Origin: Bacteroides stercorirosoris
Lineage (GTDB): Bacteria > Bacteroidota > Bacteroidia > Bacteroidales > Bacteroidaceae
DNA length: 64,000 nt
Assembly (NCBI RefSeq): GCF_900142015.1
Contig: NZ_FQZN01000001.1
Span: forward strand, 62,001 to 126,000
Direction of reading: 5' to 3'
The translations under genes were made by a program, and so were the position numbers. Below the pieces are notes generated by a model. That model did not search any database. It worked only from the letters and a program-made list of their open reading frames with translations, and had not been told where the DNA came from. Positions 1 through 64,000 of the stretch are shown one piece after another (the stretch's first letter is position 1; the number at the start of each line of letters is the position of its first letter).

Positions 1-271
1 CACTTGCCACTTTTACACTATAATACCCATTCACATCAGTAATGGTGCCGGCAGTTGTTCCTTTTACTCTGATGCTCGCTCCAATGACCGGTTCGCCCTG
101 AGCATCCTGAACGTAACCTGTTATTTCCCGCTCTGATCCGGGAGAATCTTCTATACCATTTGCACTGGCTATAAATATGCTGAAAAACGAGCACACCAGT
201 ATCAACGTAGCACGACATAGATGGGAAAGTTTCATTCTGAAAGTCCCTAATAAACTGTGTATCATATCCAT
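1..271 (-). CDS. SusC/RagA-type TonB-dependent receptor, N-terminal fragment (cut by window edge)
   Basis: The first 90 codons of an outer-membrane glycan importer; the rest lies left of the window. Reading from position 235 gives a signal peptide (MKLSHLCRATLILVCSFFSI...), then a carboxypeptidase-regulatory-like repeat with the family hallmark ITGYVQDAQGEPVIGASIRV followed by KGT.AGTITDVNGYYSV. This domain precedes the plug in nearly all SusC proteins. Two starts are possible in the same frame, ATG at 271 (12 residues more) and ATG at 235. The second puts the signal peptide at the very N-terminus, the first is also common in the family, and I did not find a promoter that decides. It lies 118 nt downstream of the alkaline phosphatase on the same strand, so it may share the polyol operon's transcript or begin its own PUL. 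Confidence 0.85.
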   Translation of the reverse strand, partial: MDMIHSLLGTFRMKLSHLCRATLILVCSFFSIFIASANGIEDSPGSEREITGYVQDAQGEPVIGASIRVKGTTAGTITDVNGYYSVKVAS

Positions 272-389
272 AAAAAAGGTTAAACAATTAGTTCTATTTA
301 TAATTTACAATTCTATCTTATAAACGTTCTTAAACCGACTCAAGAACATTAAGTTACCCAAAAACAATATTAAACCCTAATGAAAAATG

Positions 390-1802
390 TTAATCTTCCA
401 ACCCATAGCCACCTATCTCTGCGATCTTTCGGGGGATTTCGGCATTATCAGTACGGCTTTGGAAATTCTCTGCACCAGCTCCAAGAGCAAATACAGGCAC
501 GAAACTCGCCGAATGACCTTTGCTAATCCAGTCTACAAGAGCAATCTCATTGATGATTTTTTTTGCTTCGGCTGCAATAGTTTCATCTTTTTGATATTCA
601 CTTTCGACCAGGCTGGCACTGTTGATAAACGAGCTTTCATAGGCTATTTTCAATCGTTCCTCTTGTTGCAGAGTCAATCGAATCTTTTTCCAAAAACCAA
701 AGTTCTCACTGAGCGAATTCTTAACGATGTCCCACGAAACATACCCATTGCATTTCTTTCTTAAATTACCGAGTACCTTTGAAAACTCACGCTCACTGAT
801 TTTTTGGTTACTGAGAACACTCAGGTTTAATTCATACGATCCGGTGCCCAACCCAAGCCCACCGGTTTCGTGATCGGCTGTCACTACAATCAATGTTTCA
901 TCAGGGTGTTGCTGATAAAATTCATAAGCAACACCTATAGCCCTATCCAAGTCCTGAACCTCATGAATTACCGTTGCTGCATCATTACTATGACATGCCC
1001 AATCAATACTTCCACCCTCAATCATGAAGAAAAATCCTTTTTTCGGGTCTTTGGTTAAGACCTTGATACCTGCACGTGTAATCTCCGACAGTGTCAAATC
1101 TGTTTTTTGACGATCAATGGCATAAGGAGTTGTACGACTATCTATCTTCGACACTGCAATCTTTTGAAACAGAATCATTCTATCCGACGTACGGGCTTTC
1201 TTCTGAAATTCTTTGTAACCACGGGTTATCGTATAACCATTGCTACGGGCAAGGTCATAAAGTCCTATTGAATCCTGAGGAGTTACACCCCAAAAGTCAG
1301 CACCACCATAAAAATCAAATCCGGCAGCTACAAGATCATGACCAATGGCATTGTAGTTTTTTCGATTTTCATTATGAGCATAAAATGCAGCCGGTGTTGC
1401 ATGGTTAACGGCTACACTTGATGCTACACCAACCTTACATCCAGCTTCCCGGGCTCTTACTGCAATACTCTTCAGGGGTGTAACCTTATCTTTCATCACA
1501 CCAATACAGCCATTACGAGTTTTCACACCTGTAGCCAGTGCAGTACCCGAAGCTGCCGAATCGGTCACACCATTTGTTGCAGAATAAGTGGTTGCAATGG
1601 TTGCCATTGGAAATTGCGTAAACAATAAGGAAGTTATCCCAATATTACCCTGAAGTTCAGCACCATATAGTTCTGTCATCTGTATCTGATTTAATCCCAT
1701 TCCATCTCCTATGAAAAAAAAGATATATTTGGCCTGCTGGGCATGCAGAAAGCAAGCACACAACAAGAATGAGACGAATAACTGTAATCTGACATTTTTC
1801 AT
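390..1802 (-). CDS. Exported alkaline phosphatase (PhoA superfamily)
   Basis: A periplasmic metal-dependent phosphomonoesterase of 470 residues, usual for the family. A signal peptide (residues 1-21, ending CFLHAQ) leads into the metal-binding IGDGMG (Asp33). The nucleophile motif is TDSAASGTALATG with Ser82, and further metal ligands are visible in EGGSIDWACHSND (about 262-273) and TADHETGG (Asp310, His311). All catalytic residues look intact. It is the third gene of a minus-strand operon, 21 nt after the sugar kinase. A secreted phosphatase next to a polyol dehydrogenase and a sugar kinase suggests that it frees a polyol or sugar from a phosphate ester before uptake. That role is inference; a general phosphate-scavenging role is the alternative. 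Confidence 0.9.
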   Translation of the reverse strand: MKNVRLQLFVSFLLCACFLHAQQAKYIFFFIGDGMGLNQIQMTELYGAELQGNIGITSLLFTQFPMATIATTYSATNGVTDSAASGTALATGVKTRNGCIGVMKDKVTPLKSIAVRAREAGCKVGVASSVAVNHATPAAFYAHNENRKNYNAIGHDLVAAGFDFYGGADFWGVTPQDSIGLYDLARSNGYTITRGYKEFQKKARTSDRMILFQKIAVSKIDSRTTPYAIDRQKTDLTLSEITRAGIKVLTKDPKKGFFFMIEGGSIDWACHSNDAATVIHEVQDLDRAIGVAYEFYQQHPDETLIVVTADHETGGLGLGTGSYELNLSVLSNQKISEREFSKVLGNLRKKCNGYVSWDIVKNSLSENFGFWKKIRLTLQQEERLKIAYESSFINSASLVESEYQKDETIAAEAKKIINEIALVDWISKGHSASFVPVFALGAGAENFQSRTDNAEIPRKIAEIGGYGLED

Positions 1803-1823
1803 TGTATCTATCGTTAGGAAGTA

Positions 1824-2693
1824 CTACTTAAGGTGGTTTGGTAACACTGGCATTGCCCCTGCCTGGGTACAAACATAAGCCGAGACATCAACTGCTCTCC
1901 GATGAGCTTTCCTAACAGATTCACCTTTCAAGAGCAATGTACAAAAGGCAGCCGTAAAAGAATCACCCGCTCCTACTGTATCAATAACTTTCACTTTGGG
2001 AGTTTCCAGAAACGATATATCGTTAGGAGTAATGACATAGCTTCCCATCTCGCCACAAGTCAGAATCAACATTTTCCAACCATACGTTGTAAGGAGTGTC
2101 TGGCACTGTTGGAGTGGAGTACCCATAACATCAAACATATTACAAACCTTATCAAGTTCATCATCATTCAGTTTCAAGATATTACTCAAAGAAAACGATT
2201 TTTCAATCTGTTCCTTTGTGTAAAAGTGTTGCCTCAGATTGATATCAAAAACCTTGTAAGAACCGGTAGGCATATCGTTAAGAAACTGCTCAATAGTATT
2301 TCGCGATATGGAATTACGTTGAGCTAACGAACCGAAACAAACGCAATCGGCTCGATTTGCCAATGCTTTCAATGTTTCGTTATACCGTATGTTATCCCAC
2401 GCCACACCTTCTTCGATAGTATATTGAGGAACACCACGCTCATTAATACTAACTTGAACGGTTCCGGTAGGACACGACGAGTTCTCAAGCATGTGTGGTA
2501 ATCCTCTGTCCTCAAAACAGGCTACAATCTCATCACCTAATTCATCGTTACCTATGGCGCTCACCACGATACCGTCAAGCCCCAGTTGAGCCACATGATA
2601 GGCGAAATTTGCAGGAGCTCCGCCTAACTTCTTTCCTTCAGGGAAAACATCCCAAAGGACTTCTCCCAAACCAACAACTGTTTTTGTTTTCAT
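1824..2693 (-). CDS. PfkB-family sugar kinase, probably fructokinase
   Basis: A cytoplasmic ATP-dependent sugar kinase of 289 residues (ribokinase fold). The N-terminal substrate motif GGAPANFAYHVAQLG (about residues 23-37) and the C-terminal anion-hole/catalytic-base motif DTVGAGDSFTAAF (about 238-250, base Asp) are intact. The GGAPANFA form and the short length are typical of bacterial fructokinases of the ScrK/Cbh type. It starts 6 nt after the polyol dehydrogenase stop, so the two are surely cotranscribed. Oxidation of sorbitol would give fructose, which this enzyme would convert to fructose-6-phosphate. Specificity for fructose is inferred from this context; another ketose cannot be excluded. 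Confidence 0.85.
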   Translation of the reverse strand: MKTKTVVGLGEVLWDVFPEGKKLGGAPANFAYHVAQLGLDGIVVSAIGNDELGDEIVACFEDRGLPHMLENSSCPTGTVQVSINERGVPQYTIEEGVAWDNIRYNETLKALANRADCVCFGSLAQRNSISRNTIEQFLNDMPTGSYKVFDINLRQHFYTKEQIEKSFSLSNILKLNDDELDKVCNMFDVMGTPLQQCQTLLTTYGWKMLILTCGEMGSYVITPNDISFLETPKVKVIDTVGAGDSFTAAFCTLLLKGESVRKAHRRAVDVSAYVCTQAGAMPVLPNHLK

Positions 2694-2699
2694 AGCTTA

Positions 2700-3743
2700 T
2701 CAGATTTTAATTACTGATTTTACAATATTCGATTTATCGCTGACACTCATATCCATCGCATTCTGAATATCATCAAAGTCAAAAATATTGGTCACAATAC
2801 TTCTCAGATCAATTTTTCCAGAGGCCACAGCCTCAATAGCCATTGGATAAATATGACGATAACGAAATACCGACTTGAATGTGAGTTCCTTATCTATTGC
2901 CAAACTAATAGGCAATGTCATCTCCCCACTTTTAGAATACCCTACCAGAACAATGTTCGAACCTTTCCGGGCAACATCAATAGCCTGACGGGTGGTAATT
3001 TCCATACCGGCAGTTTCAATGACAAGATTAACACCCTCACCGGCAGTCAGCTTATTGATCTCCTCAACCGGATTGACCATATTTGAATTTATCACAGCGG
3101 TTGCGCCAACTTCCAACGCTTTTTCCAAACGCTTTTCCATGATATCTACAACATAGACCGTGTTGACGCCTTCGGCTTTGAGTGCCATTAACGAAACCAA
3201 GCCAATGCATCCTGCACCGAAAATCACTGCCGTTTGGCCGACATGTGCTTCACCTTGGTTCGCAGCATGAAACCCCACAGCCAACGGTTCAATAAGTGCA
3301 CCTTCAAGCGTATCAACATTCTCAGGAAGTTTAAAACAGAGATCGGCTTCATGTGCTACGTATTCCGCAAACACTCCATCTACCGGAGGAGTAGCAAAGA
3401 AAACCACATCAGAACAAAGATTGTATTTCCCTTCACGGCAAAAGTGACAATGACCGCATGTCTTACCAGGTTCGAGCGCCACTTTATCGCCCACTTTCAG
3501 ATGTTTAACGTTCTGCCCCAATTTGACAACAATGCCACCAGACTCATGACCTAACATAAAAGGAGGCTGGACGATATAGTTTCCAATTCTCCCGGTTTCA
3601 TAATAATGAATATCCGACCCACAGACACCCACATACTTCAACTTAACCAATACTTCATTGGGCTTAACCTCTGGAATGGGGCGTTCTTCAAATCCCATCC
3701 GACCAATTCCCAACATCACTGCAACCTTCATTGTGCTTTTCAT
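2700..3743 (-). CDS. Zinc-dependent polyol (sorbitol/xylitol/L-iditol-type) dehydrogenase
   Basis: A medium-chain NAD(P)-dependent dehydrogenase of 347 residues that oxidises a polyol to a ketose. Catalytic zinc ligands are Cys41 (VCGSDIHYYETGRIG), His66 and Glu67 (GHESGG). The structural zinc loop CGHCHFCREGKYNLC carries Cys96, Cys99, Cys102 and Cys110. A Rossmann motif (FGAGCIGLV) follows near residue 175. The SDIHYYETGRIG stretch is characteristic of the sorbitol/xylitol dehydrogenase branch. It is first in an operon with the PfkB kinase and alkaline phosphatase and diverges from a LacI regulator. A well-formed promoter lies 67 nt upstream. A second in-frame Met (residue 5) could be used. 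Which polyol is oxidised is not determined. Confidence 0.88.
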   Translation of the reverse strand: MKSTMKVAVMLGIGRMGFEERPIPEVKPNEVLVKLKYVGVCGSDIHYYETGRIGNYIVQPPFMLGHESGGIVVKLGQNVKHLKVGDKVALEPGKTCGHCHFCREGKYNLCSDVVFFATPPVDGVFAEYVAHEADLCFKLPENVDTLEGALIEPLAVGFHAANQGEAHVGQTAVIFGAGCIGLVSLMALKAEGVNTVYVVDIMEKRLEKALEVGATAVINSNMVNPVEEINKLTAGEGVNLVIETAGMEITTRQAIDVARKGSNIVLVGYSKSGEMTLPISLAIDKELTFKSVFRYRHIYPMAIEAVASGKIDLRSIVTNIFDFDDIQNAMDMSVSDKSNIVKSVIKI

Positions 3744-3809
3744 TTTATTATAGCATTAAATTAGTTAATTAGTCTCAAACGAACAGTCTCATTCGTCCTC
3801 TCTACAACG

Positions 3810-3840
3810 CAAAGCTAAGTCCTATTTAACTGTGTTACAA
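3810..3840 (-). promoter_or_regulatory. Promoter of the polyol operon
   Basis: On the minus strand TTG (3840-3838), a 20-nt spacer and TAGCTTTG (3817-3810) match the Bacteroides TTG/TAnnTTTG promoter. Transcription would start near 3803 and leave a leader of about 60 nt before the dehydrogenase ATG at 3743. Confidence 0.75.
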
Positions 3841-3863
3841 GGATTTTTCAAGAAAAAAATTAC

Positions 3864-3906
3864 GCAACCGTTCCCGCAACCGTTCCCATTTTACGCAACC
3901 GTTCCC
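3864..3906. promoter_or_regulatory. Three direct copies of GCAACCGTTCCC, candidate LacI-family operator array
   Basis: Exact 12-mers occur at 3864-3875, 3876-3887 and 3895-3906. The first two abut and the third starts 19 nt after the second. The AACCGTT core resembles the AACG/CGTT half-sites of LacI-family operators. The array sits about 60-105 nt upstream of the predicted transcription start of the polyol operon and upstream of the lacI-type gene, so it can serve either promoter. A position upstream of the -33 box fits activation better than simple blocking. Binding is inferred. Confidence 0.6.
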
Positions 3907-3972
3907 AACGTTAAATCGTATATTTTAGAAGATATTGGCATTCATTTTTAGTATATGAATAGATAAAAGTCC

Positions 3973-3980
3973 TAATTTTG
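3973..3980 (+). promoter_or_regulatory. -7 box (TAATTTTG) of the LacI-type regulator
   Basis: TAATTTTG matches TAnnTTTG and lies 20 nt before the regulator's ATG. No TTG is found at the usual distance upstream, so the promoter is probably weak or needs a regulator. Confidence 0.45.
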
Positions 3981-3999
3981 CAGAAAACACACCATAACC

Positions 4000-5010
4000 A
4001 TGAGGTACGTTACAATTAAAGATATAGCAGTTGCTTTAGGACTATCAAAATCAACTGTGTCAAGAGCATTAAGTGGAGACAGTAAAAACGTTAGCAAGGA
4101 AACGTTGCAGAAAATCGTTGAAACGGCTAACGAGATGGGATATCGTCGCAATGAACTGGCCGTCAACCTACGGTTGAGGAGTACACGCATTATCGGAATT
4201 ATGGTTCCTGAAATGACAACCACATTCTCCATGAGTTTCATCACCGCTGCCCAAAGTCTGTTGAATCAGCAAGGCTATCGCGTTATTCTGGCACTGTCTG
4301 ACGAAAATCCAGAGACTGAACGCGTAAACCTAACAATGTTTGATAATGCGCGCGTTGAGGGCATTCTGATCAGTGCCTGCCACAATACCGCCAATCTTGA
4401 TGTTTACCAGAGCTTTTTGGATCGGCATATCCCGATAGTCCTTTTCGACCGTACAATTTCCAATATCTCCGTTCCTGGAGTAAAGAGCAATGACTATACC
4501 CAGTCATTCTTCATGGTTGAACATCTTATACGCTCAGGGAAAAAACAAATTCTCCATCTGACCGGACCTCGTCATATCCAAAATACGATTGACCGCAAGA
4601 AAGGCTATCGCGATGCATTGGCTAAATTCCATATTCCCTACGATTCACGATATGCCATCGAATCAGGTATCAGTGTTGAAGATGGTGCCAATGCAATCAA
4701 GAAGGTTTTAAGTCTTGACATCCCTTTTGATGCAGTTTTTTGTTTCACAGAGACGCAGGCATTAGGTGCAAAACGGACACTACAAGAACACAACATAGCT
4801 ATTCCGAGTGAAGTTGCAATCTGCTGTATGTCAGGAACTGCTTTATCGACCTTGGTACACCCACCGCTAACTGCTGTTGAGCAACAGGTTGATGAAATGG
4901 CCACAATTGCCGTCCGCCTTATTCTTGAGAAAATCAATGATTTCTCAATTCCCGACCAGACCATCACATTGGAATCGAATATCATTATCAGAAAATCAAC
5001 GGTTGAGTAA
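4000..5010 (+). CDS. LacI-family transcriptional regulator
   Basis: A DNA-binding sugar-responsive regulator of 336 residues, full length for LacI/GalR. The helix-turn-helix is at residues 4-26 (TIKDIAVALGLSKSTVSRAL), followed by the hinge (GYRRNELAVNLRLRSTRIIG) and a periplasmic-binding-protein-like effector domain from about residue 62. It is divergent from the polyol dehydrogenase operon across a 256-nt gap that holds three copies of a 12-mer, so it is the likely regulator of that operon. LacI-type control is less usual than AraC or hybrid two-component control for Bacteroides glycan loci but common for simple sugar or fructan genes. The effector is unknown; a polyol, fructose or a phosphorylated derivative would fit. 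Confidence 0.92.
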   Translation: MRYVTIKDIAVALGLSKSTVSRALSGDSKNVSKETLQKIVETANEMGYRRNELAVNLRLRSTRIIGIMVPEMTTTFSMSFITAAQSLLNQQGYRVILALSDENPETERVNLTMFDNARVEGILISACHNTANLDVYQSFLDRHIPIVLFDRTISNISVPGVKSNDYTQSFFMVEHLIRSGKKQILHLTGPRHIQNTIDRKKGYRDALAKFHIPYDSRYAIESGISVEDGANAIKKVLSLDIPFDAVFCFTETQALGAKRTLQEHNIAIPSEVAICCMSGTALSTLVHPPLTAVEQQVDEMATIAVRLILEKINDFSIPDQTITLESNIIIRKSTVE

Positions 5011-5035
5011 TCTGCACTGAAGCACAATTTTCAAC

Positions 5036-6211
5036 TTATTCAACCATCGGTAACGTAAAGAAGAACGTTGTCCCTATTCCCATACCCGAACGTACCCATA
5101 TCCGTCCGCCCATCCGCTCTACCAACATACGGGAAACAGTCAGCCCCAGCCCGGTACCCTGGGCAAAATTATTAATCTTTCCGAAACGTTCAAAAATCTT
5201 CGCAACCCGACTGGCGGGAATACCAAGACCTGTATCTTTCACATAAACCTGCACTATATTACCTCGTTGTTCATATCCCAAATGAATTTCTCCGGCAGGA
5301 GTAAACTTTACAGCATTGCTCAATAAGTTCATCAACACCTGCATGACGCGCGACCTGTCTCCCGCAGCATACAAATTCTTATCACTATCATCCAATATCA
5401 GCTTAACTCCTTCACTCACCTTTGTCCGGTGCCTGGTGTACTCTTCGAGGCAAGCGGCATACATATTCACTTTGTCCTTCCTGAATTCCAAAGAACCCGC
5501 CTCCATTGACGACAAGTCCAGAATATCATTAAACAGGCATAACAGTAATTCGGAGTTCTTCTCAATGATGTTGCAATAATCGTCCTTATCCCCCTCATAT
5601 CCCGGGTCAACCACCAGTCTCGAAAATCCAACAATCGCATTCAGCGGTGTACGTATCTCATGGCTCATATTGGCAAGGAAAGCAGACTTCAACCGGTCAG
5701 CCTCTTCCGCTTTTATACGGGCGGCAGCCAATTCACGCTGGGCATTCACCCGGCTCGTAACATCCCGGCACATGCACAGCAGATACTGGTCTCCCAACGG
5801 ACACACCAAATTTTCATAATGGTGCATCTCTCCTTCAAACAGCAATGAATGTTCTCCGATACTGGGCTGGCGGGTACGTATCACCTTCTCCATATTGGCA
5901 CGGATCTTACGGTATTCTGATTCCGGCACTATGTCTTTAAGGTTAGGACGTGATGTATCATCACCGGACAAGCCTTCCACATGATTCGTTTCAGGAGAGG
6001 AGAGTAATTCGATATAGTCCAGATTGAAGTCGAATATGGTCAACATATCCGGGATAGCATCCAGTATTTCTTTACCATATTTTTTACTGAAGGCCCCCGG
6101 ATTTTCATCCGGACATGGAGCTTGCTGGGGAGGACGACTTGCCAGTTGCTCTTCCAATTCCCGGATTATATCCAGTAGTTCTTCTTTTGTTTTATCGTTA
6201 TAATCCCTCAT
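5036..6211 (-). CDS. PAS-domain sensor histidine kinase
   Basis: A cytoplasmic histidine kinase of 391 residues without a membrane segment. A short coiled coil (about 5-25) is followed by a PAS-like region (about 45-155). The HisKA box is FLANMSHEIRTPLN with His184, and the ATPase domain carries N (MNLLSNAVKFT), G1 (DTGLGI) and G2 (GTGLGL) boxes. No receiver domain or partner regulator is adjacent. The frame stays open up to ATG 6271, but that codon lies upstream of a good promoter whose -7 box is at 6251-6258. The start is therefore placed at ATG 6211. The gene converges on the LacI-type regulator with 25 nt between the stop codons, and I see no terminator there. The signal sensed is unknown. 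Confidence 0.88.
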   Translation of the reverse strand: MRDYNDKTKEELLDIIRELEEQLASRPPQQAPCPDENPGAFSKKYGKEILDAIPDMLTIFDFNLDYIELLSSPETNHVEGLSGDDTSRPNLKDIVPESEYRKIRANMEKVIRTRQPSIGEHSLLFEGEMHHYENLVCPLGDQYLLCMCRDVTSRVNAQRELAAARIKAEEADRLKSAFLANMSHEIRTPLNAIVGFSRLVVDPGYEGDKDDYCNIIEKNSELLLCLFNDILDLSSMEAGSLEFRKDKVNMYAACLEEYTRHRTKVSEGVKLILDDSDKNLYAAGDRSRVMQVLMNLLSNAVKFTPAGEIHLGYEQRGNIVQVYVKDTGLGIPASRVAKIFERFGKINNFAQGTGLGLTVSRMLVERMGGRIWVRSGMGIGTTFFFTLPMVE

Positions 6212-6250
6212 TTCAAGGTAAATATATTGCTTAGTATTATTTTGGAGAAG

Positions 6251-6280
6251 CAAATATACATATCTTTTCAATTATATCAA
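6251..6280 (-). promoter_or_regulatory. Promoter of the PAS histidine kinase
   Basis: On the minus strand TTG (6280-6278), a 19-nt spacer and TATATTTG (6258-6251) form a full Bacteroides-type promoter. It decides the kinase start, because an ATG at 6271 would fall inside the promoter. Confidence 0.75.
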
Positions 6281-6320
6281 CATATATTCCGAGCTTTTAT
6301 TTAAAAAAAACGAATAGCTT

Positions 6321-6351
6321 TTGTCCTACTAATCAGAATGTTCTATCTTTG
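6321..6351 (+). promoter_or_regulatory. Promoter of ahcY
   Basis: TTG (6321-6323), a 20-nt spacer and TATCTTTG (6344-6351) match the Bacteroides consensus exactly. The predicted transcription start near 6358 rules out an upstream in-frame ATG at 6338 and supports ATG 6383. Confidence 0.8.
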
Positions 6352-6382
6352 CACCACTTTTTATTTAAAATCATTGATAGAT

Positions 6383-7801
6383 ATGTCTAAAGAATTATTC
6401 TCTACTCTGCCCTACAAGGTGGCAGACATTACGCTTGCCGACTTCGGTCGCAAGGAAATCGATCTGGCAGAACAAGAAATGCCCGGCCTCATGGCTCTTC
6501 GCGAAAAGTATGGAGAAACAAAACCGTTGAAAGGTGCTCGTATCATGGGTTCCCTGCACATGACCATCCAGACAGCGGTACTGATTGAAACCCTCGTAGC
6601 ACTGGGTGCCGAAGTGCGCTGGTGCTCCTGCAACATATACTCGACCCAGGACCATGCCGCAGCCGCTATTGCCGCAACCGGCGTGCCTGTATTTGCCTGG
6701 AAAGGTGAAACACTGGCCGACTACTGGTGGTGTACACTCCAGGCACTGAACTTCCCCGGCGGTAAAGGTCCTACAGTGATTGTAGACGATGGTGGCGACG
6801 CTACCATGATGATACACGTGGGCTATGAGGCTGAGAACAATGCTTCTGTGCTGGATAAAGAAGTTCATGCGGAAGACGAGATTGAGTTAAATGCTATTCT
6901 GAAGTGTGTATTGGCAGAAGACCCTACACGTTGGCATCGTGTAGCTGCCGAAGTACGCGGCGTATCAGAAGAAACGACCACAGGTGTACACCGCCTGTAC
7001 CAGATGCAGGAAGAAGGTAAATTGCTGTTCCCGGCATTCAACGTGAACGACTCCGTAACGAAGTCCAAATTCGATAACCTGTACGGTTGCCGCGAGTCTC
7101 TTGCAGATGGCATTAAACGCGCTACGGACGTGATGATTGCAGGTAAAGTAGTAGTAGTTTGCGGCTACGGTGATGTAGGTAAAGGATGTTCACACTCTAT
7201 GCGTTCCTACGGCGCACGTGTACTGGTTACGGAAGTAGACCCGATTTGCGCCCTGCAAGCTGCAATGGAAGGTTTTGAAGTAGTAACGATGGAAGAAGCC
7301 TGCACCGAAGGTAATATCTTTGTTACTACCACAGGCAACATAGATATCATCCGCATCGACCATATGGAGAAAATGAAAGACCAGGCCATTGTTTGCAACA
7401 TCGGTCACTTCGATAACGAAATCCAGGTGGATGCGCTCAAACATTATTCCGGCATCAAGCATGTCAACATCAAACCGCAGGTAGACCGCTACTATTTCCC
7501 CGACGGACACAGCATTATCCTGTTGGCCGACGGACGTCTGGTCAATCTGGGTTGCGCCACCGGTCACCCGTCATTCGTGATGAGCAACTCGTTCACCAAC
7601 CAGACTTTGGCACAAATCGAACTGTTCAACAAGAAATACGAAACCGGTGTTTACCGTCTTCCCAAACATCTTGATGAAGAAGTGGCACGTCTGCACCTCG
7701 AAAAAATCGGTGTGAAACTGACAAAACTCACTCCCGAACAAGCCGCTTATATCGGTGTAAACGTGGACGGACCGTATAAGGCTGAACACTATCGTTATTA
7801 A
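6383..7801 (+). CDS. ahcY: S-adenosylhomocysteine hydrolase
   Basis: A cytosolic NAD-dependent enzyme that splits S-adenosylhomocysteine into adenosine and homocysteine in the methyl cycle. The 472 residues are the usual length. The N-terminal [20 protein letters not shown] and [15 protein letters not shown] belong to the substrate domain. The NAD-binding motif is [20 protein letters not shown], and the C-terminal end [11 protein letters not shown] is the family's conserved tail with the NAD-contacting Lys and Tyr. The start at ATG 6383 ([10 protein letters not shown]) is chosen because the promoter lies just upstream of it. Codon use is strongly biased, as expected for a well-expressed gene. 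A 33-bp perfect inverted repeat follows the stop codon and could act as terminator. Confidence 0.97.
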
Positions 7802-7807
7802 AATAAC

Positions 7808-7900
7808 GAAATTGACAATTGACAATTGACAATTGACAATTAGGCTGCGCCGTCATTCTGCATAGCCATTGTCAATTGTCAATTGTCAATTGTCAATTTC
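7808..7900. repeat. Intergenic inverted repeat of ATTGACA units with conserved core (copy 1)
   Basis: A 33-bp left arm (7808-7840) built of tandem ATTGACA heptamers is perfectly complementary to the right arm (7868-7900). The 27-nt loop begins TAGGCTGCGC. A related core with AT-rich arms occurs at 47738-47828 in opposite orientation and, more diverged, at about 49301-49380. It separates ahcY from the YfhO-type gene and may end transcription of ahcY. The open frame of the next gene runs back into the right arm, but that extension is an artefact. Confidence 0.85.
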
Positions 7901-7917
7901 ATAAAAATCCCGTTTTT

Positions 7918-10425
7918 ATGAAGAAGCTCCTCCCCGACCTCCTGGTCATTCTTATCTTTGCAGTTCTTTCGTTCGCCTATTTCTTCCCGGCGGATATAGA
8001 AAACCGCATTCTTTTCCAACATGACACAGCTGCCGGTGCCGGTGCCGGACAAGAGGCAGCAAAGTATCGCCAAGAAACCGGTGAATATACACGCTGGACA
8101 AACTCATTGTTCGGTGGTATGCCAACCTATCAGATAGCTCCCAGCTATGAATCGACGAAACCATTGACGTGGATACAGAAGGTATACCAACTGTTCCTTC
8201 CCACATACGTGAACCTGACTTTCATTCTGATGCTGGGCTTTTTCATCCTGTTGCGTGCATTTGGCATACCGGTATGGCTGGCAGGATTAGGGGGATTGAT
8301 GTGGGCGTACTCGTCCTACTTCTTCATCCTGATATCTGCCGGACATATATGGAAATTTATCACACTGGCCTATATTCCACCCACAATAGCAGGTATCGTA
8401 CTGGCCTACCGGGGTAAGTATCTGGCAGGAGGTATCGTCACAGCACTGTTCGTTGCCCTGCAAATCCTGTCAAACCACGTGCAGATGAGCTATTATTTCC
8501 TGTTCGTCATCCTGTTCATTGTAGGAGCTTACTTTGAAGATGCATGGCGCAACAAAACCTTACCGCAATTCCTTAAAGCAAGCGGGGTGCTTGCAGTAGC
8601 TGCACTTATCGGTATATGTATCAATCTGTCGAACCTGTACCACACTTACGAGTACAGCAAAGAAACCATGCGCGGCAAAAGTGAACTTGTGGAAACCGGT
8701 GATGCCGCCAAGCAAACCAGCAGCGGACTGGATCGCGATTATATCACTCATTGGAGTTATGGTATCGGAGAGACATGGACCCTGTTAGTGCCTAATTTTA
8801 AAGGCGGTGCTTCCATTCCCCTCGTTGCAAACGAGACAGCCATGGAAAAGGCCAACCCGATGTATGCCGGATTATACCAGCAATTGCCTCAATATTTTGG
8901 AGACCAGCCCATGACATCAGGCCCCGTCTATGTAGGTGCTTTTGTATTATTCCTTTTCATCCTGGGTTGCTTCATTGTCAAAGGACCACTGAAGTGGGCA
9001 CTAATCGGAGCGACTTTCTTCTCCATCGTTCTCGCATGGGGAAAGAACTTTATGCCGCTGACGGATTTCTTCATCGACTACATACCTATGTATAGTAAGT
9101 TCCGTGCCGTATCGTCCATTCTCGTCATTGCGGAGTTCACAATTCCATTGCTGGCAATCTTCGCATTGAAAAAGATACTGGAAGAACCGGAAATACTGAA
9201 AAATAAGCTGAAATTCGTAGGCATCAGTTTTGTGTTAACGGCAGGCGTAGCCTTGATACTGGTTATCATACCGGGAGCTTTCAGTTCTTCATTTGTTCCT
9301 GCCCAGGAGGCTCAGATGTTGCAGAATGCAGTCAACCAGGGAATGATTCCCAAGGAAGAATTGTCCGGAATCCTTTCTAACCTGGGAGAGATGCGTGCTG
9401 CAATGGTTAGTTCCGATGCGTTGCGCAGCTTCATTATCGTTGTAATCGGCTGTACGTTACTGTGGTGCTACTATAGCGGTAAACTAAAGAAAATAGTAGT
9501 AATTGCCGGTATCACCATTCTTTGTGTGGTAGATATGTGGGGAGTAAACAAACGTTATCTGCACGACGACCAATTTGTACCCCGCTCTGCCCAGGTCGAT
9601 ACTTTTAAGAAAACGGAAACTGACGAAATAATCCTGCAAGATACTGACCCCAACTATCGTGTGTTCAGCCTTTCCAGAGATGCATTCAGTGAAAACCGAA
9701 CCTCTTACTGGCACAAGAGCGTAGCCGGTTATCATGCCGCCAAACTGCGCCGCTATCAAGAAATGATAGAGCATCATATTACTCCTGAGATGCAAGTTGC
9801 TTATCAAGCCATAGCCGGCGCAGGCGGAAAAATGGATAGCGTGGACTTTTCTAAACTCCACATATTAAATATGTTGAATACGAAGTATTTCATCCTTCCT
9901 ACCGGGCAAAACCAGACCATCCCTATTATGAACCCGTATGCCTACGGCAATGCGTGGTTTGTAGATAAGGTAGAATACGTGGATAATGCCAATCAGGAAA
10001 TTGACGCTCTGCACACAATATTACCAACGGAAACAGCCGTAGTAGACGCCCGCTTTAAAGAAATCCTGAAGGATGTAACGACTTCTTATAAAGACAGTCT
10101 CTCAAGCGTCCGTCTGACAAGCTACGAACCTAACTGCTTGGTCTACGAAACCAATAATTCGAAAGACGGTGTAGTTGTATTCTCCGAAATCTATTATCCG
10201 GATGGCTGGATAGCTACCATCGACGGAGAGCCTGCCGACATTGCGCGTGCCGACTACATCCTGCGTTCCATGTACGTCCCTGCCGGAAAACACACCATCG
10301 AAATGCGCTTTGACCCAAAGAGCCTGCACGTGACGGAGGGCATCGCTTACGCAGCACTGGCGTTGATGGTGATTGGAATTATGATATTGGTGATAATATA
10401 TAGAAGGAAACTAAGTTCACGCTAA
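7918..10425 (+). CDS. YfhO-family multi-pass membrane protein
   Basis: A large inner-membrane protein of 835 residues. A first membrane helix (PDLLVILIFAVLSFAYFFP) is followed by an extracytoplasmic loop with FQHDTAAGAGAGQEAAKYR and SLFGGMPTYQIAP. About a dozen hydrophobic segments follow, then a long C-terminal extracytoplasmic domain (about 560-800) and a last helix (GIAYAALALMVIGIMILVII). YfhO proteins belong to the GT-C-like membrane glycosyltransferase superfamily; in Gram-positives they help glycosylate lipoteichoic acid. The role in Bacteroides is not established. The start is ATG 7918 because upstream codons come from the inverted repeat. A strong palindrome follows the stop. Confidence 0.88.
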   Translation: MKKLLPDLLVILIFAVLSFAYFFPADIENRILFQHDTAAGAGAGQEAAKYRQETGEYTRWTNSLFGGMPTYQIAPSYESTKPLTWIQKVYQLFLPTYVNLTFILMLGFFILLRAFGIPVWLAGLGGLMWAYSSYFFILISAGHIWKFITLAYIPPTIAGIVLAYRGKYLAGGIVTALFVALQILSNHVQMSYYFLFVILFIVGAYFEDAWRNKTLPQFLKASGVLAVAALIGICINLSNLYHTYEYSKETMRGKSELVETGDAAKQTSSGLDRDYITHWSYGIGETWTLLVPNFKGGASIPLVANETAMEKANPMYAGLYQQLPQYFGDQPMTSGPVYVGAFVLFLFILGCFIVKGPLKWALIGATFFSIVLAWGKNFMPLTDFFIDYIPMYSKFRAVSSILVIAEFTIPLLAIFALKKILEEPEILKNKLKFVGISFVLTAGVALILVIIPGAFSSSFVPAQEAQMLQNAVNQGMIPKEELSGILSNLGEMRAAMVSSDALRSFIIVVIGCTLLWCYYSGKLKKIVVIAGITILCVVDMWGVNKRYLHDDQFVPRSAQVDTFKKTETDEIILQDTDPNYRVFSLSRDAFSENRTSYWHKSVAGYHAAKLRRYQEMIEHHITPEMQVAYQAIAGAGGKMDSVDFSKLHILNMLNTKYFILPTGQNQTIPIMNPYAYGNAWFVDKVEYVDNANQEIDALHTILPTETAVVDARFKEILKDVTTSYKDSLSSVRLTSYEPNCLVYETNNSKDGVVVFSEIYYPDGWIATIDGEPADIARADYILRSMYVPAGKHTIEMRFDPKSLHVTEGIAYAALALMVIGIMILVIIYRRKLSSR

Positions 10426-10464
10426 TATCTTTCAAGGTGGAGCTAACTCCCTTCTATAGCCTCC

Positions 10465-10513
10465 TTAATATAAACACCCGAATGTAACGGTTACATTCGG
10501 GTGTTTATATTAA
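10465..10513. terminator. Perfect 49-nt palindrome, probable bidirectional terminator
   Basis: Arms 10465-10488 and 10490-10513 are fully complementary (24 bp) around a single central base. The GC-rich part (ACACCCGAATGTAAC) sits at the centre and AT tails at both ends (TTTATATTAA on either strand). It follows the YfhO-type gene by 39 nt and lies downstream of the AraC gene on the other strand. A bidirectional terminator is the simplest reading, although a symmetrical protein-binding site is possible. Confidence 0.7.
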
Positions 10514-10515
10514 CG

Positions 10516-10639
10516 CATCTATATATCCAGCATTTCCCATCTATATATCCAACGTCTCCCATCTATATATCCAACACTTCCGATCTATATATCCAACATC
10601 TCCCATCTATATATCCAACGTCTCCCATCTATATATCTG
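10516..10639. repeat. 22-bp tandem repeat, five full copies and a partial sixth
   Basis: The unit is CATCTATATATCCAACRTCT plus CC. Copies begin at 10516, 10538, 10560, 10582 and 10604, with a partial copy from 10626. Copies differ at one to four positions, mostly in the CATTTCC/CGTCTCC/CACTTCC segment. There are no spacers, so it is not CRISPR. Such minisatellites change length by slippage between strains. Confidence 0.9.
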
Positions 10640-10813
10640 TGAAACACGTGAACTTTCCGCTGCAAAAGTTTCTAATAGAATAGCCTTTATTAATGACTAT
10701 CATTCTTTCAGAAGATTCTTTCAGCCGGAAAACCGATGGGTAGTACGGTTGACGAGATATGAAAGAACTGAAAGATAATAAGGGGACCTTGCAGACCACA
10801 TACGAAACCTAAA

Positions 10814-11692
10814 TTATTTATATCTGCTTCTATATTCTTTGGGAGTAATCTCCATTTCCTTTGTGAATGCCTTCGAGAAATGAAACTGGTCATAATATCC
10901 CAACCGGAAAGCAATCTCCTTGATTTTTAAGTCAGAGAATTGCAGATAAGAACAAGCACGCTGGATTTTCAGCTGATTGTAATATTCCATCGGAGCATAA
11001 GAAGTTCTTTCCGAAAACAAAGCGCTGAAATGGGATGCAGAGTAGTTCACATGCTGCGCTATATCTTCCAGCGTGATTTTAGTCTCCATATTCTCTTTCA
11101 TATACGAGATGCTTTTCTGTACAAAGTCAGTTTCCCTCACCTTTTTTATTTCCCTAAACTGATTAATATACTTCAAAGAAGCGAGAAAGTGCATCAGGCA
11201 GAAGCTTACATACTCCAGATTTTCAGGGTTATACCCCATTTCCAGATTCTGAAACATTTCCTCGAATAGTAGAAAACGGTCATCATAACGGCTTTTGTCC
11301 GACTCTTCCAGAGATATAATCTTACCTATTATAGATGAGAACATAGTCACACTCTCGCCACAAAAGTGTATCCAGTAAATGCTCCATGGGTTAACCTCAT
11401 CAGCACCATATGCATGTTTTTCATTGGCAGGTAATATAAAGGCCTGGTTTTTATTCAAGATATGCTTTTCACCATTATAGGCAATCCAGCCACACCCTTC
11501 TTCACAATATATAAAAACATTCTCATTCGTTCCTTGTTCCCTCTCCCTGAAATGGAATTGCGCACGAGGATAGTAGCCTATGTGACTGACAAATAATTGC
11601 TTTGTAATATTATTCTCCCGTTGAAGGTTACGTATATTATAAGGTGTAACAATAGCCTTCTCTCCTTTAAAGCCTTCCGCTACTTTTTCCAT
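10814..11692 (-). CDS. AraC-family transcriptional regulator
   Basis: A regulator of 292 residues with an N-terminal cupin-type ligand domain (about 30-120; GCGWIAYNGEKHILNKNQAF, then PANEKHAYG) and a C-terminal double helix-turn-helix (about 190-290). The second HTH reads IKEIAFRLGYYDQFHFSKAF, followed by the conserved PKEYR. This layout is typical of AraC/XylS activators for sugar use. It diverges from the sugar symporter across 183 nt, so that transporter and the DUF5107-TPR gene behind it are its likely targets. It is also the only transcription factor near the left end of the 21-kb PUL. The ligand is unknown. Confidence 0.92.
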   Translation of the reverse strand: MEKVAEGFKGEKAIVTPYNIRNLQRENNITKQLFVSHIGYYPRAQFHFREREQGTNENVFIYCEEGCGWIAYNGEKHILNKNQAFILPANEKHAYGADEVNPWSIYWIHFCGESVTMFSSIIGKIISLEESDKSRYDDRFLLFEEMFQNLEMGYNPENLEYVSFCLMHFLASLKYINQFREIKKVRETDFVQKSISYMKENMETKITLEDIAQHVNYSASHFSALFSERTSYAPMEYYNQLKIQRACSYLQFSDLKIKEIAFRLGYYDQFHFSKAFTKEMEITPKEYRSRYK

Positions 11693-11846
11693 GATATATA
11701 ATTTTGGTTGATTTTTACATATTTCTCATAGTATTTTACATGTATACCTGTTTTTGTAGTATTTTCGAGGTATTCCACTGATAAATATAATAAGATTATA
11801 CATACTTTTGATAACAATCTGCATTTTTTTATTGACTTTTAAGGCA

Positions 11847-11854
11847 TACATTTG
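11847..11854 (+). promoter_or_regulatory. -7 box (TACATTTG) of the sugar symporter
   Basis: TACATTTG fits TAnnTTTG and is followed by ATG 11876 at a sensible distance. No good -33 TTG is found, which fits an activator-dependent promoter. Two AGTATTTT octamers 28 nt apart (11730-11737 and 11758-11765) lie upstream and could be AraC half-sites. Confidence 0.5.
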
Positions 11855-11875
11855 CCATACATTAAAACTGATATC

Positions 11876-13261
11876 ATGAAAACAAAATCTATTAGCAACA
11901 ATTTTTACCTCTTGCTTATTTCATTAGTTTCAGCCATGGGCGGACTACTTTTCGGATACGATTGGGTAGTTATCGGTGGCGCCAAACCTTTCTATGAAGT
12001 TTTCTTCGGAATAGCCAATTCTCCCGGCATGCAAGGGTGGGTTATGGGCAGTGCCATCCTCGGTTGTTTAATAGGAGTCATGGTTGCCGGTGTCCTATCC
12101 GACCGGTACGGACGTAAACCTCTCATGATAGCTGCCTCCATCACATTTACCGTCTCTGCAATCGGAACAGGAGCTGTGAATGACATTGACTGGTTCATTT
12201 TCTACCGTATATTTGGCGGTATCGGAATCGGAATCGCTTCCAATCTCTCACCTATGTATATTGCCGAAGTCTCTCCCGGTGAGGTAAGGGGAAAATTCGT
12301 ATCTATCAATCAGCTGACAATAGTATTAGGTATTCTGGCCGCCCAGATTGCCAACTGGCTGATTGCAGATCCGGTGATAGCCGGTGAGGATATGCTGAAT
12401 ACGTGGAATGGGCAAATGGGATGGCGCTGGATGTTTTGGGCAGAAGTTGTTCCCTCGTTACTGTTCTTTATTCTGGTATTCTTCATTCCTGAAAGTCCCC
12501 GTTGGCTGGCCACCAAACACCAATACACCAAAGCCGAAAGTATTTTAAGCCGTATAGGTGGAAAAGAATATGCAAAAACAGAGGTTGCGACCATAAGAAC
12601 TGTTTTGCAGGCAACCAAAGAGAAAGTAAATATCCGCCTGCTCTTCCAGGGAAAAATGCCGGGGATATTATTGATAGGTATCGTTATCGCAGCTTTCCAA
12701 CAATGGTGTGGCCTCAATGTCATTTTCAATTATGCACAAGAAATCTTTGCGGCAGCCGGTTATGGTGTTTCCGACATTCTGTTTAATATTGTAGTGACGG
12801 GCGTGACGAATGTAATATTCACTTTTGTGGGTATGTACACTGTAGACAAGTTAGGACGCCGTTCGCTTATGTTGTTCGGTGCTTCGGGATTGGCCTGCAT
12901 TTATATAATCATGGGAGTATGCTACTACCTCAACATTACCGGAATAGCAGTACTGACAATGGTAGTATTAGCCATCGCCTGTTATGCCATGACTTTGGCT
13001 CCCGTGACTTGGGTGGTATTATCTGAAATATTCCCGAACCGCATACGTGGTATGGCAATGGCTGTTTCCACCTTTTCCCTTTGGGCTGCGTGCTTTGTTC
13101 TGACATATACATTCCCGCTATTGAACTCCGGATTAGGAGCTTACGGCACTTTCTGGCTATACGGGATTATATGTATTCTCGGATTTATATTCATCAAAAT
13201 CAAGTTGCCCGAAACGAAAGGAAAATCTTTGGAAAGCATTGAAAAAGAACTGACTAATTAA
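11876..13261 (+). CDS. MFS sugar:proton symporter (sugar porter family)
   Basis: A 12-helix inner-membrane sugar importer of 461 residues. Signature motifs of the sugar-porter family are present: GGLLFGYDWVVIGGA in helix 1, GVLSDRYGRKPLM after helix 2, RIFGGIGIGIASNLSPMYIAE around helix 4/5, PESPRWLA in the central loop, VDKLGRRSL in the second half and PETKGKSLE at the C-terminus. Closest in type to XylE/GalP/AraE-like H+ symporters; the sugar is not determined. ATG 11876 is chosen over an in-frame ATG at 11852 because the latter overlaps the -7 box. It stands divergent from AraC and 98 nt upstream of the DUF5107-TPR gene. Confidence 0.93.
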   Translation: MKTKSISNNFYLLLISLVSAMGGLLFGYDWVVIGGAKPFYEVFFGIANSPGMQGWVMGSAILGCLIGVMVAGVLSDRYGRKPLMIAASITFTVSAIGTGAVNDIDWFIFYRIFGGIGIGIASNLSPMYIAEVSPGEVRGKFVSINQLTIVLGILAAQIANWLIADPVIAGEDMLNTWNGQMGWRWMFWAEVVPSLLFFILVFFIPESPRWLATKHQYTKAESILSRIGGKEYAKTEVATIRTVLQATKEKVNIRLLFQGKMPGILLIGIVIAAFQQWCGLNVIFNYAQEIFAAAGYGVSDILFNIVVTGVTNVIFTFVGMYTVDKLGRRSLMLFGASGLACIYIIMGVCYYLNITGIAVLTMVVLAIACYAMTLAPVTWVVLSEIFPNRIRGMAMAVSTFSLWAACFVLTYTFPLLNSGLGAYGTFWLYGIICILGFIFIKIKLPETKGKSLESIEKELTN

Positions 13262-13359
13262 AATAAGAATATCACTTTTTAAATTCATTTTTACTTAAGC
13301 GATGAAGCCTGTTCACCGTTTAAATCACCCTTATTGTCTCAAAAAATAATAAATACCTT

Positions 13360-16300
13360 ATGGAAAAGATTACAGAATATTTGATTCAGCCCACTCTTTT
13401 TGAAAAAGGAGTAGTAAAAGTCTGGAAAGAGACCGTAAAGCTTCCAACCTACGAAATAGGCGAGGAAGAGAAAAACCCTATTTTCCTGGAGAAACGCGTT
13501 TATCAGGGAAGTTCGGGAGTAGTATATCCCTATCCTGTTGTTGAAAAAATATGCGATGAGAAGAAGGAGAAGGAATACAAAGCCTATTTTCTTGAAAATG
13601 AATATCTCAAGATAATGATACTGCCGGAATTGGGTGGACGCGTGCAAATGGCCTACGATAAAGTAAAGAAACGCCATTTTGTATATTACAACCAAGTCAT
13701 CAAACCTGCATTGGTAGGATTGACCGGCCCCTGGATATCAGGCGGAATAGAATTTAACTGGCCTCAGCACCACCGTCCCAGTACTTACCTTCCCACCGAC
13801 TGCACCATTGAAGAAAATGCGGACGGCAGTAAAACCGTATGGTGTAATGAGGTGGAACGCATGTTCAATATGAAGGGAATGCAGGGATTCACACTACATC
13901 CGGGCAAATCCTATCTGGAAATCAAAGTCAAGGTCTACAACCGTACTCCTTTCCCGCAAACTTTCCTATGGTGGGCCAACCCTGCCGTAGTTGTCAACGA
14001 CCATTATCACTCGGTTTTTCCACCCGATGTGCATGCCGTCTTTGACCACGGGAAAAGAGATGTATCCAACTTTCCGATTGCCACAGGAGTATATTACAAA
14101 CAAGATTACTCGGAAGGGGTTGACATCTCCAAATATAAGAATATCCCTGTCCCTACTTCATACATGGCTATCCAGTCACGCTATAACTTTGTCGGTGGTT
14201 ATGAGGAAAATGTACAGGCAGGACTATTACACGTAGCCGACCATCATCTGTCCCCCGGCAAAAAACAATGGACCTGGGGTAACGGTGATTTCGGGATTGC
14301 CTGGGACAGAAACCTCACCGATGAAGACGGCCCTTATATTGAACTGATGACCGGAGTCTACACAGACAACCAACCGGACTTTACCTGGCTGCAACCTTAC
14401 GAAGAAAAATCATGGATGCAATACTTCATGCCATACAACGAAGTAGGATACGTTAAAAATGCATCCAAAGATTTCATTCTGAACCTGGACGTAGCGGATA
14501 ATACCGCCCATATCATAGTATATGCAACCGGACAGCAAGAAGACATCAAAATCGAATTAAAAGATATAACCGGAAAAATCCTGCTAAGCCAGATAACAGC
14601 CCTTTCCCCGGAAAGCATATTTAAAACTCAAGTAGAGACTGCCGGACAACTGCCGGAAGAACTCATCCTCTCCATATACAATAGTGATGGAAGAGTTCTT
14701 TTAGAGTATAAGGCCGACAAACCGGAAATAAAGCCCACACCAGATCCCGCCAAAGCAGCTAAACAACCCGAAGAGATAGCTTCCATAGAACAGCTTTTCT
14801 TAACCGGATTGCATCTGGAACAATATCGTCATGCCACATATGACCCTATGGCTTATTATAGGGAAGCTCTGGACAGAGAACCCGGTGACGCCCGTTGCAA
14901 CAACGCAGTCGGTTTATTGAATATGCGCCGCGGAAAGTTTGAAGAAGCTGAGAAATATTTCCATAAAGCCATAGCTACACTGACAGAGCGTAGTCCTAAC
15001 CCATATGACGGAGAGCCCTATTACAATTTAGGATGGAGCCTGAAAATGCAAGGTAAATATGATGAAGCATACAATGCTTATTACAAATCGACCTGGAATT
15101 CAGCCTGGAGAGATGCAGGATATTTCGGTGTAGCCCAAATAGACTGTATCAGAAAGGACTGGACCGCCGCTTTGGAACATATCGACCTGGCACTCATACA
15201 CAACTGGCACAACCATAAGGCGCGCCAGCTTAAAGCCTCTATTCTAAGGTATTCCGGACAAACAGATGAAGCATTAAAATTCATCGGAGAATCGTTGACC
15301 ATTGATAAATTCAATTTAGGATGCCGCTTTGAAAAGTATTTCATCGAAAACGTCTCTACTTATTTACAAGAGATGAAAGAGATGCTTAACGGCAGTGTAC
15401 ATAACTATATTGAATACGCATTCGACTTTGCCGCAGCCGGAATGTACGAGGAAGCATCCCGGATAATGCACACCTATATGGATGGAGAAACCGCCATTTA
15501 CCCCATGGCAGCCTACATGACAGGATATTTTGCAGCGATGTCGGGAGATACGAAATTGGCATTGCAATGGTACCGGAAGGCGCAAAATTTGTCTCCTCAC
15601 AAATGCTTCCCCAACAGAATTGACGAAATAAATGTATTGGCAGATGCCATGAAGATGAATCCGGAAGATTTCAAAGCTCCCTACTATCTGGGAAACTTCT
15701 GGTATGCACACCGCTGTTATGAAGAAGCTATTGCCTGCTGGGAAAAATCAGTAGAGATCAATAACCAGTTCCCTACAGCTCTACGCAACCTCTCATTGGC
15801 TTATTACAACAAGAAAGGCAGGAAAGAAGAAGCGCGCAGATTATTGGAAAAAGCATTCGAACTGGATGAAACGGACTCCCGTATCTTTATGGAGTTGGAC
15901 CAACTGTACAAGAAAATGGGAAAACCCCATGCAGAACGCCTGGCTCTTCTTGAGGCACATCAGGAATTGGTGGCACAACGGGATGACTTATGCATAGAAC
16001 GAATAACCCTCTATAATCAGTTAGGAGAGTATGAAAAGGCAAAAAGACTGATAGCCGCACAAAAATTCCATCCGTGGGAAGGTGGTGAAGGTAAAGTCAC
16101 AGGGCAATATATTCTCTGCCGGGTAGAACTTGCCAAGAAAGCTATTAAAGAGAACCGCTATGCGGAAGCCATCAGCCTTTTAAAAGAGACAGAACATTAT
16201 CCGCACAATCTGGGTGAAGGCAAACTGATCAACGCCGAAGAGAATGAAGTGGACTACTATAAAGGAATAGCCTACCAAAAGCTGGGCAACGAAGTTGAAT

Positions 16301-16683
16301 CCACTAAGTATTTAATGAAAGCGACACAAGGTTCCAGCGAGCCTCAACAGGCATTTTACTATAATGACCAACAACCTGACAAGATTTTCTATCAGGGACT
16401 TGCCTGGAGGGCATTGGGAGAAGAGAGTAAAGCACGCAGCCGCTTCAATAAACTGATTAACCACGGCAAGAAACATCTCTTCGATGAATGCAAAATCGAT
16501 TATTTCGCAGTATCCTTACCAGAACTTGCGATCTGGGAGGATGACCTGAATGTACGTAACAAGGTTCATTGCTATTATGTTATGGCATTAGGATACAGTG
16601 GCATAGGAGAGAAGGAATTAGCAGAAGAATATTATGAAGAGGTAAAAAGACTTGATGTGAATAAACAAGTGTTCAGGATGTGA
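13360..16683 (+). CDS. DUF5107 domain / tetratricopeptide repeat protein
   Basis: A cytoplasmic protein of 1107 residues without signal peptide. The N-terminal part (about 1-370) is a DUF5107 domain with a galactose-mutarotase-like beta-sandwich look: ENEYLKIMILPELGGRVQMA, GPWISGGIEFNWPQHHRP, LWWANPAV. The second part (about 470-1107) is a TPR array, for example AVGLLNMRRGKFEEAEKYFH and YNLGWSLKMQGKYDEAYNAY. Family members often neighbour sugar transporters. The mutarotase-like fold suggests sugar binding or processing, but I know no established reaction. It lies downstream of the symporter and probably handles the imported sugar. A stem-loop at 16694-16733 follows the stop. Confidence 0.82.
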   Translation: MEKITEYLIQPTLFEKGVVKVWKETVKLPTYEIGEEEKNPIFLEKRVYQGSSGVVYPYPVVEKICDEKKEKEYKAYFLENEYLKIMILPELGGRVQMAYDKVKKRHFVYYNQVIKPALVGLTGPWISGGIEFNWPQHHRPSTYLPTDCTIEENADGSKTVWCNEVERMFNMKGMQGFTLHPGKSYLEIKVKVYNRTPFPQTFLWWANPAVVVNDHYHSVFPPDVHAVFDHGKRDVSNFPIATGVYYKQDYSEGVDISKYKNIPVPTSYMAIQSRYNFVGGYEENVQAGLLHVADHHLSPGKKQWTWGNGDFGIAWDRNLTDEDGPYIELMTGVYTDNQPDFTWLQPYEEKSWMQYFMPYNEVGYVKNASKDFILNLDVADNTAHIIVYATGQQEDIKIELKDITGKILLSQITALSPESIFKTQVETAGQLPEELILSIYNSDGRVLLEYKADKPEIKPTPDPAKAAKQPEEIASIEQLFLTGLHLEQYRHATYDPMAYYREALDREPGDARCNNAVGLLNMRRGKFEEAEKYFHKAIATLTERSPNPYDGEPYYNLGWSLKMQGKYDEAYNAYYKSTWNSAWRDAGYFGVAQIDCIRKDWTAALEHIDLALIHNWHNHKARQLKASILRYSGQTDEALKFIGESLTIDKFNLGCRFEKYFIENVSTYLQEMKEMLNGSVHNYIEYAFDFAAAGMYEEASRIMHTYMDGETAIYPMAAYMTGYFAAMSGDTKLALQWYRKAQNLSPHKCFPNRIDEINVLADAMKMNPEDFKAPYYLGNFWYAHRCYEEAIACWEKSVEINNQFPTALRNLSLAYYNKKGRKEEARRLLEKAFELDETDSRIFMELDQLYKKMGKPHAERLALLEAHQELVAQRDDLCIERITLYNQLGEYEKAKRLIAAQKFHPWEGGEGKVTGQYILCRVELAKKAIKENRYAEAISLLKETEHYPHNLGEGKLINAEENEVDYYKGIAYQKLGNEVESTKYLMKATQGSSEPQQAFYYNDQQPDKIFYQGLAWRALGEESKARSRFNKLINHGKKHLFDECKIDYFAVSLPELAIWEDDLNVRNKVHCYYVMALGYSGIGEKELAEEYYEEVKRLDVNKQVFRM

Positions 16684-16693
16684 TTGCTCTTAT

Positions 16694-16733
16694 TGTACAG
16701 GGATGTGCCAGAATCGACACATTTCCCTGTACA
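16694..16733 (+). terminator. Stem-loop after the DUF5107-TPR gene
   Basis: TGTACAGGGA (16694-16703) pairs with TCCCTGTACA (16724-16733), with TGTG/CACA extending the stem inward. It separates the symporter/DUF5107 unit from the PUL that starts at 16781. There is no clear T-run, so it may be a processing site or a partial terminator. Confidence 0.55.
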
Positions 16734-16780
16734 GTAATTCACTTAGAAATAAACTATTAGTTAACAACAATATTAATATT

Positions 16781-18124
16781 ATGAAGAGTTTGTTTAGATT
16801 ATCAGCATTATTAATGCTGCTTTGCTTTATGGGATGTTCGGACGATGAGGGTATCTCCTATCCTACATCTGATGCCCCGGAAATAAAAGTGTTGCGTGAT
16901 GAATTGTATTCTAATCCCAACAGAAAGTTTGTGATTAAGGCTGATTTAAAAGATGATTTGGGCCTTAAGTCTTTGAAAATTGTGATTCCAGAATTTTATC
17001 TGGATAAGGAAATTGTATTCCCGACAGATACTTTAGTTACAGAATATAAATTGGCTTATGAGTTTCTAGCACCAAAGGATACAAAAAATGAAGATGTATA
17101 TAAAGTAAATCTTGCACTGGAGGATGTTTCTGGAAATATTGTGACCAAAGAGCTTACATTACATTTGGATGGAGACTTTAATGCTCCTAATTTTTCAAAT
17201 GTATCACCACAAGATGGAACGGTACAGCTATTGGAGAGCAAGATGGAATTGTCACTTTCCTTTAAAGTCACTGATGATTCAGGTTTAGATTCAGTATATG
17301 TGGAAGAACCGATACTGGGTATCATGGAAAGAATCAAATTAGACGGCGAGAAAGAGTACTCTTTCAGCAAGACTTATTCTTTACCATCCAAACCGGAAGA
17401 GTATGAACTAAAAATAACAGCAATTGACAACTTTGTAGAAGCTAACAGGAAAACACAGAAAATTAAATATACTGTTTCCAGCGAAATGGTTACTTTATTC
17501 CTGGCCGATGTTCCTAAGGGAACTAATTTAACAGCCGATGTTTGTGGAGTACCGATGCTCTATCATAAAAAATCAAATGGTACATTTACTTTCAAATATT
17601 ATGCAGACTGTGATAACAAGGAAATCTACTTTTTGGGACAGGAAAACTCTTTTGAACCTCATTGTTTCGGTGTATCAGGCGAGAATGGCAAATTACTAAA
17701 CAATCCTTCTGCCGCTCCAATAGTGCTGCCTATAAAGGGATATTATGAGATTGTGGCAAATACCAAGGAGCAGACGTATACTGTGACTCCTTATATACCT
17801 TCTTCAGCAGTGCACGATTCTCCTGATATCACAATGTGTGGTTACGGATTTGAGGGTGCCGGATGGAATCCTTCCAATAAGGATTGCCTACTCACTCCAG
17901 ACGCAGAGAATCCGTATATACTTGGACGAACTCTCATACTGAACGAAACCCAGCTTAATGTAACCATTACTTATCCGGGCTGGAGTAAATACTGGCGCTT
18001 GCTTGAAAATGGTATTATTGATTATATGGGTTCAAGCCAACCTTATTTGAAAGTAAACCAAAAGGGAAGTTATAAATTCATTATTGATACTGAGATTGCA
18101 CGTGCTAAATTACTGAAAGAATAA
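16781..18124 (+). CDS. SusE/SusF-like surface glycan-binding lipoprotein
   Basis: First gene of the large PUL, 447 residues. It has a lipoprotein signal (MKSLFRLSALLMLLCFMGC, lipid Cys at residue 19) followed by acidic residues (SDDEG), the usual Bacteroides surface-export signal. Two Ig-like repeats follow, with matching DDLGLKSLKIVIPE and DDSGLDSVYVEEP segments. C-terminal beta domains carry KGYYEIVANTKEQTYTVTP, which resembles the SusE/F starch-binding modules. It likely holds glycan at the cell surface for SusC/D. Placing it before susC is uncommon, since SusE/F genes usually follow susD. The start is ATG 16781, because the longer frame from 16703 begins inside the upstream stem-loop and lacks a signal peptide. 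Fold assignment is by pattern only. Confidence 0.72.
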   Translation: MKSLFRLSALLMLLCFMGCSDDEGISYPTSDAPEIKVLRDELYSNPNRKFVIKADLKDDLGLKSLKIVIPEFYLDKEIVFPTDTLVTEYKLAYEFLAPKDTKNEDVYKVNLALEDVSGNIVTKELTLHLDGDFNAPNFSNVSPQDGTVQLLESKMELSLSFKVTDDSGLDSVYVEEPILGIMERIKLDGEKEYSFSKTYSLPSKPEEYELKITAIDNFVEANRKTQKIKYTVSSEMVTLFLADVPKGTNLTADVCGVPMLYHKKSNGTFTFKYYADCDNKEIYFLGQENSFEPHCFGVSGENGKLLNNPSAAPIVLPIKGYYEIVANTKEQTYTVTPYIPSSAVHDSPDITMCGYGFEGAGWNPSNKDCLLTPDAENPYILGRTLILNETQLNVTITYPGWSKYWRLLENGIIDYMGSSQPYLKVNQKGSYKFIIDTEIARAKLLKE

Positions 18125-18146
18125 TCATTAAACGATGTATATAGTC

Positions 18147-21100
18147 ATGAAAAGAAATATTATATTTTCTCTTATCGTTTCTTTCTTCTGCCTTGCTGCA
18201 AATGCACAGATAAAGGTTCGGGGAACTATTGTTGACGATAGAAATGAACCTTTGATAGGTGTTAATATCCAGGAAGAAGGAACTACCAACGGTAGTATAT
18301 CTGATGTGAATGGACAATACAGTATAACAGTCACCGGAATAGATTCCAAACTGTCATTCTCTTTTATCTCTTACAAAACCATTGTAGAAAAAGTAGGAAA
18401 TAGAACTGTCATTAATGTAACCTTGGCAGAAGATTCAGAGCTACTTCAAGAAGTGGTAGTGGTAGGCTATGGTGTACAGAAAAAGAGTGATCTAACAAGT
18501 TCCATCTCTTCCGTAAAAGGAAAAGAGGTAAGGTCAATGAACGTGAGCAATGCTACTGAAAGTCTCCAGGGAAAAGTGGCTGGTGTGACAATTGTAGGAG
18601 CTGGAAATCCAGGTGGTCAGCCAAAGGTTTTGATTAGAGGTTTCTCTACCATCAACTTGTCCACTGATCCATTGTATGTAGTTGATGGGGTTCCTATGGG
18701 CGAAGGAATCAATTTCCTTAATCCCAATGAGATTGAGAGCATCGAAGTCTTGAAAGATGCTTCTGCCAGTGCCATTTATGGTAGTCGTGCCTCAAATGGA
18801 GTTATTATGGTTACTACTCGTAAGGGAGTGGAAGGCAAACCTTCATTCTATCTCGATATGCATTATGGTGTGCAAGAGATGAAAAATCCTTATGACATGG
18901 CAGATGCTGTGGAGTATGCTGAAATATTGAATACTGCTGCCCGTCAGGCCGGTTATCCTGAGGAATTTGACAATCCCGCTTCTTTTGCAGGTAAAACAAC
19001 AAATTGGTGGGATGCAGGTATTCGCCAGTTCACCCCTCAATTAAATGCAAGTTTGGGTGTGCAGGGTGGAACGGAGAAGAACAAATACTCGGTTAGTTTG
19101 AATTATTTCCAGCAAGATTCTTTCTATCAGAAGGGAGGATATAAACGATTTACCGCTCGTTTTACCAACGATTATAAGTTTAATAAGCATTTCTCAGCCG
19201 GATTCTCATTAAATCCGCGTTATGAGTCATGGGGTAATCCTACTAATTGGTCGGACTTTGACAGAGTGGATCCGATTACCCCTATTTTCAAGTCTGAAGA
19301 TGAATTGAATGGTACTGAAAATGAATATAGTCTGTATTCCCGTTCTCCGTCTCAAATTTGGAATCCGGTTGGTTATGTTCACAGATGGAATCAAAGCAAT
19401 AATTCTTATGCTTTGTCGTCCTCTGCTTATCTTGAAATCAAACCGATAAAAGATTTGATATTTAGGTCTCAATTCTCCATAGATTTAGATACTCGAATTT
19501 CCAATACGTTTGCACCGGATTTTGTTATTGATGCGGCTCATGAGTTTCAGACAAACAACAAGTTCACGCGTAACAAACCTACTTATCGTAATTGGAGTTT
19601 GCAGAATACGTTGACTTACCTGAAAACTTTTGCGAATAAGCATAATTTTTCTTTTATGGTGGGTAACACCCTGGAAGAATGGAATAGCACTACTTTGTGG
19701 GGAAGCTATGAAAAGATGCCCAACAACTCAGATAATTTGCATGAATTGGATGCCGGTACCGTCAATCCACAAACCGGAGGTAATTCTTCTACCACTTCTA
19801 TTTTGTCTTATTTGGGTAGACTAACTTACAATTATAATGATAAGTATTATCTGACAGCTACTTATCGCGTGGATGGTTCTTCCAAATTCCTGTCTAAGAA
19901 CAAATGGGCCTCTTTCCCTTCGGCTTCCATAGCTTGGCGTATGTCTAATGAACCGTTTATGGAAAGCACAAAGTCTGTGCTTAATAGCCTTAAACTCAGA
20001 ATAGGTTGGGGACGCGTAGGCAATCAGAATCTTCCTTCAGGAGTTTATATGTCTCAATTAGGACAAGGTTACTATGTCTTGGGCGATAATGTGGTGAACA
20101 CAGTTTACCCCAGTTTGGTTAAAAATGAGGATGTGAAATGGGAAACTGTAGAGGATTACAACTTCGGTATTGATTACGGATTATTTGATAATCGTTTAAC
20201 AGGATCTTTTGAGTATTATATAAAGAATACCAGAGATATGCTTTTTCAGAAAGCTTATCCCAGCTATTCCGGCTATCCGGGTGATGCTAAGATTTGGACA
20301 AATGTAGGTTCTATGCGTACCAAAGGTTTTGAAATGACAATCAGCTACAATGACCATTGGGGAGATTTTACCTTTGGAAGCACTTTAAACTTAACTACTT
20401 TCAACGTGAATATGACAGAACTAACAGGCGATAAAGATCCATTGTATGGAAATGGTGAAAAGACAAAGACAATAGAAGGTGAAGAACCTGCTTTCTTCTA
20501 CGGATACGTAGCAGACGGCATCTTCCAAAATCAGATTGAGTTGAATAGCCATACTAACAACAAAGGACAGTTCTTGCAACCTAATGCGCAAGTCGGCGAT
20601 ATTCGATTTAAAGATGTAAATGGAGATGGGCAATTGAATGCAGATGACCGCACAAAGATTGGCTCTCCATGGGCTGATATGACGATGGGGCTTAATCTGA
20701 ATTTAGGTTATAAGAACTTTGATTTAGTGGCAAACTTCTATGCCAGCATTGGCAATGATCTTGTTAATCAGAATATTCAAGAATTGTACAATGCCGCCGG
20801 TAGTGGTGGAAAAGTGAATAAAGTGAGCGGCTTGCTTGATATGGCTTGGCATGGTGAAGGTACTTCCAACTATGTCCCTCGCTTATCTACTCAAGACCAT
20901 AATGAGAACTTTACCAAATTCTCATCTTTCTACATAGAGGATGGTTCTTACTTAAGATTAAAGAATTTACAATTGGGGTATACTTTTAAGAAAATTCCCG
21001 GTGTCAATAAACTGAGATTATATATAGCAGGACAAAACTTGTTTACCTTAACTGGCTATAACGGCGTTGAGCCCGAAGTTTCAGGTAGTGTGTTGAGTTT

Positions 21101-21167
21101 TGGATTTGGCGGATGGACTTATCCAGTACAACGTATATACTCAGTAGGTGTAAATGTAACATTTTAA
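18147..21167 (+). CDS. SusC/RagA-type TonB-dependent outer-membrane receptor
   Basis: A 22-stranded outer-membrane glycan importer of 1006 residues. It has a signal peptide (MKRNIIFSLIVSFFCLAANA), a carboxypeptidase-regulatory-like domain (VRGTIVDDRNEPLIGVNIQE) and a TonB box region ahead of the plug (EVVVVGYGVQKKSDLTSS). The plug motifs PLYVVDGVP and SIEVLKDASASAIYGSRASN are followed by the barrel, ending in an aromatic terminal strand (YSVGVNVTF). ATG 18147 is used, not 18135, because the signal peptide begins there. It pairs with the SusD gene 13 nt downstream. No transmembrane-signalling extension is present, so regulation by an ECF/anti-sigma pair is not suggested. Confidence 0.96.
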   Translation: MKRNIIFSLIVSFFCLAANAQIKVRGTIVDDRNEPLIGVNIQEEGTTNGSISDVNGQYSITVTGIDSKLSFSFISYKTIVEKVGNRTVINVTLAEDSELLQEVVVVGYGVQKKSDLTSSISSVKGKEVRSMNVSNATESLQGKVAGVTIVGAGNPGGQPKVLIRGFSTINLSTDPLYVVDGVPMGEGINFLNPNEIESIEVLKDASASAIYGSRASNGVIMVTTRKGVEGKPSFYLDMHYGVQEMKNPYDMADAVEYAEILNTAARQAGYPEEFDNPASFAGKTTNWWDAGIRQFTPQLNASLGVQGGTEKNKYSVSLNYFQQDSFYQKGGYKRFTARFTNDYKFNKHFSAGFSLNPRYESWGNPTNWSDFDRVDPITPIFKSEDELNGTENEYSLYSRSPSQIWNPVGYVHRWNQSNNSYALSSSAYLEIKPIKDLIFRSQFSIDLDTRISNTFAPDFVIDAAHEFQTNNKFTRNKPTYRNWSLQNTLTYLKTFANKHNFSFMVGNTLEEWNSTTLWGSYEKMPNNSDNLHELDAGTVNPQTGGNSSTTSILSYLGRLTYNYNDKYYLTATYRVDGSSKFLSKNKWASFPSASIAWRMSNEPFMESTKSVLNSLKLRIGWGRVGNQNLPSGVYMSQLGQGYYVLGDNVVNTVYPSLVKNEDVKWETVEDYNFGIDYGLFDNRLTGSFEYYIKNTRDMLFQKAYPSYSGYPGDAKIWTNVGSMRTKGFEMTISYNDHWGDFTFGSTLNLTTFNVNMTELTGDKDPLYGNGEKTKTIEGEEPAFFYGYVADGIFQNQIELNSHTNNKGQFLQPNAQVGDIRFKDVNGDGQLNADDRTKIGSPWADMTMGLNLNLGYKNFDLVANFYASIGNDLVNQNIQELYNAAGSGGKVNKVSGLLDMAWHGEGTSNYVPRLSTQDHNENFTKFSSFYIEDGSYLRLKNLQLGYTFKKIPGVNKLRLYIAGQNLFTLTGYNGVEPEVSGSVLSFGFGGWTYPVQRIYSVGVNVTF

Positions 21168-21180
21168 TAGATTGTAAATC

Positions 21181-22806
21181 ATGAAAAAGAATATATTTGC
21201 TTTCATTATAGCGGCTTCATTGGGATTGGGATTTATGTCCTGTGAAGATTTTATTGAACACGAAAAAAGAGGTGTTCAAGATTTGGATAACTATTTTAAG
21301 ACAGATACAGAATGTCGTGACTTTGTCATTGACTTGTATAAGCGTGCATTGTTGAATAATGACTGGCAGCCGATAGCTCATACCAGAATAACGAATGAAA
21401 CGGCTACCGATGATGCTTGGATGGGAAATACCGGACAATCCGCTGATGGATTCAGTCCAGCTTCGGAATACTTGATCACTCCCAATAGAATGGGATATCT
21501 TACAGATTTATTCAAGGAGAGATATAAGAATATTATGGCATGTAATATTGCCATAAATTCTATTCCCGAAGCTCCTATTTCTGAAGACAAAAAAAAGTCC
21601 TATGTTGGTGAAGCTCTATTTTGTCGCGCATATAATTACTTGGATCTTGTAGGCAATTTTGGGGGTGTACCATTGGTACTTAAAATGCTATCATCCAATG
21701 ATATGAATCTAGGACGTTCTAGTAAAGAAGAAATATATCAGCAAATAGAGAATGATCTTAAGTCAGCCGTTCACATGGTAAATACTACGTATGGAAGTGA
21801 AGGAAAAGGTAGGGCTACTGTATGGACTTGTACTGCATTATTAGCAAGAGTTTCATTATATCAAGGAAAATGGAAAGAAGCTTATCATTATGCAGATACC
21901 ACAATCATGAATAGTGGCTGTAAACTTGAACCTGATTTCCTGGATATTTGGAACGTTAATAATCACAATGGCATAGAATCGCTTATTGAAGTTCAGACAA
22001 GTCCTGAAGTGGGTAAAATTTTGGGCAATCCCCTTTCCACACTTTGTGGAGGACGCGGTGAAAGTTTGGAAAATTTCCCCAGTAAAGACCCCAATGACAT
22101 TATGGATGGTTGGGGATGGGGAGTACCCACCAGCGATTTGGAAAATTGTTATCTTTCGGAAGAAGATGAGATAAGAAGACGCAGTACAATAACGGTATGT
22201 GGTGATGCTGTATATGGTGATGAGGACTTAAATCCTACTTATGTATTTGACTTGGCACAGAACAAATCTGGCCGCGTAATCCGTAAATATTATATTCCTA
22301 TTGCTACTCGCAGGACTTTAGAAAATAAGAGGTATAACGCTCCTTTGAATACACCGATTATCCGTCTGGCAGAGATGTATCTGACCCGTGCGGAAGCAGC
22401 TTTTCACTTGGGTATGCTTGATGAAGCAATGGATGATGTAGATATCATCCGTGCCCGGGTAAAACTCTCTCCAAAGAAAGGGACTGTTTCCGGTAATGCG
22501 GTACTTTATGCTATCTGGAAAGAGCGCAGAATGGAATTGGCATTTGAAGGATTGCGTCTGTTTGATATTAGGAGACAGATAGATCCGGCCACAAATCAAC
22601 CCGTTATAGCTGGTTTGTTCGGTCCGAATGGAAGTTTTGTTCGTTACAATATGTATGAATCAACGGATCAGTATGAAACGAGCAACCTTAAAGAGCTACA
22701 GAACAAAGGTATCAACTTCGATATCAATAAACATTTGGTATGGCCCATTCCTCAATCGGAAATAGACCGTAGTTTTGGTACTGTAACACAGAATCCTAAT
22801 TACTAA
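21181..22806 (+). CDS. SusD/RagB-type glycan-binding lipoprotein
   Basis: A surface lipoprotein of 541 residues that caps the SusC barrel and delivers glycan. It has a signal peptide with lipobox (GLGFMSC, Cys21) and acidic EDF after it. A helical TPR-like core follows, and conserved SusD landmarks are present: RAYNYLDLVGNFGGVPLV, CTALLARVSLYQGKW, IIRLAEMYLTRAEA, WKERRMELAFEGLRLFDIRR, and a C-terminal LVWPIPQSEID. It lies directly behind its susC partner and ahead of the GH30 gene. Confidence 0.96.
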   Translation: MKKNIFAFIIAASLGLGFMSCEDFIEHEKRGVQDLDNYFKTDTECRDFVIDLYKRALLNNDWQPIAHTRITNETATDDAWMGNTGQSADGFSPASEYLITPNRMGYLTDLFKERYKNIMACNIAINSIPEAPISEDKKKSYVGEALFCRAYNYLDLVGNFGGVPLVLKMLSSNDMNLGRSSKEEIYQQIENDLKSAVHMVNTTYGSEGKGRATVWTCTALLARVSLYQGKWKEAYHYADTTIMNSGCKLEPDFLDIWNVNNHNGIESLIEVQTSPEVGKILGNPLSTLCGGRGESLENFPSKDPNDIMDGWGWGVPTSDLENCYLSEEDEIRRRSTITVCGDAVYGDEDLNPTYVFDLAQNKSGRVIRKYYIPIATRRTLENKRYNAPLNTPIIRLAEMYLTRAEAAFHLGMLDEAMDDVDIIRARVKLSPKKGTVSGNAVLYAIWKERRMELAFEGLRLFDIRRQIDPATNQPVIAGLFGPNGSFVRYNMYESTDQYETSNLKELQNKGINFDINKHLVWPIPQSEIDRSFGTVTQNPNY

Positions 22807-22840
22807 TAAACATAAGAGATCAAACTTAAATTTTATAGAA

Positions 22841-24463
22841 ATGAGAAATAGTAAATATTTGCAGATATTAGGTATCTGTACGCTGTTTTCAGTTACGGCA
22901 TGTAGTTCCAATTTGGAGATTCCAGAACCGCCTGTTTACAATAAGGTGAGAAATATTTCAGTAGACTTAAATCAGGAAATGCAGACGATTGACGGCTTTG
23001 GGGCATCAGATGCTTGGCGCTGTCAGATGGTAGGAAAATATTGGCCAGAAGAGAAAAAAAATCAAATTGCCGATTGGCTGTTTAGCCAGGAAGTCGATGA
23101 AAATGGAAATCCAAAAGGCATCGGCTTGTCCATGTGGAGATTTTACATTGGTGCGGGAAGCACAGAACAAGGGCTTGATAGCGACATTGCGGATGAGTGG
23201 AGACGGTCTGAATGCTTTTTATCAGCTGATGGTACTTACAATTGGAATAAATATGAAGGACAGAAATGGTTCTTAAAGGCAGCTCGTGATAGAGGGGTTG
23301 AGCGTTTTCTGGTTTTTAACCTGAGCGCTCCGGTTCATATGTCCATAAATGGGAAAGGCTTTTCAATTAAAGAGAAAAGGATGAATATCAAGGCAGGTAT
23401 GATGCCTGATTATGCAGACTTTTTAGTAGAGTGCATTGATAACTTGCAGAAGAAAGAAGGAGTTAAATTTGATTATTTAAGTCCCGTGAATGAGCCACAG
23501 TGGGATTGGAGTAAAGGCAGCCAGGAAGGGACTCCCGCCACTAATGAAGAAATATCTCAGTTCGTAAAATTACTATCAGAAAGACTCAGCAAAAAAGGAT
23601 TGGCTACCAAAATAGCATTGGGCGAAGCTGGGAGTATTCAATATTTGTATAAAAATGTAAATGATGAGAACATTGATAATCAGATTGATGATTTTTGGAA
23701 TCCGTCATCTCCGTTGAGCATTGCTTCTCTGCCCAATGTAGAACGAGTAATGACTGGACACAGTTATTGGACTGTTTGGCCCGTCAAGGATTTAGTCTCA
23801 CATCGTAAAGCCTTGAATGATAAAATAAAAGAGCATAGCGGATTAAAATATTGGCAAACAGAATATTCTATCCTCGAAAGCCCCGGAGAGTCCGAAATTC
23901 CTAACGGAAACGGAAATAAACGCGATTTGGGTATGCAAACGGCACTTTTTGTTGCACGTACTATCCACAATGATTTAACATTGGTAAATGCCTCCTCTTG
24001 GTCTTGGTGGACAGCTCTTACCCGTGCAGACTACAAGGACGGTTTGGTATATCTGGATGATGGAACAAATAATGGTTCACAAGTTACAAATTATTGCAAG
24101 AAAGATGGATTTGCCAGAGACTCCAAACTTATGTGGATGCTGGGTAATTATTCTTTCTTTGTCCGTCCGGGCATGAAGCGTATTGCCGTTATTACCGAAA
24201 ATCCAGACCCTGAGAAAGAGGGTAAAGATGTTATGATTAGCGCATACAAAGACAGTTCTTCCAAAAAGATAGTTTTGGTGGCAGTTAATGTCGGTTCTGT
24301 CAACCGAAAATATAATCTTCAAGATTTGAAACTGAAGAATCAGACTTTAACTCCTTATACCACTTCTGAAACATCCAATCTAGGAAAGGGAACGGCAATA
24401 AAAACTAATGAGATTGTTGTTCCGGCAAAGTCTGTCGTAACTTTTGTTGGTGAACTGGAATAA
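22841..24463 (+). CDS. Glycoside hydrolase family 30-like exported enzyme
   Basis: A lipoprotein enzyme of 540 residues (lipobox FSVTAC, Cys21). The catalytic (beta/alpha)8 barrel begins at IDGFGASDAWRCQM. The acid/base is Glu218 in SPVNEPQWDW and the nucleophile Glu341 in WQTEYSIL, both intact. A C-terminal beta-domain (about 440-540; RPGMKRIAVIT, ISAYKDSSSKKIVLVAVNVG, PYTTSETSNL) is typical of GH30. Known activities of the family include beta-glucosidase, endo-beta-1,6-glucanase or -galactanase, beta-xylanase and beta-fucosidase, and sequence reading alone does not choose. As the only non-exo-type GH in this PUL it may make the initial backbone cut at the surface. It is 34 nt after susD. 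Confidence 0.85.
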   Translation: MRNSKYLQILGICTLFSVTACSSNLEIPEPPVYNKVRNISVDLNQEMQTIDGFGASDAWRCQMVGKYWPEEKKNQIADWLFSQEVDENGNPKGIGLSMWRFYIGAGSTEQGLDSDIADEWRRSECFLSADGTYNWNKYEGQKWFLKAARDRGVERFLVFNLSAPVHMSINGKGFSIKEKRMNIKAGMMPDYADFLVECIDNLQKKEGVKFDYLSPVNEPQWDWSKGSQEGTPATNEEISQFVKLLSERLSKKGLATKIALGEAGSIQYLYKNVNDENIDNQIDDFWNPSSPLSIASLPNVERVMTGHSYWTVWPVKDLVSHRKALNDKIKEHSGLKYWQTEYSILESPGESEIPNGNGNKRDLGMQTALFVARTIHNDLTLVNASSWSWWTALTRADYKDGLVYLDDGTNNGSQVTNYCKKDGFARDSKLMWMLGNYSFFVRPGMKRIAVITENPDPEKEGKDVMISAYKDSSSKKIVLVAVNVGSVNRKYNLQDLKLKNQTLTPYTTSETSNLGKGTAIKTNEIVVPAKSVVTFVGELE

Positions 24464-24492
24464 TGTAATGAATAACTTAAAATATTGACTCT

Positions 24493-27243
24493 ATGCGTAA
24501 TATTTTCTTTCTCATATTAAGTTGCTTTTGTCTGCTTTCAGTACACGCACAGAATGAAACGTCAAAAGATCATATTTCATTAGCTGGTATCTGGAACTTC
24601 AAATTAGATCCTTTGAATATTAGTATTCCGGTAAAAGGAAGCAATTTTGTATCTAAGTTTCCAGAAGAAATAACTCTGCCGGGGTCTACAGACCAAGCTG
24701 GAAAAGGATTCAAAACGCAAGATATGAGTTCGCTTCGGCTTACTCGCATGTTTGAATATAGTGGAGCTGCTTGGTATGAGAAAGAAAATATATTTATTCC
24801 TGAATCTTGGAAAGACCAACAACTTTTTCTGTTTTTGGAACGAGTACATTGGGAAAGCCAAGTGTGGATTAATGGAAAATTTGTCGGAAAAGAGGAAAGT
24901 CTTTCTACGCCACATTTGTATGATATAACTTCTTGTGTGAAGTTTGGAGACTGGAATACTGTTCGTATCAGGGTAGATAATGGAAACATCCACGATATAG
25001 CCTATACACATGCCATCAGTGCTGAAACACAGACTAATTGGAATGGCATTATTGGACGTATGGAGATTCAGGCTGTGAGTAAGGTACATATTGCTGATGT
25101 GCAGATATATCCTTTACAAAAAGAAAAAAGGCTAAAGATTGTGGCGCAGATTGCAAACTATAGTAACCTGCCGGTTAAAGGCGATATACGGATAAATTGT
25201 CACTTCTTGAATGATTCTCAGGATTTGCATCTAAAGGAGAAAAATACAACTTTTGATAGTTCGGATTCTTTAATACACTTGGTACATTACTATGATTTGG
25301 GAGATAAGCTATACACTTGGGATGAATTTGAGCCCAATCTGTATAAAATTGAATACGAGATAAAGTGTTGCGGTAAGAGTGATGTGCGAAAAATAAAGTT
25401 TGGTATTCGTGACTTTGGAACAAAAGGTACGCATTTCACGATAAATGATATTCCTACATTTATTCGCGGTGCTGTAAATTCCTGCGAGTTCCCCATTACC
25501 GGTTATCCTCCGATGGGTTATGAAGAGTGGAAAAAGGTAATGAATGTCTATAAAGATTACGGATTGAACTGCATTCGTTTTCATTCTTGGTGTCCCCCTG
25601 AGTCCGCATTTCAAGTTGCGGATGAACTGGGCTTGTATTTACAAGTCGAAAACTCGGACTGGCGTTTTACGGTAGGGGAAGATGAGGCAACCAATGCTTT
25701 CTATTTAGATGAAGCTCAACGCATTTTTAAGGAATATGGAAATCATCCGTCTTTTGCCTTCTTTTGCGAAGGCAATGAATTAGTTGGAAAAGGTTGTGTT
25801 GATTTTCTAAAAGAAATGCTAACTGAATGGAAGAAAGACTCACGTCATCTTTATGTGGCTGCATCTGGTTATCCCACAGTGGGAGGAAGTGATTTTTTCG
25901 ATTTTTATGGTGCTCGTCCACAGCGCTGGCAGGAAGGTCTGAAAGGACGTTTTAACTCGCAGCCATTAAACACAAGATATGATTACATAGATTATGTAAA
26001 AAAATTCTCAATACCTATGGTAACTCATGAGATAGGACAATGGTGTGCTTATCCTGATTTTAACCAAATATCTAAATATATAGGGGTTTTAAAACCTTAT
26101 AACTATGAGCTATTTAGAGAAGATCTCCGTAATAAAAAAATGCTTGATCAGGCTCATGATTTTCATATCGCTTCAGGCAAGTTCCAAGTTCTTCAAAAAA
26201 AGGAAGAATTTGAATCTTATTTCCGTACCCCTGGTTTCGGAGGCTATCATTTACTTCAACTAAACGACTTCCCTGGCCAGGGTACTTCACCAGTCGGAGT
26301 TGTTGATGTTTTCTATGACGCTAAGCCTTATGTGGATGCCCAAACATTCAAACAGATACAAAGTCCTTGTCTTCCTTTATTACGTACTGATAAATTGGTA
26401 TGGACTCAAAATGAGACTTTTGAAGGAGATGCCCAAATGGTTAATTTCTTAAAAGAAGAATTGAAGGGAGCGATAGTGGACTGGAAACTCGAATATCTGG
26501 ACGGCAGCATTTATAAAGACGGTTCCTTTAAACTGGATATTCCGAATGGTGGCATTACTGATTTGGGAAAAATTTCTATTCCTCTGACCGGGATTTGTCA
26601 AGCTACGAAGATGGTATTGAAGATGGAAATCAGAAACACCTCATTTTCCAATAACTGGGCTATATGGGTTTACCCAGACAAGTTACCGGAAATATCAGAA
26701 AAAAAAGTAATGTTGACCAGAGAATGGAACAATAAAGTCAAACATTATTTGCAAAAAGGAGGAACGGTATTGCTGCTTGCTGATACTGCCCAAGTAAAAT
26801 CTGACGTGCCCCCTTGTTTTTCCAGCATATCCTGGAATGCAGTTTGGTCCGGTACACCTCCAAACACTTTAGGTATTTTATGTAATCCCGGACATGCCTT
26901 ATTCAGACATTTTCCAACAGAAGAACATTCAAACTGGCAATGGTTCGACTTGGTGCGTAATTCGAAACCGATGTTGCTTGATCATACTACTTATGAATTT
27001 AAACCCTTAGTGCAGATTATTCCAGATTGGAACAACAATCGAAAGATAGGCCTAATTTTTGAAGCTAAGGTGGGTAAAGGAAAACTAATGGTTACTTCTA
27101 TCGCCTTTGACCGGATTATGGCTCATAGCCCTGTTGCACGGCAGATGTATTACAGTCTGATAAGCTACCTTAATTCATCTGATTTTTCTCCGGAAGTGGC
27201 CCTTACTAACGAAATGATTGACAGAATATTTATTCAGCCATGA
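24493..27243 (+). CDS. Glycoside hydrolase family 2-like enzyme (GH2 copy 1)
   Basis: A periplasmic enzyme of 916 residues with signal peptide (ends LLSVHAQ). Order: jelly-roll sugar-binding domain (about 30-195; SGAAWYEKENIFIPESWKDQ, SQVWING), Ig-like domain (about 200-310), TIM barrel (about 315-620) and a C-terminal domain (about 750-900) resembling a glutamine-amidotransferase fold (GILCNPGHALFRHFPTEEHS). The acid/base is Glu429 in CEGNELVG and the candidate nucleophile Glu513 in VTHEIGQW. It is the most AT-rich of three homologous GH2 genes in the PUL. Specificity (beta-galactosidase, beta-glucuronidase or another) is not readable. It overlaps the next gene by ATGA. Confidence 0.85.
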   Translation: MRNIFFLILSCFCLLSVHAQNETSKDHISLAGIWNFKLDPLNISIPVKGSNFVSKFPEEITLPGSTDQAGKGFKTQDMSSLRLTRMFEYSGAAWYEKENIFIPESWKDQQLFLFLERVHWESQVWINGKFVGKEESLSTPHLYDITSCVKFGDWNTVRIRVDNGNIHDIAYTHAISAETQTNWNGIIGRMEIQAVSKVHIADVQIYPLQKEKRLKIVAQIANYSNLPVKGDIRINCHFLNDSQDLHLKEKNTTFDSSDSLIHLVHYYDLGDKLYTWDEFEPNLYKIEYEIKCCGKSDVRKIKFGIRDFGTKGTHFTINDIPTFIRGAVNSCEFPITGYPPMGYEEWKKVMNVYKDYGLNCIRFHSWCPPESAFQVADELGLYLQVENSDWRFTVGEDEATNAFYLDEAQRIFKEYGNHPSFAFFCEGNELVGKGCVDFLKEMLTEWKKDSRHLYVAASGYPTVGGSDFFDFYGARPQRWQEGLKGRFNSQPLNTRYDYIDYVKKFSIPMVTHEIGQWCAYPDFNQISKYIGVLKPYNYELFREDLRNKKMLDQAHDFHIASGKFQVLQKKEEFESYFRTPGFGGYHLLQLNDFPGQGTSPVGVVDVFYDAKPYVDAQTFKQIQSPCLPLLRTDKLVWTQNETFEGDAQMVNFLKEELKGAIVDWKLEYLDGSIYKDGSFKLDIPNGGITDLGKISIPLTGICQATKMVLKMEIRNTSFSNNWAIWVYPDKLPEISEKKVMLTREWNNKVKHYLQKGGTVLLLADTAQVKSDVPPCFSSISWNAVWSGTPPNTLGILCNPGHALFRHFPTEEHSNWQWFDLVRNSKPMLLDHTTYEFKPLVQIIPDWNNNRKIGLIFEAKVGKGKLMVTSIAFDRIMAHSPVARQMYYSLISYLNSSDFSPEVALTNEMIDRIFIQP

Positions 27244-29045
27244 AACACAAGAATATCCCTTTGATATTGTTGATCCTTTTTTCAGCCGTGACATATAATT
27301 TATATGCCCAGCAGAAATACTGGAATGAGCACACTCAACTCACTCCATGGCGTTTTCCATTGGTGGCAGACAAGACCGGACTCACTTATGAAGATCTCAC
27401 GGGAGACGGTACGCCGGATATCATCCGTGCTTTCATCCTCGACAGCATTCCCGTCATGTGGATTGATGACGACGGAGATATGCGATATGGTGACTTGGAA
27501 GGTGATACAGATAATGATTGCCTACTGATAGACCTGAATAAAGACGGTATCTTCGGTGGTCCGAAAGATCTCTGCATAGATTGGGTAGACACAGACGAAG
27601 ATGGAATAGCCGATATGCAATTGGTTATTTATAACGGCAGTGCCGATGCTCGTTGCGGCTATGACTGGGACTCTGATTTCATTATTGTTATAGATATTGA
27701 GAAAGATGATATCAAAAGTTTCATCGACTGGAACCAACTACTCCCTCTATGCTGGGAGCATAGTGGTCATTCAAACTTCTTTCAGGATTATCATGGGAAC
27801 ACATTATTGCTGAAAATGCATTCATCCAGTTTCAGAGTTGCCGACACTCGCTTCAACTGCGAAAACCCTTTCATTTTCTACGACCACGACAATGATAACC
27901 TGACAGAAATGTCTGTCCGCCTGATGGATATCCCACACGTCCGTCCCTGTAACGGGGACAATCCCCATGAAATATTCAGAAAAGTATCTGATGAAATAGA
28001 TGTTGTGTATAGCGGCCGCATTCCCTGGGCAAGTATCTCTTGGGATGTGGATAATGATAACGGGCAGGGCAACGAGTTCGATTTTGATATGACTGTTCAT
28101 TTCTATGGAAAAGGATTCGATTACTCTGATCAGATACATAAATTTAAAAACCTGCGCGGGCTTCCGGAAGCTGACAGATATATCTATGATCCACGTTGGC
28201 GACAAATGTCCGAACTTATCTATCCGGACGAGAAAGTGGCTTACGATATGATTTTCCGAAAAGGGGAGTGGGATTACTGCTGGTTTGTCTTTGATGAGGA
28301 CGACGACTGCAACCGTTGGGAGCGTGTAGAGTTCTACTATCCATACGACCTTTTCAAAGTAGGTACCGCACAAGGCGGACTCGATAGCCACAAGCAAGCG
28401 GATGCTGCCGGTGACCGTGGAGAGTTCGACCAAGATAACTCCGGAAAAGGAAAACTGTACCTCTCCCCCATCGACGGAAAGATACATCTTTTCGGTGCTG
28501 AATGGGGCGCCTGGCGCATTGACCAAAATGCAAAATGCTTTCAGGGATACGGCGGATTATATCCCCCGGGAGAAAAAGAGCAACGTTTACACAAAGACCC
28601 GGAGTCTTTCGCAACAGTCAAGTACACGGATACTGATAACAATGGATTTTTCGATCTGATAGAATATGACCTTGACGGAGACAGAATCTTTGAAGAACGT
28701 GTATCTTTGCCCGAACTGGGTATCGATGATTCGGGGATGATTTATGATACCTCCAAGATGAAATATGAAGATACCCAAGCATTATTTGATATATGTACAA
28801 ATGAAATATGGAAACGAGGACAAGATGCCATAGAAGTAGCAGGACAATATAACCTGAATACAAGCTGGTACGCATTCTGGAAACAACCCCACACTCCGTT
28901 CGAACGATATTCATACGGATATTGGCTTAATTTCTATATTTATAAAGACCTTTGCCATCTGGCAGAGCTGAATAAAGATACTAAAATGCGAAAACGATTG
29001 GATAAAGCATATTATTCAGGCAATTGGAAGGAGGCACTAAAATGA
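27240..29045 (+). CDS. Exported Asp-rich protein with many calcium-loop-like repeats, function unknown
   Basis: A protein of 601 residues with a signal peptide (ends YNLYAQ) and no lipobox. I do not recognise an enzyme family with certainty. About nine acidic loops of the DxDxDG / FG-GAP type are spread over the first 500 residues: DLTGDGTPD, DDDGD, DLNKDGIFG, DTDEDGIAD, DHDNDN, DVDNDN, DEDDD, DTDNNGFFD, DLDGDRIFE. They suggest a calcium-stabilised repeat fold such as a beta-propeller. The last 100 residues lack loops and are Trp/Tyr-rich (TSWYAFWKQPHTPFERYSYG). It overlaps the GH2 genes on both sides by ATGA (27240-27243 and 29042-29045), so it is translated with them. That coupling argues for a direct part in glycan breakdown, possibly as an unassigned lyase or hydrolase. 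Confidence 0.7.
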   Translation: MKHKNIPLILLILFSAVTYNLYAQQKYWNEHTQLTPWRFPLVADKTGLTYEDLTGDGTPDIIRAFILDSIPVMWIDDDGDMRYGDLEGDTDNDCLLIDLNKDGIFGGPKDLCIDWVDTDEDGIADMQLVIYNGSADARCGYDWDSDFIIVIDIEKDDIKSFIDWNQLLPLCWEHSGHSNFFQDYHGNTLLLKMHSSSFRVADTRFNCENPFIFYDHDNDNLTEMSVRLMDIPHVRPCNGDNPHEIFRKVSDEIDVVYSGRIPWASISWDVDNDNGQGNEFDFDMTVHFYGKGFDYSDQIHKFKNLRGLPEADRYIYDPRWRQMSELIYPDEKVAYDMIFRKGEWDYCWFVFDEDDDCNRWERVEFYYPYDLFKVGTAQGGLDSHKQADAAGDRGEFDQDNSGKGKLYLSPIDGKIHLFGAEWGAWRIDQNAKCFQGYGGLYPPGEKEQRLHKDPESFATVKYTDTDNNGFFDLIEYDLDGDRIFEERVSLPELGIDDSGMIYDTSKMKYEDTQALFDICTNEIWKRGQDAIEVAGQYNLNTSWYAFWKQPHTPFERYSYGYWLNFYIYKDLCHLAELNKDTKMRKRLDKAYYSGNWKEALK

Positions 29046-31735
29046 AGAAGATTTTGAAACTTTCCTGCGTTGCATTATTGATGTTTTCCTGTACGCCGAC
29101 AGAATCAATAATAGATTTGTCCGGTGAATGGGAAGTAAAGATAGATTCCATACAATGCAAGGTAATGCTTCCGGGCTCTCTTGCCGAAAACAAAGTGGGT
29201 TGTCAGCCCAAAGATTCTGCAACCAATACCCTGACTGAAACCTATAGTTATCAGGGAGCAGCATGGTATGAAAAAGATATTGAAATTCCGGATTCATGGC
29301 AAAATCATCCTATAGAGTTGTTCATGGAAAGAACAAAGGTTTCCGAAGTATTTATCAACGGAACATTTCTAGGAAGCCGGAACAGTGTATCCACGCCACA
29401 TATATATATAATTGATTCGCTGCTTAAAACCGGCAAAAACAATATCAGAATCAAAATAGACAATACAAAAAGCCTACTTCCATTGGGTGGCTCCCATGCA
29501 TACTCTGAACATACCCAGAGCAATTGGAACGGTATTCTCGGTGACTTCCACTTAAGAAAACTACCGGACATCTGTATCCAGCAAATACGAATAGACAGTC
29601 CATCCGATGGTAACTGCCTCATAACGGTATCCCTCTTTAATTATTTAGAGGAAACAAGCAAAGGAATAAAAATAGCAGTTATGGATTCCGAAAACAGCAA
29701 GGTGGCAGAAGAAGTAGTCAATGCATCTATTCCTCAAGGCAAATCCGAGCATACAGTAAAAGTTAGAATCCCCGTTCCGCAGTTATGGGATGAATACACC
29801 CCCTACCTGTATAACTTCCGGATAGAGATACCCAATTATGACTCACGATATGTTCAGACCGGATTAAGAGACTTCAAAACAGCAGGAACACAATTCATCA
29901 ACAATGAAAGAGTAATCTTTTTACGCGGGAAAAACGAAGGCGGAGTTTTCCCGTTGACCGGATATCCAAGCATGGACATCAATGATTGGAAACGATACTT
30001 CGAAACCATCCGTTCCTATGGCATCAATCATGTACGTTTCCATTCATGGACACCTCCCCAGGCAGCCTTCTACGCCGCTGATGAAACAGGTATATTCCTT
30101 CAGCCCGAACTTCCTTTATGGGGAACATATCAAGAAAAGGACACTACCCTCATCTCCTATATGAAACAGGAAGGGAAGAGAATCATTCAAGCATATGGGA
30201 ATCACCCTTCATTTGCCATGTTCAGTTTAGGCAATGAGCTTGAGGGAGACACCGCTATAATGGCAAGTATAGTGAAAGAGTTGAAGCAATATGATAAACG
30301 CCATCTCTATATTTTGGGAACCAACAATCATTACTGGAATCCTCAACCCCATCCAGTAGAAGATTTCTTCGTTGCTATGCGGCACGGAAAAGCGACTGAC
30401 AATAACAGTACAGACTTGCGTGGCTCTTTCTCTTTTGCCGATTCCAATCAGGGAGGTATAATTAATTGCAATGCCCCCAACACCAAGCGTAACTTTGCAA
30501 CAGCCATACAAAACATGGACAAGCCGGTAATAGGACACGAAACCGGCCAATATCAGGTATATCCTAATTTCGAGGAAATAGACAAATATACAGGAGTATT
30601 GCGTCCGCTAAATTTCATGGTATTCAAGAAAAGGTTGGAAAATACCGGTATGGATGCTAAAGCAAAAGATTTTCTGAAAGCATCGGGCGCATTGGCAGCA
30701 TTATGCTACAGAGAAGAAATCGAAATGTCTCTCCGTACTCCGCAGTTTGGTGGTTTTCAATTGCTTGATTTGCAAGATTATCCGGGACAAGGCACTGCTC
30801 TTGTAGGCATTCTTGATGCATTTTTGGAATCCAAGAATGTTATCTCCACAGAAAAATGGAATGAATTCTGTAACGACATAGTACCATTGGCCCGTTTTTC
30901 CAAATACTGCTGGAACACGGACGAAACATTTGTTACAGAAGTCCAGATTACCAACTATGGACAGTCCGATATAAAGGACAAAATCATATCATGCACATTG
31001 TCTACCGAAGATGGAGGAATTCTTTATTCAGAAGATATCGGAAATGCAGCCATTCCGCAAGGCCGATTATCAACTTTCAAAAGTTTACATATACCACTTA
31101 ACCACATAAAGGAATCCCAAAAGCTGACTTTCCGCATTGCCCTAAAAAATACGTCTTACCACAATTCATGGAATATATGGGTATATCCCCGTTATGATAA
31201 AATAAGAGAAGGAGTCATAGACGGAGTAACCGTGACCCGCGATAGTAAAGTCTTCGCAAAATTATATCAAGGAGAAAAACCGGTTTTATATATCCCCAAA
31301 GAAAAGGATATCAAAGGCCAATCAGTAGGAGGACTTTTCATAAGTGATTTCTGGAACTACAAAGTCTTTAACAATGTAACCAAAAGCCTTGGGAAAGAGT
31401 CTTCTCCCGGAACACTGGGATTGCTAATTGAAAATCCGGAACATGGCATTTTCAATTCTTTTCCAACGGATTTCCACTCTAACTGGCAATGGTGGAATAT
31501 TATAAAGAAATCCAGCCCTATAATACTAAATGAAATGCCAAAAGATTATTACCCGATTGTACAGGTAATCGACAATTTCGAACGAAATCATAAGCTAGGG
31601 TTGATATACCAATTACCGGGAACAAAAGCATTAGTATGTTCTTCCGACTTGTTTGCAATAGCTGACGAACCGGAAGTTAAGGCACTTTTCCACAGTTTAT
31701 TAAACTATTTGAAAACAGAGAAAAAACAAAAATAA
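29042..31735 (+). CDS. Glycoside hydrolase family 2-like lipoprotein (GH2 copy 2)
   Basis: An enzyme of 897 residues with a lipoprotein signal (LMFSC, Cys17). It has the same architecture as the GH2 gene at 24493: jelly-roll (YQGAAWYEKDIEIPDSW), Ig domain, TIM barrel and C-terminal amidotransferase-like domain (GLLIENPEHGIFNSFPTDFH). The acid/base is Glu399 in SLGNELEG and the nucleophile candidate Glu500 in GHETGQY. Here Thr replaces the Ile of the other two copies (HEIGQ). ATG 29042 is used because it overlaps the previous stop (ATGA); a longer frame from a TTG at 29024 would hide the signal peptide. Likely surface or periplasm-facing. Substrate unknown. Confidence 0.85.
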   Translation: MKKILKLSCVALLMFSCTPTESIIDLSGEWEVKIDSIQCKVMLPGSLAENKVGCQPKDSATNTLTETYSYQGAAWYEKDIEIPDSWQNHPIELFMERTKVSEVFINGTFLGSRNSVSTPHIYIIDSLLKTGKNNIRIKIDNTKSLLPLGGSHAYSEHTQSNWNGILGDFHLRKLPDICIQQIRIDSPSDGNCLITVSLFNYLEETSKGIKIAVMDSENSKVAEEVVNASIPQGKSEHTVKVRIPVPQLWDEYTPYLYNFRIEIPNYDSRYVQTGLRDFKTAGTQFINNERVIFLRGKNEGGVFPLTGYPSMDINDWKRYFETIRSYGINHVRFHSWTPPQAAFYAADETGIFLQPELPLWGTYQEKDTTLISYMKQEGKRIIQAYGNHPSFAMFSLGNELEGDTAIMASIVKELKQYDKRHLYILGTNNHYWNPQPHPVEDFFVAMRHGKATDNNSTDLRGSFSFADSNQGGIINCNAPNTKRNFATAIQNMDKPVIGHETGQYQVYPNFEEIDKYTGVLRPLNFMVFKKRLENTGMDAKAKDFLKASGALAALCYREEIEMSLRTPQFGGFQLLDLQDYPGQGTALVGILDAFLESKNVISTEKWNEFCNDIVPLARFSKYCWNTDETFVTEVQITNYGQSDIKDKIISCTLSTEDGGILYSEDIGNAAIPQGRLSTFKSLHIPLNHIKESQKLTFRIALKNTSYHNSWNIWVYPRYDKIREGVIDGVTVTRDSKVFAKLYQGEKPVLYIPKEKDIKGQSVGGLFISDFWNYKVFNNVTKSLGKESSPGTLGLLIENPEHGIFNSFPTDFHSNWQWWNIIKKSSPIILNEMPKDYYPIVQVIDNFERNHKLGLIYQLPGTKALVCSSDLFAIADEPEVKALFHSLLNYLKTEKKQK

Positions 31736-31741
31736 AAGAAT

Positions 31742-33517
31742 ATGAAATATCTGTATTTACTATTATGCACATTGTTAGGGTTTGATGTCATGGCACAGAC
31801 CAGTCAACCCTCCGAATTCACGCAAATCCGCCAAGAACTGCAAAAGAAATGGCCGGATAACAGAACTGTAAACCTTGTATTTCATGGCCACAGTGTCCCT
31901 TCCGGCTATGCCAACACACCTAATGTAAAAACACTTCAGGCTTATCCCCACCAAGTTCTGGAAGCCGTCAAAGAAATGTATCCATACGCAGTGGTCAACT
32001 CTATCACCACATCCATCGGCGGTGAAAATGCCGAACAAGGTGCCAAACGGTTCAGACAAGAGGTTCTGCCCCACCACCCGGACGTCTTATTCATAGATTA
32101 TGCTTTAAATGACCGTAGCATCGGATTAGAAAGAGCACAGAAAGCCTGGGAGAAAATGATAAAAGAAGCGCAAAAACAGCATATCAAAGTCATCTTACTC
32201 ACCCCAACGCCCGATCTGACCGAAGATATATCGGATGATAATTCTCCGCTTGAACAACATAGCCGCCAGATACGTCATTTAGCCCACGACTATAAAACAG
32301 GACTGATAGACAGCTATGCAACCTTCAAGGAGAAAAGGAAGAATGGAGAAGATTTGAAAATGTACATGAGCCAAAGCAATCACCCCAATGAAAAAGGGCA
32401 TCATGTGGTGGCCGGGCTTATCTTGAATTATTTCTTCGATGAGGCGAAATGGAACGAATACCACCAAAAGCAAACCATGAAGATCATGAAAAAGGTAGCC
32501 GACTGGCAACTGATGAATTTTGAAAATCAAGTACGGAAAGGCTCCCGATGGGCAAATTCGCATGCCTACTGGGCATGGACTAACGCGACCATGTATATCG
32601 GCATGGCAGAATGGGCGGAGATGTCTGATGACCCCAAATACTGGGATTTTCTGCTCACCATAGGCGAAAAAAATCAATGGCAGACTGGCCCCAGCATCTA
32701 TTTCGCCGATGATATCTGTATCATCCAACCTTATGCCATGTTATTCAATAAATACAAGGAACCACACATGATCAAAAAATCCGTTGAGACCTTGGACACT
32801 CTCATTGCCAACCCCAGACACAACAGCCTGAGCTATTACGCTGACGGTTCACATTCCCGCTGGTGCTGGTGCGATGCCTTGTTTATGGCTCCGACTTCTT
32901 TTGCACGCATCGGAAAAACAACAGGAGAACCAAAGTATTTTGAGTTCATGGATAAAGAGTTCCGAATCACTTATGACAGTCTCTACTCTGCTACCGACAG
33001 TTTGTTTTTCAGAGATACCCGATACATCAACATGCGTGAACAAAATGGGGAGAAAGTATTTTGGGGACGAGGAAACGGCTGGGTGACGGGAGCACTGACC
33101 TTCATCATCGACCACATGTCTGCCCAACATCCCTCACGCACTTTCTATATCAGCCTTTTCAGGCAAATGATGAAAAAGATATCTAAGCTTCAGGATAAAC
33201 AAGGCTTCTGGCACTCTTCTCTACTGGACATAACTTCCTATCCCATGCCGGAAGCCAGTGCATCAGGTTTCTTCACATATAGCTTGTTTTGGGGCCTTAA
33301 TCATGGATATCTTGAAAAAGAAGAATATCTGCCTATCGCAGAAAAGGCATGGAATGCATTGGTTTCCGTCGTACACGAAGACGGCAAGATAGGTTATGTA
33401 CAACCAATAGGAGCTGACCCGAAGAAGGTAGATATGAACGACACAGAAGTGTATGGTACGGGGGCTTTCCTGCTAGCTGCAACCGAATATGTCAAATACT
33501 TAAAGCATACAAAATGA
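31742..33517 (+). CDS. SGNH-type esterase fused to a GH105-like unsaturated uronyl hydrolase
   Basis: An exported two-domain enzyme of 591 residues (signal peptide ends FDVMAQ). The N-terminal domain (about 35-230) has SGNH hydrolase blocks: FHGHSVPSG with the nucleophile Ser in a GHS rather than GDS setting, DYALNDRSIG (block III), and SNHPNEKGHH (block V His). The C-terminal domain (about 255-590) is an (alpha/alpha)6 barrel of GH105 type with SRWCWCDALFMAP (catalytic Asp), GRGNGWVTGAL and YPMPEASASGFF. GH105 enzymes remove 4,5-unsaturated uronic acid from lyase products, and SGNH domains usually remove acetyl or other acyl groups. The fusion implies an esterified uronic-acid substrate. It sits between a GH2 and the lyase-like gene. 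Confidence 0.85.
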   Translation: MKYLYLLLCTLLGFDVMAQTSQPSEFTQIRQELQKKWPDNRTVNLVFHGHSVPSGYANTPNVKTLQAYPHQVLEAVKEMYPYAVVNSITTSIGGENAEQGAKRFRQEVLPHHPDVLFIDYALNDRSIGLERAQKAWEKMIKEAQKQHIKVILLTPTPDLTEDISDDNSPLEQHSRQIRHLAHDYKTGLIDSYATFKEKRKNGEDLKMYMSQSNHPNEKGHHVVAGLILNYFFDEAKWNEYHQKQTMKIMKKVADWQLMNFENQVRKGSRWANSHAYWAWTNATMYIGMAEWAEMSDDPKYWDFLLTIGEKNQWQTGPSIYFADDICIIQPYAMLFNKYKEPHMIKKSVETLDTLIANPRHNSLSYYADGSHSRWCWCDALFMAPTSFARIGKTTGEPKYFEFMDKEFRITYDSLYSATDSLFFRDTRYINMREQNGEKVFWGRGNGWVTGALTFIIDHMSAQHPSRTFYISLFRQMMKKISKLQDKQGFWHSSLLDITSYPMPEASASGFFTYSLFWGLNHGYLEKEEYLPIAEKAWNALVSVVHEDGKIGYVQPIGADPKKVDMNDTEVYGTGAFLLAATEYVKYLKHTK

Positions 33518-35424
33518 GAAATAGACTTTTACTCGCACTGCTCTTTATCCCTTGCCTGCTTTCAGCGCAAAACGGATATTATTTCTTCACTGAAAGCGAT
33601 ATCAGCCAAATACGCTCAGCCGCAAAAACGGAATGGGGAAAGAGCATTATAGAATCACTGAAAGATACCGTGGAAGCCCGGCGAGAATATCCCCTAACCG
33701 TACCTTTACTGGAAGGAGGACATATACACGATTATTTTTGTCCCGAACACAAAGTACGTTTTTCATTTGACTGGAATAAGCCGGAAGCACATTACTGTTC
33801 ACAATGCAAGCATTATTGGACAGGAAATAAGCGTTATGATTGGGCATGGGTAAATGTGGCGCATACTCATAATTACAGCTATCTACGTAACTGTATGTAT
33901 CTTTATCTCGCAACAGAAGAAAGAGTCTATGCGGAATATATCCGGAACATGATGCTGGATTATGCATCGAAATACCTCACATACCTCGAGCACGACACGG
34001 CCAGAAAAGTCGGTCCCTGGGGAGGAAAGATGTTCGGGCAAAGCCTTGATGAGTCCGCATGGGCCAGTGACGCTTGCAGGGCATATATGGTGGCAAAACC
34101 AATCATGACACCGGAAGAAATAAAAGAAATAGAAAAAGGCTACCTGATTCCCTGCTCGCAACTCTTACTGAAAAGAAGAGGCACTGCCAACTGGCAAGTA
34201 TGGCACAATAGCGGACTGATAGCTTTGGGAATAGCTTTACAAGACGACAGTATCATCAACACAGCACTCAATGATCCGGAATGTGGTTATCACGCACAAA
34301 TGGAACGCTACGTTTACAATGACGGCTGGTGGGGTGAAGGTTCGCCCACTTACCATTATTATCCGCTGCATGCCATCATCCTGTCAGCTGATGCCGTACG
34401 CTGCCGGAATATCAACCTGTACGATGAAAAGTTATATAAGATGTTGGCTGCTCCGGCAGCCGGAGCCTATGCCGATTTATATTTCCCCGCACATAACGAC
34501 GGATGGTATGGTGAATCCCTGATAGCCCAGATCAGTTTATACGAAATAGCTTACCAACGCTATAACAATGATCCGTTCTTTATGAATGTGTTGCAACAAT
34601 GCTACCGGTATACTTCAAGAACAGCAGCCGAAGCACTAGAAAACTGCATCGAGATACCCCAAACCAGGTCAATACCTTCCTGGCCGTCCGTACACTTTGA
34701 GAATACCGGATATGCCGTACTCAGGTCAGACGCAAGAACCGTCGTCATCAAGTATGGCCCACATGGAGGCGGACACGGACATCCGGACAAACTCTCTATC
34801 TCTGTTCATAATGGCGACAAAGAAATAGTCTCCGATATGGAGACATGTGCCTACGGCGTACCAGCCTTTACCCAATGGTATCGGAAAACGCTGTCACATA
34901 GCACACTGAGCGTAGATGCAAAAGACCAGAGCGAATCAACAGGCAAGCTGCTCTCTTTCAAAGTCCGCAAAGATGGTGGAGAAGTGCTTGCCGAAGCACC
35001 GGAGGCCTATCCCGGAGTAAGGATGAACAGGAAACTGGTGTTGAAGAAAGACAAACTCACAGATATATATACAGCACTATCGGACGATGAGCATCTTTAC
35101 GATTATGTATTGATACTCACAGAAAAGCCCGTATTCAGCCAAGCCGGAGAATCAATAAATCTGAATGACTCACCGGCTTACAGTTACATAAAAGACGCGG
35201 TTATCAGGAAACAGTCATTCCCTATAAGTTGCAAAGTAGGAAATGCGAGTTTGGTTATTCATATGCCTGACAAACAAGATTTTGAAGTCATCACCGGAGA
35301 AGCCCCCGGAATTCCGCCGGGCAACGGAAGTGTACTGGCAAAGTATGATTCGCCTTTCTGCTATCCTCTCATTATACGAATCAAGGATAAAAACTTTAAG
35401 ATAAGAACTGAATGGAAATTTTAA
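33514..35424 (+). CDS. Heparinase II/III-family polysaccharide lyase-like protein
   Basis: An exported protein of 636 residues (signal peptide ends PCLLSAQ). An N-terminal (alpha/alpha) toroid (about 60-370) contains WQVWHNSGLIALG and YVYNDGWWGEGSPTYHYYPL, where His and Tyr may serve as catalytic acid/base. A C-terminal beta-sandwich (about 390-636) has GPHGGGHGHPDKLSI, the most telling motif of heparinase II/III-type lyases such as the PL15 and PL17 groups. Such enzymes cleave uronic-acid polymers by beta-elimination, which fits the neighbouring GH105 domain. Whether it belongs to a listed PL family cannot be judged by eye. It overlaps the previous gene by ATGA and is 9 nt before the third GH2. 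Confidence 0.82.
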   Translation: MRNRLLLALLFIPCLLSAQNGYYFFTESDISQIRSAAKTEWGKSIIESLKDTVEARREYPLTVPLLEGGHIHDYFCPEHKVRFSFDWNKPEAHYCSQCKHYWTGNKRYDWAWVNVAHTHNYSYLRNCMYLYLATEERVYAEYIRNMMLDYASKYLTYLEHDTARKVGPWGGKMFGQSLDESAWASDACRAYMVAKPIMTPEEIKEIEKGYLIPCSQLLLKRRGTANWQVWHNSGLIALGIALQDDSIINTALNDPECGYHAQMERYVYNDGWWGEGSPTYHYYPLHAIILSADAVRCRNINLYDEKLYKMLAAPAAGAYADLYFPAHNDGWYGESLIAQISLYEIAYQRYNNDPFFMNVLQQCYRYTSRTAAEALENCIEIPQTRSIPSWPSVHFENTGYAVLRSDARTVVIKYGPHGGGHGHPDKLSISVHNGDKEIVSDMETCAYGVPAFTQWYRKTLSHSTLSVDAKDQSESTGKLLSFKVRKDGGEVLAEAPEAYPGVRMNRKLVLKKDKLTDIYTALSDDEHLYDYVLILTEKPVFSQAGESINLNDSPAYSYIKDAVIRKQSFPISCKVGNASLVIHMPDKQDFEVITGEAPGIPPGNGSVLAKYDSPFCYPLIIRIKDKNFKIRTEWKF

Positions 35425-35433
35425 TTTGATATC

Positions 35434-38220
35434 ATGAAAATAAGTAGACTTTTAATTGCCTGGGGCATAATCGCCCTGTTTATGAGTTCCTGCAAACAGC
35501 CAATGCAAGAAATTGACCTGTCAGGAGAATGGGAAGTGGCGCTGGACAGCCTGGATAAAGGAATCTCCGAAAAGTGGTATGCAGAATCCTTTTCTGACCG
35601 GATTCTCCTTCCCGGAACACTTTGTGATGCCGGTTATGGCACTCCCTGTGCCCTTGAGCCTGTTATGGAAAAAGAAATCTTCCTGAATCTGAAACGGAAG
35701 TTCGATTATCTGGGTCCTGCATGGTACAGAAAAGAAATCTCTGTTCCCGAAGAATGGAAAGATAAAGATATAATTCTCACCTTGGAACGTGTCATCTGGA
35801 ACTCTCAAGTATGGATTAACGGAATGCAAGTAGAAGGATTTAATGAAAGTCTTACCACCCCGCATTATTTCAACTTGGGCAAATATCTTGTTCCGGGAGA
35901 GAACAACGTGATTGCCATCCGCATCGACAACCGCAGACAGCATGATATCTCCATCAGAAACCTGGCACATGCCTACACCAATGATACCCAGACCATTTGG
36001 AACGGCATCTTAGGTAAGATTGCGCTGACTGCCAAAGATAAAGTCCGGATTGAAGAACTACGTTTAACTCCCAATATTGACAATCAGACGGTTAATGTCA
36101 CTGTAAAAATAGGGAGCGATGATACGGCTCTTGTGTCCGGAAAGCTCCGGCTATCCGTGAAAGACCCGAAAGGGAATAAACTTCCGGAGAGAGAAGTAGA
36201 GATAAACAGCATGGAAACAACCTTTGAATACTCGGTTGAAGACGCCATGTTATGGGATGAATTCACCCCCAACATCTACGAAGCGACCGCCACTCTTGAA
36301 GTCGGAAACATGACTGACTCCAAAAGTGAAACATTCGGTATGAGAAAACTGACCAATAAAGAGGCCCTTCTGCAAATCAACGACCGCAGACTTTTCCTTA
36401 GAGGTACACTGGAATGTTGCATTTTCCCCCTGAAAGGTTATCCTCCAACGGACAATGCCGGTTGGGAGAAAGTCTTCAATGCCGCCCGAAATTACGGTTT
36501 GAATCACATACGCTTCCACTCTTGGTGTCCGCCGGAAGCAGCTTTTGACGTGGCAGACAAAATGGGCTTTTACCTTCAGATAGAATTACCTTTATGGGCA
36601 CTTAATGTGGGAGAAGACCCGAAAACTGTAGATTTCCTGTATGATGAAGCCAAACGCATCATGAAAGAGTATGGCAATCATCCTTCCTTCTGTTTCTGGA
36701 GTTTGGGTAACGAGTTGCAGGGAGATTTCAGTGTGATGGATAAGCTGCTCACCACTATCAAGCAAGAGGATAAACGGCACTTGTATATGACCACTACATT
36801 CACGTTTGAACCCGGGCATGGCAGTTGGCCCGAGCCCAACGACGACTTCTGGGTTAGCCAATGGACCAAGAACGGCTGGGTACGCGGACAGGGCATCTTT
36901 GACGATCAGCCCGCAAGCTTCAACAAAGATTTCTCCACTGCAATAGAAGGTTTACCTGTTCCACTCATTACGCATGAAATAGGGCAGTACAGCGTATTCC
37001 CCAACCTGAAAGAAATTGATAAATACACCGGCAACCTACTGCCTTTGAATTTTAAAGCGGTAGCCAAAGACCTTGAGAAGAAAGGAAGACTGTACTTGGC
37101 CGAAGATAACCTGATGGCCAGCGGAAAACTTGCCGCCATCTTATATAAGGAAGAAATAGAACGGGCACTCAAAACTCCCGGATTCAGTGGCTTCCAGTTA
37201 TTGGATTTACACGACTTCCCCGGTCAGGGCACAGCACTTGTCGGAATCATCGATGCTTTCTGGGAAAGCAAGGGATTAATCACTCCTGAGGAGTTCCGAC
37301 AATTCTGTTCACCGATAGTTCCTTTGGCCCGGTTTGAGAAAGCAACCTACATAAACAATGAGACTTTTGAAGTTCAGTTTGAAGCCGCCAACTTCAGTGA
37401 CAAGGCACTGAATGATGTCCAACCGGAATGGATATTGAAAGATTCTAAAGGCTCCACCATCGCAGAAGGAAAACTGGAGAAACAAGAAGTAGCAATCGGT
37501 AATGCCTTAAAATTGGGAAATGCATCCATCCCCTTGAAACCGGTAGCAAAGGCCGACCGCCTCACTTTATCCATTCAGTTTGCAGGTACCGACTACCGTA
37601 ATTCCTGGAATATCTGGGTATATCCGCAAGAAATGCCGGAGGTTGGTACTGAAATTGCTTACACACGAAGCTTTGCCGATGCAGAGAAAGCACTCAACCA
37701 AGGAAAGAAAGTCCTACTGAATCCTGCCCAAGAAGATATCAACGGATTGGAAGGTAAGTTTGTGCAAGTATTCTGGAGTCCTGTTCACTTCCCCAATCAA
37801 CCGGGAACAATGGGCATCCTTTGCGACCCGGCACATCCCGCACTGGCTGATTTCCCGACCGAAATGCACAGCAACTGGCAATGGTGGGATATCTGCAAGA
37901 ATGCAACAACTATGGAACTCGATAGTCTGAAGAACAACATGCAGCCCATCATAAGAATGGTTGACAACTTCTATAAGAACCGGAACTTGGGTTTGCTGTT
38001 CGAGGCAAAAGTTGGAAACGGAAAATTGCTGGTGTGCAGCTCGGACTTGATAAAAGACCTCGATTCCCGTCCGGTATCCCGGCAATTACGTTACAGCCTA
38101 TTGAAGTACATGGGAAGCAGCGCATTCCATCCGGAAGAAGAGCTTTCATTCGAACAGATCAAAAAGGTCCTTCATAATGTGAACAAGAAAAAAGAAGAAA
38201 AGAAATCTATCTATGAATAG
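35434..38220 (+). CDS. Glycoside hydrolase family 2-like lipoprotein (GH2 copy 3)
   Basis: Last gene of the PUL, 928 residues, with lipobox FMSSC (Cys20). Architecture is as in the other two GH2 genes: jelly-roll (YLGPAWYRKEISVPEEW), Ig domain, TIM barrel and C-terminal amidotransferase-like domain (GILCDPAHPALADFPTEMHS). The acid/base is Glu427 in SLGNELQG and the nucleophile candidate Glu515 in ITHEIGQY. The stretch after it (FPNLKEIDKYTGNLLPLNF) is shared with GH2 copy 2 but not closely with copy 1, so copies 2 and 3 seem nearer relatives. GC content is visibly higher than in copy 1. The tail is lysine-rich (NKKKEEKK). A terminator hairpin follows at 38236. Confidence 0.85.
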   Translation: MKISRLLIAWGIIALFMSSCKQPMQEIDLSGEWEVALDSLDKGISEKWYAESFSDRILLPGTLCDAGYGTPCALEPVMEKEIFLNLKRKFDYLGPAWYRKEISVPEEWKDKDIILTLERVIWNSQVWINGMQVEGFNESLTTPHYFNLGKYLVPGENNVIAIRIDNRRQHDISIRNLAHAYTNDTQTIWNGILGKIALTAKDKVRIEELRLTPNIDNQTVNVTVKIGSDDTALVSGKLRLSVKDPKGNKLPEREVEINSMETTFEYSVEDAMLWDEFTPNIYEATATLEVGNMTDSKSETFGMRKLTNKEALLQINDRRLFLRGTLECCIFPLKGYPPTDNAGWEKVFNAARNYGLNHIRFHSWCPPEAAFDVADKMGFYLQIELPLWALNVGEDPKTVDFLYDEAKRIMKEYGNHPSFCFWSLGNELQGDFSVMDKLLTTIKQEDKRHLYMTTTFTFEPGHGSWPEPNDDFWVSQWTKNGWVRGQGIFDDQPASFNKDFSTAIEGLPVPLITHEIGQYSVFPNLKEIDKYTGNLLPLNFKAVAKDLEKKGRLYLAEDNLMASGKLAAILYKEEIERALKTPGFSGFQLLDLHDFPGQGTALVGIIDAFWESKGLITPEEFRQFCSPIVPLARFEKATYINNETFEVQFEAANFSDKALNDVQPEWILKDSKGSTIAEGKLEKQEVAIGNALKLGNASIPLKPVAKADRLTLSIQFAGTDYRNSWNIWVYPQEMPEVGTEIAYTRSFADAEKALNQGKKVLLNPAQEDINGLEGKFVQVFWSPVHFPNQPGTMGILCDPAHPALADFPTEMHSNWQWWDICKNATTMELDSLKNNMQPIIRMVDNFYKNRNLGLLFEAKVGNGKLLVCSSDLIKDLDSRPVSRQLRYSLLKYMGSSAFHPEEELSFEQIKKVLHNVNKKKEEKKSIYE

Positions 38221-38235
38221 ATAGGACTAAAAAAA

Positions 38236-38267
38236 GCCGTTCCCTCCCCTCACGGGGGTGGAACGGC
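38236..38267 (+). terminator. Terminator hairpin at the end of the large PUL
   Basis: GCCGTTCC (38236-38243) pairs with GGAACGGC (38260-38267), with CCCC/GGGG extending the stem inside. An A-run precedes it, so on the minus strand it ends in a T-run and it may also stop transcripts arriving from the right. Confidence 0.7.
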
Positions 38268-38309
38268 ACAGTCAATAATACATGAAAAAACGCTATTTAG
38301 AGAGAGTCT

Positions 38310-38476
38310 CTACACATTTGGTTTTTGAGGATGATCCTGCGGTTGAGGCGGTTCTTGTGGCTGGCGCATTCCCTGCCACTTTACAGGGGCAATTGTTTCT
38401 TTTCTTGCTCCTGTACAAAGACCACGCTGCATATCAGGCAGACAGCCAACAAACACCATATTCTGTTATCTTTCAT
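38310..38476 (-). pseudogene. Small exported-protein gene with an apparent frameshift
   Basis: From ATG 38476 the minus strand codes a signal-peptide-like start (MKDNRIWCLLAVCLICSVVF, then VQEQEKKQLP) that stops at TAA 38383-38381. One base off, the frame continues with a Pro/Gln-rich tail (VKWQGMRQPQEPPQPQDHPQ, then KPNV) to TAG 38312-38310. A single extra C in the C-run (GGGG at 38386-38389 on the plus strand) would join them into a 55-residue secreted peptide. A TACATTTG -7 box lies at about 38500-38507. It may be a real frameshift mutation, phase variation or a sequencing error. No function is known to me. Confidence 0.5.
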
Positions 38477-38596
38477 TCCGCGTCAGTTTTTTATTCTGAT
38501 GCAAATGTAATGGAGAGAAAGAACATCTGAAAATAAAATCTACGAAAGGGAAGGTTTTGCCGACGAGTAGGTCATTAATCCAATCAGCATCATGTT

Positions 38597-38845
38597 CTAC
38601 GCTTTTAAGGGTACATACAGCGTAAACTCACTAAACTCTTTTTCAACGCTATTCACTGTCACGCTGCCATCATGGGCATCCATAACCTGATAGACATAAT
38701 TCAATCCCAACCCAAAACCGGCAACTTTACCAAGTCTGGAACGCTTGAAAGCTGAAGCACGCTCAAACTTCTCAAAGATATATTGCCGGGCCTTCTCCGA
38801 AATCCCGATACCGTTATCATGCACTTTGATCAGAGTATGTGACAA
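38597..38845 (-). pseudogene. C-terminal remnant of a histidine kinase (ATPase domain only)
   Basis: About 80 codons match the end of a HisKA/HATPase sensor kinase: VHDNGIGIS (G1), IFEKFERA (F box), GFGLGLNYVYQVMDAHDGSV (G2), then the closing strand FTLYVPLKA. The frame has no ATG; it opens with a TTG just after TAG TTA CTA AAT AAG. The histidine box, N box and sensor domain are absent. It is therefore a decayed leftover, not a small gene. The kind of kinase it came from resembles the RprX-like two-component kinases of Bacteroides, but this is a guess. Confidence 0.8.
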
Positions 38846-38903
38846 CTTATTTAGTAACTAGCCTCTAAAAGTGACAACCGTTTTTAGTATAAGTCAAATT
38901 GGA

Positions 38904-39806
38904 CTAAAACCCCCACTTCAATCCAGCTGACAAATAAACAGTCGGGTAAAAATTAGTTTCTTCTTTATCCTTGAACATACTATTGGCAAAGCCTTTCAAC
39001 GTGCGTTTAGTCAGATCGGCAGACCTGAGCCAATTGCCTCCTATCCCTAAATAAAGATAAGACTTCTTCCCTATCTTATATTCCGGACACAAATACGACC
39101 GTATCATAGCGGAAGCATACATCATCGACTTTCCGTCCACATCCATCACCGAAGATATTCCATCCATCTCCATAGCCACCAGCCTCAGCTTAAATCGTTT
39201 GCCCAACCGCACTGCTCCCGATATCTCCATGCCCGAAGAGAGGTTTACATTCACTTCATAATTACCAGAGAGCTGCCAATTAAGGAAGAACATCGGCATT
39301 GCAATCGGCACACCGAATGAGTTCGTCACTCCCGCTCCAATACCTAAATCCAGATTCTTCCTGCACTTATACACAAAAATAACCGCGCCATTCACCAACA
39401 CACTCTCCCACGTAATCGCATCCGGCGCAGAATAAACACCACCGCCCATACTCGCAATCATATACCACTTTTTTGAAATAGGGCGCACGTGTGTCAAACT
39501 AAGATTGGCATTCAGCACTTCATCAGGATGTATATCCAACACCATATCCTTATTATGAAGCATTGCATAAGTGCCGCTCACCGATGCCGACCACATGATG
39601 GGTTGCCCCGAAGCATTCTGTTTCAACGAAAAAGGCAAGGTATAAGCTCCGCTGACTTTAAACAAGTCGCCGGAACCCAGCTTATCACCCGCCTCATCCT
39701 TGAAAGAGGATGAAGGCATATACTCCGTTTTAATCACTCCCTGTGCATAGCTGCCCACTGCCGCTAACGAAAGCAACAGAAATGTAAGATAAGAGAACCG
39801 TCTCAT
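38904..39806 (-). CDS. DUF6268-type outer-membrane beta-barrel protein
   Basis: A protein of 300 residues with a signal peptide (ends AAVGSYAQ) and alternating beta-strand patterns through the whole length, closing with a C-terminal aromatic strand (YLSAGLKWGF), as outer-membrane barrels do. The early YMPSSSFKDEAGDKLGSGD and the repeated glycine-rich strands fit the DUF6268 family of Bacteroidetes. Function is unknown. It lies downstream of the LytS/LytTR pair on the same strand with 127 nt between and could be their target. I see only a poor promoter (TTTCTTTG, -7-like) in that gap. Confidence 0.75.
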   Translation of the reverse strand: MRRFSYLTFLLLSLAAVGSYAQGVIKTEYMPSSSFKDEAGDKLGSGDLFKVSGAYTLPFSLKQNASGQPIMWSASVSGTYAMLHNKDMVLDIHPDEVLNANLSLTHVRPISKKWYMIASMGGGVYSAPDAITWESVLVNGAVIFVYKCRKNLDLGIGAGVTNSFGVPIAMPMFFLNWQLSGNYEVNVNLSSGMEISGAVRLGKRFKLRLVAMEMDGISSVMDVDGKSMMYASAMIRSYLCPEYKIGKKSYLYLGIGGNWLRSADLTKRTLKGFANSMFKDKEETNFYPTVYLSAGLKWGF

Positions 39807-39933
39807 TGCTAATAAATTAGATTATATATTTATTGCAAAGAAACACGTTCAGGACGTTCAGCGTAAGCGTTTTCCGACCAACTTCACCAACCGCCTGCTG
39901 AAATTCAGAAATCAAAAGATAAGCCGGAAGGAG

Positions 39934-40938
39934 TTATTCGAGGAAAGGGATTTTCACCGTAAACTCCGCACTGCTTTCGGTGATGACAATCTCCTTATTA
40001 TAAAGAGCATATTGCTTTTGCAGGTTTCCCAATCCCACACCACCCCTGTCCACCGACGTCCGTAGTTGCAGATTATTGGAAATCACAATGCCATCATCCG
40101 CCATGTCAATCCGGACAATCAAAGGGCTTTTCAAAGTCGCTATATTATGCTTTATCGCATTTTCCACCAGCAGTTGCAGGCTGACGGGGATAATCTTTCG
40201 GTTTCCATATAAATCACTTTCTCCGACTTCAATGAACAGGGAATCCTCAAAACGTATTTTCTCCAGAAAGATATAGCGTTCCAGAAAATCCAGTTCCTCC
40301 TTCAGAGTAACCATCGGACGATTATTCGTCAACAACAGGTAGCGATAAACGCCCGACAGCTTCTTAGCAAACTGGTTCGTCTTCTCTGCATCACTATATG
40401 CCAGCGAGGAAAGTACATTCAGACTGTTGAACAGAAAATGCGGATTTATCTGCGCCTTCAACGTCTCATACTGATATTGAATCTTTTCTTTCTCAACGAG
40501 TGCCAATTTCTTCTCAGCTTCCATCTGGCTCTGCTGATAAAAGAATATCTCAATCAGAAGAACAATCATACAATTCCAAAGTACCACGGGCAGAGACATT
40601 TTCAGTATGGCATAATCTTCAGGCCAAGGTTCATTTAAAATTATGGACAGGCCATAATTTGCCGCCACACCGAATATACTCACCCACACAGATGTCAATA
40701 GCAAATCGACAAATATCCTCATCGTGTTGCTGACACAGCCCAACCGCTTATGCACAACAAAGATGATAAAGAAGTCCACAACCCCTACCAGAATACAGGC
40801 TGGCAGATTAAGCAGGTATTGAGTTCCCAAATTTAAGCTCCGGGGAGCATCAGAAAGAAGCTCCGCCACGTACTGAAATGCAAACAATGAAACAGCAATC
40901 AACAGTACAAAAAGAAGGATATACCACTTATTCTTCAT
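39934..40938 (-). CDS. LytS/YehU-type membrane sensor histidine kinase
   Basis: An inner-membrane kinase of 334 residues. Four membrane helices occupy about 1-135. A coiled linker then leads to the His_kinase box KAQINPHFLFNSLNVLSSLA with His167. The ATPase domain contains LQLLVENAIKHNIA (N box) and GGVGLGNLQKQYAL (G box). This class phosphorylates LytTR-type response regulators, and one is encoded 12 nt upstream in the same operon. No 5TM-Lyt or ligand-binding domain can be seen, so the signal is unknown. Confidence 0.93.
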   Translation of the reverse strand: MKNKWYILLFVLLIAVSLFAFQYVAELLSDAPRSLNLGTQYLLNLPACILVGVVDFFIIFVVHKRLGCVSNTMRIFVDLLLTSVWVSIFGVAANYGLSIILNEPWPEDYAILKMSLPVVLWNCMIVLLIEIFFYQQSQMEAEKKLALVEKEKIQYQYETLKAQINPHFLFNSLNVLSSLAYSDAEKTNQFAKKLSGVYRYLLLTNNRPMVTLKEELDFLERYIFLEKIRFEDSLFIEVGESDLYGNRKIIPVSLQLLVENAIKHNIATLKSPLIVRIDMADDGIVISNNLQLRTSVDRGGVGLGNLQKQYALYNKEIVITESSAEFTVKIPFLE

Positions 40939-40950
40939 TGCCGGCAGTAT

Positions 40951-41709
40951 TTAAAGTACACCATCCACCCATTTCAGAAAATCGGGAACACGCACACGGC
41001 TAATCAATATCTCATGTGGGCACTCAGGTTGCAGGCTCAGCTTCAAGCGACTGTTGAAGTACTTGGATATTTTCCGGATAGAATTGATATTCGCAATACA
41101 GTTCCGGGCTACACGGAAGAAAGTCCGCTCATCCAATAGTTGCTCCACCTGCTCCAACGTATAATCCACGATATAACGTTTATCGGAGAAGGTATGCAGG
41201 AAAACCACTTTATCCTCACTATAAAAGAAAGCTATATCCGGAGTCTCCACGTAATGATAGGAATCACCCTTCTGAATGAGGAAACGATTCTTCTTGTAAT
41301 TGCTCATCAGGGAACTTTCCAACTGCTTATAATCCGGCACGGCAGGAGTTGTCATCCGGAGTTGCTCAAACTTACTCAGCGCTGCCTGCAAATCGGTTTC
41401 CTCTACAGGTTTCAACAGATAATCCACACTGTTCACCTTAAACGCCCGGATAGCATGCTCATCATAAGCGGTAGTGAAGATGACGGGTGTGGCAACATGA
41501 ATCTGCTCAAAGATGTCAAAGCTGCTTCCATCCGTCAGACGAATATCCAGCAACATCAGGTCCACCGGATGATGCTTCAAAAACTGCACAGTCTGTTCTA
41601 CAGTGGACGCCCATGCCTCCAACCGGTAATCAGGGCGCAACTTCTCCATCATTCGCTTCATCTCTTCGTAAGCGAAACGCTCGTCTTCTACTAACAGGTA
41701 CTTTACCAT
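40951..41709 (-). CDS. LytTR-family response regulator
   Basis: A two-domain regulator of 252 residues. The receiver domain (about 1-115) has the acidic pocket YLLVEDERFA, phospho-acceptor Asp55 in LMLLDIRLTDG and the conserved Lys in YLLKPVEETD. A LytTR DNA-binding domain (about 150-250) includes IAFFYSEDKVVFLHTFSDKR and FFRVARNCIANINSI. ATG 41709 (MVKYLLVEDE) is chosen because a promoter ends just upstream; the open frame reaches 41835 only by reading through that promoter. Its partner kinase follows 12 nt downstream. Confidence 0.94.
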   Translation of the reverse strand: MVKYLLVEDERFAYEEMKRMMEKLRPDYRLEAWASTVEQTVQFLKHHPVDLMLLDIRLTDGSSFDIFEQIHVATPVIFTTAYDEHAIRAFKVNSVDYLLKPVEETDLQAALSKFEQLRMTTPAVPDYKQLESSLMSNYKKNRFLIQKGDSYHYVETPDIAFFYSEDKVVFLHTFSDKRYIVDYTLEQVEQLLDERTFFRVARNCIANINSIRKISKYFNSRLKLSLQPECPHEILISRVRVPDFLKWVDGVL

Positions 41710-41737
41710 TCGTCTCTTACTTATTAAGAATCTGCTG

Positions 41738-41769
41738 TAAATGTACAGATTATCATCCATACCCGGCAA
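41738..41769 (-). promoter_or_regulatory. Promoter of the LytTR/LytS operon
   Basis: On the minus strand TTG (41769-41767), a 21-nt spacer and TACATTTA (41745-41738) match the Bacteroides consensus except for the last base. Its position supports the start at 41709. Confidence 0.6.
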
Positions 41770-42106
41770 TGGAAAGATGAATTTTCCGATGAACTTCAGA
41801 AACTGACGGATGAAATGATATGGTAAAAGCAGCATTATAAAAAACTCGCTGCCTATTTTCTCTTCAGGGTTATTCCTTTTCTCATATCAGATATATTAAG
41901 GTTCCGGCAACTTACTACCTTTATCTTTTATAGTGAACCAGGGTATCGCTCAATAATCCAAACAGGTTTCTTTTCGGAACAGTTACGAATGTGATTCACC
42001 ACAGAATAAGACAGAGTTTACGGAGAAAATGCTGCTAAGTTGCCGCACCGCTACTTTTATCTGTTCTTCCTGCGACGGCTAATGAAAAACATAGTAAACG
42101 CTTACT

Positions 42107-42191
42107 CTTTCCACCATGGGGATTTTTTCTTTCCTTCATGGAGAAACTTTCTTTCCACCATGGAGGAAAAAAAAATCTCCATGGTGGAAAG
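42107..42191. repeat. CTTTCCACCATGGAG repeat cluster with a 15-bp hairpin
   Basis: Copies lie at 42107-42119 (ends CCATGG), 42129-42144 (variant CTTTCCTTCATGGAGA), 42151-42165 (exact) and inverted at 42177-42191 (CTCCATGGTGGAAAG). The last two form a perfect 15-bp stem around an A-rich 11-nt loop. Each unit also contains the palindrome CCATGG. It is not a classical terminator, because no T-run follows the stem. It might be a mobile repeat, an RNA element or a protein-binding array. Confidence 0.8.
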
Positions 42192-42367
42192 AATAGCCAT
42201 TCGCATACAAAGGTATTAAGTTTGGGCAGAAAGCAGTCTAAGAATGCCTAAGAAAAGGGTTAGTGGTTGGAAGAAGAAAAAAAACGGTTACGGGCTACAA
42301 GTTTCATTCCTTTCCGTTCCGATTATGAATTAGTCGACAAGCAAAGAAAAATGAAGTATAGAAGCCC

Positions 42368-43600
42368 TCACTTCTTCAGCAACCGCCGCGTAAGATAGTG
42401 CACCGGATACCACACAGAAAGGAAGCCGACAGCGATTACCGTAATAAATATCAGTATCACATCCGTCACGTGAACACTCACAGGGTAAGCATCGACAATA
42501 AAACTACCGCTGCCGCCACCTAAGGAGATGATGCCGAAACGCTGCTGGAAGAAACAAAGCAACAGACCGAGAATAATACCCGCAAGCGCACCGAACAGAG
42601 AAATGAGCCGCCCTTCAAACAAAAAGATACGGGCTATCAGGCGGTCGTCCGCACCAAGATTGCGCAAGGTCTCCACATCTTCGCGCTTATCAAGTATCAG
42701 CATGGAAAGGGAACCGATGACATTGAAACAAGCAATGGCAAGAATAAACGTAAGGAAAAGATAGGATATGAACTTCTCTATCTCCATGATGCGGAACACA
42801 TCAGCCTGCTGCTCGTAACGGTTCAGCACCACATAATCATCTCCCAACATACGGGAAATCTTTCTCTGAACTGCCGACGCATCAGCATCCGGCTTCAACT
42901 TCAGCTCAATGGCCGACACTTCCGTATCATAATTGAAAAGGCGGCGGGCAAAATCGAGGGAAGTAAGGATATAGCGCGCATCATACTTCTGCTGGTTCAC
43001 TACAAACACCACACCGGGAGAGAATAGATAATCCCGATTGAAAGAGGCGGAAGGATTGGCCATATTCACCCGCACATTCCGTTTAGGCGCATAGACTTGC
43101 AGCGGATCGACAAACTGAAGCCCCGTACCCAGTTCGGATATCAGTTCCACGCCCAGAACGCCATAATCTACAATGGAGTCGTGCAGAATAAACTCACCCG
43201 CACCATACAGCAGACTGTCAATGGAAGTCAACTGCTCGAAGTTGTCTTCCACGCCTTTGATTACAGCCATAGCCTGACGGTCTTTATACTGCACCATGGC
43301 GTTCTCTTCCAGCGTCTCTGTCCAAACGTCAATTTCGGGCAAAGCACGTACTTCACGAATGGCCGCCGTGCCCGGTTCAAAGACTTTCCCCTCACGAACG
43401 GTAATCTTCAGCTCGGGGTCGAAAGCCGTAAAGAAACCCGCCACCATATCCTGAAAGCCATTGAATACGGAAAGAGTACACACCAACGCCAGCGTAGCCA
43501 ATGCTACCCCGCACACCGAAATGCCGGAAATAATATTGATAGCATTGTGCTTCTTCTTGGAGAAGAGGTAGCGGCGGGCTATGTAGAAGGGAAGGTTCAC
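42368..43600 (-). CDS. LolC/LolE-type lipoprotein-releasing ABC transporter permease
   Basis: An inner-membrane permease of 410 residues with MacB/FtsX topology. An N-terminal helix sits at about 20-45 (NIISGISVCGVALATLALVC), followed by a large periplasmic domain (about 50-265) and three C-terminal helices (about 270-400; FLTFILAIACFNVIGSLSML). The cytoplasmic coupling helix (DKREDVETLRNLGADDRLIARIF) is the family mark. In Gram-negatives such proteins release lipoproteins from the inner membrane for transport to the outer membrane. The ATPase partner (LolD) is not in the window. It overlaps rbfA by 4 nt and is cotranscribed with it. Confidence 0.88.
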   Translation of the reverse strand: MNLPFYIARRYLFSKKKHNAINIISGISVCGVALATLALVCTLSVFNGFQDMVAGFFTAFDPELKITVREGKVFEPGTAAIREVRALPEIDVWTETLEENAMVQYKDRQAMAVIKGVEDNFEQLTSIDSLLYGAGEFILHDSIVDYGVLGVELISELGTGLQFVDPLQVYAPKRNVRVNMANPSASFNRDYLFSPGVVFVVNQQKYDARYILTSLDFARRLFNYDTEVSAIELKLKPDADASAVQRKISRMLGDDYVVLNRYEQQADVFRIMEIEKFISYLFLTFILAIACFNVIGSLSMLILDKREDVETLRNLGADDRLIARIFLFEGRLISLFGALAGIILGLLLCFFQQRFGIISLGGGSGSFIVDAYPVSVHVTDVILIFITVIAVGFLSVWYPVHYLTRRLLKK

Positions 43601-43929
43601 TTCAGCAACTCATCTATTTTTTCAAGATAATCCAGCGAATCATCCACGAAGAACTTCAGTTCGGGAATGATGCGGAGCTGATGGCGCACACGGGTACCCA
43701 ACTCATAACGAATAGACTTCATGTTTTCATTGATATTCTTAATCATCTCTTCCGCTTTTTCCGAGGGGAAAATGCTGAGATAAGCACGCGCCACACTCAG
43801 GTCGGGACTGATGCGCACTGCACTGACTGACACCAATATGCCCGGCATGGATTTAGTCTGCAATAAGAAGATTTCGCTCAACTCCTTTTGAAGTAAACGA
43901 CATATTTTGTTCTGTCTGGTAGTTTCCAT
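43597..43929 (-). CDS. rbfA: Ribosome-binding factor A
   Basis: A small ribosome-maturation factor (110 residues) that binds the 30S subunit and helps finish 16S rRNA. The KH-type fold is recognisable from ETTRQNKICRLLQKELSEIF at the N-terminus, VSAVRISPDLSVARAYLSIF in the middle, and RYELGTRVRHQLRIIPELKF followed by DDSLDYLEKIDELL at the end. The stop overlaps the start of the permease gene. A TAACTTTG -7-type box at 43957-43964 on the minus strand would give a leader of about 20 nt. Confidence 0.95.
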   Translation of the reverse strand: METTRQNKICRLLQKELSEIFLLQTKSMPGILVSVSAVRISPDLSVARAYLSIFPSEKAEEMIKNINENMKSIRYELGTRVRHQLRIIPELKFFVDDSLDYLEKIDELLK

Positions 43930-44039
43930 TACTATACTATTTCTTTAATTTAGAGACAAAGTTACTGAAATATCTCGGTTAGCTGATAATTTATACTTTT
44001 TTTAGCACGATTATCGGACCAATCAATTCATAATAAAAT

Positions 44040-44047
44040 TACCTTTG
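44040..44047 (+). promoter_or_regulatory. -7 box (TACCTTTG) of the kinase/pseudokinase operon
   Basis: TACCTTTG followed by CA fits the Bacteroides -7 box and lies 23 nt before ATG 44071. No clear -33 TTG is present at the right distance. Confidence 0.55.
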
Positions 44048-44070
44048 CAACGACACTAATCAAAAAAAAC

Positions 44071-45162
44071 ATGAAAAGACCTGTCTTCACACTACTATTT
44101 CTGTTTTCCTTGCTTCTTAGCAGTTACGCTAACCAAGACAGTAAACAAGATAGCCTATGGAAAGTTGCAAATCAGCATATGAAAGAGCAACAATATGAAA
44201 AAGCCGCCAATCTATATAAAGAATTAGGAGAGAATATTGATACTGATTACAAGGAAATCAACTCCCACAAAGTAAAGGATTTACGGGAGACATACTCCAT
44301 TGACGAATTGCAATTGGCTAACAACCAACAGCAGAATCATTTGTTATTATTAGCCCTTATCATATTACCTTGCCTTATCATTGTTGCCGGCATCTGTTTC
44401 CTCTATCTGAAAAGACAGGCAAAGAAGTTGATGCTCTCGAAGCGAAAGCTACAAAAAGCGGAGAAAGCTGTGGAAAATTCAATACGCAACAAGAGCCTGT
44501 TCATATCAAATATGAGCCACGAAATACGGACTCCGCTAAATGCCTTGTCAGGCTTTTCCGATGTGCTGACCACTCCGGGCATTGATGAGGAAACCCGAAA
44601 ACAATGTAACGACATCATCCAGCTGAACTCACGCCTGTTGTTGAATTTGGTGAACGACGTGGTAGATATCTCCTGCCTTGACATTACAAATATGAAATTC
44701 AACCTCAAACAATGTGATGCGGTAGACCTGTGCGAAGGCATCATTCAAACCCTGGAAGGCATCAAGCAGACACAGGCTGAAATATTCTTCAAAACAGAAC
44801 TTCCCTGTTTAGAAATCGAGACTGACACACTTCGGTTACACCAAGTGTTAATCAATATATTAGTCAACGCTACCAAATTTACAAAAGAAGGAAGCATCAC
44901 CCTGCAACTGGAACAAACCGAAGAAGGCATGGCACAATTCTCCATCACCGATACCGGCTGCGGCATCCCGCTGGAAAAGCAGAGCAGAATATTCGAACGT
45001 TTCGAAAGAGTAAACGAGCAATCTCAGGGAACCGGGCTGGGACTGGCTATCTGCCATCTCATCATCAGTCGCCTTGGTGGAAACATCTGGATAGACCCGC
45101 AATACACCGATGGCTCACGTTTCGTTTTCACTCACCCGTTAAAGCAGGAGGGCAAAGCATGA
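44071..45162 (+). CDS. Membrane sensor histidine kinase with a very short sensor region
   Basis: A kinase of 363 residues. It has a signal peptide (1-20), one TPR-like unit (WKVANQHMKEQQYEKAANLY, about 30-52), a short linker (YSIDELQLANNQQQN) and a membrane helix at about 90-114. The HisKA box is FISNMSHEIRTPLN with His150, and intact N (LINILVNATKFT), G1 (DTGCGI) and G2 (GTGLGL) boxes follow. Related Bacteroides kinases have several TPRs before the membrane helix, so this sensor seems to have lost its middle. It overlaps the next gene by ATGA. That gene has the opposite defect: a long sensor but a dead kinase domain. Confidence 0.9.
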   Translation: MKRPVFTLLFLFSLLLSSYANQDSKQDSLWKVANQHMKEQQYEKAANLYKELGENIDTDYKEINSHKVKDLRETYSIDELQLANNQQQNHLLLLALIILPCLIIVAGICFLYLKRQAKKLMLSKRKLQKAEKAVENSIRNKSLFISNMSHEIRTPLNALSGFSDVLTTPGIDEETRKQCNDIIQLNSRLLLNLVNDVVDISCLDITNMKFNLKQCDAVDLCEGIIQTLEGIKQTQAEIFFKTELPCLEIETDTLRLHQVLINILVNATKFTKEGSITLQLEQTEEGMAQFSITDTGCGIPLEKQSRIFERFERVNEQSQGTGLGLAICHLIISRLGGNIWIDPQYTDGSRFVFTHPLKQEGKA

Positions 45163-47102
45163 AAAAAACAACATTTATCCTTTTGTTTGTAGTGGGAATA
45201 CTTTTCCAGATAAAGGCAGAATCACCGGCTTCGGTAAGCAAACAATTTCGTGACAGTATCTTCCAAAGCATTAACTCTGAAACAAATGATACTCTCCGTT
45301 CTAAGATATTGAGAGAAGCATTCCAGCAATATATAGGCCAAGAGACAGCTTTAGAATATCTGGATTCAGCTCTTGCACTTTCCAAACGAAAAGGAATGCA
45401 TGAAGAGGAATTATACACCCTCTTTGACTACTGCCGTCACTATGAATACCGGGGCGAGACTCCCAAAATGGAACGGCATTTCCTGAAATTGAAAGAAGCC
45501 GCCTATCAGTATAAAAATTATTCACTCTATTATACAATCTGGTTAGCCATACTCCAAATCAGATGTGCCCAAGGAGATACGGAATACGCCATCATGCAAG
45601 CTAAAGAAATGCAGAAAGAGGCCAACCGAATCAAGTATAAAAGCGGAACATTCGTTTCGCTTATTGCTCTGGCACAAGCACAAGACTTCGCAGAGCAATA
45701 TGATGAAGCGGTAGCAAACTATAAACAAGCCTTGGTAGTAAATCCAAATGCTAACAATTATTCTCTTTTGTTGATACATCAGAACTTAGGGGGAATATAC
45801 TTGGAGCAGAAGAAGTATACAGAGGCTCTCAGTGAATTGGAACAGCAACAAGAGGTACTGAATAAAATGCTGAAAGAAGACCCACAATCTATAAACACAT
45901 TAAAAAGCATTTTCCTGGAAACTGAGATATCTTTTGGCAGAGTTTATGCAAAAACCGAAGACAAAAACAACCTAAAGTTGCACCTGACAAAGGCCGAAAA
46001 GTTTTATGATAAAGAAAGTTTTTTTAGTTACTATATTGATTATCATGCATTATGGGGAGTGTACTACAAACTCATAAAAGACTGGAACAAATGTTTCCAC
46101 GAGTTTAATCTGGCCATATCTGCTTGCCGCGGAGCAGAACCTTTTCATGAGAACAGTATTCTCAAAATGAAAGCAGAGGCTATGTTGGAAGCCGGACAAT
46201 ATGAGGAAGCAGCCGGTATTTATAAAACAGCAGTCTTAAAAGGAGATTCTCTCAACCAAGACATGTTGCAGCGACATGAAGAAGTATACCAGGCTAACTA
46301 CAAAATCCAGAAAGCATTATTAGACAAGGAACTGATGACCAAGCAATACCGTTGGATATACGTCGGAGCATCCGCCATCATACTTATCCTGATGCTTCTT
46401 GCCATCATACGCGCCCTCCGCATTCACCGGCAATTACGCCGTTCGGAAGAAGAAACCCGGCAAGCATTAGAAACGATAGAGGCAGCGGATAAAATGAAAG
46501 AATATTTCCTGCAAAACATCACCTACGAAATCCGCATACCATTGAACACTGTCGTAGGCTTCTCCGAACTGTTGTCTGCCGAGAATGACCTTTCCGAGGA
46601 AGAAATACAGGAATATTCGGTTGCCATAAAGAATAATTCAGAAAAGTTATTGGCTCTGATAAACAACATACTCGATTTGTCACGCCTTGAAGCTGGAATG
46701 ATGCGGTTTAACGTGCAGGAATACGATGCCATAGAGCTTTGCCGGGAGGTGAAGATGATGGTGAATATGCAGACTACGATGGTGAACCCGCACTTTCATA
46801 CAGAATTGGAAACACTGACCATACAGGCAGATAGCAGATGGTTCATGAAGCTACTTTCATCCCTGCTGACTGTTCCAAGATTATATGACGGAGAAATCTG
46901 CCAGGTGGAATATAGCCTGACCAGAGAAGGGCAATGTCTTAGAATCACAGTAAAGGGAAGTCCTCTCTACCAGGTATGGGAAGACGAACAGGAGCAACGA
47001 ATCCTGCACGATATCAACAGGCTTTATCTGGAAGCGTTTAAAGGAAGTTATCAGGTTTCGGAGGAAGAAAAAGTGGTTACGATTACTTACCCTCTGGGTT
47101 AG
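45159..47102 (+). CDS. TPR sensor histidine pseudokinase
   Basis: A membrane protein of 647 residues with a signal peptide (about 1-20), a periplasmic TPR sensor (about 30-390; TYEFAEQYDEAVANYKQA-like units such as DFAEQYDEAVANYKQALVVN) and a membrane helix at about 398-420 (VGASAIILILMLLAIIRAL). A HisKA-like helix pair follows, where the motif reads LQNITYEIRIPLNTVVGFSE. Tyr456 stands where the phosphorylated His belongs. The ATPase region (about 540-647) keeps the length and some strands but lacks N, G1 and G2 boxes (no NLLxNA, DTGxGI or GTGLGL). It cannot be a normal kinase. It is translated with the active kinase upstream (4-nt overlap) and may act as its sensor partner. Confidence 0.85.
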   Translation: MKKTTFILLFVVGILFQIKAESPASVSKQFRDSIFQSINSETNDTLRSKILREAFQQYIGQETALEYLDSALALSKRKGMHEEELYTLFDYCRHYEYRGETPKMERHFLKLKEAAYQYKNYSLYYTIWLAILQIRCAQGDTEYAIMQAKEMQKEANRIKYKSGTFVSLIALAQAQDFAEQYDEAVANYKQALVVNPNANNYSLLLIHQNLGGIYLEQKKYTEALSELEQQQEVLNKMLKEDPQSINTLKSIFLETEISFGRVYAKTEDKNNLKLHLTKAEKFYDKESFFSYYIDYHALWGVYYKLIKDWNKCFHEFNLAISACRGAEPFHENSILKMKAEAMLEAGQYEEAAGIYKTAVLKGDSLNQDMLQRHEEVYQANYKIQKALLDKELMTKQYRWIYVGASAIILILMLLAIIRALRIHRQLRRSEEETRQALETIEAADKMKEYFLQNITYEIRIPLNTVVGFSELLSAENDLSEEEIQEYSVAIKNNSEKLLALINNILDLSRLEAGMMRFNVQEYDAIELCREVKMMVNMQTTMVNPHFHTELETLTIQADSRWFMKLLSSLLTVPRLYDGEICQVEYSLTREGQCLRITVKGSPLYQVWEDEQEQRILHDINRLYLEAFKGSYQVSEEEKVVTITYPLG

Positions 47103-47105
47103 AGG

Positions 47106-47735
47106 TTATTTTTTACGAATAATCGTCAGCCCGTCACGCAAAGGAAGAATCACCTTTTCCACCCGTGAATCTTGTGCAATAAGATCATTAAAGGCCTTAA
47201 TGCCTATGGTCTGCAAATCAGTGCGATGCGGTTGTTCTTCGAGGACATGGCCGTCCCACAAAGTATTATCAGCAATGATATAACCACCATCAGAGAGACG
47301 TGGCAATACCATCTCATAATATTCTATATACTTACGCTTATCACCGTCAACAAAGGCAAGATCAAAAGTGACGTCAAGTTGCGGAATCATCTCCAGTGCA
47401 TCACCTATATAGAATTTAATTTTGTCTGCATAAGCGGAATTCTCCAACCAGGGACGGGTGAAGTCTTCCTGTTCATCATTGATTTCGAATGTATACAGCA
47501 TCCCGTCTTCCGCCAGTCCCTCGGCCATGCAAAGAGCGGAATAACCGCTGTAAGTGCCTATCTCCAAAATACGACGGGGACGTATCATTTTAACGAACAT
47601 CTTCAGCATACGCCCTTGCAAATGTCCCGACGCCATGCGCGGATACAGCAACTTAATATGCGTATCCCGATAAAGGGCTTTCAGATATTCACCCTCATCA
47701 TCAATATGCCGCAAAATATATTCGTCTATGGTCAT
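47106..47735 (-). CDS. SAM-dependent O-methyltransferase (caffeoyl-CoA OMT-like)
   Basis: A cytosolic methyltransferase of 209 residues, class I Rossmann fold. The SAM-binding motif ILEIGTYSGYSALCMAEGL (about 55-73) and the metal/substrate motifs FDLAFVDGDKRKYIEYYE and GGYIIADNTLWDGHV are those of the O-methyltransferase_3 family (YrrM/TrmR-like in bacteria, where one member modifies tRNA wobble uridine). A tRNA role is therefore possible. ATG 47735 (MTIDEYIL) is chosen, since the in-frame extension to 47768 is translated from an intergenic repeat. It converges on the pseudokinase gene with only 3 nt between stops and no room for a separate terminator. Confidence 0.9.
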   Translation of the reverse strand: MTIDEYILRHIDDEGEYLKALYRDTHIKLLYPRMASGHLQGRMLKMFVKMIRPRRILEIGTYSGYSALCMAEGLAEDGMLYTFEINDEQEDFTRPWLENSAYADKIKFYIGDALEMIPQLDVTFDLAFVDGDKRKYIEYYEMVLPRLSDGGYIIADNTLWDGHVLEEQPHRTDLQTIGIKAFNDLIAQDSRVEKVILPLRDGLTIIRKK

Positions 47736-47737
47736 AA

Positions 47738-47828
47738 GAATTGAAAATTGAAAATTGGAAATTGACAATTACTTTGCAACATAACCGCGCAGCCTAATTG
47801 TCAATTTTCAATTATCAATTGCTAATTG
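47738..47828. repeat. Intergenic inverted repeat with conserved core (copy 2, opposite orientation)
   Basis: Imperfect AT-rich arms (AATTGAAAATTG units at 47738-47770 and AATTGTCAATTTTCAATT at 47796-47828) enclose a loop. Read on the minus strand the loop is AGGCTGCGCGGTTATGTTGC and onward. It matches the loop of the copy at 7808-7900 in about 20 of 25 positions. It lies between pyk and the O-methyltransferase gene. Confidence 0.8.
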
Positions 47829-47829
47829 A

Positions 47830-49287
47830 TTAAAGGTATCTGTTTTTATTCGGCAATACACTTTCTTCGGAATACTTCAAAGCATCTCCTACGACGTTTA
47901 TTTCGAGGAATGAAGTGTGCGTTCCGGCTTTACCACTACTCAGATAGCCTACCATATCGGTTTCAGACAAACGACCTTCTTTCAACAGACGGCGCAAAGC
48001 AGCGAAGTAGTATTCCTGTCCGTTGGCAAGCTCTGGCATGTAGATAGCTTCCACACCATAAGAAAGAGCCAGGTGGCGCATTGTTTTTTCCTTATAACAA
48101 ATGGCGAGCACCGGATATTTACCACGGAAAGCGGCAAGGTTGCGTGCAGTGCGTCCGCTGTAACTGTCGGTAATGATGGCGCGTATCTTCAATTTTGAAG
48201 TAGCTTTTACAGCTTGTTTTGCCAGGAAGGCGGTCACATCATTACTGTTTTCATCCAGCGGAATGCGGATGTCATTATCAGCCAGTTTATCTTTTTCTGC
48301 CTGTGCGGCAACTTTCGTCATCGTTTTCACGGCATCCAACGGATATTTACCGTAAGCCGTTTCACCGCTCAACATCAAAGCATCCGTACGATAATAGATT
48401 GCATTGGCGATATCCGTTACTTCTGCACGGGTAGGACGCGGATTTGTAATCATTGTATGGAGCATCTGGGTAGCTACGATTACCGGTTTCTTAGCCAGAA
48501 TGCACTTGCGGATAAGCAAACGCTGGATACCGGGGATACGTTCCTGCGGCACTTCAATGCCCAAGTCACCACGAGCCACCATCACACCGTCGGCCACTTC
48601 CAGAATTTCATCGATGTTATCCACACCTTCCTGATTTTCAATCTTGGCAATGATGCGGATGTCACTGTTGTGGGCATCCAGAATTTCCTGTATATCCAGA
48701 ACATCCTGTTTATTACGTACAAAAGAATGAGCTATGAAATCGATGTCTTTCTCGATAGCATAAAGAATGTTATTGCGGTCTTTCTCCGTCAGTGAAGGAA
48801 GGTTGATACGTACACCGGGTACATTGACGCTCTTACGACTTCCCAGCGTAGCTTCATTCTGCACCTCACATACCAGATATTCGGGAGTCTTATCAACAAC
48901 TATCATTTCCAGATCACCATCGTCGATAAGTATATGAACTCCAATCGATACATCATGCACAAAATTAGGATAAGAAACAGAAATGCATTCGCGGGTAGTG
49001 GAAAGATCAGGATTGCCCACCACTTTCACCCGGTCTCCTATCTTATAAGATATGGGGTCATCACTGATAGTGGTGCGAACTTCCGGACCTTTGGTATCCA
49101 TCAGGATAGCGATGCGGTTGGACACCGCACGAACATTAGTAATCAACTTCTCAAGTCCATCATATCCAAGATGCGCCGTGTTCATACGCACCACGTTCAT
49201 ACCGGCTTCAAACAAGCCTTTTATAAAATCAACCTCACAACGTTTATCTGAAATAGTTGCAACGATTTTCGTCTGTTTCAATAACAT
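47830..49287 (-). CDS. pyk: Pyruvate kinase
   Basis: The last enzyme of glycolysis, converting phosphoenolpyruvate and ADP to pyruvate and ATP, in the cytosol. Length 485 residues, as expected for bacterial type. Motifs are IVATISDKRC and GMNVVRMNTAHLGYD at the N-terminus, ILMDTKGPEVRT, the active-site IIAKIENQEGVDNIDEILEV with the catalytic Lys, GVMVARGDLGIEVP (metal-binding), and TRAEVTDIANAI. In IVATISDKRC the usual C-terminal part of the signature (TIGP) is changed, as is common in Bacteroides. A C-terminal allosteric domain is present (about 360-485). Intergenic repeats flank the gene on both sides. Confidence 0.96.
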   Translation of the reverse strand: MLLKQTKIVATISDKRCEVDFIKGLFEAGMNVVRMNTAHLGYDGLEKLITNVRAVSNRIAILMDTKGPEVRTTISDDPISYKIGDRVKVVGNPDLSTTRECISVSYPNFVHDVSIGVHILIDDGDLEMIVVDKTPEYLVCEVQNEATLGSRKSVNVPGVRINLPSLTEKDRNNILYAIEKDIDFIAHSFVRNKQDVLDIQEILDAHNSDIRIIAKIENQEGVDNIDEILEVADGVMVARGDLGIEVPQERIPGIQRLLIRKCILAKKPVIVATQMLHTMITNPRPTRAEVTDIANAIYYRTDALMLSGETAYGKYPLDAVKTMTKVAAQAEKDKLADNDIRIPLDENSNDVTAFLAKQAVKATSKLKIRAIITDSYSGRTARNLAAFRGKYPVLAICYKEKTMRHLALSYGVEAIYMPELANGQEYYFAALRRLLKEGRLSETDMVGYLSSGKAGTHTSFLEINVVGDALKYSEESVLPNKNRYL

Positions 49288-49300
49288 AAGCTCAATTTAA

Positions 49301-49380
49301 TTATGAATTTTGAATAATGAATTGTCAGCGCAATGATGCTGCACAGTCATTCATCACTTATAATTTATCATTTATCATTA
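49301..49380. repeat. Diverged intergenic inverted repeat (copy 3)
   Basis: AT-rich imperfect arms (about 49301-49326 and 49347-49380) flank GCGCAATGATGCTGCACAG. This shares GCGC, then T.AT..CTGCA.AG, with the core of the copy at 7808-7900 (about 14 of 20 positions). It fills the gap between aroQ and pyk. It is more worn than the other two copies. Confidence 0.55.
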
Positions 49381-49790
49381 GTCAACGCTTCGAGCGCCAA
49401 GCGGTAGGAATTTAGTCCGAAACCGCAAATCACACCTTTACAGGCGCAGGCAATCATAGACACATGGCGGAAAGCCTCGCGGGCATGCACGTTGGAAATA
49501 TGCACCTCGATAACCGGAGAAGTAACCGAACGGATGGCATCCTGCAAAGCGATGGAGGTATGGGTGTAAGCACCTGCGTTCAGAATGATTCCATCCACCT
49601 CAAAACCGGTTTGCTGAATTTTGTCTATCAGCTCTCCCTCAATGTTTGACTGAAAATAGTCTATCTGCACATCGGCATACTTCTTGCGGAGTTCGGCAAG
49701 GTAATCCTCAAAAGTAACACTGCCGTAAATGGAAGGTTCACGCTTACCCAGTAGATTGATATTCGGGCCGTTAATTATTTGTATCCTCAT
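49368..49790 (-). CDS. aroQ: Type II 3-dehydroquinate dehydratase
   Basis: A shikimate-pathway enzyme of 140 residues, forming dodecamers in the cytosol, that dehydrates 3-dehydroquinate to 3-dehydroshikimate. Family marks are INGPNINLLGKREPSIYGS (with the active-site Arg and Tyr of the flexible lid), NAGAYTHTSIALQDAI, EVHISNVHAREAFRHVS (catalytic His region) and the ending VICGFGLNSYRLALEAL. The stop codon region touches the diverged intergenic repeat. The gene diverges from xerD, and their promoters lie in the same 98-nt gap. Confidence 0.96.
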   Translation of the reverse strand: MRIQIINGPNINLLGKREPSIYGSVTFEDYLAELRKKYADVQIDYFQSNIEGELIDKIQQTGFEVDGIILNAGAYTHTSIALQDAIRSVTSPVIEVHISNVHAREAFRHVSMIACACKGVICGFGLNSYRLALEALTNDK

Positions 49791-49804
49791 AACACAATTT
49801 TTTA

Positions 49805-49812
49805 TACCTTTG
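49805..49812 (+). promoter_or_regulatory. -7 box (TACCTTTG) upstream of xerD
   Basis: TACCTTTG matches the consensus. The nearest TTG is 23 nt upstream (49779-49781), slightly too far. On the opposite strand a second TACCTTTG (49878-49871) faces aroQ, so divergent promoters overlap here. Confidence 0.5.
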
Positions 49813-49888
49813 TCCCGGAAGTATCAGCTTCGTATCTGACACGAAACGAATACCACCTGTTTTTGCGGTGCAAAGGTAGAAAAAAGAA

Positions 49889-50839
49889 ATGAAATTAGAC
49901 GAAAAAACAAGAAATAAGGAGAAGGAAGCACTGATAATCAGAAAGTACCGGCAATATCTGAAGCTGGAAAAAGCCCTTTCTGCCAATACACTCGACGCTT
50001 ACCTGACGGACCTTGGCAAACTGCTTCGTTTTCTTGACGCAGAGAAGATCAGTATGCTCGAAGTCAGCCTGGACGACCTGCAACGTTTTGCTGCCGGATT
50101 ACATGACATCGGCATCCATCCCCGTTCGCAGGCACGCATCATTTCAGGGATAAAATCGTTCCTCCACTTCCTTGTCATAGCGGATTATCGGGAAGACGAC
50201 CCCAGTGAATTGCTTGAAGGTCCCAAAATAGGTTTCAAAATACCGGAAGTGCTCACCGTAGAAGAGATAGATACCATCATCTCCACCGTAGACCTGAGCA
50301 AGAAAGAAGGGCAACGCAACCGGGCCATCCTGGAAACCCTGTACAGTTGCGGGTTACGCGTATCGGAGCTGTGCAGTCTGAAACTATCCGAGCTCTACTT
50401 TGACGAAGGTTTTATCAAAGTAGAAGGAAAGGGCAGCAAACAACGCCTGGTCCCCATCTCCCCCCGTGCCATCAAAGAAATCAAGAACTGGCTGATAGAC
50501 CGCAACCTCGGAAAAATAAAGAAAGGATTTGAAGATTATGTCTTCCTTGCCCGATGGGGAAACAGCATCTCCCGCATCATGGTTTTCCACCTGATTAAGG
50601 AGTTGGCGGAAAAGGCCGGCATCACCAAAAATATCAGTCCCCATACCTTCCGTCATTCCTTCGCCACGCACCTGCTCGAAGGTGGCGCCAACCTCCGTGC
50701 CATCCAATGTATGCTGGGTCATGAGTCCATTGTAACCACGGAAATTTATACGCATATCGACCGCAAGATGTTGCGCAGTGAAATCATTGAGCACCATCCC
50801 CGGAACATTAAGTTCCGAAAAGAGCGAGGATTTCATTAA
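49889..50839 (+). CDS. xerD: Site-specific tyrosine recombinase XerD
   Basis: A cytosolic recombinase of 316 residues that resolves chromosome dimers at dif with XerC. The N-terminal SAM-like DNA-binding domain (about 15-105; YLKLEKALSANTLDAYLTDL) is followed by the catalytic domain. It has all active residues: Arg in YSCGLRVSELCSL, Lys in VEGKGSKQRLVPI, HTFRHSFATHLLEGGA (His-x-x-Arg), GHESIVTTEIYTHID (His and nucleophile Tyr). Length and lack of mobile-element genes nearby point to the housekeeping enzyme, not a transposon integrase. The gene context with aroQ is typical of Bacteroides chromosomes. Confidence 0.93.
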   Translation: MKLDEKTRNKEKEALIIRKYRQYLKLEKALSANTLDAYLTDLGKLLRFLDAEKISMLEVSLDDLQRFAAGLHDIGIHPRSQARIISGIKSFLHFLVIADYREDDPSELLEGPKIGFKIPEVLTVEEIDTIISTVDLSKKEGQRNRAILETLYSCGLRVSELCSLKLSELYFDEGFIKVEGKGSKQRLVPISPRAIKEIKNWLIDRNLGKIKKGFEDYVFLARWGNSISRIMVFHLIKELAEKAGITKNISPHTFRHSFATHLLEGGANLRAIQCMLGHESIVTTEIYTHIDRKMLRSEIIEHHPRNIKFRKERGFH

Positions 50840-50887
50840 ATTATAATAAAATTAGCCATCCATTTCATAATCTGACAAGAGATTTAA

Positions 50888-50895
50888 TATCTTTG
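50888..50895 (+). promoter_or_regulatory. -7 box (TATCTTTG) of the abundant TPR lipoprotein
   Basis: TATCTTTG is a full match to TAnnTTTG. The expected transcription start is near 50902, at the foot of a 10-bp stem-loop. The -33 element is poor (TTT at 50863-50865, spacing 22). Confidence 0.65.
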
Positions 50896-50898
50896 TGA

Positions 50899-50923
50899 GC
50901 CCATTACCTTAGTGGTAATGGGC
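50899..50923 (+). promoter_or_regulatory. 5' leader stem-loop of the TPR lipoprotein mRNA
   Basis: GCCCATTACC (50899-50908) pairs perfectly with GGTAATGGGC (50914-50923) around TTAGT. It would sit at the very 5' end of a roughly 77-nt leader, where hairpins protect stable mRNAs from decay. Confidence 0.6.
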
Positions 50924-50978
50924 ACTGAGAGAAACCAATAGACTAATTTCAATTACAAACAATTAATTTATACCTAAG

Positions 50979-52670
50979 ATGACTAAGAAATTGTATCTGC
51001 CTTTGTTAATGGCACTGGTTGTTGCTCTTTCATCATGTAGCAGCAAGATGGGTGAGTTATCCTCTGATTACTTCACCGTTACTCCACAGGTTCTTGAAGC
51101 CGTAGGCGGCAAAGTACCGGCCACAATCAACGGAAAATTCCCCGAAAAGTATTTCAACAAGAAAGCTGTAGTAGAAGTGACTCCGGTTCTGAAATGGAAC
51201 GGTGGAGAAGCTAAAGGACAGCCTGCAGTATTCCAGGGAGAAAAAGTAGAAGGTAACGACCAGACTATCTCTTACAAGATGGGCGGCAACTACACCATGA
51301 AGACTTCTTTCGACTATGTTCCTGAGATGGCTAAATCTGAACTGTATCTGGAGTTTAAAGCCACTATCGGTAGCAAAACAGTTACTATTCCTGCTGTGAA
51401 GGTAGCTGACGGTGTGATTTCCACCTCTGAATTTGTTGAGCAAACGTTGAGCAGCGCCAACCCCGCTAACGGTGACGACGCTTTCCAACGCATCATCAAA
51501 GAGAAACACGATGCTAACATCATGTTCTTGATCCAGCAAGCTAACGTTCGCGCCAGCGAATTGAAGACCGCTAAGGAATTCAACGAAGAAGTAAAGAACG
51601 TAGACGGTGCCGTAAACAAGAAGATCAGCAACATCGAAGTTTCTGCCTACGCATCTCCCGATGGTGGTGTAAGCCTGAACACTAAACTGGCTGAAAACCG
51701 CCAGGACAACACTGCAAAGGTTATCAACCAAAACCTGAAGAAAGCAAAAGTAGACGCAGCTATCGATACTAAATACACTGCTCAGGACTGGGAAGGTTTC
51801 CAGGAACTGGTATCTAAATCAAATATCCAGGACAAGGAACTGATTCTTCGCGTTCTGTCTATGTACTCTGATCCTGAACAAAGAGAACAGGAAATCAAAA
51901 ACATCTCTTCTGTTTACAAAACACTGGCTGACGAAGTATTGCCGCAATTGCGTCGTTCTCGTTTGACTTTGAACTACGAAATCATCGGTAAGTCTGACGA
52001 AGAAATCACTAACCTGGCAAACTCTGATGCTAAGCAGCTGAATATCGAAGAATTGCTGTATGCTGCAACGCTGACTAACGACCCGGCTAAACAAGAAGCT
52101 ATCTATATGAAAGCTACTCAGATTTACCCGAACGACTACCGTGCATACAACAACTTAGGTAAATTGGCTTATCAGGCTGGTAACCTTGACAAAGCTGAAA
52201 GCTACTTCAAGAAAGCCGCTTCTCTGAACAACGCCGCTGAAGTTAACATGAACTTGGGTCTGATTGCTCTGAACAAGGGTGACAAGGCAGCTGCTGAATC
52301 TTATCTGAGCAAAGCTTCCGGTGCTAAAGAACTGAACGAAGCTCTGGGTAACCTGTACATTGCTCAAGGTCAGTATGACAAGGCTGTAAACGCATTCGGC
52401 AGCACAAAAACCAACAGTGCAGCTTTGGCACAAATCCTGGCTAAGGACTACAACAAAGCTAAGAGCACATTGGCAAGTGTAGAAAAACCGGACGCTTATA
52501 CTGAATATCTGATGGCTGTATTGGGTGCAAGAACTAACAATGCTTCTATGGTAACCAGCAGTTTGAAGAGCGCTGTAGCAAAAGATCCGTCATTGGCTAA
52601 GAAAGCTGCTTCTGACTTGGAATTTGCTAAGTACTTCACTAATTCAGATTTCATGAGCATCATCCAGTAA
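50979..52670 (+). CDS. Abundant TPR outer-membrane lipoprotein
   Basis: A lipoprotein of 563 residues (MTKKLYLPLLMALVVALSSC, lipid Cys20). The N-terminal half (about 30-170) is beta-rich. A central region holds an OmpA-like peptidoglycan-binding-type motif (VSAYASPDGGVSLNTKLAEN, about 222-241, then RQDNTAKVI). The C-terminal third has TPR repeats (YRAYNNLGKLAYQAGNLDKA, MNLGLIALNKGDKAAAESYL). Codon use is extremely biased (CTG, AAC, GAA, GCT preferred), which marks a very highly expressed gene. The ASPDG motif suggests that it links the outer membrane to the cell wall; this is inference. It has its own promoter, a 5' hairpin and a strong terminator, so it is monocistronic. Confidence 0.8.
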   Translation: MTKKLYLPLLMALVVALSSCSSKMGELSSDYFTVTPQVLEAVGGKVPATINGKFPEKYFNKKAVVEVTPVLKWNGGEAKGQPAVFQGEKVEGNDQTISYKMGGNYTMKTSFDYVPEMAKSELYLEFKATIGSKTVTIPAVKVADGVISTSEFVEQTLSSANPANGDDAFQRIIKEKHDANIMFLIQQANVRASELKTAKEFNEEVKNVDGAVNKKISNIEVSAYASPDGGVSLNTKLAENRQDNTAKVINQNLKKAKVDAAIDTKYTAQDWEGFQELVSKSNIQDKELILRVLSMYSDPEQREQEIKNISSVYKTLADEVLPQLRRSRLTLNYEIIGKSDEEITNLANSDAKQLNIEELLYAATLTNDPAKQEAIYMKATQIYPNDYRAYNNLGKLAYQAGNLDKAESYFKKAASLNNAAEVNMNLGLIALNKGDKAAAESYLSKASGAKELNEALGNLYIAQGQYDKAVNAFGSTKTNSAALAQILAKDYNKAKSTLASVEKPDAYTEYLMAVLGARTNNASMVTSSLKSAVAKDPSLAKKAASDLEFAKYFTNSDFMSIIQ

Positions 52671-52734
52671 GAATTCTTACTAATTTAATTAGTGTTTTCA
52701 TAATAATAAGATTTAATTATAAGACAACTATGGG

Positions 52735-52771
52735 ATGCCCGACATTGAGAAATGTCGGGCATTTCTTTTTT
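52735..52771 (+). terminator. Rho-independent terminator after the TPR lipoprotein
   Basis: ATGCCCGACATT (52735-52746) pairs with AATGTCGGGCAT (52751-52762) around GAGA, followed by TTCTTTTTT. This is a textbook terminator, placed 65 nt after the stop. Confidence 0.9.
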
Positions 52772-52814
52772 ATTATCCGCAAAAGCCGTACTTTCGCAAA
52801 AAAGTATTAGGACA

Positions 52815-53876
52815 ATGAAGAAAGCCTGCCTGTTATATCTTTTATTAATCGGCCTGTCTGCCTGTGGCGGAAAGAAGACTGATGCCGTCAGCCTCAACGG
52901 CGAAATCAAGGGATTGGGGAGTGATACTCTATATTTATATGGTGCGGACAGAATGTACGACCGCATGGACACACTGATAGTTGAAAAGGATAAATTCTCC
53001 GCCACACTTACTGTGGACACACTGGTATCCACTATCCTGCTATTCAGCGACGGCACGGAATATCCGCTTTACCTGAATAAAGGAGATAAAATACAGATAA
53101 AAGGCTCTAACGCAGAATTATCCGCATTACAGATAAACGGCAATGTGCCTAATACGGAATTGACCACTTTCAATCAGGAACTGAAGGGATTGGGCACGCC
53201 ATCCGTAAAGGCTTTGGAAGAAAAAGCCGAGAATTTCATTAAGAATCATCCCTCTTCATTAGCCAGCATCTACTTATTGGATAAATACTTTGTTCAGGCT
53301 TTGCAACCGGACATAGAACGCATCAAAATGTTGGCAGACGGCATGACCGGAGAGTTGAAAGACCGCCCGTATATGCAGGCGCTGTTAAGCCAGATCGATG
53401 AAGATGAAAAGGTAGCCGTCGGAAAAACGGCACCTTACTTCCGCCTGCGCAATGTGGAGGGCAAAGAAATAACCCGTTCCACTCTGAAAGACCAATACCT
53501 GTTAATACAGTTTTGGGCTTCGTGGGACACCATCAGCCGGGAACAGAACGCTATGTTCCGCCGCATTTATAAAAAGGAGCAGAAGAATAAAGACTTCACA
53601 CTGATTGGCGTATCACTTGATTTAGATAAAGACAAGTGGAAAGAAACCATCAAAACCGATACACTGAAATGGGAGCAAACCTGTGACTTCGCCGGCTGGA
53701 ACGGAGAAGTTGTCAAGCAATTCGCCATACAAAAGCTTCCTGCCAACCTGCTTCTCAGCCCTACCGGAAAGATAGAAGGAAAAGACCTGAACGAAAAGGC
53801 AATTGAAAAGAAAGTGAAAGAAATACAGGAAGAAAAAGAAAAGAAAGAAGCGGCAAAGAAAAAGAACAAACGATAA
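52815..53876 (+). CDS. TlpA/AhpC-like thioredoxin-fold lipoprotein lacking the redox cysteines
   Basis: A lipoprotein of 353 residues (lipobox GLSAC, Cys17). A DUF4369-like N-terminal beta domain (about 25-130) precedes a thioredoxin-fold AhpC/TSA domain (about 205-330; VGKTAPYFRLRNVEGKEITR). The usual WASWCxxCR reads FWASWDTISREQ here. Asp238 and Ser241 replace the two cysteines, so no disulphide chemistry is possible at this site. The last 30 residues are a Lys/Glu-rich charged tail. ATG 52815 is chosen for its lipoprotein signal; a TACTTTCG near-consensus -7 box (52789-52796) lies just upstream. It is likely periplasm-facing, with a binding rather than redox role. Confidence 0.85.
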   Translation: MKKACLLYLLLIGLSACGGKKTDAVSLNGEIKGLGSDTLYLYGADRMYDRMDTLIVEKDKFSATLTVDTLVSTILLFSDGTEYPLYLNKGDKIQIKGSNAELSALQINGNVPNTELTTFNQELKGLGTPSVKALEEKAENFIKNHPSSLASIYLLDKYFVQALQPDIERIKMLADGMTGELKDRPYMQALLSQIDEDEKVAVGKTAPYFRLRNVEGKEITRSTLKDQYLLIQFWASWDTISREQNAMFRRIYKKEQKNKDFTLIGVSLDLDKDKWKETIKTDTLKWEQTCDFAGWNGEVVKQFAIQKLPANLLLSPTGKIEGKDLNEKAIEKKVKEIQEEKEKKEAAKKKNKR

Positions 53877-53919
53877 GGTCCCCGCTAATCATCAATAATT
53901 AATAATTAAAATAAGACAC

Positions 53920-55458
53920 GTGCTAATCAAAGTTTTCGGAGCGGCTGTACAAGGCATTGATGCAACCCTCATCACAATTGAAGTAAACAGTTCGAGAGGT
54001 TGCATGCTCTATCTTGTCGGACTGCCGGACTCCGCTGTCAAGGAGAGCCATCAGCGTATCATCTCCGCATTGCAGGTAAACGGTTACCGGATACCGACCA
54101 GTAACATTGTCATCAACATGGCACCTGCCGATATCCGGAAAGAAGGTTCCGCTTATGATTTACCTCTTGCCATCGGTATGCTTGCTGCCGGAGAAGTTAT
54201 CCAATCGGAGAAATTAAACCGCTATCTGATGATGGGTGAGTTGAGTCTGGACGGAAGTCTGCAACCCATTAAAGGCGCTCTTCCCATAGCTATCAAAGCC
54301 CGGGAGTTAGGATTCGAGGGAATTATTGTGCCCTGTCAGAATGCCCGTGAAGCGGCAGTAGTCAATAATATCAAGGTATATGGAGTTGAAAATATTAAGG
54401 AGGTAATTGAGTTCTTCAATGGTAAACAGGAACTTATCCCTACCATTGTAAACACCCGCGAAGAGTTTTATGCCCGGCAAAGCAGCTTTGACCTGGACTT
54501 CTCCGATGTAAAGGGACAGGAAAACGTGAAACGTGCACTGGAAGTTGCCTCGGCCGGCGGACACAATATTATTCTCATCGGTGCCCCGGGCAGCGGAAAG
54601 TCTATGCTTGCCAAACGTCTCCCTTCCATCCTTCCCCCCTTGTCTTTAGGAGAAAGCCTTGAAACCACGAAGATACATTCCGTTGCGGGAAAGCTGCAAG
54701 AGAATGCAGGACTTATCTCAAAACGTCCGTTCCGCGATCCACACCATACCATTTCAACGGTGGCCATGACGGGTGGAGGCAGTTATCCGCAACCGGGAGA
54801 AATCAGTCTTGCCCATAATGGAATCCTGTTTCTGGACGAATTGCCGGAATTTAATCGAAGTGTATTGGAAGTACTCCGCCAACCGTTGGAGGACCGAAAA
54901 ATTACGATCTCCCGTGTGAAAAGCAATGTAGAATATCCTGCCAGTTTTATGTTGGTAGCTTCTATGAATCCATGCCCCTGCGGATATTACAACCATCCTA
55001 CGAAAGCCTGCGTATGCAGTCCGGGGCAGGTACAGAAATACCTGAACCGTATATCCGGTCCCCTGCTCGACCGCATCGACCTGCAAATCGAGGTTGTGCC
55101 CGTTCCTTTTGAGAAGATGTCCGATGCACGACCGGGCGAGGCCAGCGCTGTGATACGCGAACGCGTGATACAGGCGCGACAAATCCAAGAAAACAGGTAT
55201 GCAGATCTTCCCGGAATTTACTGCAATGCACAAATGACCAGTAAATTGCTCGCCCTTTATGCCCGCCCGGATGATAAAGGTCTCGCACTGCTGAAAAATG
55301 CAATGAACCGTCTCAATCTTTCTGCCCGCGCCTACGACCGTATACTGAAAGTGGCACGCACCATTGCTGACCTCGAAAACAGTGAGTTCATACAGTCTTC
55401 GCATCTCGCAGAAGCCATCGGCTACAGGAATCTGGATAGGGAAGACTGGGCAGGATAA
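53920..55458 (+). CDS. comM: YifB/ComM-type Mg-chelatase-like AAA+ ATPase
   Basis: A cytosolic AAA+ protein of 512 residues. In naturally competent bacteria ComM is a branch-migration helicase that helps integrate imported DNA, and the gene is widespread also in non-competent species. The N-terminal Lon-protease-like domain (about 1-170; GLPDSAVKESHQRIISAL) is followed by the ATPase with Walker A GAPGSGKSMLAKRLP, Walker B LFLDELPEFN, and MNPCPCGYYNHP with zinc-like cysteines. A Mg_chelatase C domain ends the protein (LSARAYDRILKVARTIADL). The start codon is GTG at 53920, 43 nt after the previous stop. Confidence 0.92.
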   Translation: MLIKVFGAAVQGIDATLITIEVNSSRGCMLYLVGLPDSAVKESHQRIISALQVNGYRIPTSNIVINMAPADIRKEGSAYDLPLAIGMLAAGEVIQSEKLNRYLMMGELSLDGSLQPIKGALPIAIKARELGFEGIIVPCQNAREAAVVNNIKVYGVENIKEVIEFFNGKQELIPTIVNTREEFYARQSSFDLDFSDVKGQENVKRALEVASAGGHNIILIGAPGSGKSMLAKRLPSILPPLSLGESLETTKIHSVAGKLQENAGLISKRPFRDPHHTISTVAMTGGGSYPQPGEISLAHNGILFLDELPEFNRSVLEVLRQPLEDRKITISRVKSNVEYPASFMLVASMNPCPCGYYNHPTKACVCSPGQVQKYLNRISGPLLDRIDLQIEVVPVPFEKMSDARPGEASAVIRERVIQARQIQENRYADLPGIYCNAQMTSKLLALYARPDDKGLALLKNAMNRLNLSARAYDRILKVARTIADLENSEFIQSSHLAEAIGYRNLDREDWAG

Positions 55459-55565
55459 ACACAGAAAAAGAGCATAGTTCACTATTTTCCCCCTATTTTG
55501 CATCATTTTCTCCCTGTTTTACACTCCATTCGCTTAGTTTTGCGGTAATCAAAATCTAAAATACT

Positions 55566-55739
55566 ATGGAGGCAAAGACATTTTTCCGTTTTTTCCCTAA
55601 GCTGGTACCTATAATTAAGGACGGCATGGAGACTCTACCCTTATTCTTTACATTACATCCGATTAAGGATTGTAATATAAAGCAAATTTCTATTTATCAT
55701 CACCCTACCAACATTCTGTATATCAAAATATTACAATAA
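55566..55739 (+). CDS. Possible small protein of 57 residues, unknown
   Basis: The frame starts MEAKTFFRFFPKLVPIIKDG and ends YIKILQ. It is basic and hydrophobic, without a signal peptide. A TAGTTTTG -7 box at 55535-55542 lies 23 nt before the ATG, a spacing typical of real Bacteroides genes. I know no homologue. It may be a small gene, a leader peptide for the PUL, or a chance frame in a 393-nt gap. Confidence 0.35.
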   Translation: MEAKTFFRFFPKLVPIIKDGMETLPLFFTLHPIKDCNIKQISIYHHPTNILYIKILQ

Positions 55740-55780
55740 ACTTGTAATATACATGAAATATATTTGCAATAGGCTAAGCC

Positions 55781-55788
55781 TACTTTTG
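55781..55788 (+). promoter_or_regulatory. -7 box (TACTTTTG) of the second PUL
   Basis: TACTTTTG followed by CA is the common Bacteroides form. It precedes susC by 63 nt. A second possible box, TATATTTG, lies at 55759-55766. Neither has a TTG at 19-21 nt, which suggests a regulated promoter. Confidence 0.5.
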
Positions 55789-55851
55789 CAGCCGAAATAA
55801 TATTCATAAATATAGAGAAAAAGAGATTATTTATAACTAAAACTTTATTTT

Positions 55852-58800
55852 ATGCTGAATGTACAATTAAAAAGAAAGAGAACATTTACACAAAGCGTGC
55901 TCTTTGTAGTGTTCTTGCTAAGTAGTACCTTAGCATTCGCCCAAACCAAGGTGACGGGTACTGTAACAGACAAGACAGGTGAACCGCTGGCAGGCGTCAA
56001 TGTATTAGAAAAAGGTACAACCAACGGGTGTATCACCGACCTTGACGGTAAATACTCTATAGAAGCGAAAAGAGGGCAAACTCTTATCTTTACTTTCATC
56101 GGCTTTACTAAAAAAGAAGTGCCAATCAATCAAAGCACTATTAATGTGGTAATGGAAGAAGACTCCCAGACTTTGGATGAAGTGGTAGTTGTGGGGTATG
56201 GCAGCATGACACGTAAAGATGTCACCAGTTCTATTACGACGGTGAAAGCAGAAGATTTGAACGTAGGCGTCTATACTAATCCGGCGCAACTGCTACAAGG
56301 AAAAGTTCCGGGATTGACCATTGCCAATACCAGTGACCCTAATGGCTCGGCATCTATCTCTCTGCGTGGTACATCTTCTTTACGCGAGGGTGCAGCCATG
56401 GAACCATACTACGTAATTGACGGTGTTCCGGGAGTCAGTCTCTCACTTATTGCTCCCGAAGACATTGAAAGCATCGATGTTCTCCGTGACGCCAGTGCAA
56501 CGGCCATTTATGGTTCAAAAGCTGCCAATGGTGTAATTATTGTCACCACTAAGAAAGGTACTAAAAATGGCAAAACCAATGTAAACTACAGCGGTTATGT
56601 AGCCATAGACAACACCTTGAAAACTCTGGATATGATGTCTGCCGGTGAACTGTTGTCATATGCCAATGCAAATAATGTCGACCTTTCCCCCTACTACGAT
56701 GTAAACAACCCGGCCGACACCAATTGGCAGGATGAAGTGTTGCGTTCCGGTTTCAGCCACAATCATAATATTTCCATCAATGGTGGCAATGAAAAGACTA
56801 CCTATAGTGCATCTCTCAACTATATTGATCGGGAAGGTGTTGTAAGGGGCACCTCAATGGATCGTATCACAGCCCGTTCTTTCTTACAAACCAAGACGTT
56901 GAAAGATCACCTAGATCTATCTTTCAGTGTCAATGCAAGTATTACCAACAAGCAGACAGCATCCACCGAAAACCAGGGACGCAGTGTGCTGGATGCCATG
57001 TATTACTATAACCCACTGGTTCCCGTAAAGAATGAAGATGGTTCCTGGTACGCCAACACAAGTATCTCACAAAGTTATAATCCATTGTCAATGGTCTATG
57101 AAGACCAATATAAAACGAAAGAGAAAATGTTGCAGGGTATTGCCAAAGCAACCCTCCACATCATTGACGGGCTGGACTGGAATCTGAATCTTTCTTATCA
57201 GAACGAACAGTATATCTATAGCAATTATAATACTACACAGTCTCAATTACCCAACATATCTTCCCGCCACGGACAGGCTTCACGGAGCACAAAGGAAAAC
57301 ATCAAGAAACAGATGGAAACCTACATCAATTACAATCACGTCTTTGCCGATAAACACAAATTAGGTCTAATGGCCGGTTATTCTTGGGAACAGAATGATG
57401 ATAACGATGGATTCGGTCTGACCGCATACAACTTCTATGACGATTACCTGAAGTATTACAATATGGGATTAGCCAACAATATGGATATCGACGGCATCAA
57501 CAGCGACCACATACTTTCTACTCTGCGTATGATTTCATTCTATGGCCGCGTGAACTACAGCTATAACAGCAAATACCTGTTCCAAGCCACCATACGCCGC
57601 GATGGTTCTTCCGCATTCGGTAAGAATAACCGCTGGGGTACATTCCCTTCCGTATCACTGGCATGGCGCATCACAGAAGAAGATTTCATGAAGAATCAAA
57701 AAATATTTGATGACTTGAAGTTCCGCATAGGTTATGGTGTGAGCGGTAACTCGTTGGGATTTGATGCCTACACCGCACAACAGACTTACGGTGCATCGGG
57801 ATGGTTCACTTATGTGGATCCCATCACAGGTTCATCCTCCAGCTACCGTACACTGGCCGCCACAAAAAATGCCAATCCAGACCTGAAATGGGAACGCACA
57901 GGTATGTTTAATGTCGGCATTGACTTCGGATTCTTCAACAACCGACTGACCGGTACTATCGAATACTACGACAAGCGCACGAAAGACTTGATTTATGATT
58001 ATACAGTCTCTACCAACCGCTATCCCTACGGCACAATGATTGCTAATGTCGGAGAAATCAGTAATAAGGGTATTGAACTGACAATCAACGCTACCCCTGT
58101 AGTAACAAGAAATTTCACTTGGAGTACTACTTTGAACATCTCGCATAACAAGAATAATGTAGAGTCATTATCCAACGATACTTACTCGGTAGATTATCGT
58201 GATTACGGTAACCCCGATTTGGGAGGTTATGCCACCACCAATGTGCAACGCCTGATGCCAGGCAGTCCTGTAGGTCAGTTCTACGTTTGGGAATGGGCAG
58301 GTTATAACGAGGAAGGCGGTTCCATTTTCAATGACTATGACGAAAACGGCAATCTGATAGGTACCACTGACGCACCTAATGACGGAGATCGCCGCAAAGC
58401 CGGTTCAGCGCAACCTAAGGTTACTTTCGGATGGAACAATACTTTCAATTATAAGAATTGGTCGTTGACCGCCTTTTTCCAAGGCATTACAGGAAACAAG
58501 ATATTTAATGCTACACGTGCCTTCTACAACAACGTAACCTTGCTCAATACAGGTAAAAATGTTCTTAGTGAAGTAGCCACTATGCAAAAGGCTACCGACA
58601 CCCGTGCACAAGCTCCATCCGACCGTTATATTGAGAATGGTTCCTATTTCCGTATGGCTTCACTCTCACTGGGATACGACTTTGGCAAGTTAGGTGACTG
58701 GGTGAACAGTTTAAAAGTTTATGCAACTTGCAACAACGTATTTACATTGACCGGTTATAAAGGAGTTGACCCTGAAATCAACCTGGGTGGTTTGCAGCCT

Positions 58801-58872
58801 GGTATTGATTGGCGTAATACAACCTATCCCCGTACCCGTACTTTTATGTTTGGTGTGAACATTAACTTCTAA
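55852..58872 (+). CDS. SusC/RagA-type TonB-dependent receptor (second PUL)
   Basis: An outer-membrane glycan importer of 1006 residues. The N-terminus is basic (MLNVQLKRKRTFTQ) before a signal peptide that ends STLAFAQ. A carboxypeptidase-regulatory-like domain (VTGTVTDKTGEPLAGVNVLE) follows, then the TonB-box/plug start DEVVVVGYGSMTRKDVTSS, plug motifs PYYVIDGVPGVS and SIDVLRDASATAIYGSKAAN, and a barrel ending TFMFGVNINF. It is followed after 22 nt by its SusD partner. It is distinct from the receptor at 18147, with a different plug and barrel sequence, so it serves another glycan. Confidence 0.96.
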   Translation: MLNVQLKRKRTFTQSVLFVVFLLSSTLAFAQTKVTGTVTDKTGEPLAGVNVLEKGTTNGCITDLDGKYSIEAKRGQTLIFTFIGFTKKEVPINQSTINVVMEEDSQTLDEVVVVGYGSMTRKDVTSSITTVKAEDLNVGVYTNPAQLLQGKVPGLTIANTSDPNGSASISLRGTSSLREGAAMEPYYVIDGVPGVSLSLIAPEDIESIDVLRDASATAIYGSKAANGVIIVTTKKGTKNGKTNVNYSGYVAIDNTLKTLDMMSAGELLSYANANNVDLSPYYDVNNPADTNWQDEVLRSGFSHNHNISINGGNEKTTYSASLNYIDREGVVRGTSMDRITARSFLQTKTLKDHLDLSFSVNASITNKQTASTENQGRSVLDAMYYYNPLVPVKNEDGSWYANTSISQSYNPLSMVYEDQYKTKEKMLQGIAKATLHIIDGLDWNLNLSYQNEQYIYSNYNTTQSQLPNISSRHGQASRSTKENIKKQMETYINYNHVFADKHKLGLMAGYSWEQNDDNDGFGLTAYNFYDDYLKYYNMGLANNMDIDGINSDHILSTLRMISFYGRVNYSYNSKYLFQATIRRDGSSAFGKNNRWGTFPSVSLAWRITEEDFMKNQKIFDDLKFRIGYGVSGNSLGFDAYTAQQTYGASGWFTYVDPITGSSSSYRTLAATKNANPDLKWERTGMFNVGIDFGFFNNRLTGTIEYYDKRTKDLIYDYTVSTNRYPYGTMIANVGEISNKGIELTINATPVVTRNFTWSTTLNISHNKNNVESLSNDTYSVDYRDYGNPDLGGYATTNVQRLMPGSPVGQFYVWEWAGYNEEGGSIFNDYDENGNLIGTTDAPNDGDRRKAGSAQPKVTFGWNNTFNYKNWSLTAFFQGITGNKIFNATRAFYNNVTLLNTGKNVLSEVATMQKATDTRAQAPSDRYIENGSYFRMASLSLGYDFGKLGDWVNSLKVYATCNNVFTLTGYKGVDPEINLGGLQPGIDWRNTTYPRTRTFMFGVNINF

Positions 58873-58894
58873 CCCTTTAAAAGAAGATATAAAT

Positions 58895-60523
58895 ATGAAA
58901 ACAAGATATATTTTTTCCGGTGCCCTACTGGCACTTGCAACCGTCAGTTGCACCGATTTGGATGTGGATATCAAGTCTGTTTATACAGAATATCCTGCCG
59001 ATTCGGAGATTGCTATAGAAGCCAGAATCAGCAATGCCTATTTCGCATTCCGTGATGCTCTTGGCCGCCGCTACGATGAAGGTATTTCATGTAATTCTGA
59101 TGAATATACAGCAGTCAGTTTCGGTGGAGACTACTTAAATGACCGTGACATGGCTAACTTCTCGCTTCACAGTGTAGACCAGGATGCATGTAAAAACCAG
59201 TTAAATGTATATAGCGATATTCAAGGAGGCATTACTAAATGTAACCAGATCCTCATGGATTTAGGTGATGATAATGTATCTGTTTCAGCTCCTGTACGTG
59301 CAGCACGCGCTTTCTACACTTTTCTGTTAATGGATAACTGGGGTGATACTCCCATTATCGACTACCATCTATTAGGAGCAGACGGAGTTGTTGAACGTTC
59401 TCCACGTGCTGACGTAGCCCGTTGGATTGAATCCGAGTTATTGGCTGTACGTAATAACTGTCCGACAGAAGTTTCCACTTCTACCTATGGCACACCTACT
59501 CGTTGGATGGTAGACGCTCTTCTTGCCAAACTATACATCAACTGGAATGTCTATACGCAAGATGTCACCAGCGCCAGCTGGTCATCCACTGCTGCCAATG
59601 AGAAACTGAATGATTGTGTTGCAGCGTGTGATGATGTAATAAAATCCGGTTTGTTTGATTTGAGCGATGATTATAAGAGGAAGTTCATGTACGATAATGG
59701 CCCCCACATCAAAGATTTCATCTATGCAATGCCATTCGATGCCATTACCCAGCCAGGTATGACGTATGCTCGTTTCCGCACTTGGCGTCAAGGACAAAAG
59801 AACAACGGTTTTTACTCTGTCCCATTGGCTTCTTCCGTAGGCGGCAACATGGCTCTAACTCCGGAATTTGCAGAATTGTTCTGTCTGCCGGGTGACCGCC
59901 GTAATGACGTGATTGCCGGTGACGCAAATACAGAGACATTCGATGTTTATCAATATGATGCCACAACCGGTGAAAAGACAAATATACGCAACACTTACCA
60001 AGGCACTCCTGTCGTCTTCACCAAAAAAATCACGATTATTGCAGAATATGGAGCAGACCTTAACACTGGTAAAGATTTAAACGGATGGGTACAAGGATAT
60101 AAATCCATCAAATTCTTCCCTAACGTAGAAGAAGTGAATGCCCATAGTCGTAATCAGAGCAACGACATACCTATCTTCCGTTACGCGGACATCCTGCTGA
60201 TGAAGTGCGAAGCCATCGTTCGTGGCGCATCTGCCACCAATGGAGATACTCCTCAGAGTCTGTTCAATCAGATTCGTTCATATGTAAACGCACCCACTAT
60301 TTCTGCGGCACCGTCCCTGCAGGATATTTTGGATGAGCGTGGTCGTGAGTTCTTAGATGAACACTGGCGTCGTAATGACTTAATTCGTTTCGGCGATTTT
60401 GAACGCGAATGGGGCTTCAAGCATCTGAACCCAAACGCCAATGCTTTGACCAATCGCTTATTACCCTTAAGCCGTGACGTATTGAATGTCAATACCAACT
60501 GGGAACAAAATAACGGGTACTAA
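58895..60523 (+). CDS. SusD/RagB-type glycan-binding lipoprotein (second PUL)
   Basis: A surface lipoprotein of 542 residues, partner of the SusC just upstream. The lipobox is LATVSC (Cys20). SusD landmarks: AARAFYTFLLMDNWGDTPII, RWMVDALLAKLYINWNVYT, IPIFRYADILLMKCEAIVRG, DERGREFLDEHWRRNDLIRF and the C-terminal LLPLSRDVLNVN. It belongs to the SusD-like (RagB) branch with an early WGDTP motif often paired with N-glycan or mannan loci, in keeping with the GH92 that follows. A large stem-loop separates it from GH92. Confidence 0.95.
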   Translation: MKTRYIFSGALLALATVSCTDLDVDIKSVYTEYPADSEIAIEARISNAYFAFRDALGRRYDEGISCNSDEYTAVSFGGDYLNDRDMANFSLHSVDQDACKNQLNVYSDIQGGITKCNQILMDLGDDNVSVSAPVRAARAFYTFLLMDNWGDTPIIDYHLLGADGVVERSPRADVARWIESELLAVRNNCPTEVSTSTYGTPTRWMVDALLAKLYINWNVYTQDVTSASWSSTAANEKLNDCVAACDDVIKSGLFDLSDDYKRKFMYDNGPHIKDFIYAMPFDAITQPGMTYARFRTWRQGQKNNGFYSVPLASSVGGNMALTPEFAELFCLPGDRRNDVIAGDANTETFDVYQYDATTGEKTNIRNTYQGTPVVFTKKITIIAEYGADLNTGKDLNGWVQGYKSIKFFPNVEEVNAHSRNQSNDIPIFRYADILLMKCEAIVRGASATNGDTPQSLFNQIRSYVNAPTISAAPSLQDILDERGREFLDEHWRRNDLIRFGDFEREWGFKHLNPNANALTNRLLPLSRDVLNVNTNWEQNNGY

Positions 60524-60555
60524 GTAATTGTTTTCTTTTAGAGTTTCTAAACCCC

Positions 60556-60612
60556 AAAGCCCCGCATTGCAACCGATACACCCAAACCAGTCGGTTGCAG
60601 TGCCCGGCTTTT
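60556..60612 (+). promoter_or_regulatory. Intercistronic stem-loop between susD and GH92
   Basis: GCATTGCAACCGA (60564-60576) pairs with TCGGTTGCAGTGC (60591-60603) with one mismatch, inside AAAGCC/GGCTTT, followed by TTTT. It looks like a partial terminator that lowers GH92 expression relative to susC/D, a common PUL arrangement. Confidence 0.65.
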
Positions 60613-60634
60613 ACCATTAAAAAAACAACAGCCA

Positions 60635-62908
60635 ATGAAAAGCAAATTGCTCGTACTATCTGTCCTGTCACTGTTCGCTGCAAACATCTTTGCACAGGAC
60701 ACCGGACTTACCAATTACGTCGATCCACGCATCGGTTCCGAAGGACTGGGGCGCGTCTTCATCGGCCCTTCCTGCCCCTATGGAATGGTGAAGCCCTCAC
60801 CCGATTGCACCCCACGCCCCAACAGCGGCTGGTTGCCCATGCCCGAACAAGTAGACGGTTTCTCCCAGATACACGTCAGCGGAACCGGCGGCGGACCTAA
60901 GTACGGCAACATCCTTGTGATGCCTTTTGGCGATGGTATGGACCGAATAAAACATATCGACCACCGCAAGGACGAAACCATCAAATTAGGATATTACTCC
61001 ACCCGGTTCCACTCTTCCGGCATCCGTACCGAAATAACCACTGCATCCCGTGCCTCCTTCTACCGCTTCACTTATCCCGCAGACTCCCTGAAGTCATTGG
61101 CTATTGATGCCGGATTCTTCCTGGGAGAAAACCCCGTACCCGATGCACGCGAAGCGCAACAATTCGTCGGTTCCGAAGTACAAATCATCTCCGACCATGA
61201 AGTCACTGGCTATACCCGTATCCGTGGCGGTTGGAACAACGGGCGTGCCTATACCGTATACTTCTATGCGGAAACAGACCAGCCTTTCGAGCATACCGCT
61301 ACCTGGAAAGCGGATAAAATCACAGATGAGAAATCACAGTACGACTCGCACCAGAAAACCGGAGCCTTACTGCGTTTCGCTTCTTCCGCCGATGTAGTAC
61401 AACTGAAAGTGGGCATTTCATTCCTCAGCTCCCAGAAAGCACGCCGGAATGCACACTCCGATATTCCCCATTGGTCATTCGAGACTGTGCACCGGCAACT
61501 CTTAAGCCAGTGGGAAGACCTCTTGCGCAGAATTGAAATATCTCCCCGCACACCCGAAGCACAGAAACGCATGTTCTACACCGGCCTCTACCACACCATG
61601 ATTATGCCCGTAGACCGTAGCGGTGAGAATCCGCTTTGGGCAGATGATGAACCTTATTATGATGACTTCTACGCCATCTGGGACACCTACCGCACCTCTT
61701 CCCCCCTGATCACACTGATAGACCCGAAACGCGAAACTGACATCGTCCGTTCGCTCATCAACATCTACAAGCGCGACGGCTACATGCCCGATGCCCGCAG
61801 CGGTAATTGCAACGGGCGTACACAAGGCGGTTCCAACGCAGAAATAGTAATTGCCGATGCTTTCGTAAAAGGTCTGGAAGGCATAGATTACGAACTCGGC
61901 CTGCAAGCCATGCTGAAAGATGCGACCGTTGACCCCGGCGACCGCCATGAAGCGGAAGGCCGTGGCGGGCTAACCTCTTATCTGCAACTCGGCTATATCC
62001 CCTACGGCACCCCGCGTGCCGGAAACCGTACCGTCGAGTATTCCTACTGCGACTATGCCATCGCTCTCGTAGCCAAAGGTTTAGGCAAGGAAGACCTGTA
62101 CCGCCATTATCTGAAACAATCTGGAAATTGGAAGAACCTGTGGCGTGCAGACTATGAACATGCCGGAGCAAAAGGCTTCATCCTGCCCCGTGATGAAAAA
62201 GGGAACTGGCTGGACGAAATCACCTTTGGTAAATCCAATATACAGAAACCGACCTTCACCTATACCCCCGTCACCTTCGAAGGCCCGTGGTACACTCCCT
62301 GGTGGGATATGTTCTTCTACGAGGCTTCTTCCTGGGAATACTCACTGAGCATTCCGCACGACGTTCCGGGACTGATAGAAGCGTGCGGAGGCGCAGAGAA
62401 GTTCGAAGAACGCCTGGACATCTTCTTCGACCAGGGCTTTTTCAATGTGAACAACGAACCGTCTTTCCTCTCTCCTTGCCTGTATCACTGGATAGGAAAA
62501 CCGCACCGGAGCAGCGACCGTATCCGTGAAATCATCGGTAAAAACTACAATGACGGACCTGTCGGACTACCCGGCAACGACGATTCGGGAGCAATGTCCT
62601 CCTGGCTCGCTTTCCACATGATCGGGCTTTACCCGAATGCCGGACAGGATTATTACCTCATCAACACACCTTTGCTGGAAGCAACCACTTTCAGGCTGGA
62701 TAACGGGAAGACATTCCGGGTGTCCGCCCAGGGGGGTTCGGAAAAAAACAGATACATACAATCCATATCACTGAATGGAAAAGATTATCCCTACTCTGCC
62801 ATACGCCACAAAGATATTATAGCCGGTGGTGAACTGATATTGAAAATGGGAAAGAAACCGGGTGAATGGGGTAAGCAACTATTGTCGAACGAAGAAAACA
62901 AGAAGTAA
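60635..62908 (+). CDS. Glycoside hydrolase family 92 alpha-mannosidase
   Basis: An exported calcium-dependent exo-alpha-mannosidase of 757 residues (signal peptide ends AANIFAQ, no lipobox, so periplasmic). The N-terminal beta-sandwich has TNYVDPRIGSEGLGRVFIGP and YGMVKPSPDCTP. The (alpha/alpha)6 domain has YTGLYHTMIMPV, DEPYYDDFYAIWDTYRTSSP and the catalytic stretch GNDDSGAMSSWLAFHMIGLY (about 647-666) with the base aspartates Asp649/Asp650. GH92 enzymes cut alpha-1,2, -1,3, -1,4 or -1,6 mannose from N-glycans or yeast mannan, and the linkage cannot be told here. Its stop overlaps the next start by one base (TAATG). Confidence 0.95.
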   Translation: MKSKLLVLSVLSLFAANIFAQDTGLTNYVDPRIGSEGLGRVFIGPSCPYGMVKPSPDCTPRPNSGWLPMPEQVDGFSQIHVSGTGGGPKYGNILVMPFGDGMDRIKHIDHRKDETIKLGYYSTRFHSSGIRTEITTASRASFYRFTYPADSLKSLAIDAGFFLGENPVPDAREAQQFVGSEVQIISDHEVTGYTRIRGGWNNGRAYTVYFYAETDQPFEHTATWKADKITDEKSQYDSHQKTGALLRFASSADVVQLKVGISFLSSQKARRNAHSDIPHWSFETVHRQLLSQWEDLLRRIEISPRTPEAQKRMFYTGLYHTMIMPVDRSGENPLWADDEPYYDDFYAIWDTYRTSSPLITLIDPKRETDIVRSLINIYKRDGYMPDARSGNCNGRTQGGSNAEIVIADAFVKGLEGIDYELGLQAMLKDATVDPGDRHEAEGRGGLTSYLQLGYIPYGTPRAGNRTVEYSYCDYAIALVAKGLGKEDLYRHYLKQSGNWKNLWRADYEHAGAKGFILPRDEKGNWLDEITFGKSNIQKPTFTYTPVTFEGPWYTPWWDMFFYEASSWEYSLSIPHDVPGLIEACGGAEKFEERLDIFFDQGFFNVNNEPSFLSPCLYHWIGKPHRSSDRIREIIGKNYNDGPVGLPGNDDSGAMSSWLAFHMIGLYPNAGQDYYLINTPLLEATTFRLDNGKTFRVSAQGGSEKNRYIQSISLNGKDYPYSAIRHKDIIAGGELILKMGKKPGEWGKQLLSNEENKK

Positions 62909-63465
62909 TGAAGAAGTATATAATTCTATCCATCGTGCTATGCCTGGGATTCACAGGAAACCTATTGGCACAAAGCATCGTTCCCGATACGCTCCTGTTT
63001 GTATTCAAGCTGCACGGGCAGACGCGGAAGTATGAGATGTCCTTCCGCGAGAAGCAGGATTCCCTCTACCTGTATTGGGGAATAGAACGTAATCTGAAAT
63101 GGCAGTCGGGCAGCTACGCCATGAGTCCGGAGTCCATCAGCTGGGGCACGCGTCTCAGCTTCCTGCAACCCGAAGACGGTAAACACGTGAAACTCTCTCC
63201 GGAAGAAACCGTTTACGTCCTCTCCCACTCGGCCTACAAGCAACTGAAAGAACAGCATTCATTCGTCTACAACCGGACAACATACTCCGTTCAGGAAAGA
63301 AATGAACAGGCTTTAGGCTATCCGCTCATTCATGTGAAAGATGCTATGGAAGGGGGTGAGATGTGGATACTGGACAATCCGAAACTTCCGCTGGTATGGA
63401 GGATGAGGGAGAATCCGTTAGGGATTAACTGGGAAGTAAGTATTCCTGAACCGTCTTCCCTATAA
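62908..63465 (+). CDS. Exported hypothetical protein of the mannosidase PUL
   Basis: 185 residues with a signal peptide (MKKYIILSIVLCLGFTGNLLAQ) and no recognised domain. The mature part is beta-rich and Trp/Tyr-rich (YEMSFREKQDSLYLYWGIER, SYAMSPESISWGTRLSFLQP). It is translationally coupled to GH92 (TAATG, 1-nt overlap), so it is made with that enzyme and should work in the periplasm with it, perhaps as a binding or accessory protein. I do not recognise the family. Confidence 0.75.
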   Translation: MKKYIILSIVLCLGFTGNLLAQSIVPDTLLFVFKLHGQTRKYEMSFREKQDSLYLYWGIERNLKWQSGSYAMSPESISWGTRLSFLQPEDGKHVKLSPEETVYVLSHSAYKQLKEQHSFVYNRTTYSVQERNEQALGYPLIHVKDAMEGGEMWILDNPKLPLVWRMRENPLGINWEVSIPEPSSL

Positions 63466-63548
63466 AAATGCTATTCATTACATAATTCCCTTATGCAAAA
63501 GGAGGTTGTGTCAAAAAACTTTCAGAATCCGTCATCCTTTCCATCCGT

Positions 63549-63995
63549 TCAACTGCGTGAAAGGTACTGTATATAAATATCCAGACTATCCATAGCAGAT
63601 AAAGCCAATTTAGTCTTCATACGTTGTTTAGCCTTTAACACTGATCGGGGAGTTATATTAAAAAGAATTGAAATTGTTTTATTACTCAATCGGGCACGAA
63701 CCAGATAACACAATTTCAATTCTCGAATATTCAATTGATAGGAAACTAAATCTTCTGACAAGCACCCACCATAAAACATATCTATAACAGTAAACAAGTG
63801 GCACCATTCTTCCTCACTTCTCACAATACCATAAGATGGAGCCCGATGAAGCCTCAGCAACTGCCCCATGGCCAACATCAAAGAAGAAGAACAGTCCGCC
63901 AGAATCAATGTCTGCTGATAATCCCTCAGTTGCCTTGTCAGTTGTTTATTCCGATGCAACAGACAAGCATTCAGATTTTTATCATAGGTATTCAT
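63549..63995 (-). CDS. HTH regulator, possibly the C-terminal part of a larger protein
   Basis: 148 codons from ATG 63995, but the frame stays open to the window edge, so the true start may lie outside. The C-terminus has a LuxR-like helix-turn-helix (NIRELKLCYLVRARLSNKTI, then FNITPRSVLKAKQRMKTKL). The N-terminal part (LLHRNKQLTRQLRDYQQTL) looks like the coiled linker that follows a membrane helix in Bacteroides TPR-membrane-HTH regulators (DUF6377-like). It converges on the mannosidase PUL with 83 nt between and might control it. A partial gene is the more likely reading. Confidence 0.7.
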   Translation of the reverse strand: MNTYDKNLNACLLHRNKQLTRQLRDYQQTLILADCSSSLMLAMGQLLRLHRAPSYGIVRSEEEWCHLFTVIDMFYGGCLSEDLVSYQLNIRELKLCYLVRARLSNKTISILFNITPRSVLKAKQRMKTKLALSAMDSLDIYIQYLSRS

Positions 63996-64000
63996 AACTG

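Follow-up and report, generated by a model that had tools for sequence, protein, structure and literature searches.

A ten-gene block within the window (the whole 64-kb stretch of DNA that was analyzed) is probably an orphan-type PL17 PUL, combining PL17, GH30_4, GH105 and GH2 enzymes, that would break down an acidic glycan by the mechanism proposed below. This reading builds on observed gene content and order, nearest families, predicted folds and conservation. The kind of PUL is itself known; the part that we did not find in print is unk601.

The ten open reading frames (ORFs) lie unbroken on the + strand from 16703/16781 to 38220, in the order of Table 1 and with intergenic gaps of -4 to +34 bp, as a previous sequence-only reading had recognized when it described nine genes plus an SGBP gene in a one-strand run (10/10 ORFs). 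The many ATGA overlaps that it mentioned are real, but occur at three of the nine junctions (GH2a/unk601, unk601/GH2b and GH105/lyase), and its inventory, correct at ten genes, did not single out the GH30 and the 601-aa unk601. It also started the block at the SGBP gene, omitting two further co-directional genes directly upstream (MFS and DUF5107). The DUF5107-TPR protein is probably cytoplasmic, and the AraC-type gene is the probable regulator of the block. For the SGBP, the first ATG of the ORF is at 16703, and the 16781 of the earlier reading is an internal Met (MKSLFRLSALLMLLCFMGC) that is likely the start, plausible as that of a lipoprotein; a lipobox-like LLCFMGC was seen by eye. The TTG at 29024 listed by the tool for GH2b is probably not the true start.

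Table 1. Genes of the PL17 block and its upstream neighbors (window positions).
Feature	Position	Strand	Basis or remark
AraC-type regulator with cupin sensor domain	10814..11692	-	Pfam; divergent from block
MFS sugar porter, XylE-like	11852..13261	+	397 of 608 bits, under XylE model cut-off
DUF5107 + TPR protein	13360..16683	+	Profile match; obvious signal peptide absent
SGBP, surface glycan-binding lipoprotein	16781..18124	+	DUF4625 and SusF_SusE matches, neither reaching its cut-off
SusC-type TonB-dependent transporter	18135..21167	+	TIGR04056, 872 bits
SusD-type lipoprotein	21181..22806	+	PF07980, PF14322
GH30	22841..24463	+	Nearest GH30_4 structure 3CLW; NEP and WQTE motifs; lipoprotein-like start
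GH2a	24493..27243	+	Nearest 8U01 (GH2_20); GNE and HEIGQ motifs
unk601, secreted, 601 aa, Asp-rich repeats, uncharacterized	27240..29045	+	Fused to lyase elsewhere in the genus
GH2b	29042..31735	+	Nearest 8U01 (GH2_20); GNE and HETGQ motifs
SGNH esterase-like (N-terminal) + GH88/105 unsaturated glucuronyl hydrolase (C-terminal), one ORF	31742..33517	+	
PL17-fold polysaccharide lyase	33514..35424	+	One key residue differs from alginate lyases
GH2c	35434..38220	+	Nearest 8U01 (GH2_20); GNE and HEIGQ motifs; lipoprotein-like start

The lyase identified previously is confirmed by a Pfam match (PF07940) and by a PL17 fold: its predicted model retrieved 8BDD as the best Foldseek match (E 3.6e-28), with PL17 proteins (four enzymes) in all of the best ten rows, and VIA returned Z scores of 28.6–31.6 for the eight listed PL17 entries vs. 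26.3 for the next family. A phmmer comparison with AlgL17 gave 2.9e-24. At the residue level, the catalytic Tyr258 (Alg17c numbering) aligns with Y280 of the lyase, invariant in 15/15 aligned sequences, and the second catalytic Tyr of Alg17c (Tyr450) maps to a loop with fewer residues in the lyase, with an invariant Y447 nearby. The Asn of the alginate-lyase Asn-His pair is kept and the His is replaced by a Trp, itself invariant across the 15 aligned homologs (15/15); in PL17_2 alginate lyases, this pair (N199/H200 of AlyA3) is charge-neutralizing, according to PMC12336832. Compared to the PL17_2 exo-alginate lyases (Alg17c 4NEI, AlyA3 7BM6, BoPL17 8BDD), the window lyase thus shares the fold, the neutralizing Asn and one catalytic Tyr, but differs in the invariant Trp, the shorter second-Tyr loop and its locus partners.

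Since the lyase has its closest solved structures among alginate lyases, an alginate utilization locus had to be considered, yet appears highly improbable. GH105, GH30 and GH2 have, to our knowledge, no place in alginate degradation. We rejected an alginate locus on the His to Trp replacement, the absence of a PL6-type match in any gene of 16703–38220 (Pfam, E 0.001), and the published inactivity on alginate of all five tested non-alginate-clade PL17 enzymes (PMC5966431).

Among the accessory enzymes, the three divergent GH2 announced by the sequence-only reading were recovered with GH2 profile matches and pairwise identities of 34–38%. All three are nearest to the same GH2_20 structure, 8U01 (E 2.7e-155 to 2.3e-198; subfamily from PMC12243196), which is the sole match at E <= 1e-25 for GH2a and GH2b and the best by far for GH2c; the removal of a different sugar by each GH2, as suggested earlier, is conjectural. 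The NCBIfam model for the BT4151 exo-beta-1,4-galactosidase scored 698–892 bits for all three (cut-off 1500). The GH30 is nearest to 3CLW (E 1.3e-97; next structure 1e-26), a GH30_4 enzyme (PMC13431644). Judged by nearest structure rather than by CAZy's own subfamily models, the GH2 enzymes would be GH2_20-like and the GH30 enzyme GH30_4-like. The proposed SGNH-GH105 fusion is real, with PF13472 and the GH88 family (PF07470, 304 bits) within a single ORF, and GH105/GH88 enzymes are the nearest solved structures to the GH105 part (best 4CE7, E 1.9e-62). In the SGNH domain, the Ser and His blocks of the family pattern are visible, but a Gln occupies the usual Asp position; removal of acyl groups by this domain, as previously advanced, is a weak proposal.

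The association of a PL17-fold lyase with GH105 points to a uronic-acid glycan, in agreement with the uronic-acid polymer of the sequence-only reading, and the families present suggest a beta-glucuronate-bearing, beta-galactosyl/fucosyl, acylated glycan as the likely substrate. SGBP and SusD proteins bind glycans and SusC proteins import them. We infer the role of unk601 and every catalytic step as follows: the acidic glycan would be bound at the cell surface by the SGBP and SusD and imported by SusC; inside the envelope, the lyase would cleave, by beta-elimination, beside a uronic acid substituted at position 4 (probably beta-glucuronate), GH105 would take off the unsaturated uronate, the SGNH domain may take off acyl groups, and the three GH2_20-like enzymes and the GH30 would trim beta-galactosyl or beta-fucosyl residues. 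unk601 and the lyase would both target one acidic part of the glycan, unk601 more likely as a separate enzyme than as a large Ca2+-dependent binding partner, with the MFS porter presumably contributing to import and the AraC regulator to control.

Loci of this kind are already in print, as orphans, since the same PL17, GH30_4, GH105 and GH2 set is described without a substrate for a first set of gut PL17 loci by Mathieu et al. (2018; PMC5966431), and the window has all four members (GH2 in three copies). The earlier statement that this was not a known PUL hence fails for the gene set but holds for the substrate: the open-licence PMC literature yielded no paper assigning one to this PUL, nor a characterized PUL with an assigned substrate to match it. 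One strain of the first set has a sulfatase, as do loci L073 and L101, and the window adds to that set the SGNH-GH105 fusion, three GH2 and the upstream MFS, DUF5107 and AraC genes; the passages of the paper that were consulted mention neither an unk601-like protein nor an appended module. The second set of that paper, with GH92, GH3 and GH2 and, as further members, GH31, GH63 and GH43_2, resembles in its first three families three loci (L067, L117 and L118; six genes scanned) that feature an unk601-lyase fusion, which is not mentioned in those passages; a SASA esterase gene was seen in the scanned fusion loci as well, along with a GH99-like one (33.2 bits, cut-off 33). In the same source, a PL17 from the non-alginate subfamily, encoded by B. 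intestinalis and not necessarily an ortholog of the window lyase, was inactive on pectins, gellan, GAGs, xanthan, ulvan and alginate.

Two narrower substrates can be weighed against this gene content. An arabinogalactan-type glycan, for which the lyase would cut Rha-GlcA-like caps, GH105 would remove the unsaturated GlcA, and GH30 and GH2 would trim beta-galactan side chains, is conceivable but rather unlikely. It is consistent with the range of PF14587, which covers endo-beta-1,6-galactanase-like enzymes as well, and with the GH59 (a galactosidase family) in L101 and the sulfatases in L101 and L073. The P. plebeius sulfated-AGP loci likewise employ GH105 and a sulfatase, with GH2 among the families named (PMC8406133). 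However, both GH43_24 and GH145 are found in the characterized P. plebeius PUL5 (same paper), where the window has a PL17-fold lyase, a GH30_4-like enzyme and unk601: profile searches gave no GH43 match in the locus genes, leaving the GH43_24 exo-beta-1,3-galactanase of PUL5 without a counterpart there, and GH145 was not seen, although the libraries may hold no GH145 model. The GH30 is also nearest to GH30_4, with no GH30_5 structure among the matches listed. More doubtful still is a small-glycoconjugate glycan, e.g., triterpenoid saponins with GlcA, beta-D-fucose, beta-galactose and acyl groups: the lyase requires a 4-O-substituted uronate while the GlcA of many saponins is substituted at other positions, and a complete SusCD/SGBP system hints at a larger glycan. 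Acyl groups could nonetheless be stripped by the SGNH domain, and saponins were proposed for the first PL17 PUL set, GH30_4 including two characterized beta-D-fucosidases (PMC5966431).

The gene block is more than a chance assembly, because its genes are found again in almost identical order on a contig from an uncultured Proteiniphilum (L073; one sulfatase inserted, 65–77% protein identity); rearranged versions were found in L072 and L101. Tracing SusC through a Proteiniphilum genome gave 56 matches, and the remainder of the L073 locus was not located. In a second genome (G524), the MFS, DUF5107-TPR and AraC genes adjoin the block (99.6, 97, and 97% amino acid identity), which there lacks GH2a-unk601-GH2b and retains the lyase as an open frame, so that this cassette is either dispensable in G524 or the locus is decaying. 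The PUL had no match in a plasmid collection at megablast sensitivity. The Bacteroides-type promoter pattern matched three times in 64 kb (2.4 expected), never before the block, and sigma-70 and terminator scans stayed at or below shuffled sequences; the case for a transcription unit is therefore limited to the spacing of the genes and the conservation of their order. A 14-genome control, with signal in one genome (Bacteroides ihuae), is left out of these results.

Across 149 genomes of the genus, unk601 was detected in eight and the lyase in ten, with all eight among the ten (P 9e-12, uncorrected for relatedness), the lyase occurring without unk601 in G563 and G577. Six of the eight unk601-positive genomes encode both in one ~1220-aa frame, and such fusions are found in two separate lyase clades. 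Beyond the genus, the lyase was present in 5/80 fetched unk601 loci (absent in 75/80) and in 0/4 stretches of DNA representing other genera within the family, and genome G254 has unk601 without this lyase, which led us to reject unk601 as a dedicated PL17 partner everywhere. Fusions of unk601 to a sulfatase or an esterase also occur there in some cases. One scan collected 138 unk601 loci, nearly all from Bacteroidota. Neighboring families (80 proteins; 25 of 97 families listed) included sulfatase (6), GH2 (5), SASA (4), DUF4962 (4), Hepar_II_III (3), BNR_4 (3), GH92 (3), GH88 (2) and PL8 (2), which is suggestive of acidic glycans, if not specific.

By sequence, unk601 has no Pfam or NCBIfam match above cut-off (Pfam: 0/55 family members) and none in the PDB at E <= 1, the best profile search reaching E 0.38. 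Its predicted model (pLDDT 90, pTM 0.90) yielded no full-length Foldseek match at E <= 0.001 (0/339; BFVD 0/283), and VIA gave Z of at most 7.2 (rmsd 6.9), the best rows being OspA, porins, MORN and Rhs-like sheets, all weak. By the same type of search, the lyase model, built from a shallower alignment (15 vs. 55 sequences), reached E 3.6e-28. Absent structural matches do not by themselves establish a new fold. A beta-propeller was rejected, as FG-GAP_3 matches were sub-threshold (17/55 members at E <= 0.1, best 0.0082) and no structural match was significant (propellers such as PL25 5UAS: E 0.18, rmsd 21.6).

These data leave room for two tentative readings of unk601. Rather than being an enzyme, it may bind Ca2+ and keep the lyase in place on its substrate, either as a glycan-binding module or as a scaffold, as could be suspected from the Asp in 26 of its 74 invariant columns, the weak FG-GAP_3 matches and its N-terminal position to three kinds of enzyme in fusions. 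However, the commonest form is stand-alone at ~600 aa (9/80 exceed 680 aa), and 34 of the 74 invariant columns cluster at 328–411, where residues such as Arg, Glu, Trp, His, Tyr, Gln and Cys recall an active site. It is equally tempting to speculate that unk601 is the founder of a new family of carbohydrate-active enzymes, whose fold may be a new all-beta one, and that it acts on the uronate linkage targeted by the non-alginate PL17 lyases. If unk601 founds such a family, these lyases (e.g., Bacint01566) may look inactive because they were assayed without unk601 and the right substrate.

This kind of PUL has counted as an orphan since 2018 or earlier, the tested B. intestinalis lyase having failed on a wide panel, and the link to unk601 provides a concrete lead, namely the lyase together with unk601, or their natural fusion, on glycans outside that panel. 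Often beside, and sometimes fused to, lyases, sulfatases and esterases, unk601 may represent a missed enzyme family; if so, the naturally fused unk601-PL17 protein would be the reagent with which to reveal the activity of the lyase.

Ten genes on the forward strand of this 6.27-Mb genome (Table) encode, in order, an SGBP lipoprotein, SusC, SusD, a GH30 enzyme, a first GH2 (GH2a), an unannotated secreted protein of 601 aa (unk601), GH2b, an SGNH-GH105 protein, a PL17-fold lyase and GH2c, with intergenic gaps of -4 to +34 bp and ATGA overlaps at three of the nine junctions. The GH30 carries NEP and WQTE motifs, and each of the three GH2 enzymes (34-38% pairwise identity) carries GNE and HE[IT]GQ, motifs which we take to hold the catalytic glutamates. 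Read against the SGNH block pattern, that domain keeps its GHS and ND blocks and, in the last block, the His, with Gln at the place of the usual Asp. The solved structure nearest to the GH30 is 3CLW (E 1.3e-97), and that nearest to all three GH2 enzymes is 8U01. In the literature, 3CLW is placed in GH30_4 and GH30 is described as working by a two-glutamate mechanism (PMC13431644), and 8U01 is assigned to GH2_20, a subfamily with beta-galactosidase activity (PMC12243196).

Table. Positions of features in the window and in related stretches, with DNA identity to the second genome of the genus, G524
Feature	Stretch	Position	Strand	Identity to G524
Whole PUL	window	16703-38220	+	
DUF5107-TPR gene	window	13360-16683		
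GH30	window	22841-24463	+	
GH2a	window	24493-27243	+	
unk601	window	27240-29045	+	
GH2b	window	29042-31735	+	
SGNH-GH105	window	31742-33517	+	
Lyase	window	33514-35424	+	
GH2c	window	35434-38220	+	
Phage-type integrase	window	49889-50839		
Second PUL	window	55852-63465		
Flank	window	6.5-10.5 kb		78-88%
	window	11.5-16.5 kb		95.6-99.4%
SGBP gene, 5' part	window	16.5-17.5 kb		dip to 85-88%
	window	17.5-24.5 kb		91-99%
	window	31.5-34.0 kb		91-98%
Lyase 3' part and GH2c	window	34.0-38.0 kb		72-81%
Missing GH2a-unk601-GH2b cassette, with GH2a 5'-end remnants	L115	about 15880-16100		
GH59-family gene	L101	2221-4167	-	
579-aa gene	L101	471-2210	-	
unk601-sulfatase fusion	L026	9929-13162		
unk601-DUF4962-SASA fusion	L056	9794-14902		
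N-terminally extended unk601	L093 and L095	8975-11695		

The lyase belongs with PL17 by both sequence and predicted fold: phmmer matched PL17 alginate lyases (best 2.9e-24), and an AlphaFold2 model built with 15 homologs (pLDDT 86.8, pTM 0.86) returned in Foldseek a best E of 3.6e-28, the top ten rows all being PL17 from four enzymes. VIA aligned 546-552 residues with eight PL17 entries (Z 28.6-31.6, rmsd 2.5-3.0), the next family being GAGase (Z 26.3). Asn199 and His200 of AlyA3, a pair whose role is defined and which is called conserved among PL17 enzymes in PMC12336832, align with Asn226 and Trp227 of the lyase, both invariant in all 15 aligned homologs (an alignment that excludes L102, where the gene is split, L116 and L118). 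Equally invariant (15/15) are the three Cys and the His of a CPxH...CxxC motif near the N-terminus (residues 76-98), possibly a metal site. The genome's three further lyase matches are all weak (E 5.7e-7 to 3.5e-4).

Leaving alginate loci aside, Mathieu et al. (2018; PMC5966431) sort the PL17 loci of gut bacteria into two sets. The first combines PL17 with GH30_4, GH105 and GH2, joined by a sulfatase in one Tannerella strain, and saponin glycans were put forward as its possible target; the second carries GH31, GH63, GH92, GH2, GH3 and GH43_2. With its GH30 nearest 3CLW and its GH2 enzymes nearest 8U01, the PUL studied here matches the first set.

The unusual component of the locus is unk601, whose N-terminus resembles, by eye, a signal peptide without a lipobox. 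It matched nothing in Pfam or NCBIfam at E <= 0.001, nor in NCBIfam at E <= 1 (one Pfam match, E 0.023, lay under its cut-off), and there was no match among PDB sequences, the best profile hit having E 0.38. Although its model is confident (pLDDT 90.4, pTM 0.90), it gave 0/339 Foldseek matches at E <= 0.001, 0/283 in BFVD, and Z of at most 7.2 (rmsd 6.9) in VIA, a lack of match that is no proof of a new fold. Relatives turned up at 138 loci in a scan of genome contigs, and the best 80 were retrieved; going by record titles, almost all come from Bacteroidota, one being labelled Thalassovita and three "uncultured bacterium". In an alignment of the protein with 54 of these 80 relatives, 74 columns were invariant; Asp fills 26 of the 74, and 34 fall at positions 328-411. 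Its cluster of invariant polar residues and its occurrence as a secreted protein standing alone make us lean moderately towards an enzyme rather than a binding module.

Within the genus (149 genomes, the lyase and unk601 draws being taken as one set since the listed handles agree), the lyase occurs in 10 genomes (E <= 1e-60) and unk601 in eight (E <= 1e-30), all eight among those 10 (hypergeometric P 9e-12, uncorrected for relatedness). In six of the eight, both matches share a single open frame of about 1220 aa, with domains mapped in five (L116-L119, L122) and taken from match coordinates alone in G482. In G442 (L120) the two genes adjoin in the same order as in the fusions; in the window they are separated by two genes. 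In a tree of 15 lyases, the fused L061 groups with L120, which is unfused (ultrafast bootstrap 99), away from the other fusions (100), a topology by which the fusion would have arisen twice or been undone at least once. Thirteen loci reached through the lyase were read over longer stretches (window, L101-L104 and L115-L122, thus excluding the lyase places of G482 and G577), and unk601 lay within the fetched stretch in nine (window, L101, L102, L116-L120, L122), L101-L103 being one genome and L104 a 12-kb contig.

Gene content around the pair varies. An uncultured Proteiniphilum (L073) carries GH30, GH2a, unk601, GH2b, a sulfatase, SGNH-GH105, lyase and GH2c at 65-77% protein identity, the GH2c being truncated where the stretch ends; ahead of them stand a SusD gene, a DUF4625 gene and a second sulfatase. 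L072 and L101 hold, ordered differently from the window, GH2a, a separate SGNH, lyase, another GH2, GH30, unk601, a sulfatase gene and GH105; the sulfatase was identified by Pfam in L101 and from similarity in L072. In L101 a GH59-family gene follows, beside a 579-aa gene without a Pfam match. Six genes scanned in the fusion loci L067, L117 and L118 (GH99-like, at the cut-off; SASA esterase; GH92; GH3 twice; GH2) resemble the second set of PMC5966431.

The two proteins are no tight pair everywhere. The lyase was found in only five of the 80 unk601 loci (L061, L067, L072, L073, L075), many stretches stopping at contig ends, and in none of four unk601 stretches from the same family but outside the genus, one only 4 kb long and two apparently identical with the contigs of L066 and L091. 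Both genes are rare: unk601 in 5/151 genomes of the family and 2/295 of the class, the lyase in 3/295 of the order and 1/295 of the class. The SGNH-GH105 protein was matched at E <= 1e-100 in 2/201 family genomes, full-length in the window's own only. A co-directional neighbour lies within 100 bp of 58 of the 80 unk601 genes, and a SusC- or SusD-type gene (by clustering) in 40 of the 80 stretches. Neighbours within 300 bp (128 co-directional, 99 without near-duplicates, 80 scanned after 19 were omitted for size) were mixed, sulfatases (6), GH2 (5), SASA (4) and DUF4962 (4) leading among the 25 families listed of 97; DUF4962 is also reported from known GAG lyases (PMC7904915, PMC11262172). In other fusions unk601 is joined to a sulfatase, identified by Pfam in L026 and from its length and similarity in L029, and in L056 to DUF4962 together with a SASA esterase domain. 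In L093 and L095 about 338 further residues, resembling a separate 326-aa ORF in L081, precede it in the same ORF.

Directly upstream of the PUL lie co-directional MFS porter and DUF5107-TPR genes, and beyond them an AraC gene, divergently oriented, whose product has a cupin domain. G524 (draft, about 210 contigs) retains the order AraC, MFS, DUF5107, SGBP, SusC, SusD, GH30, SGNH-GH105, lyase, GH2c; the DUF5107-TPR protein is among those kept beside the PUL. Absent from this otherwise orthologous locus is the GH2a-unk601-GH2b cassette, and since short remnants of the GH2a 5' end persist, its loss is probably derived. DNA identity to G524 (L115, L130), computed in 500-bp bins, is mostly 91-99% over 11500-34000, falls within the lyase gene, and is 78-88% and 72-81% in the flanks, a mosaic that would fit an exchange between species of part of the PUL, by recombination or transfer. 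Further downstream are a phage-type integrase gene and, beyond it, a separate PUL, in which a second SusC/SusD pair is followed by a GH92-family gene and by an ORF of 185 aa that has no Pfam match.

From family knowledge, the glycan would be bound at the surface and imported by SusCD, with the lyase cleaving by beta-elimination, GH105 taking off the unsaturated uronate, acyl groups being removed and neutral sugars in beta linkage trimmed. PMC5966431 reports tests of Bacint01566, a B. intestinalis PL17 of its subfamily 1. Recombinant PL17 proteins there measured 71-85 kDa, so the Bacint01566 tested cannot have been a fused protein of some 1220 aa. It showed no activity in screens listing alginates, xanthan, gellan, pectins, hyaluronan, chondroitins, dermatan sulfate, heparin, heparan sulfate, heparosan and ulvan as substrates, and it lacked the glucuronan activity of its relatives; AGPs and gums do not figure in that substrate list.

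Because of GH2_20 and GH30_4, we favour beta-galactosyl or beta-fucosyl neighbours in the substrate, and cannot choose among an arabinogalactan-type, a saponin-type or another microbial or algal glycan. The kind of PUL is in print, though as an orphan, and the locus adds one unusual component, unk601, apparently unreported in open-licence PMC papers (searched by text, not by sequence) and directly testable.
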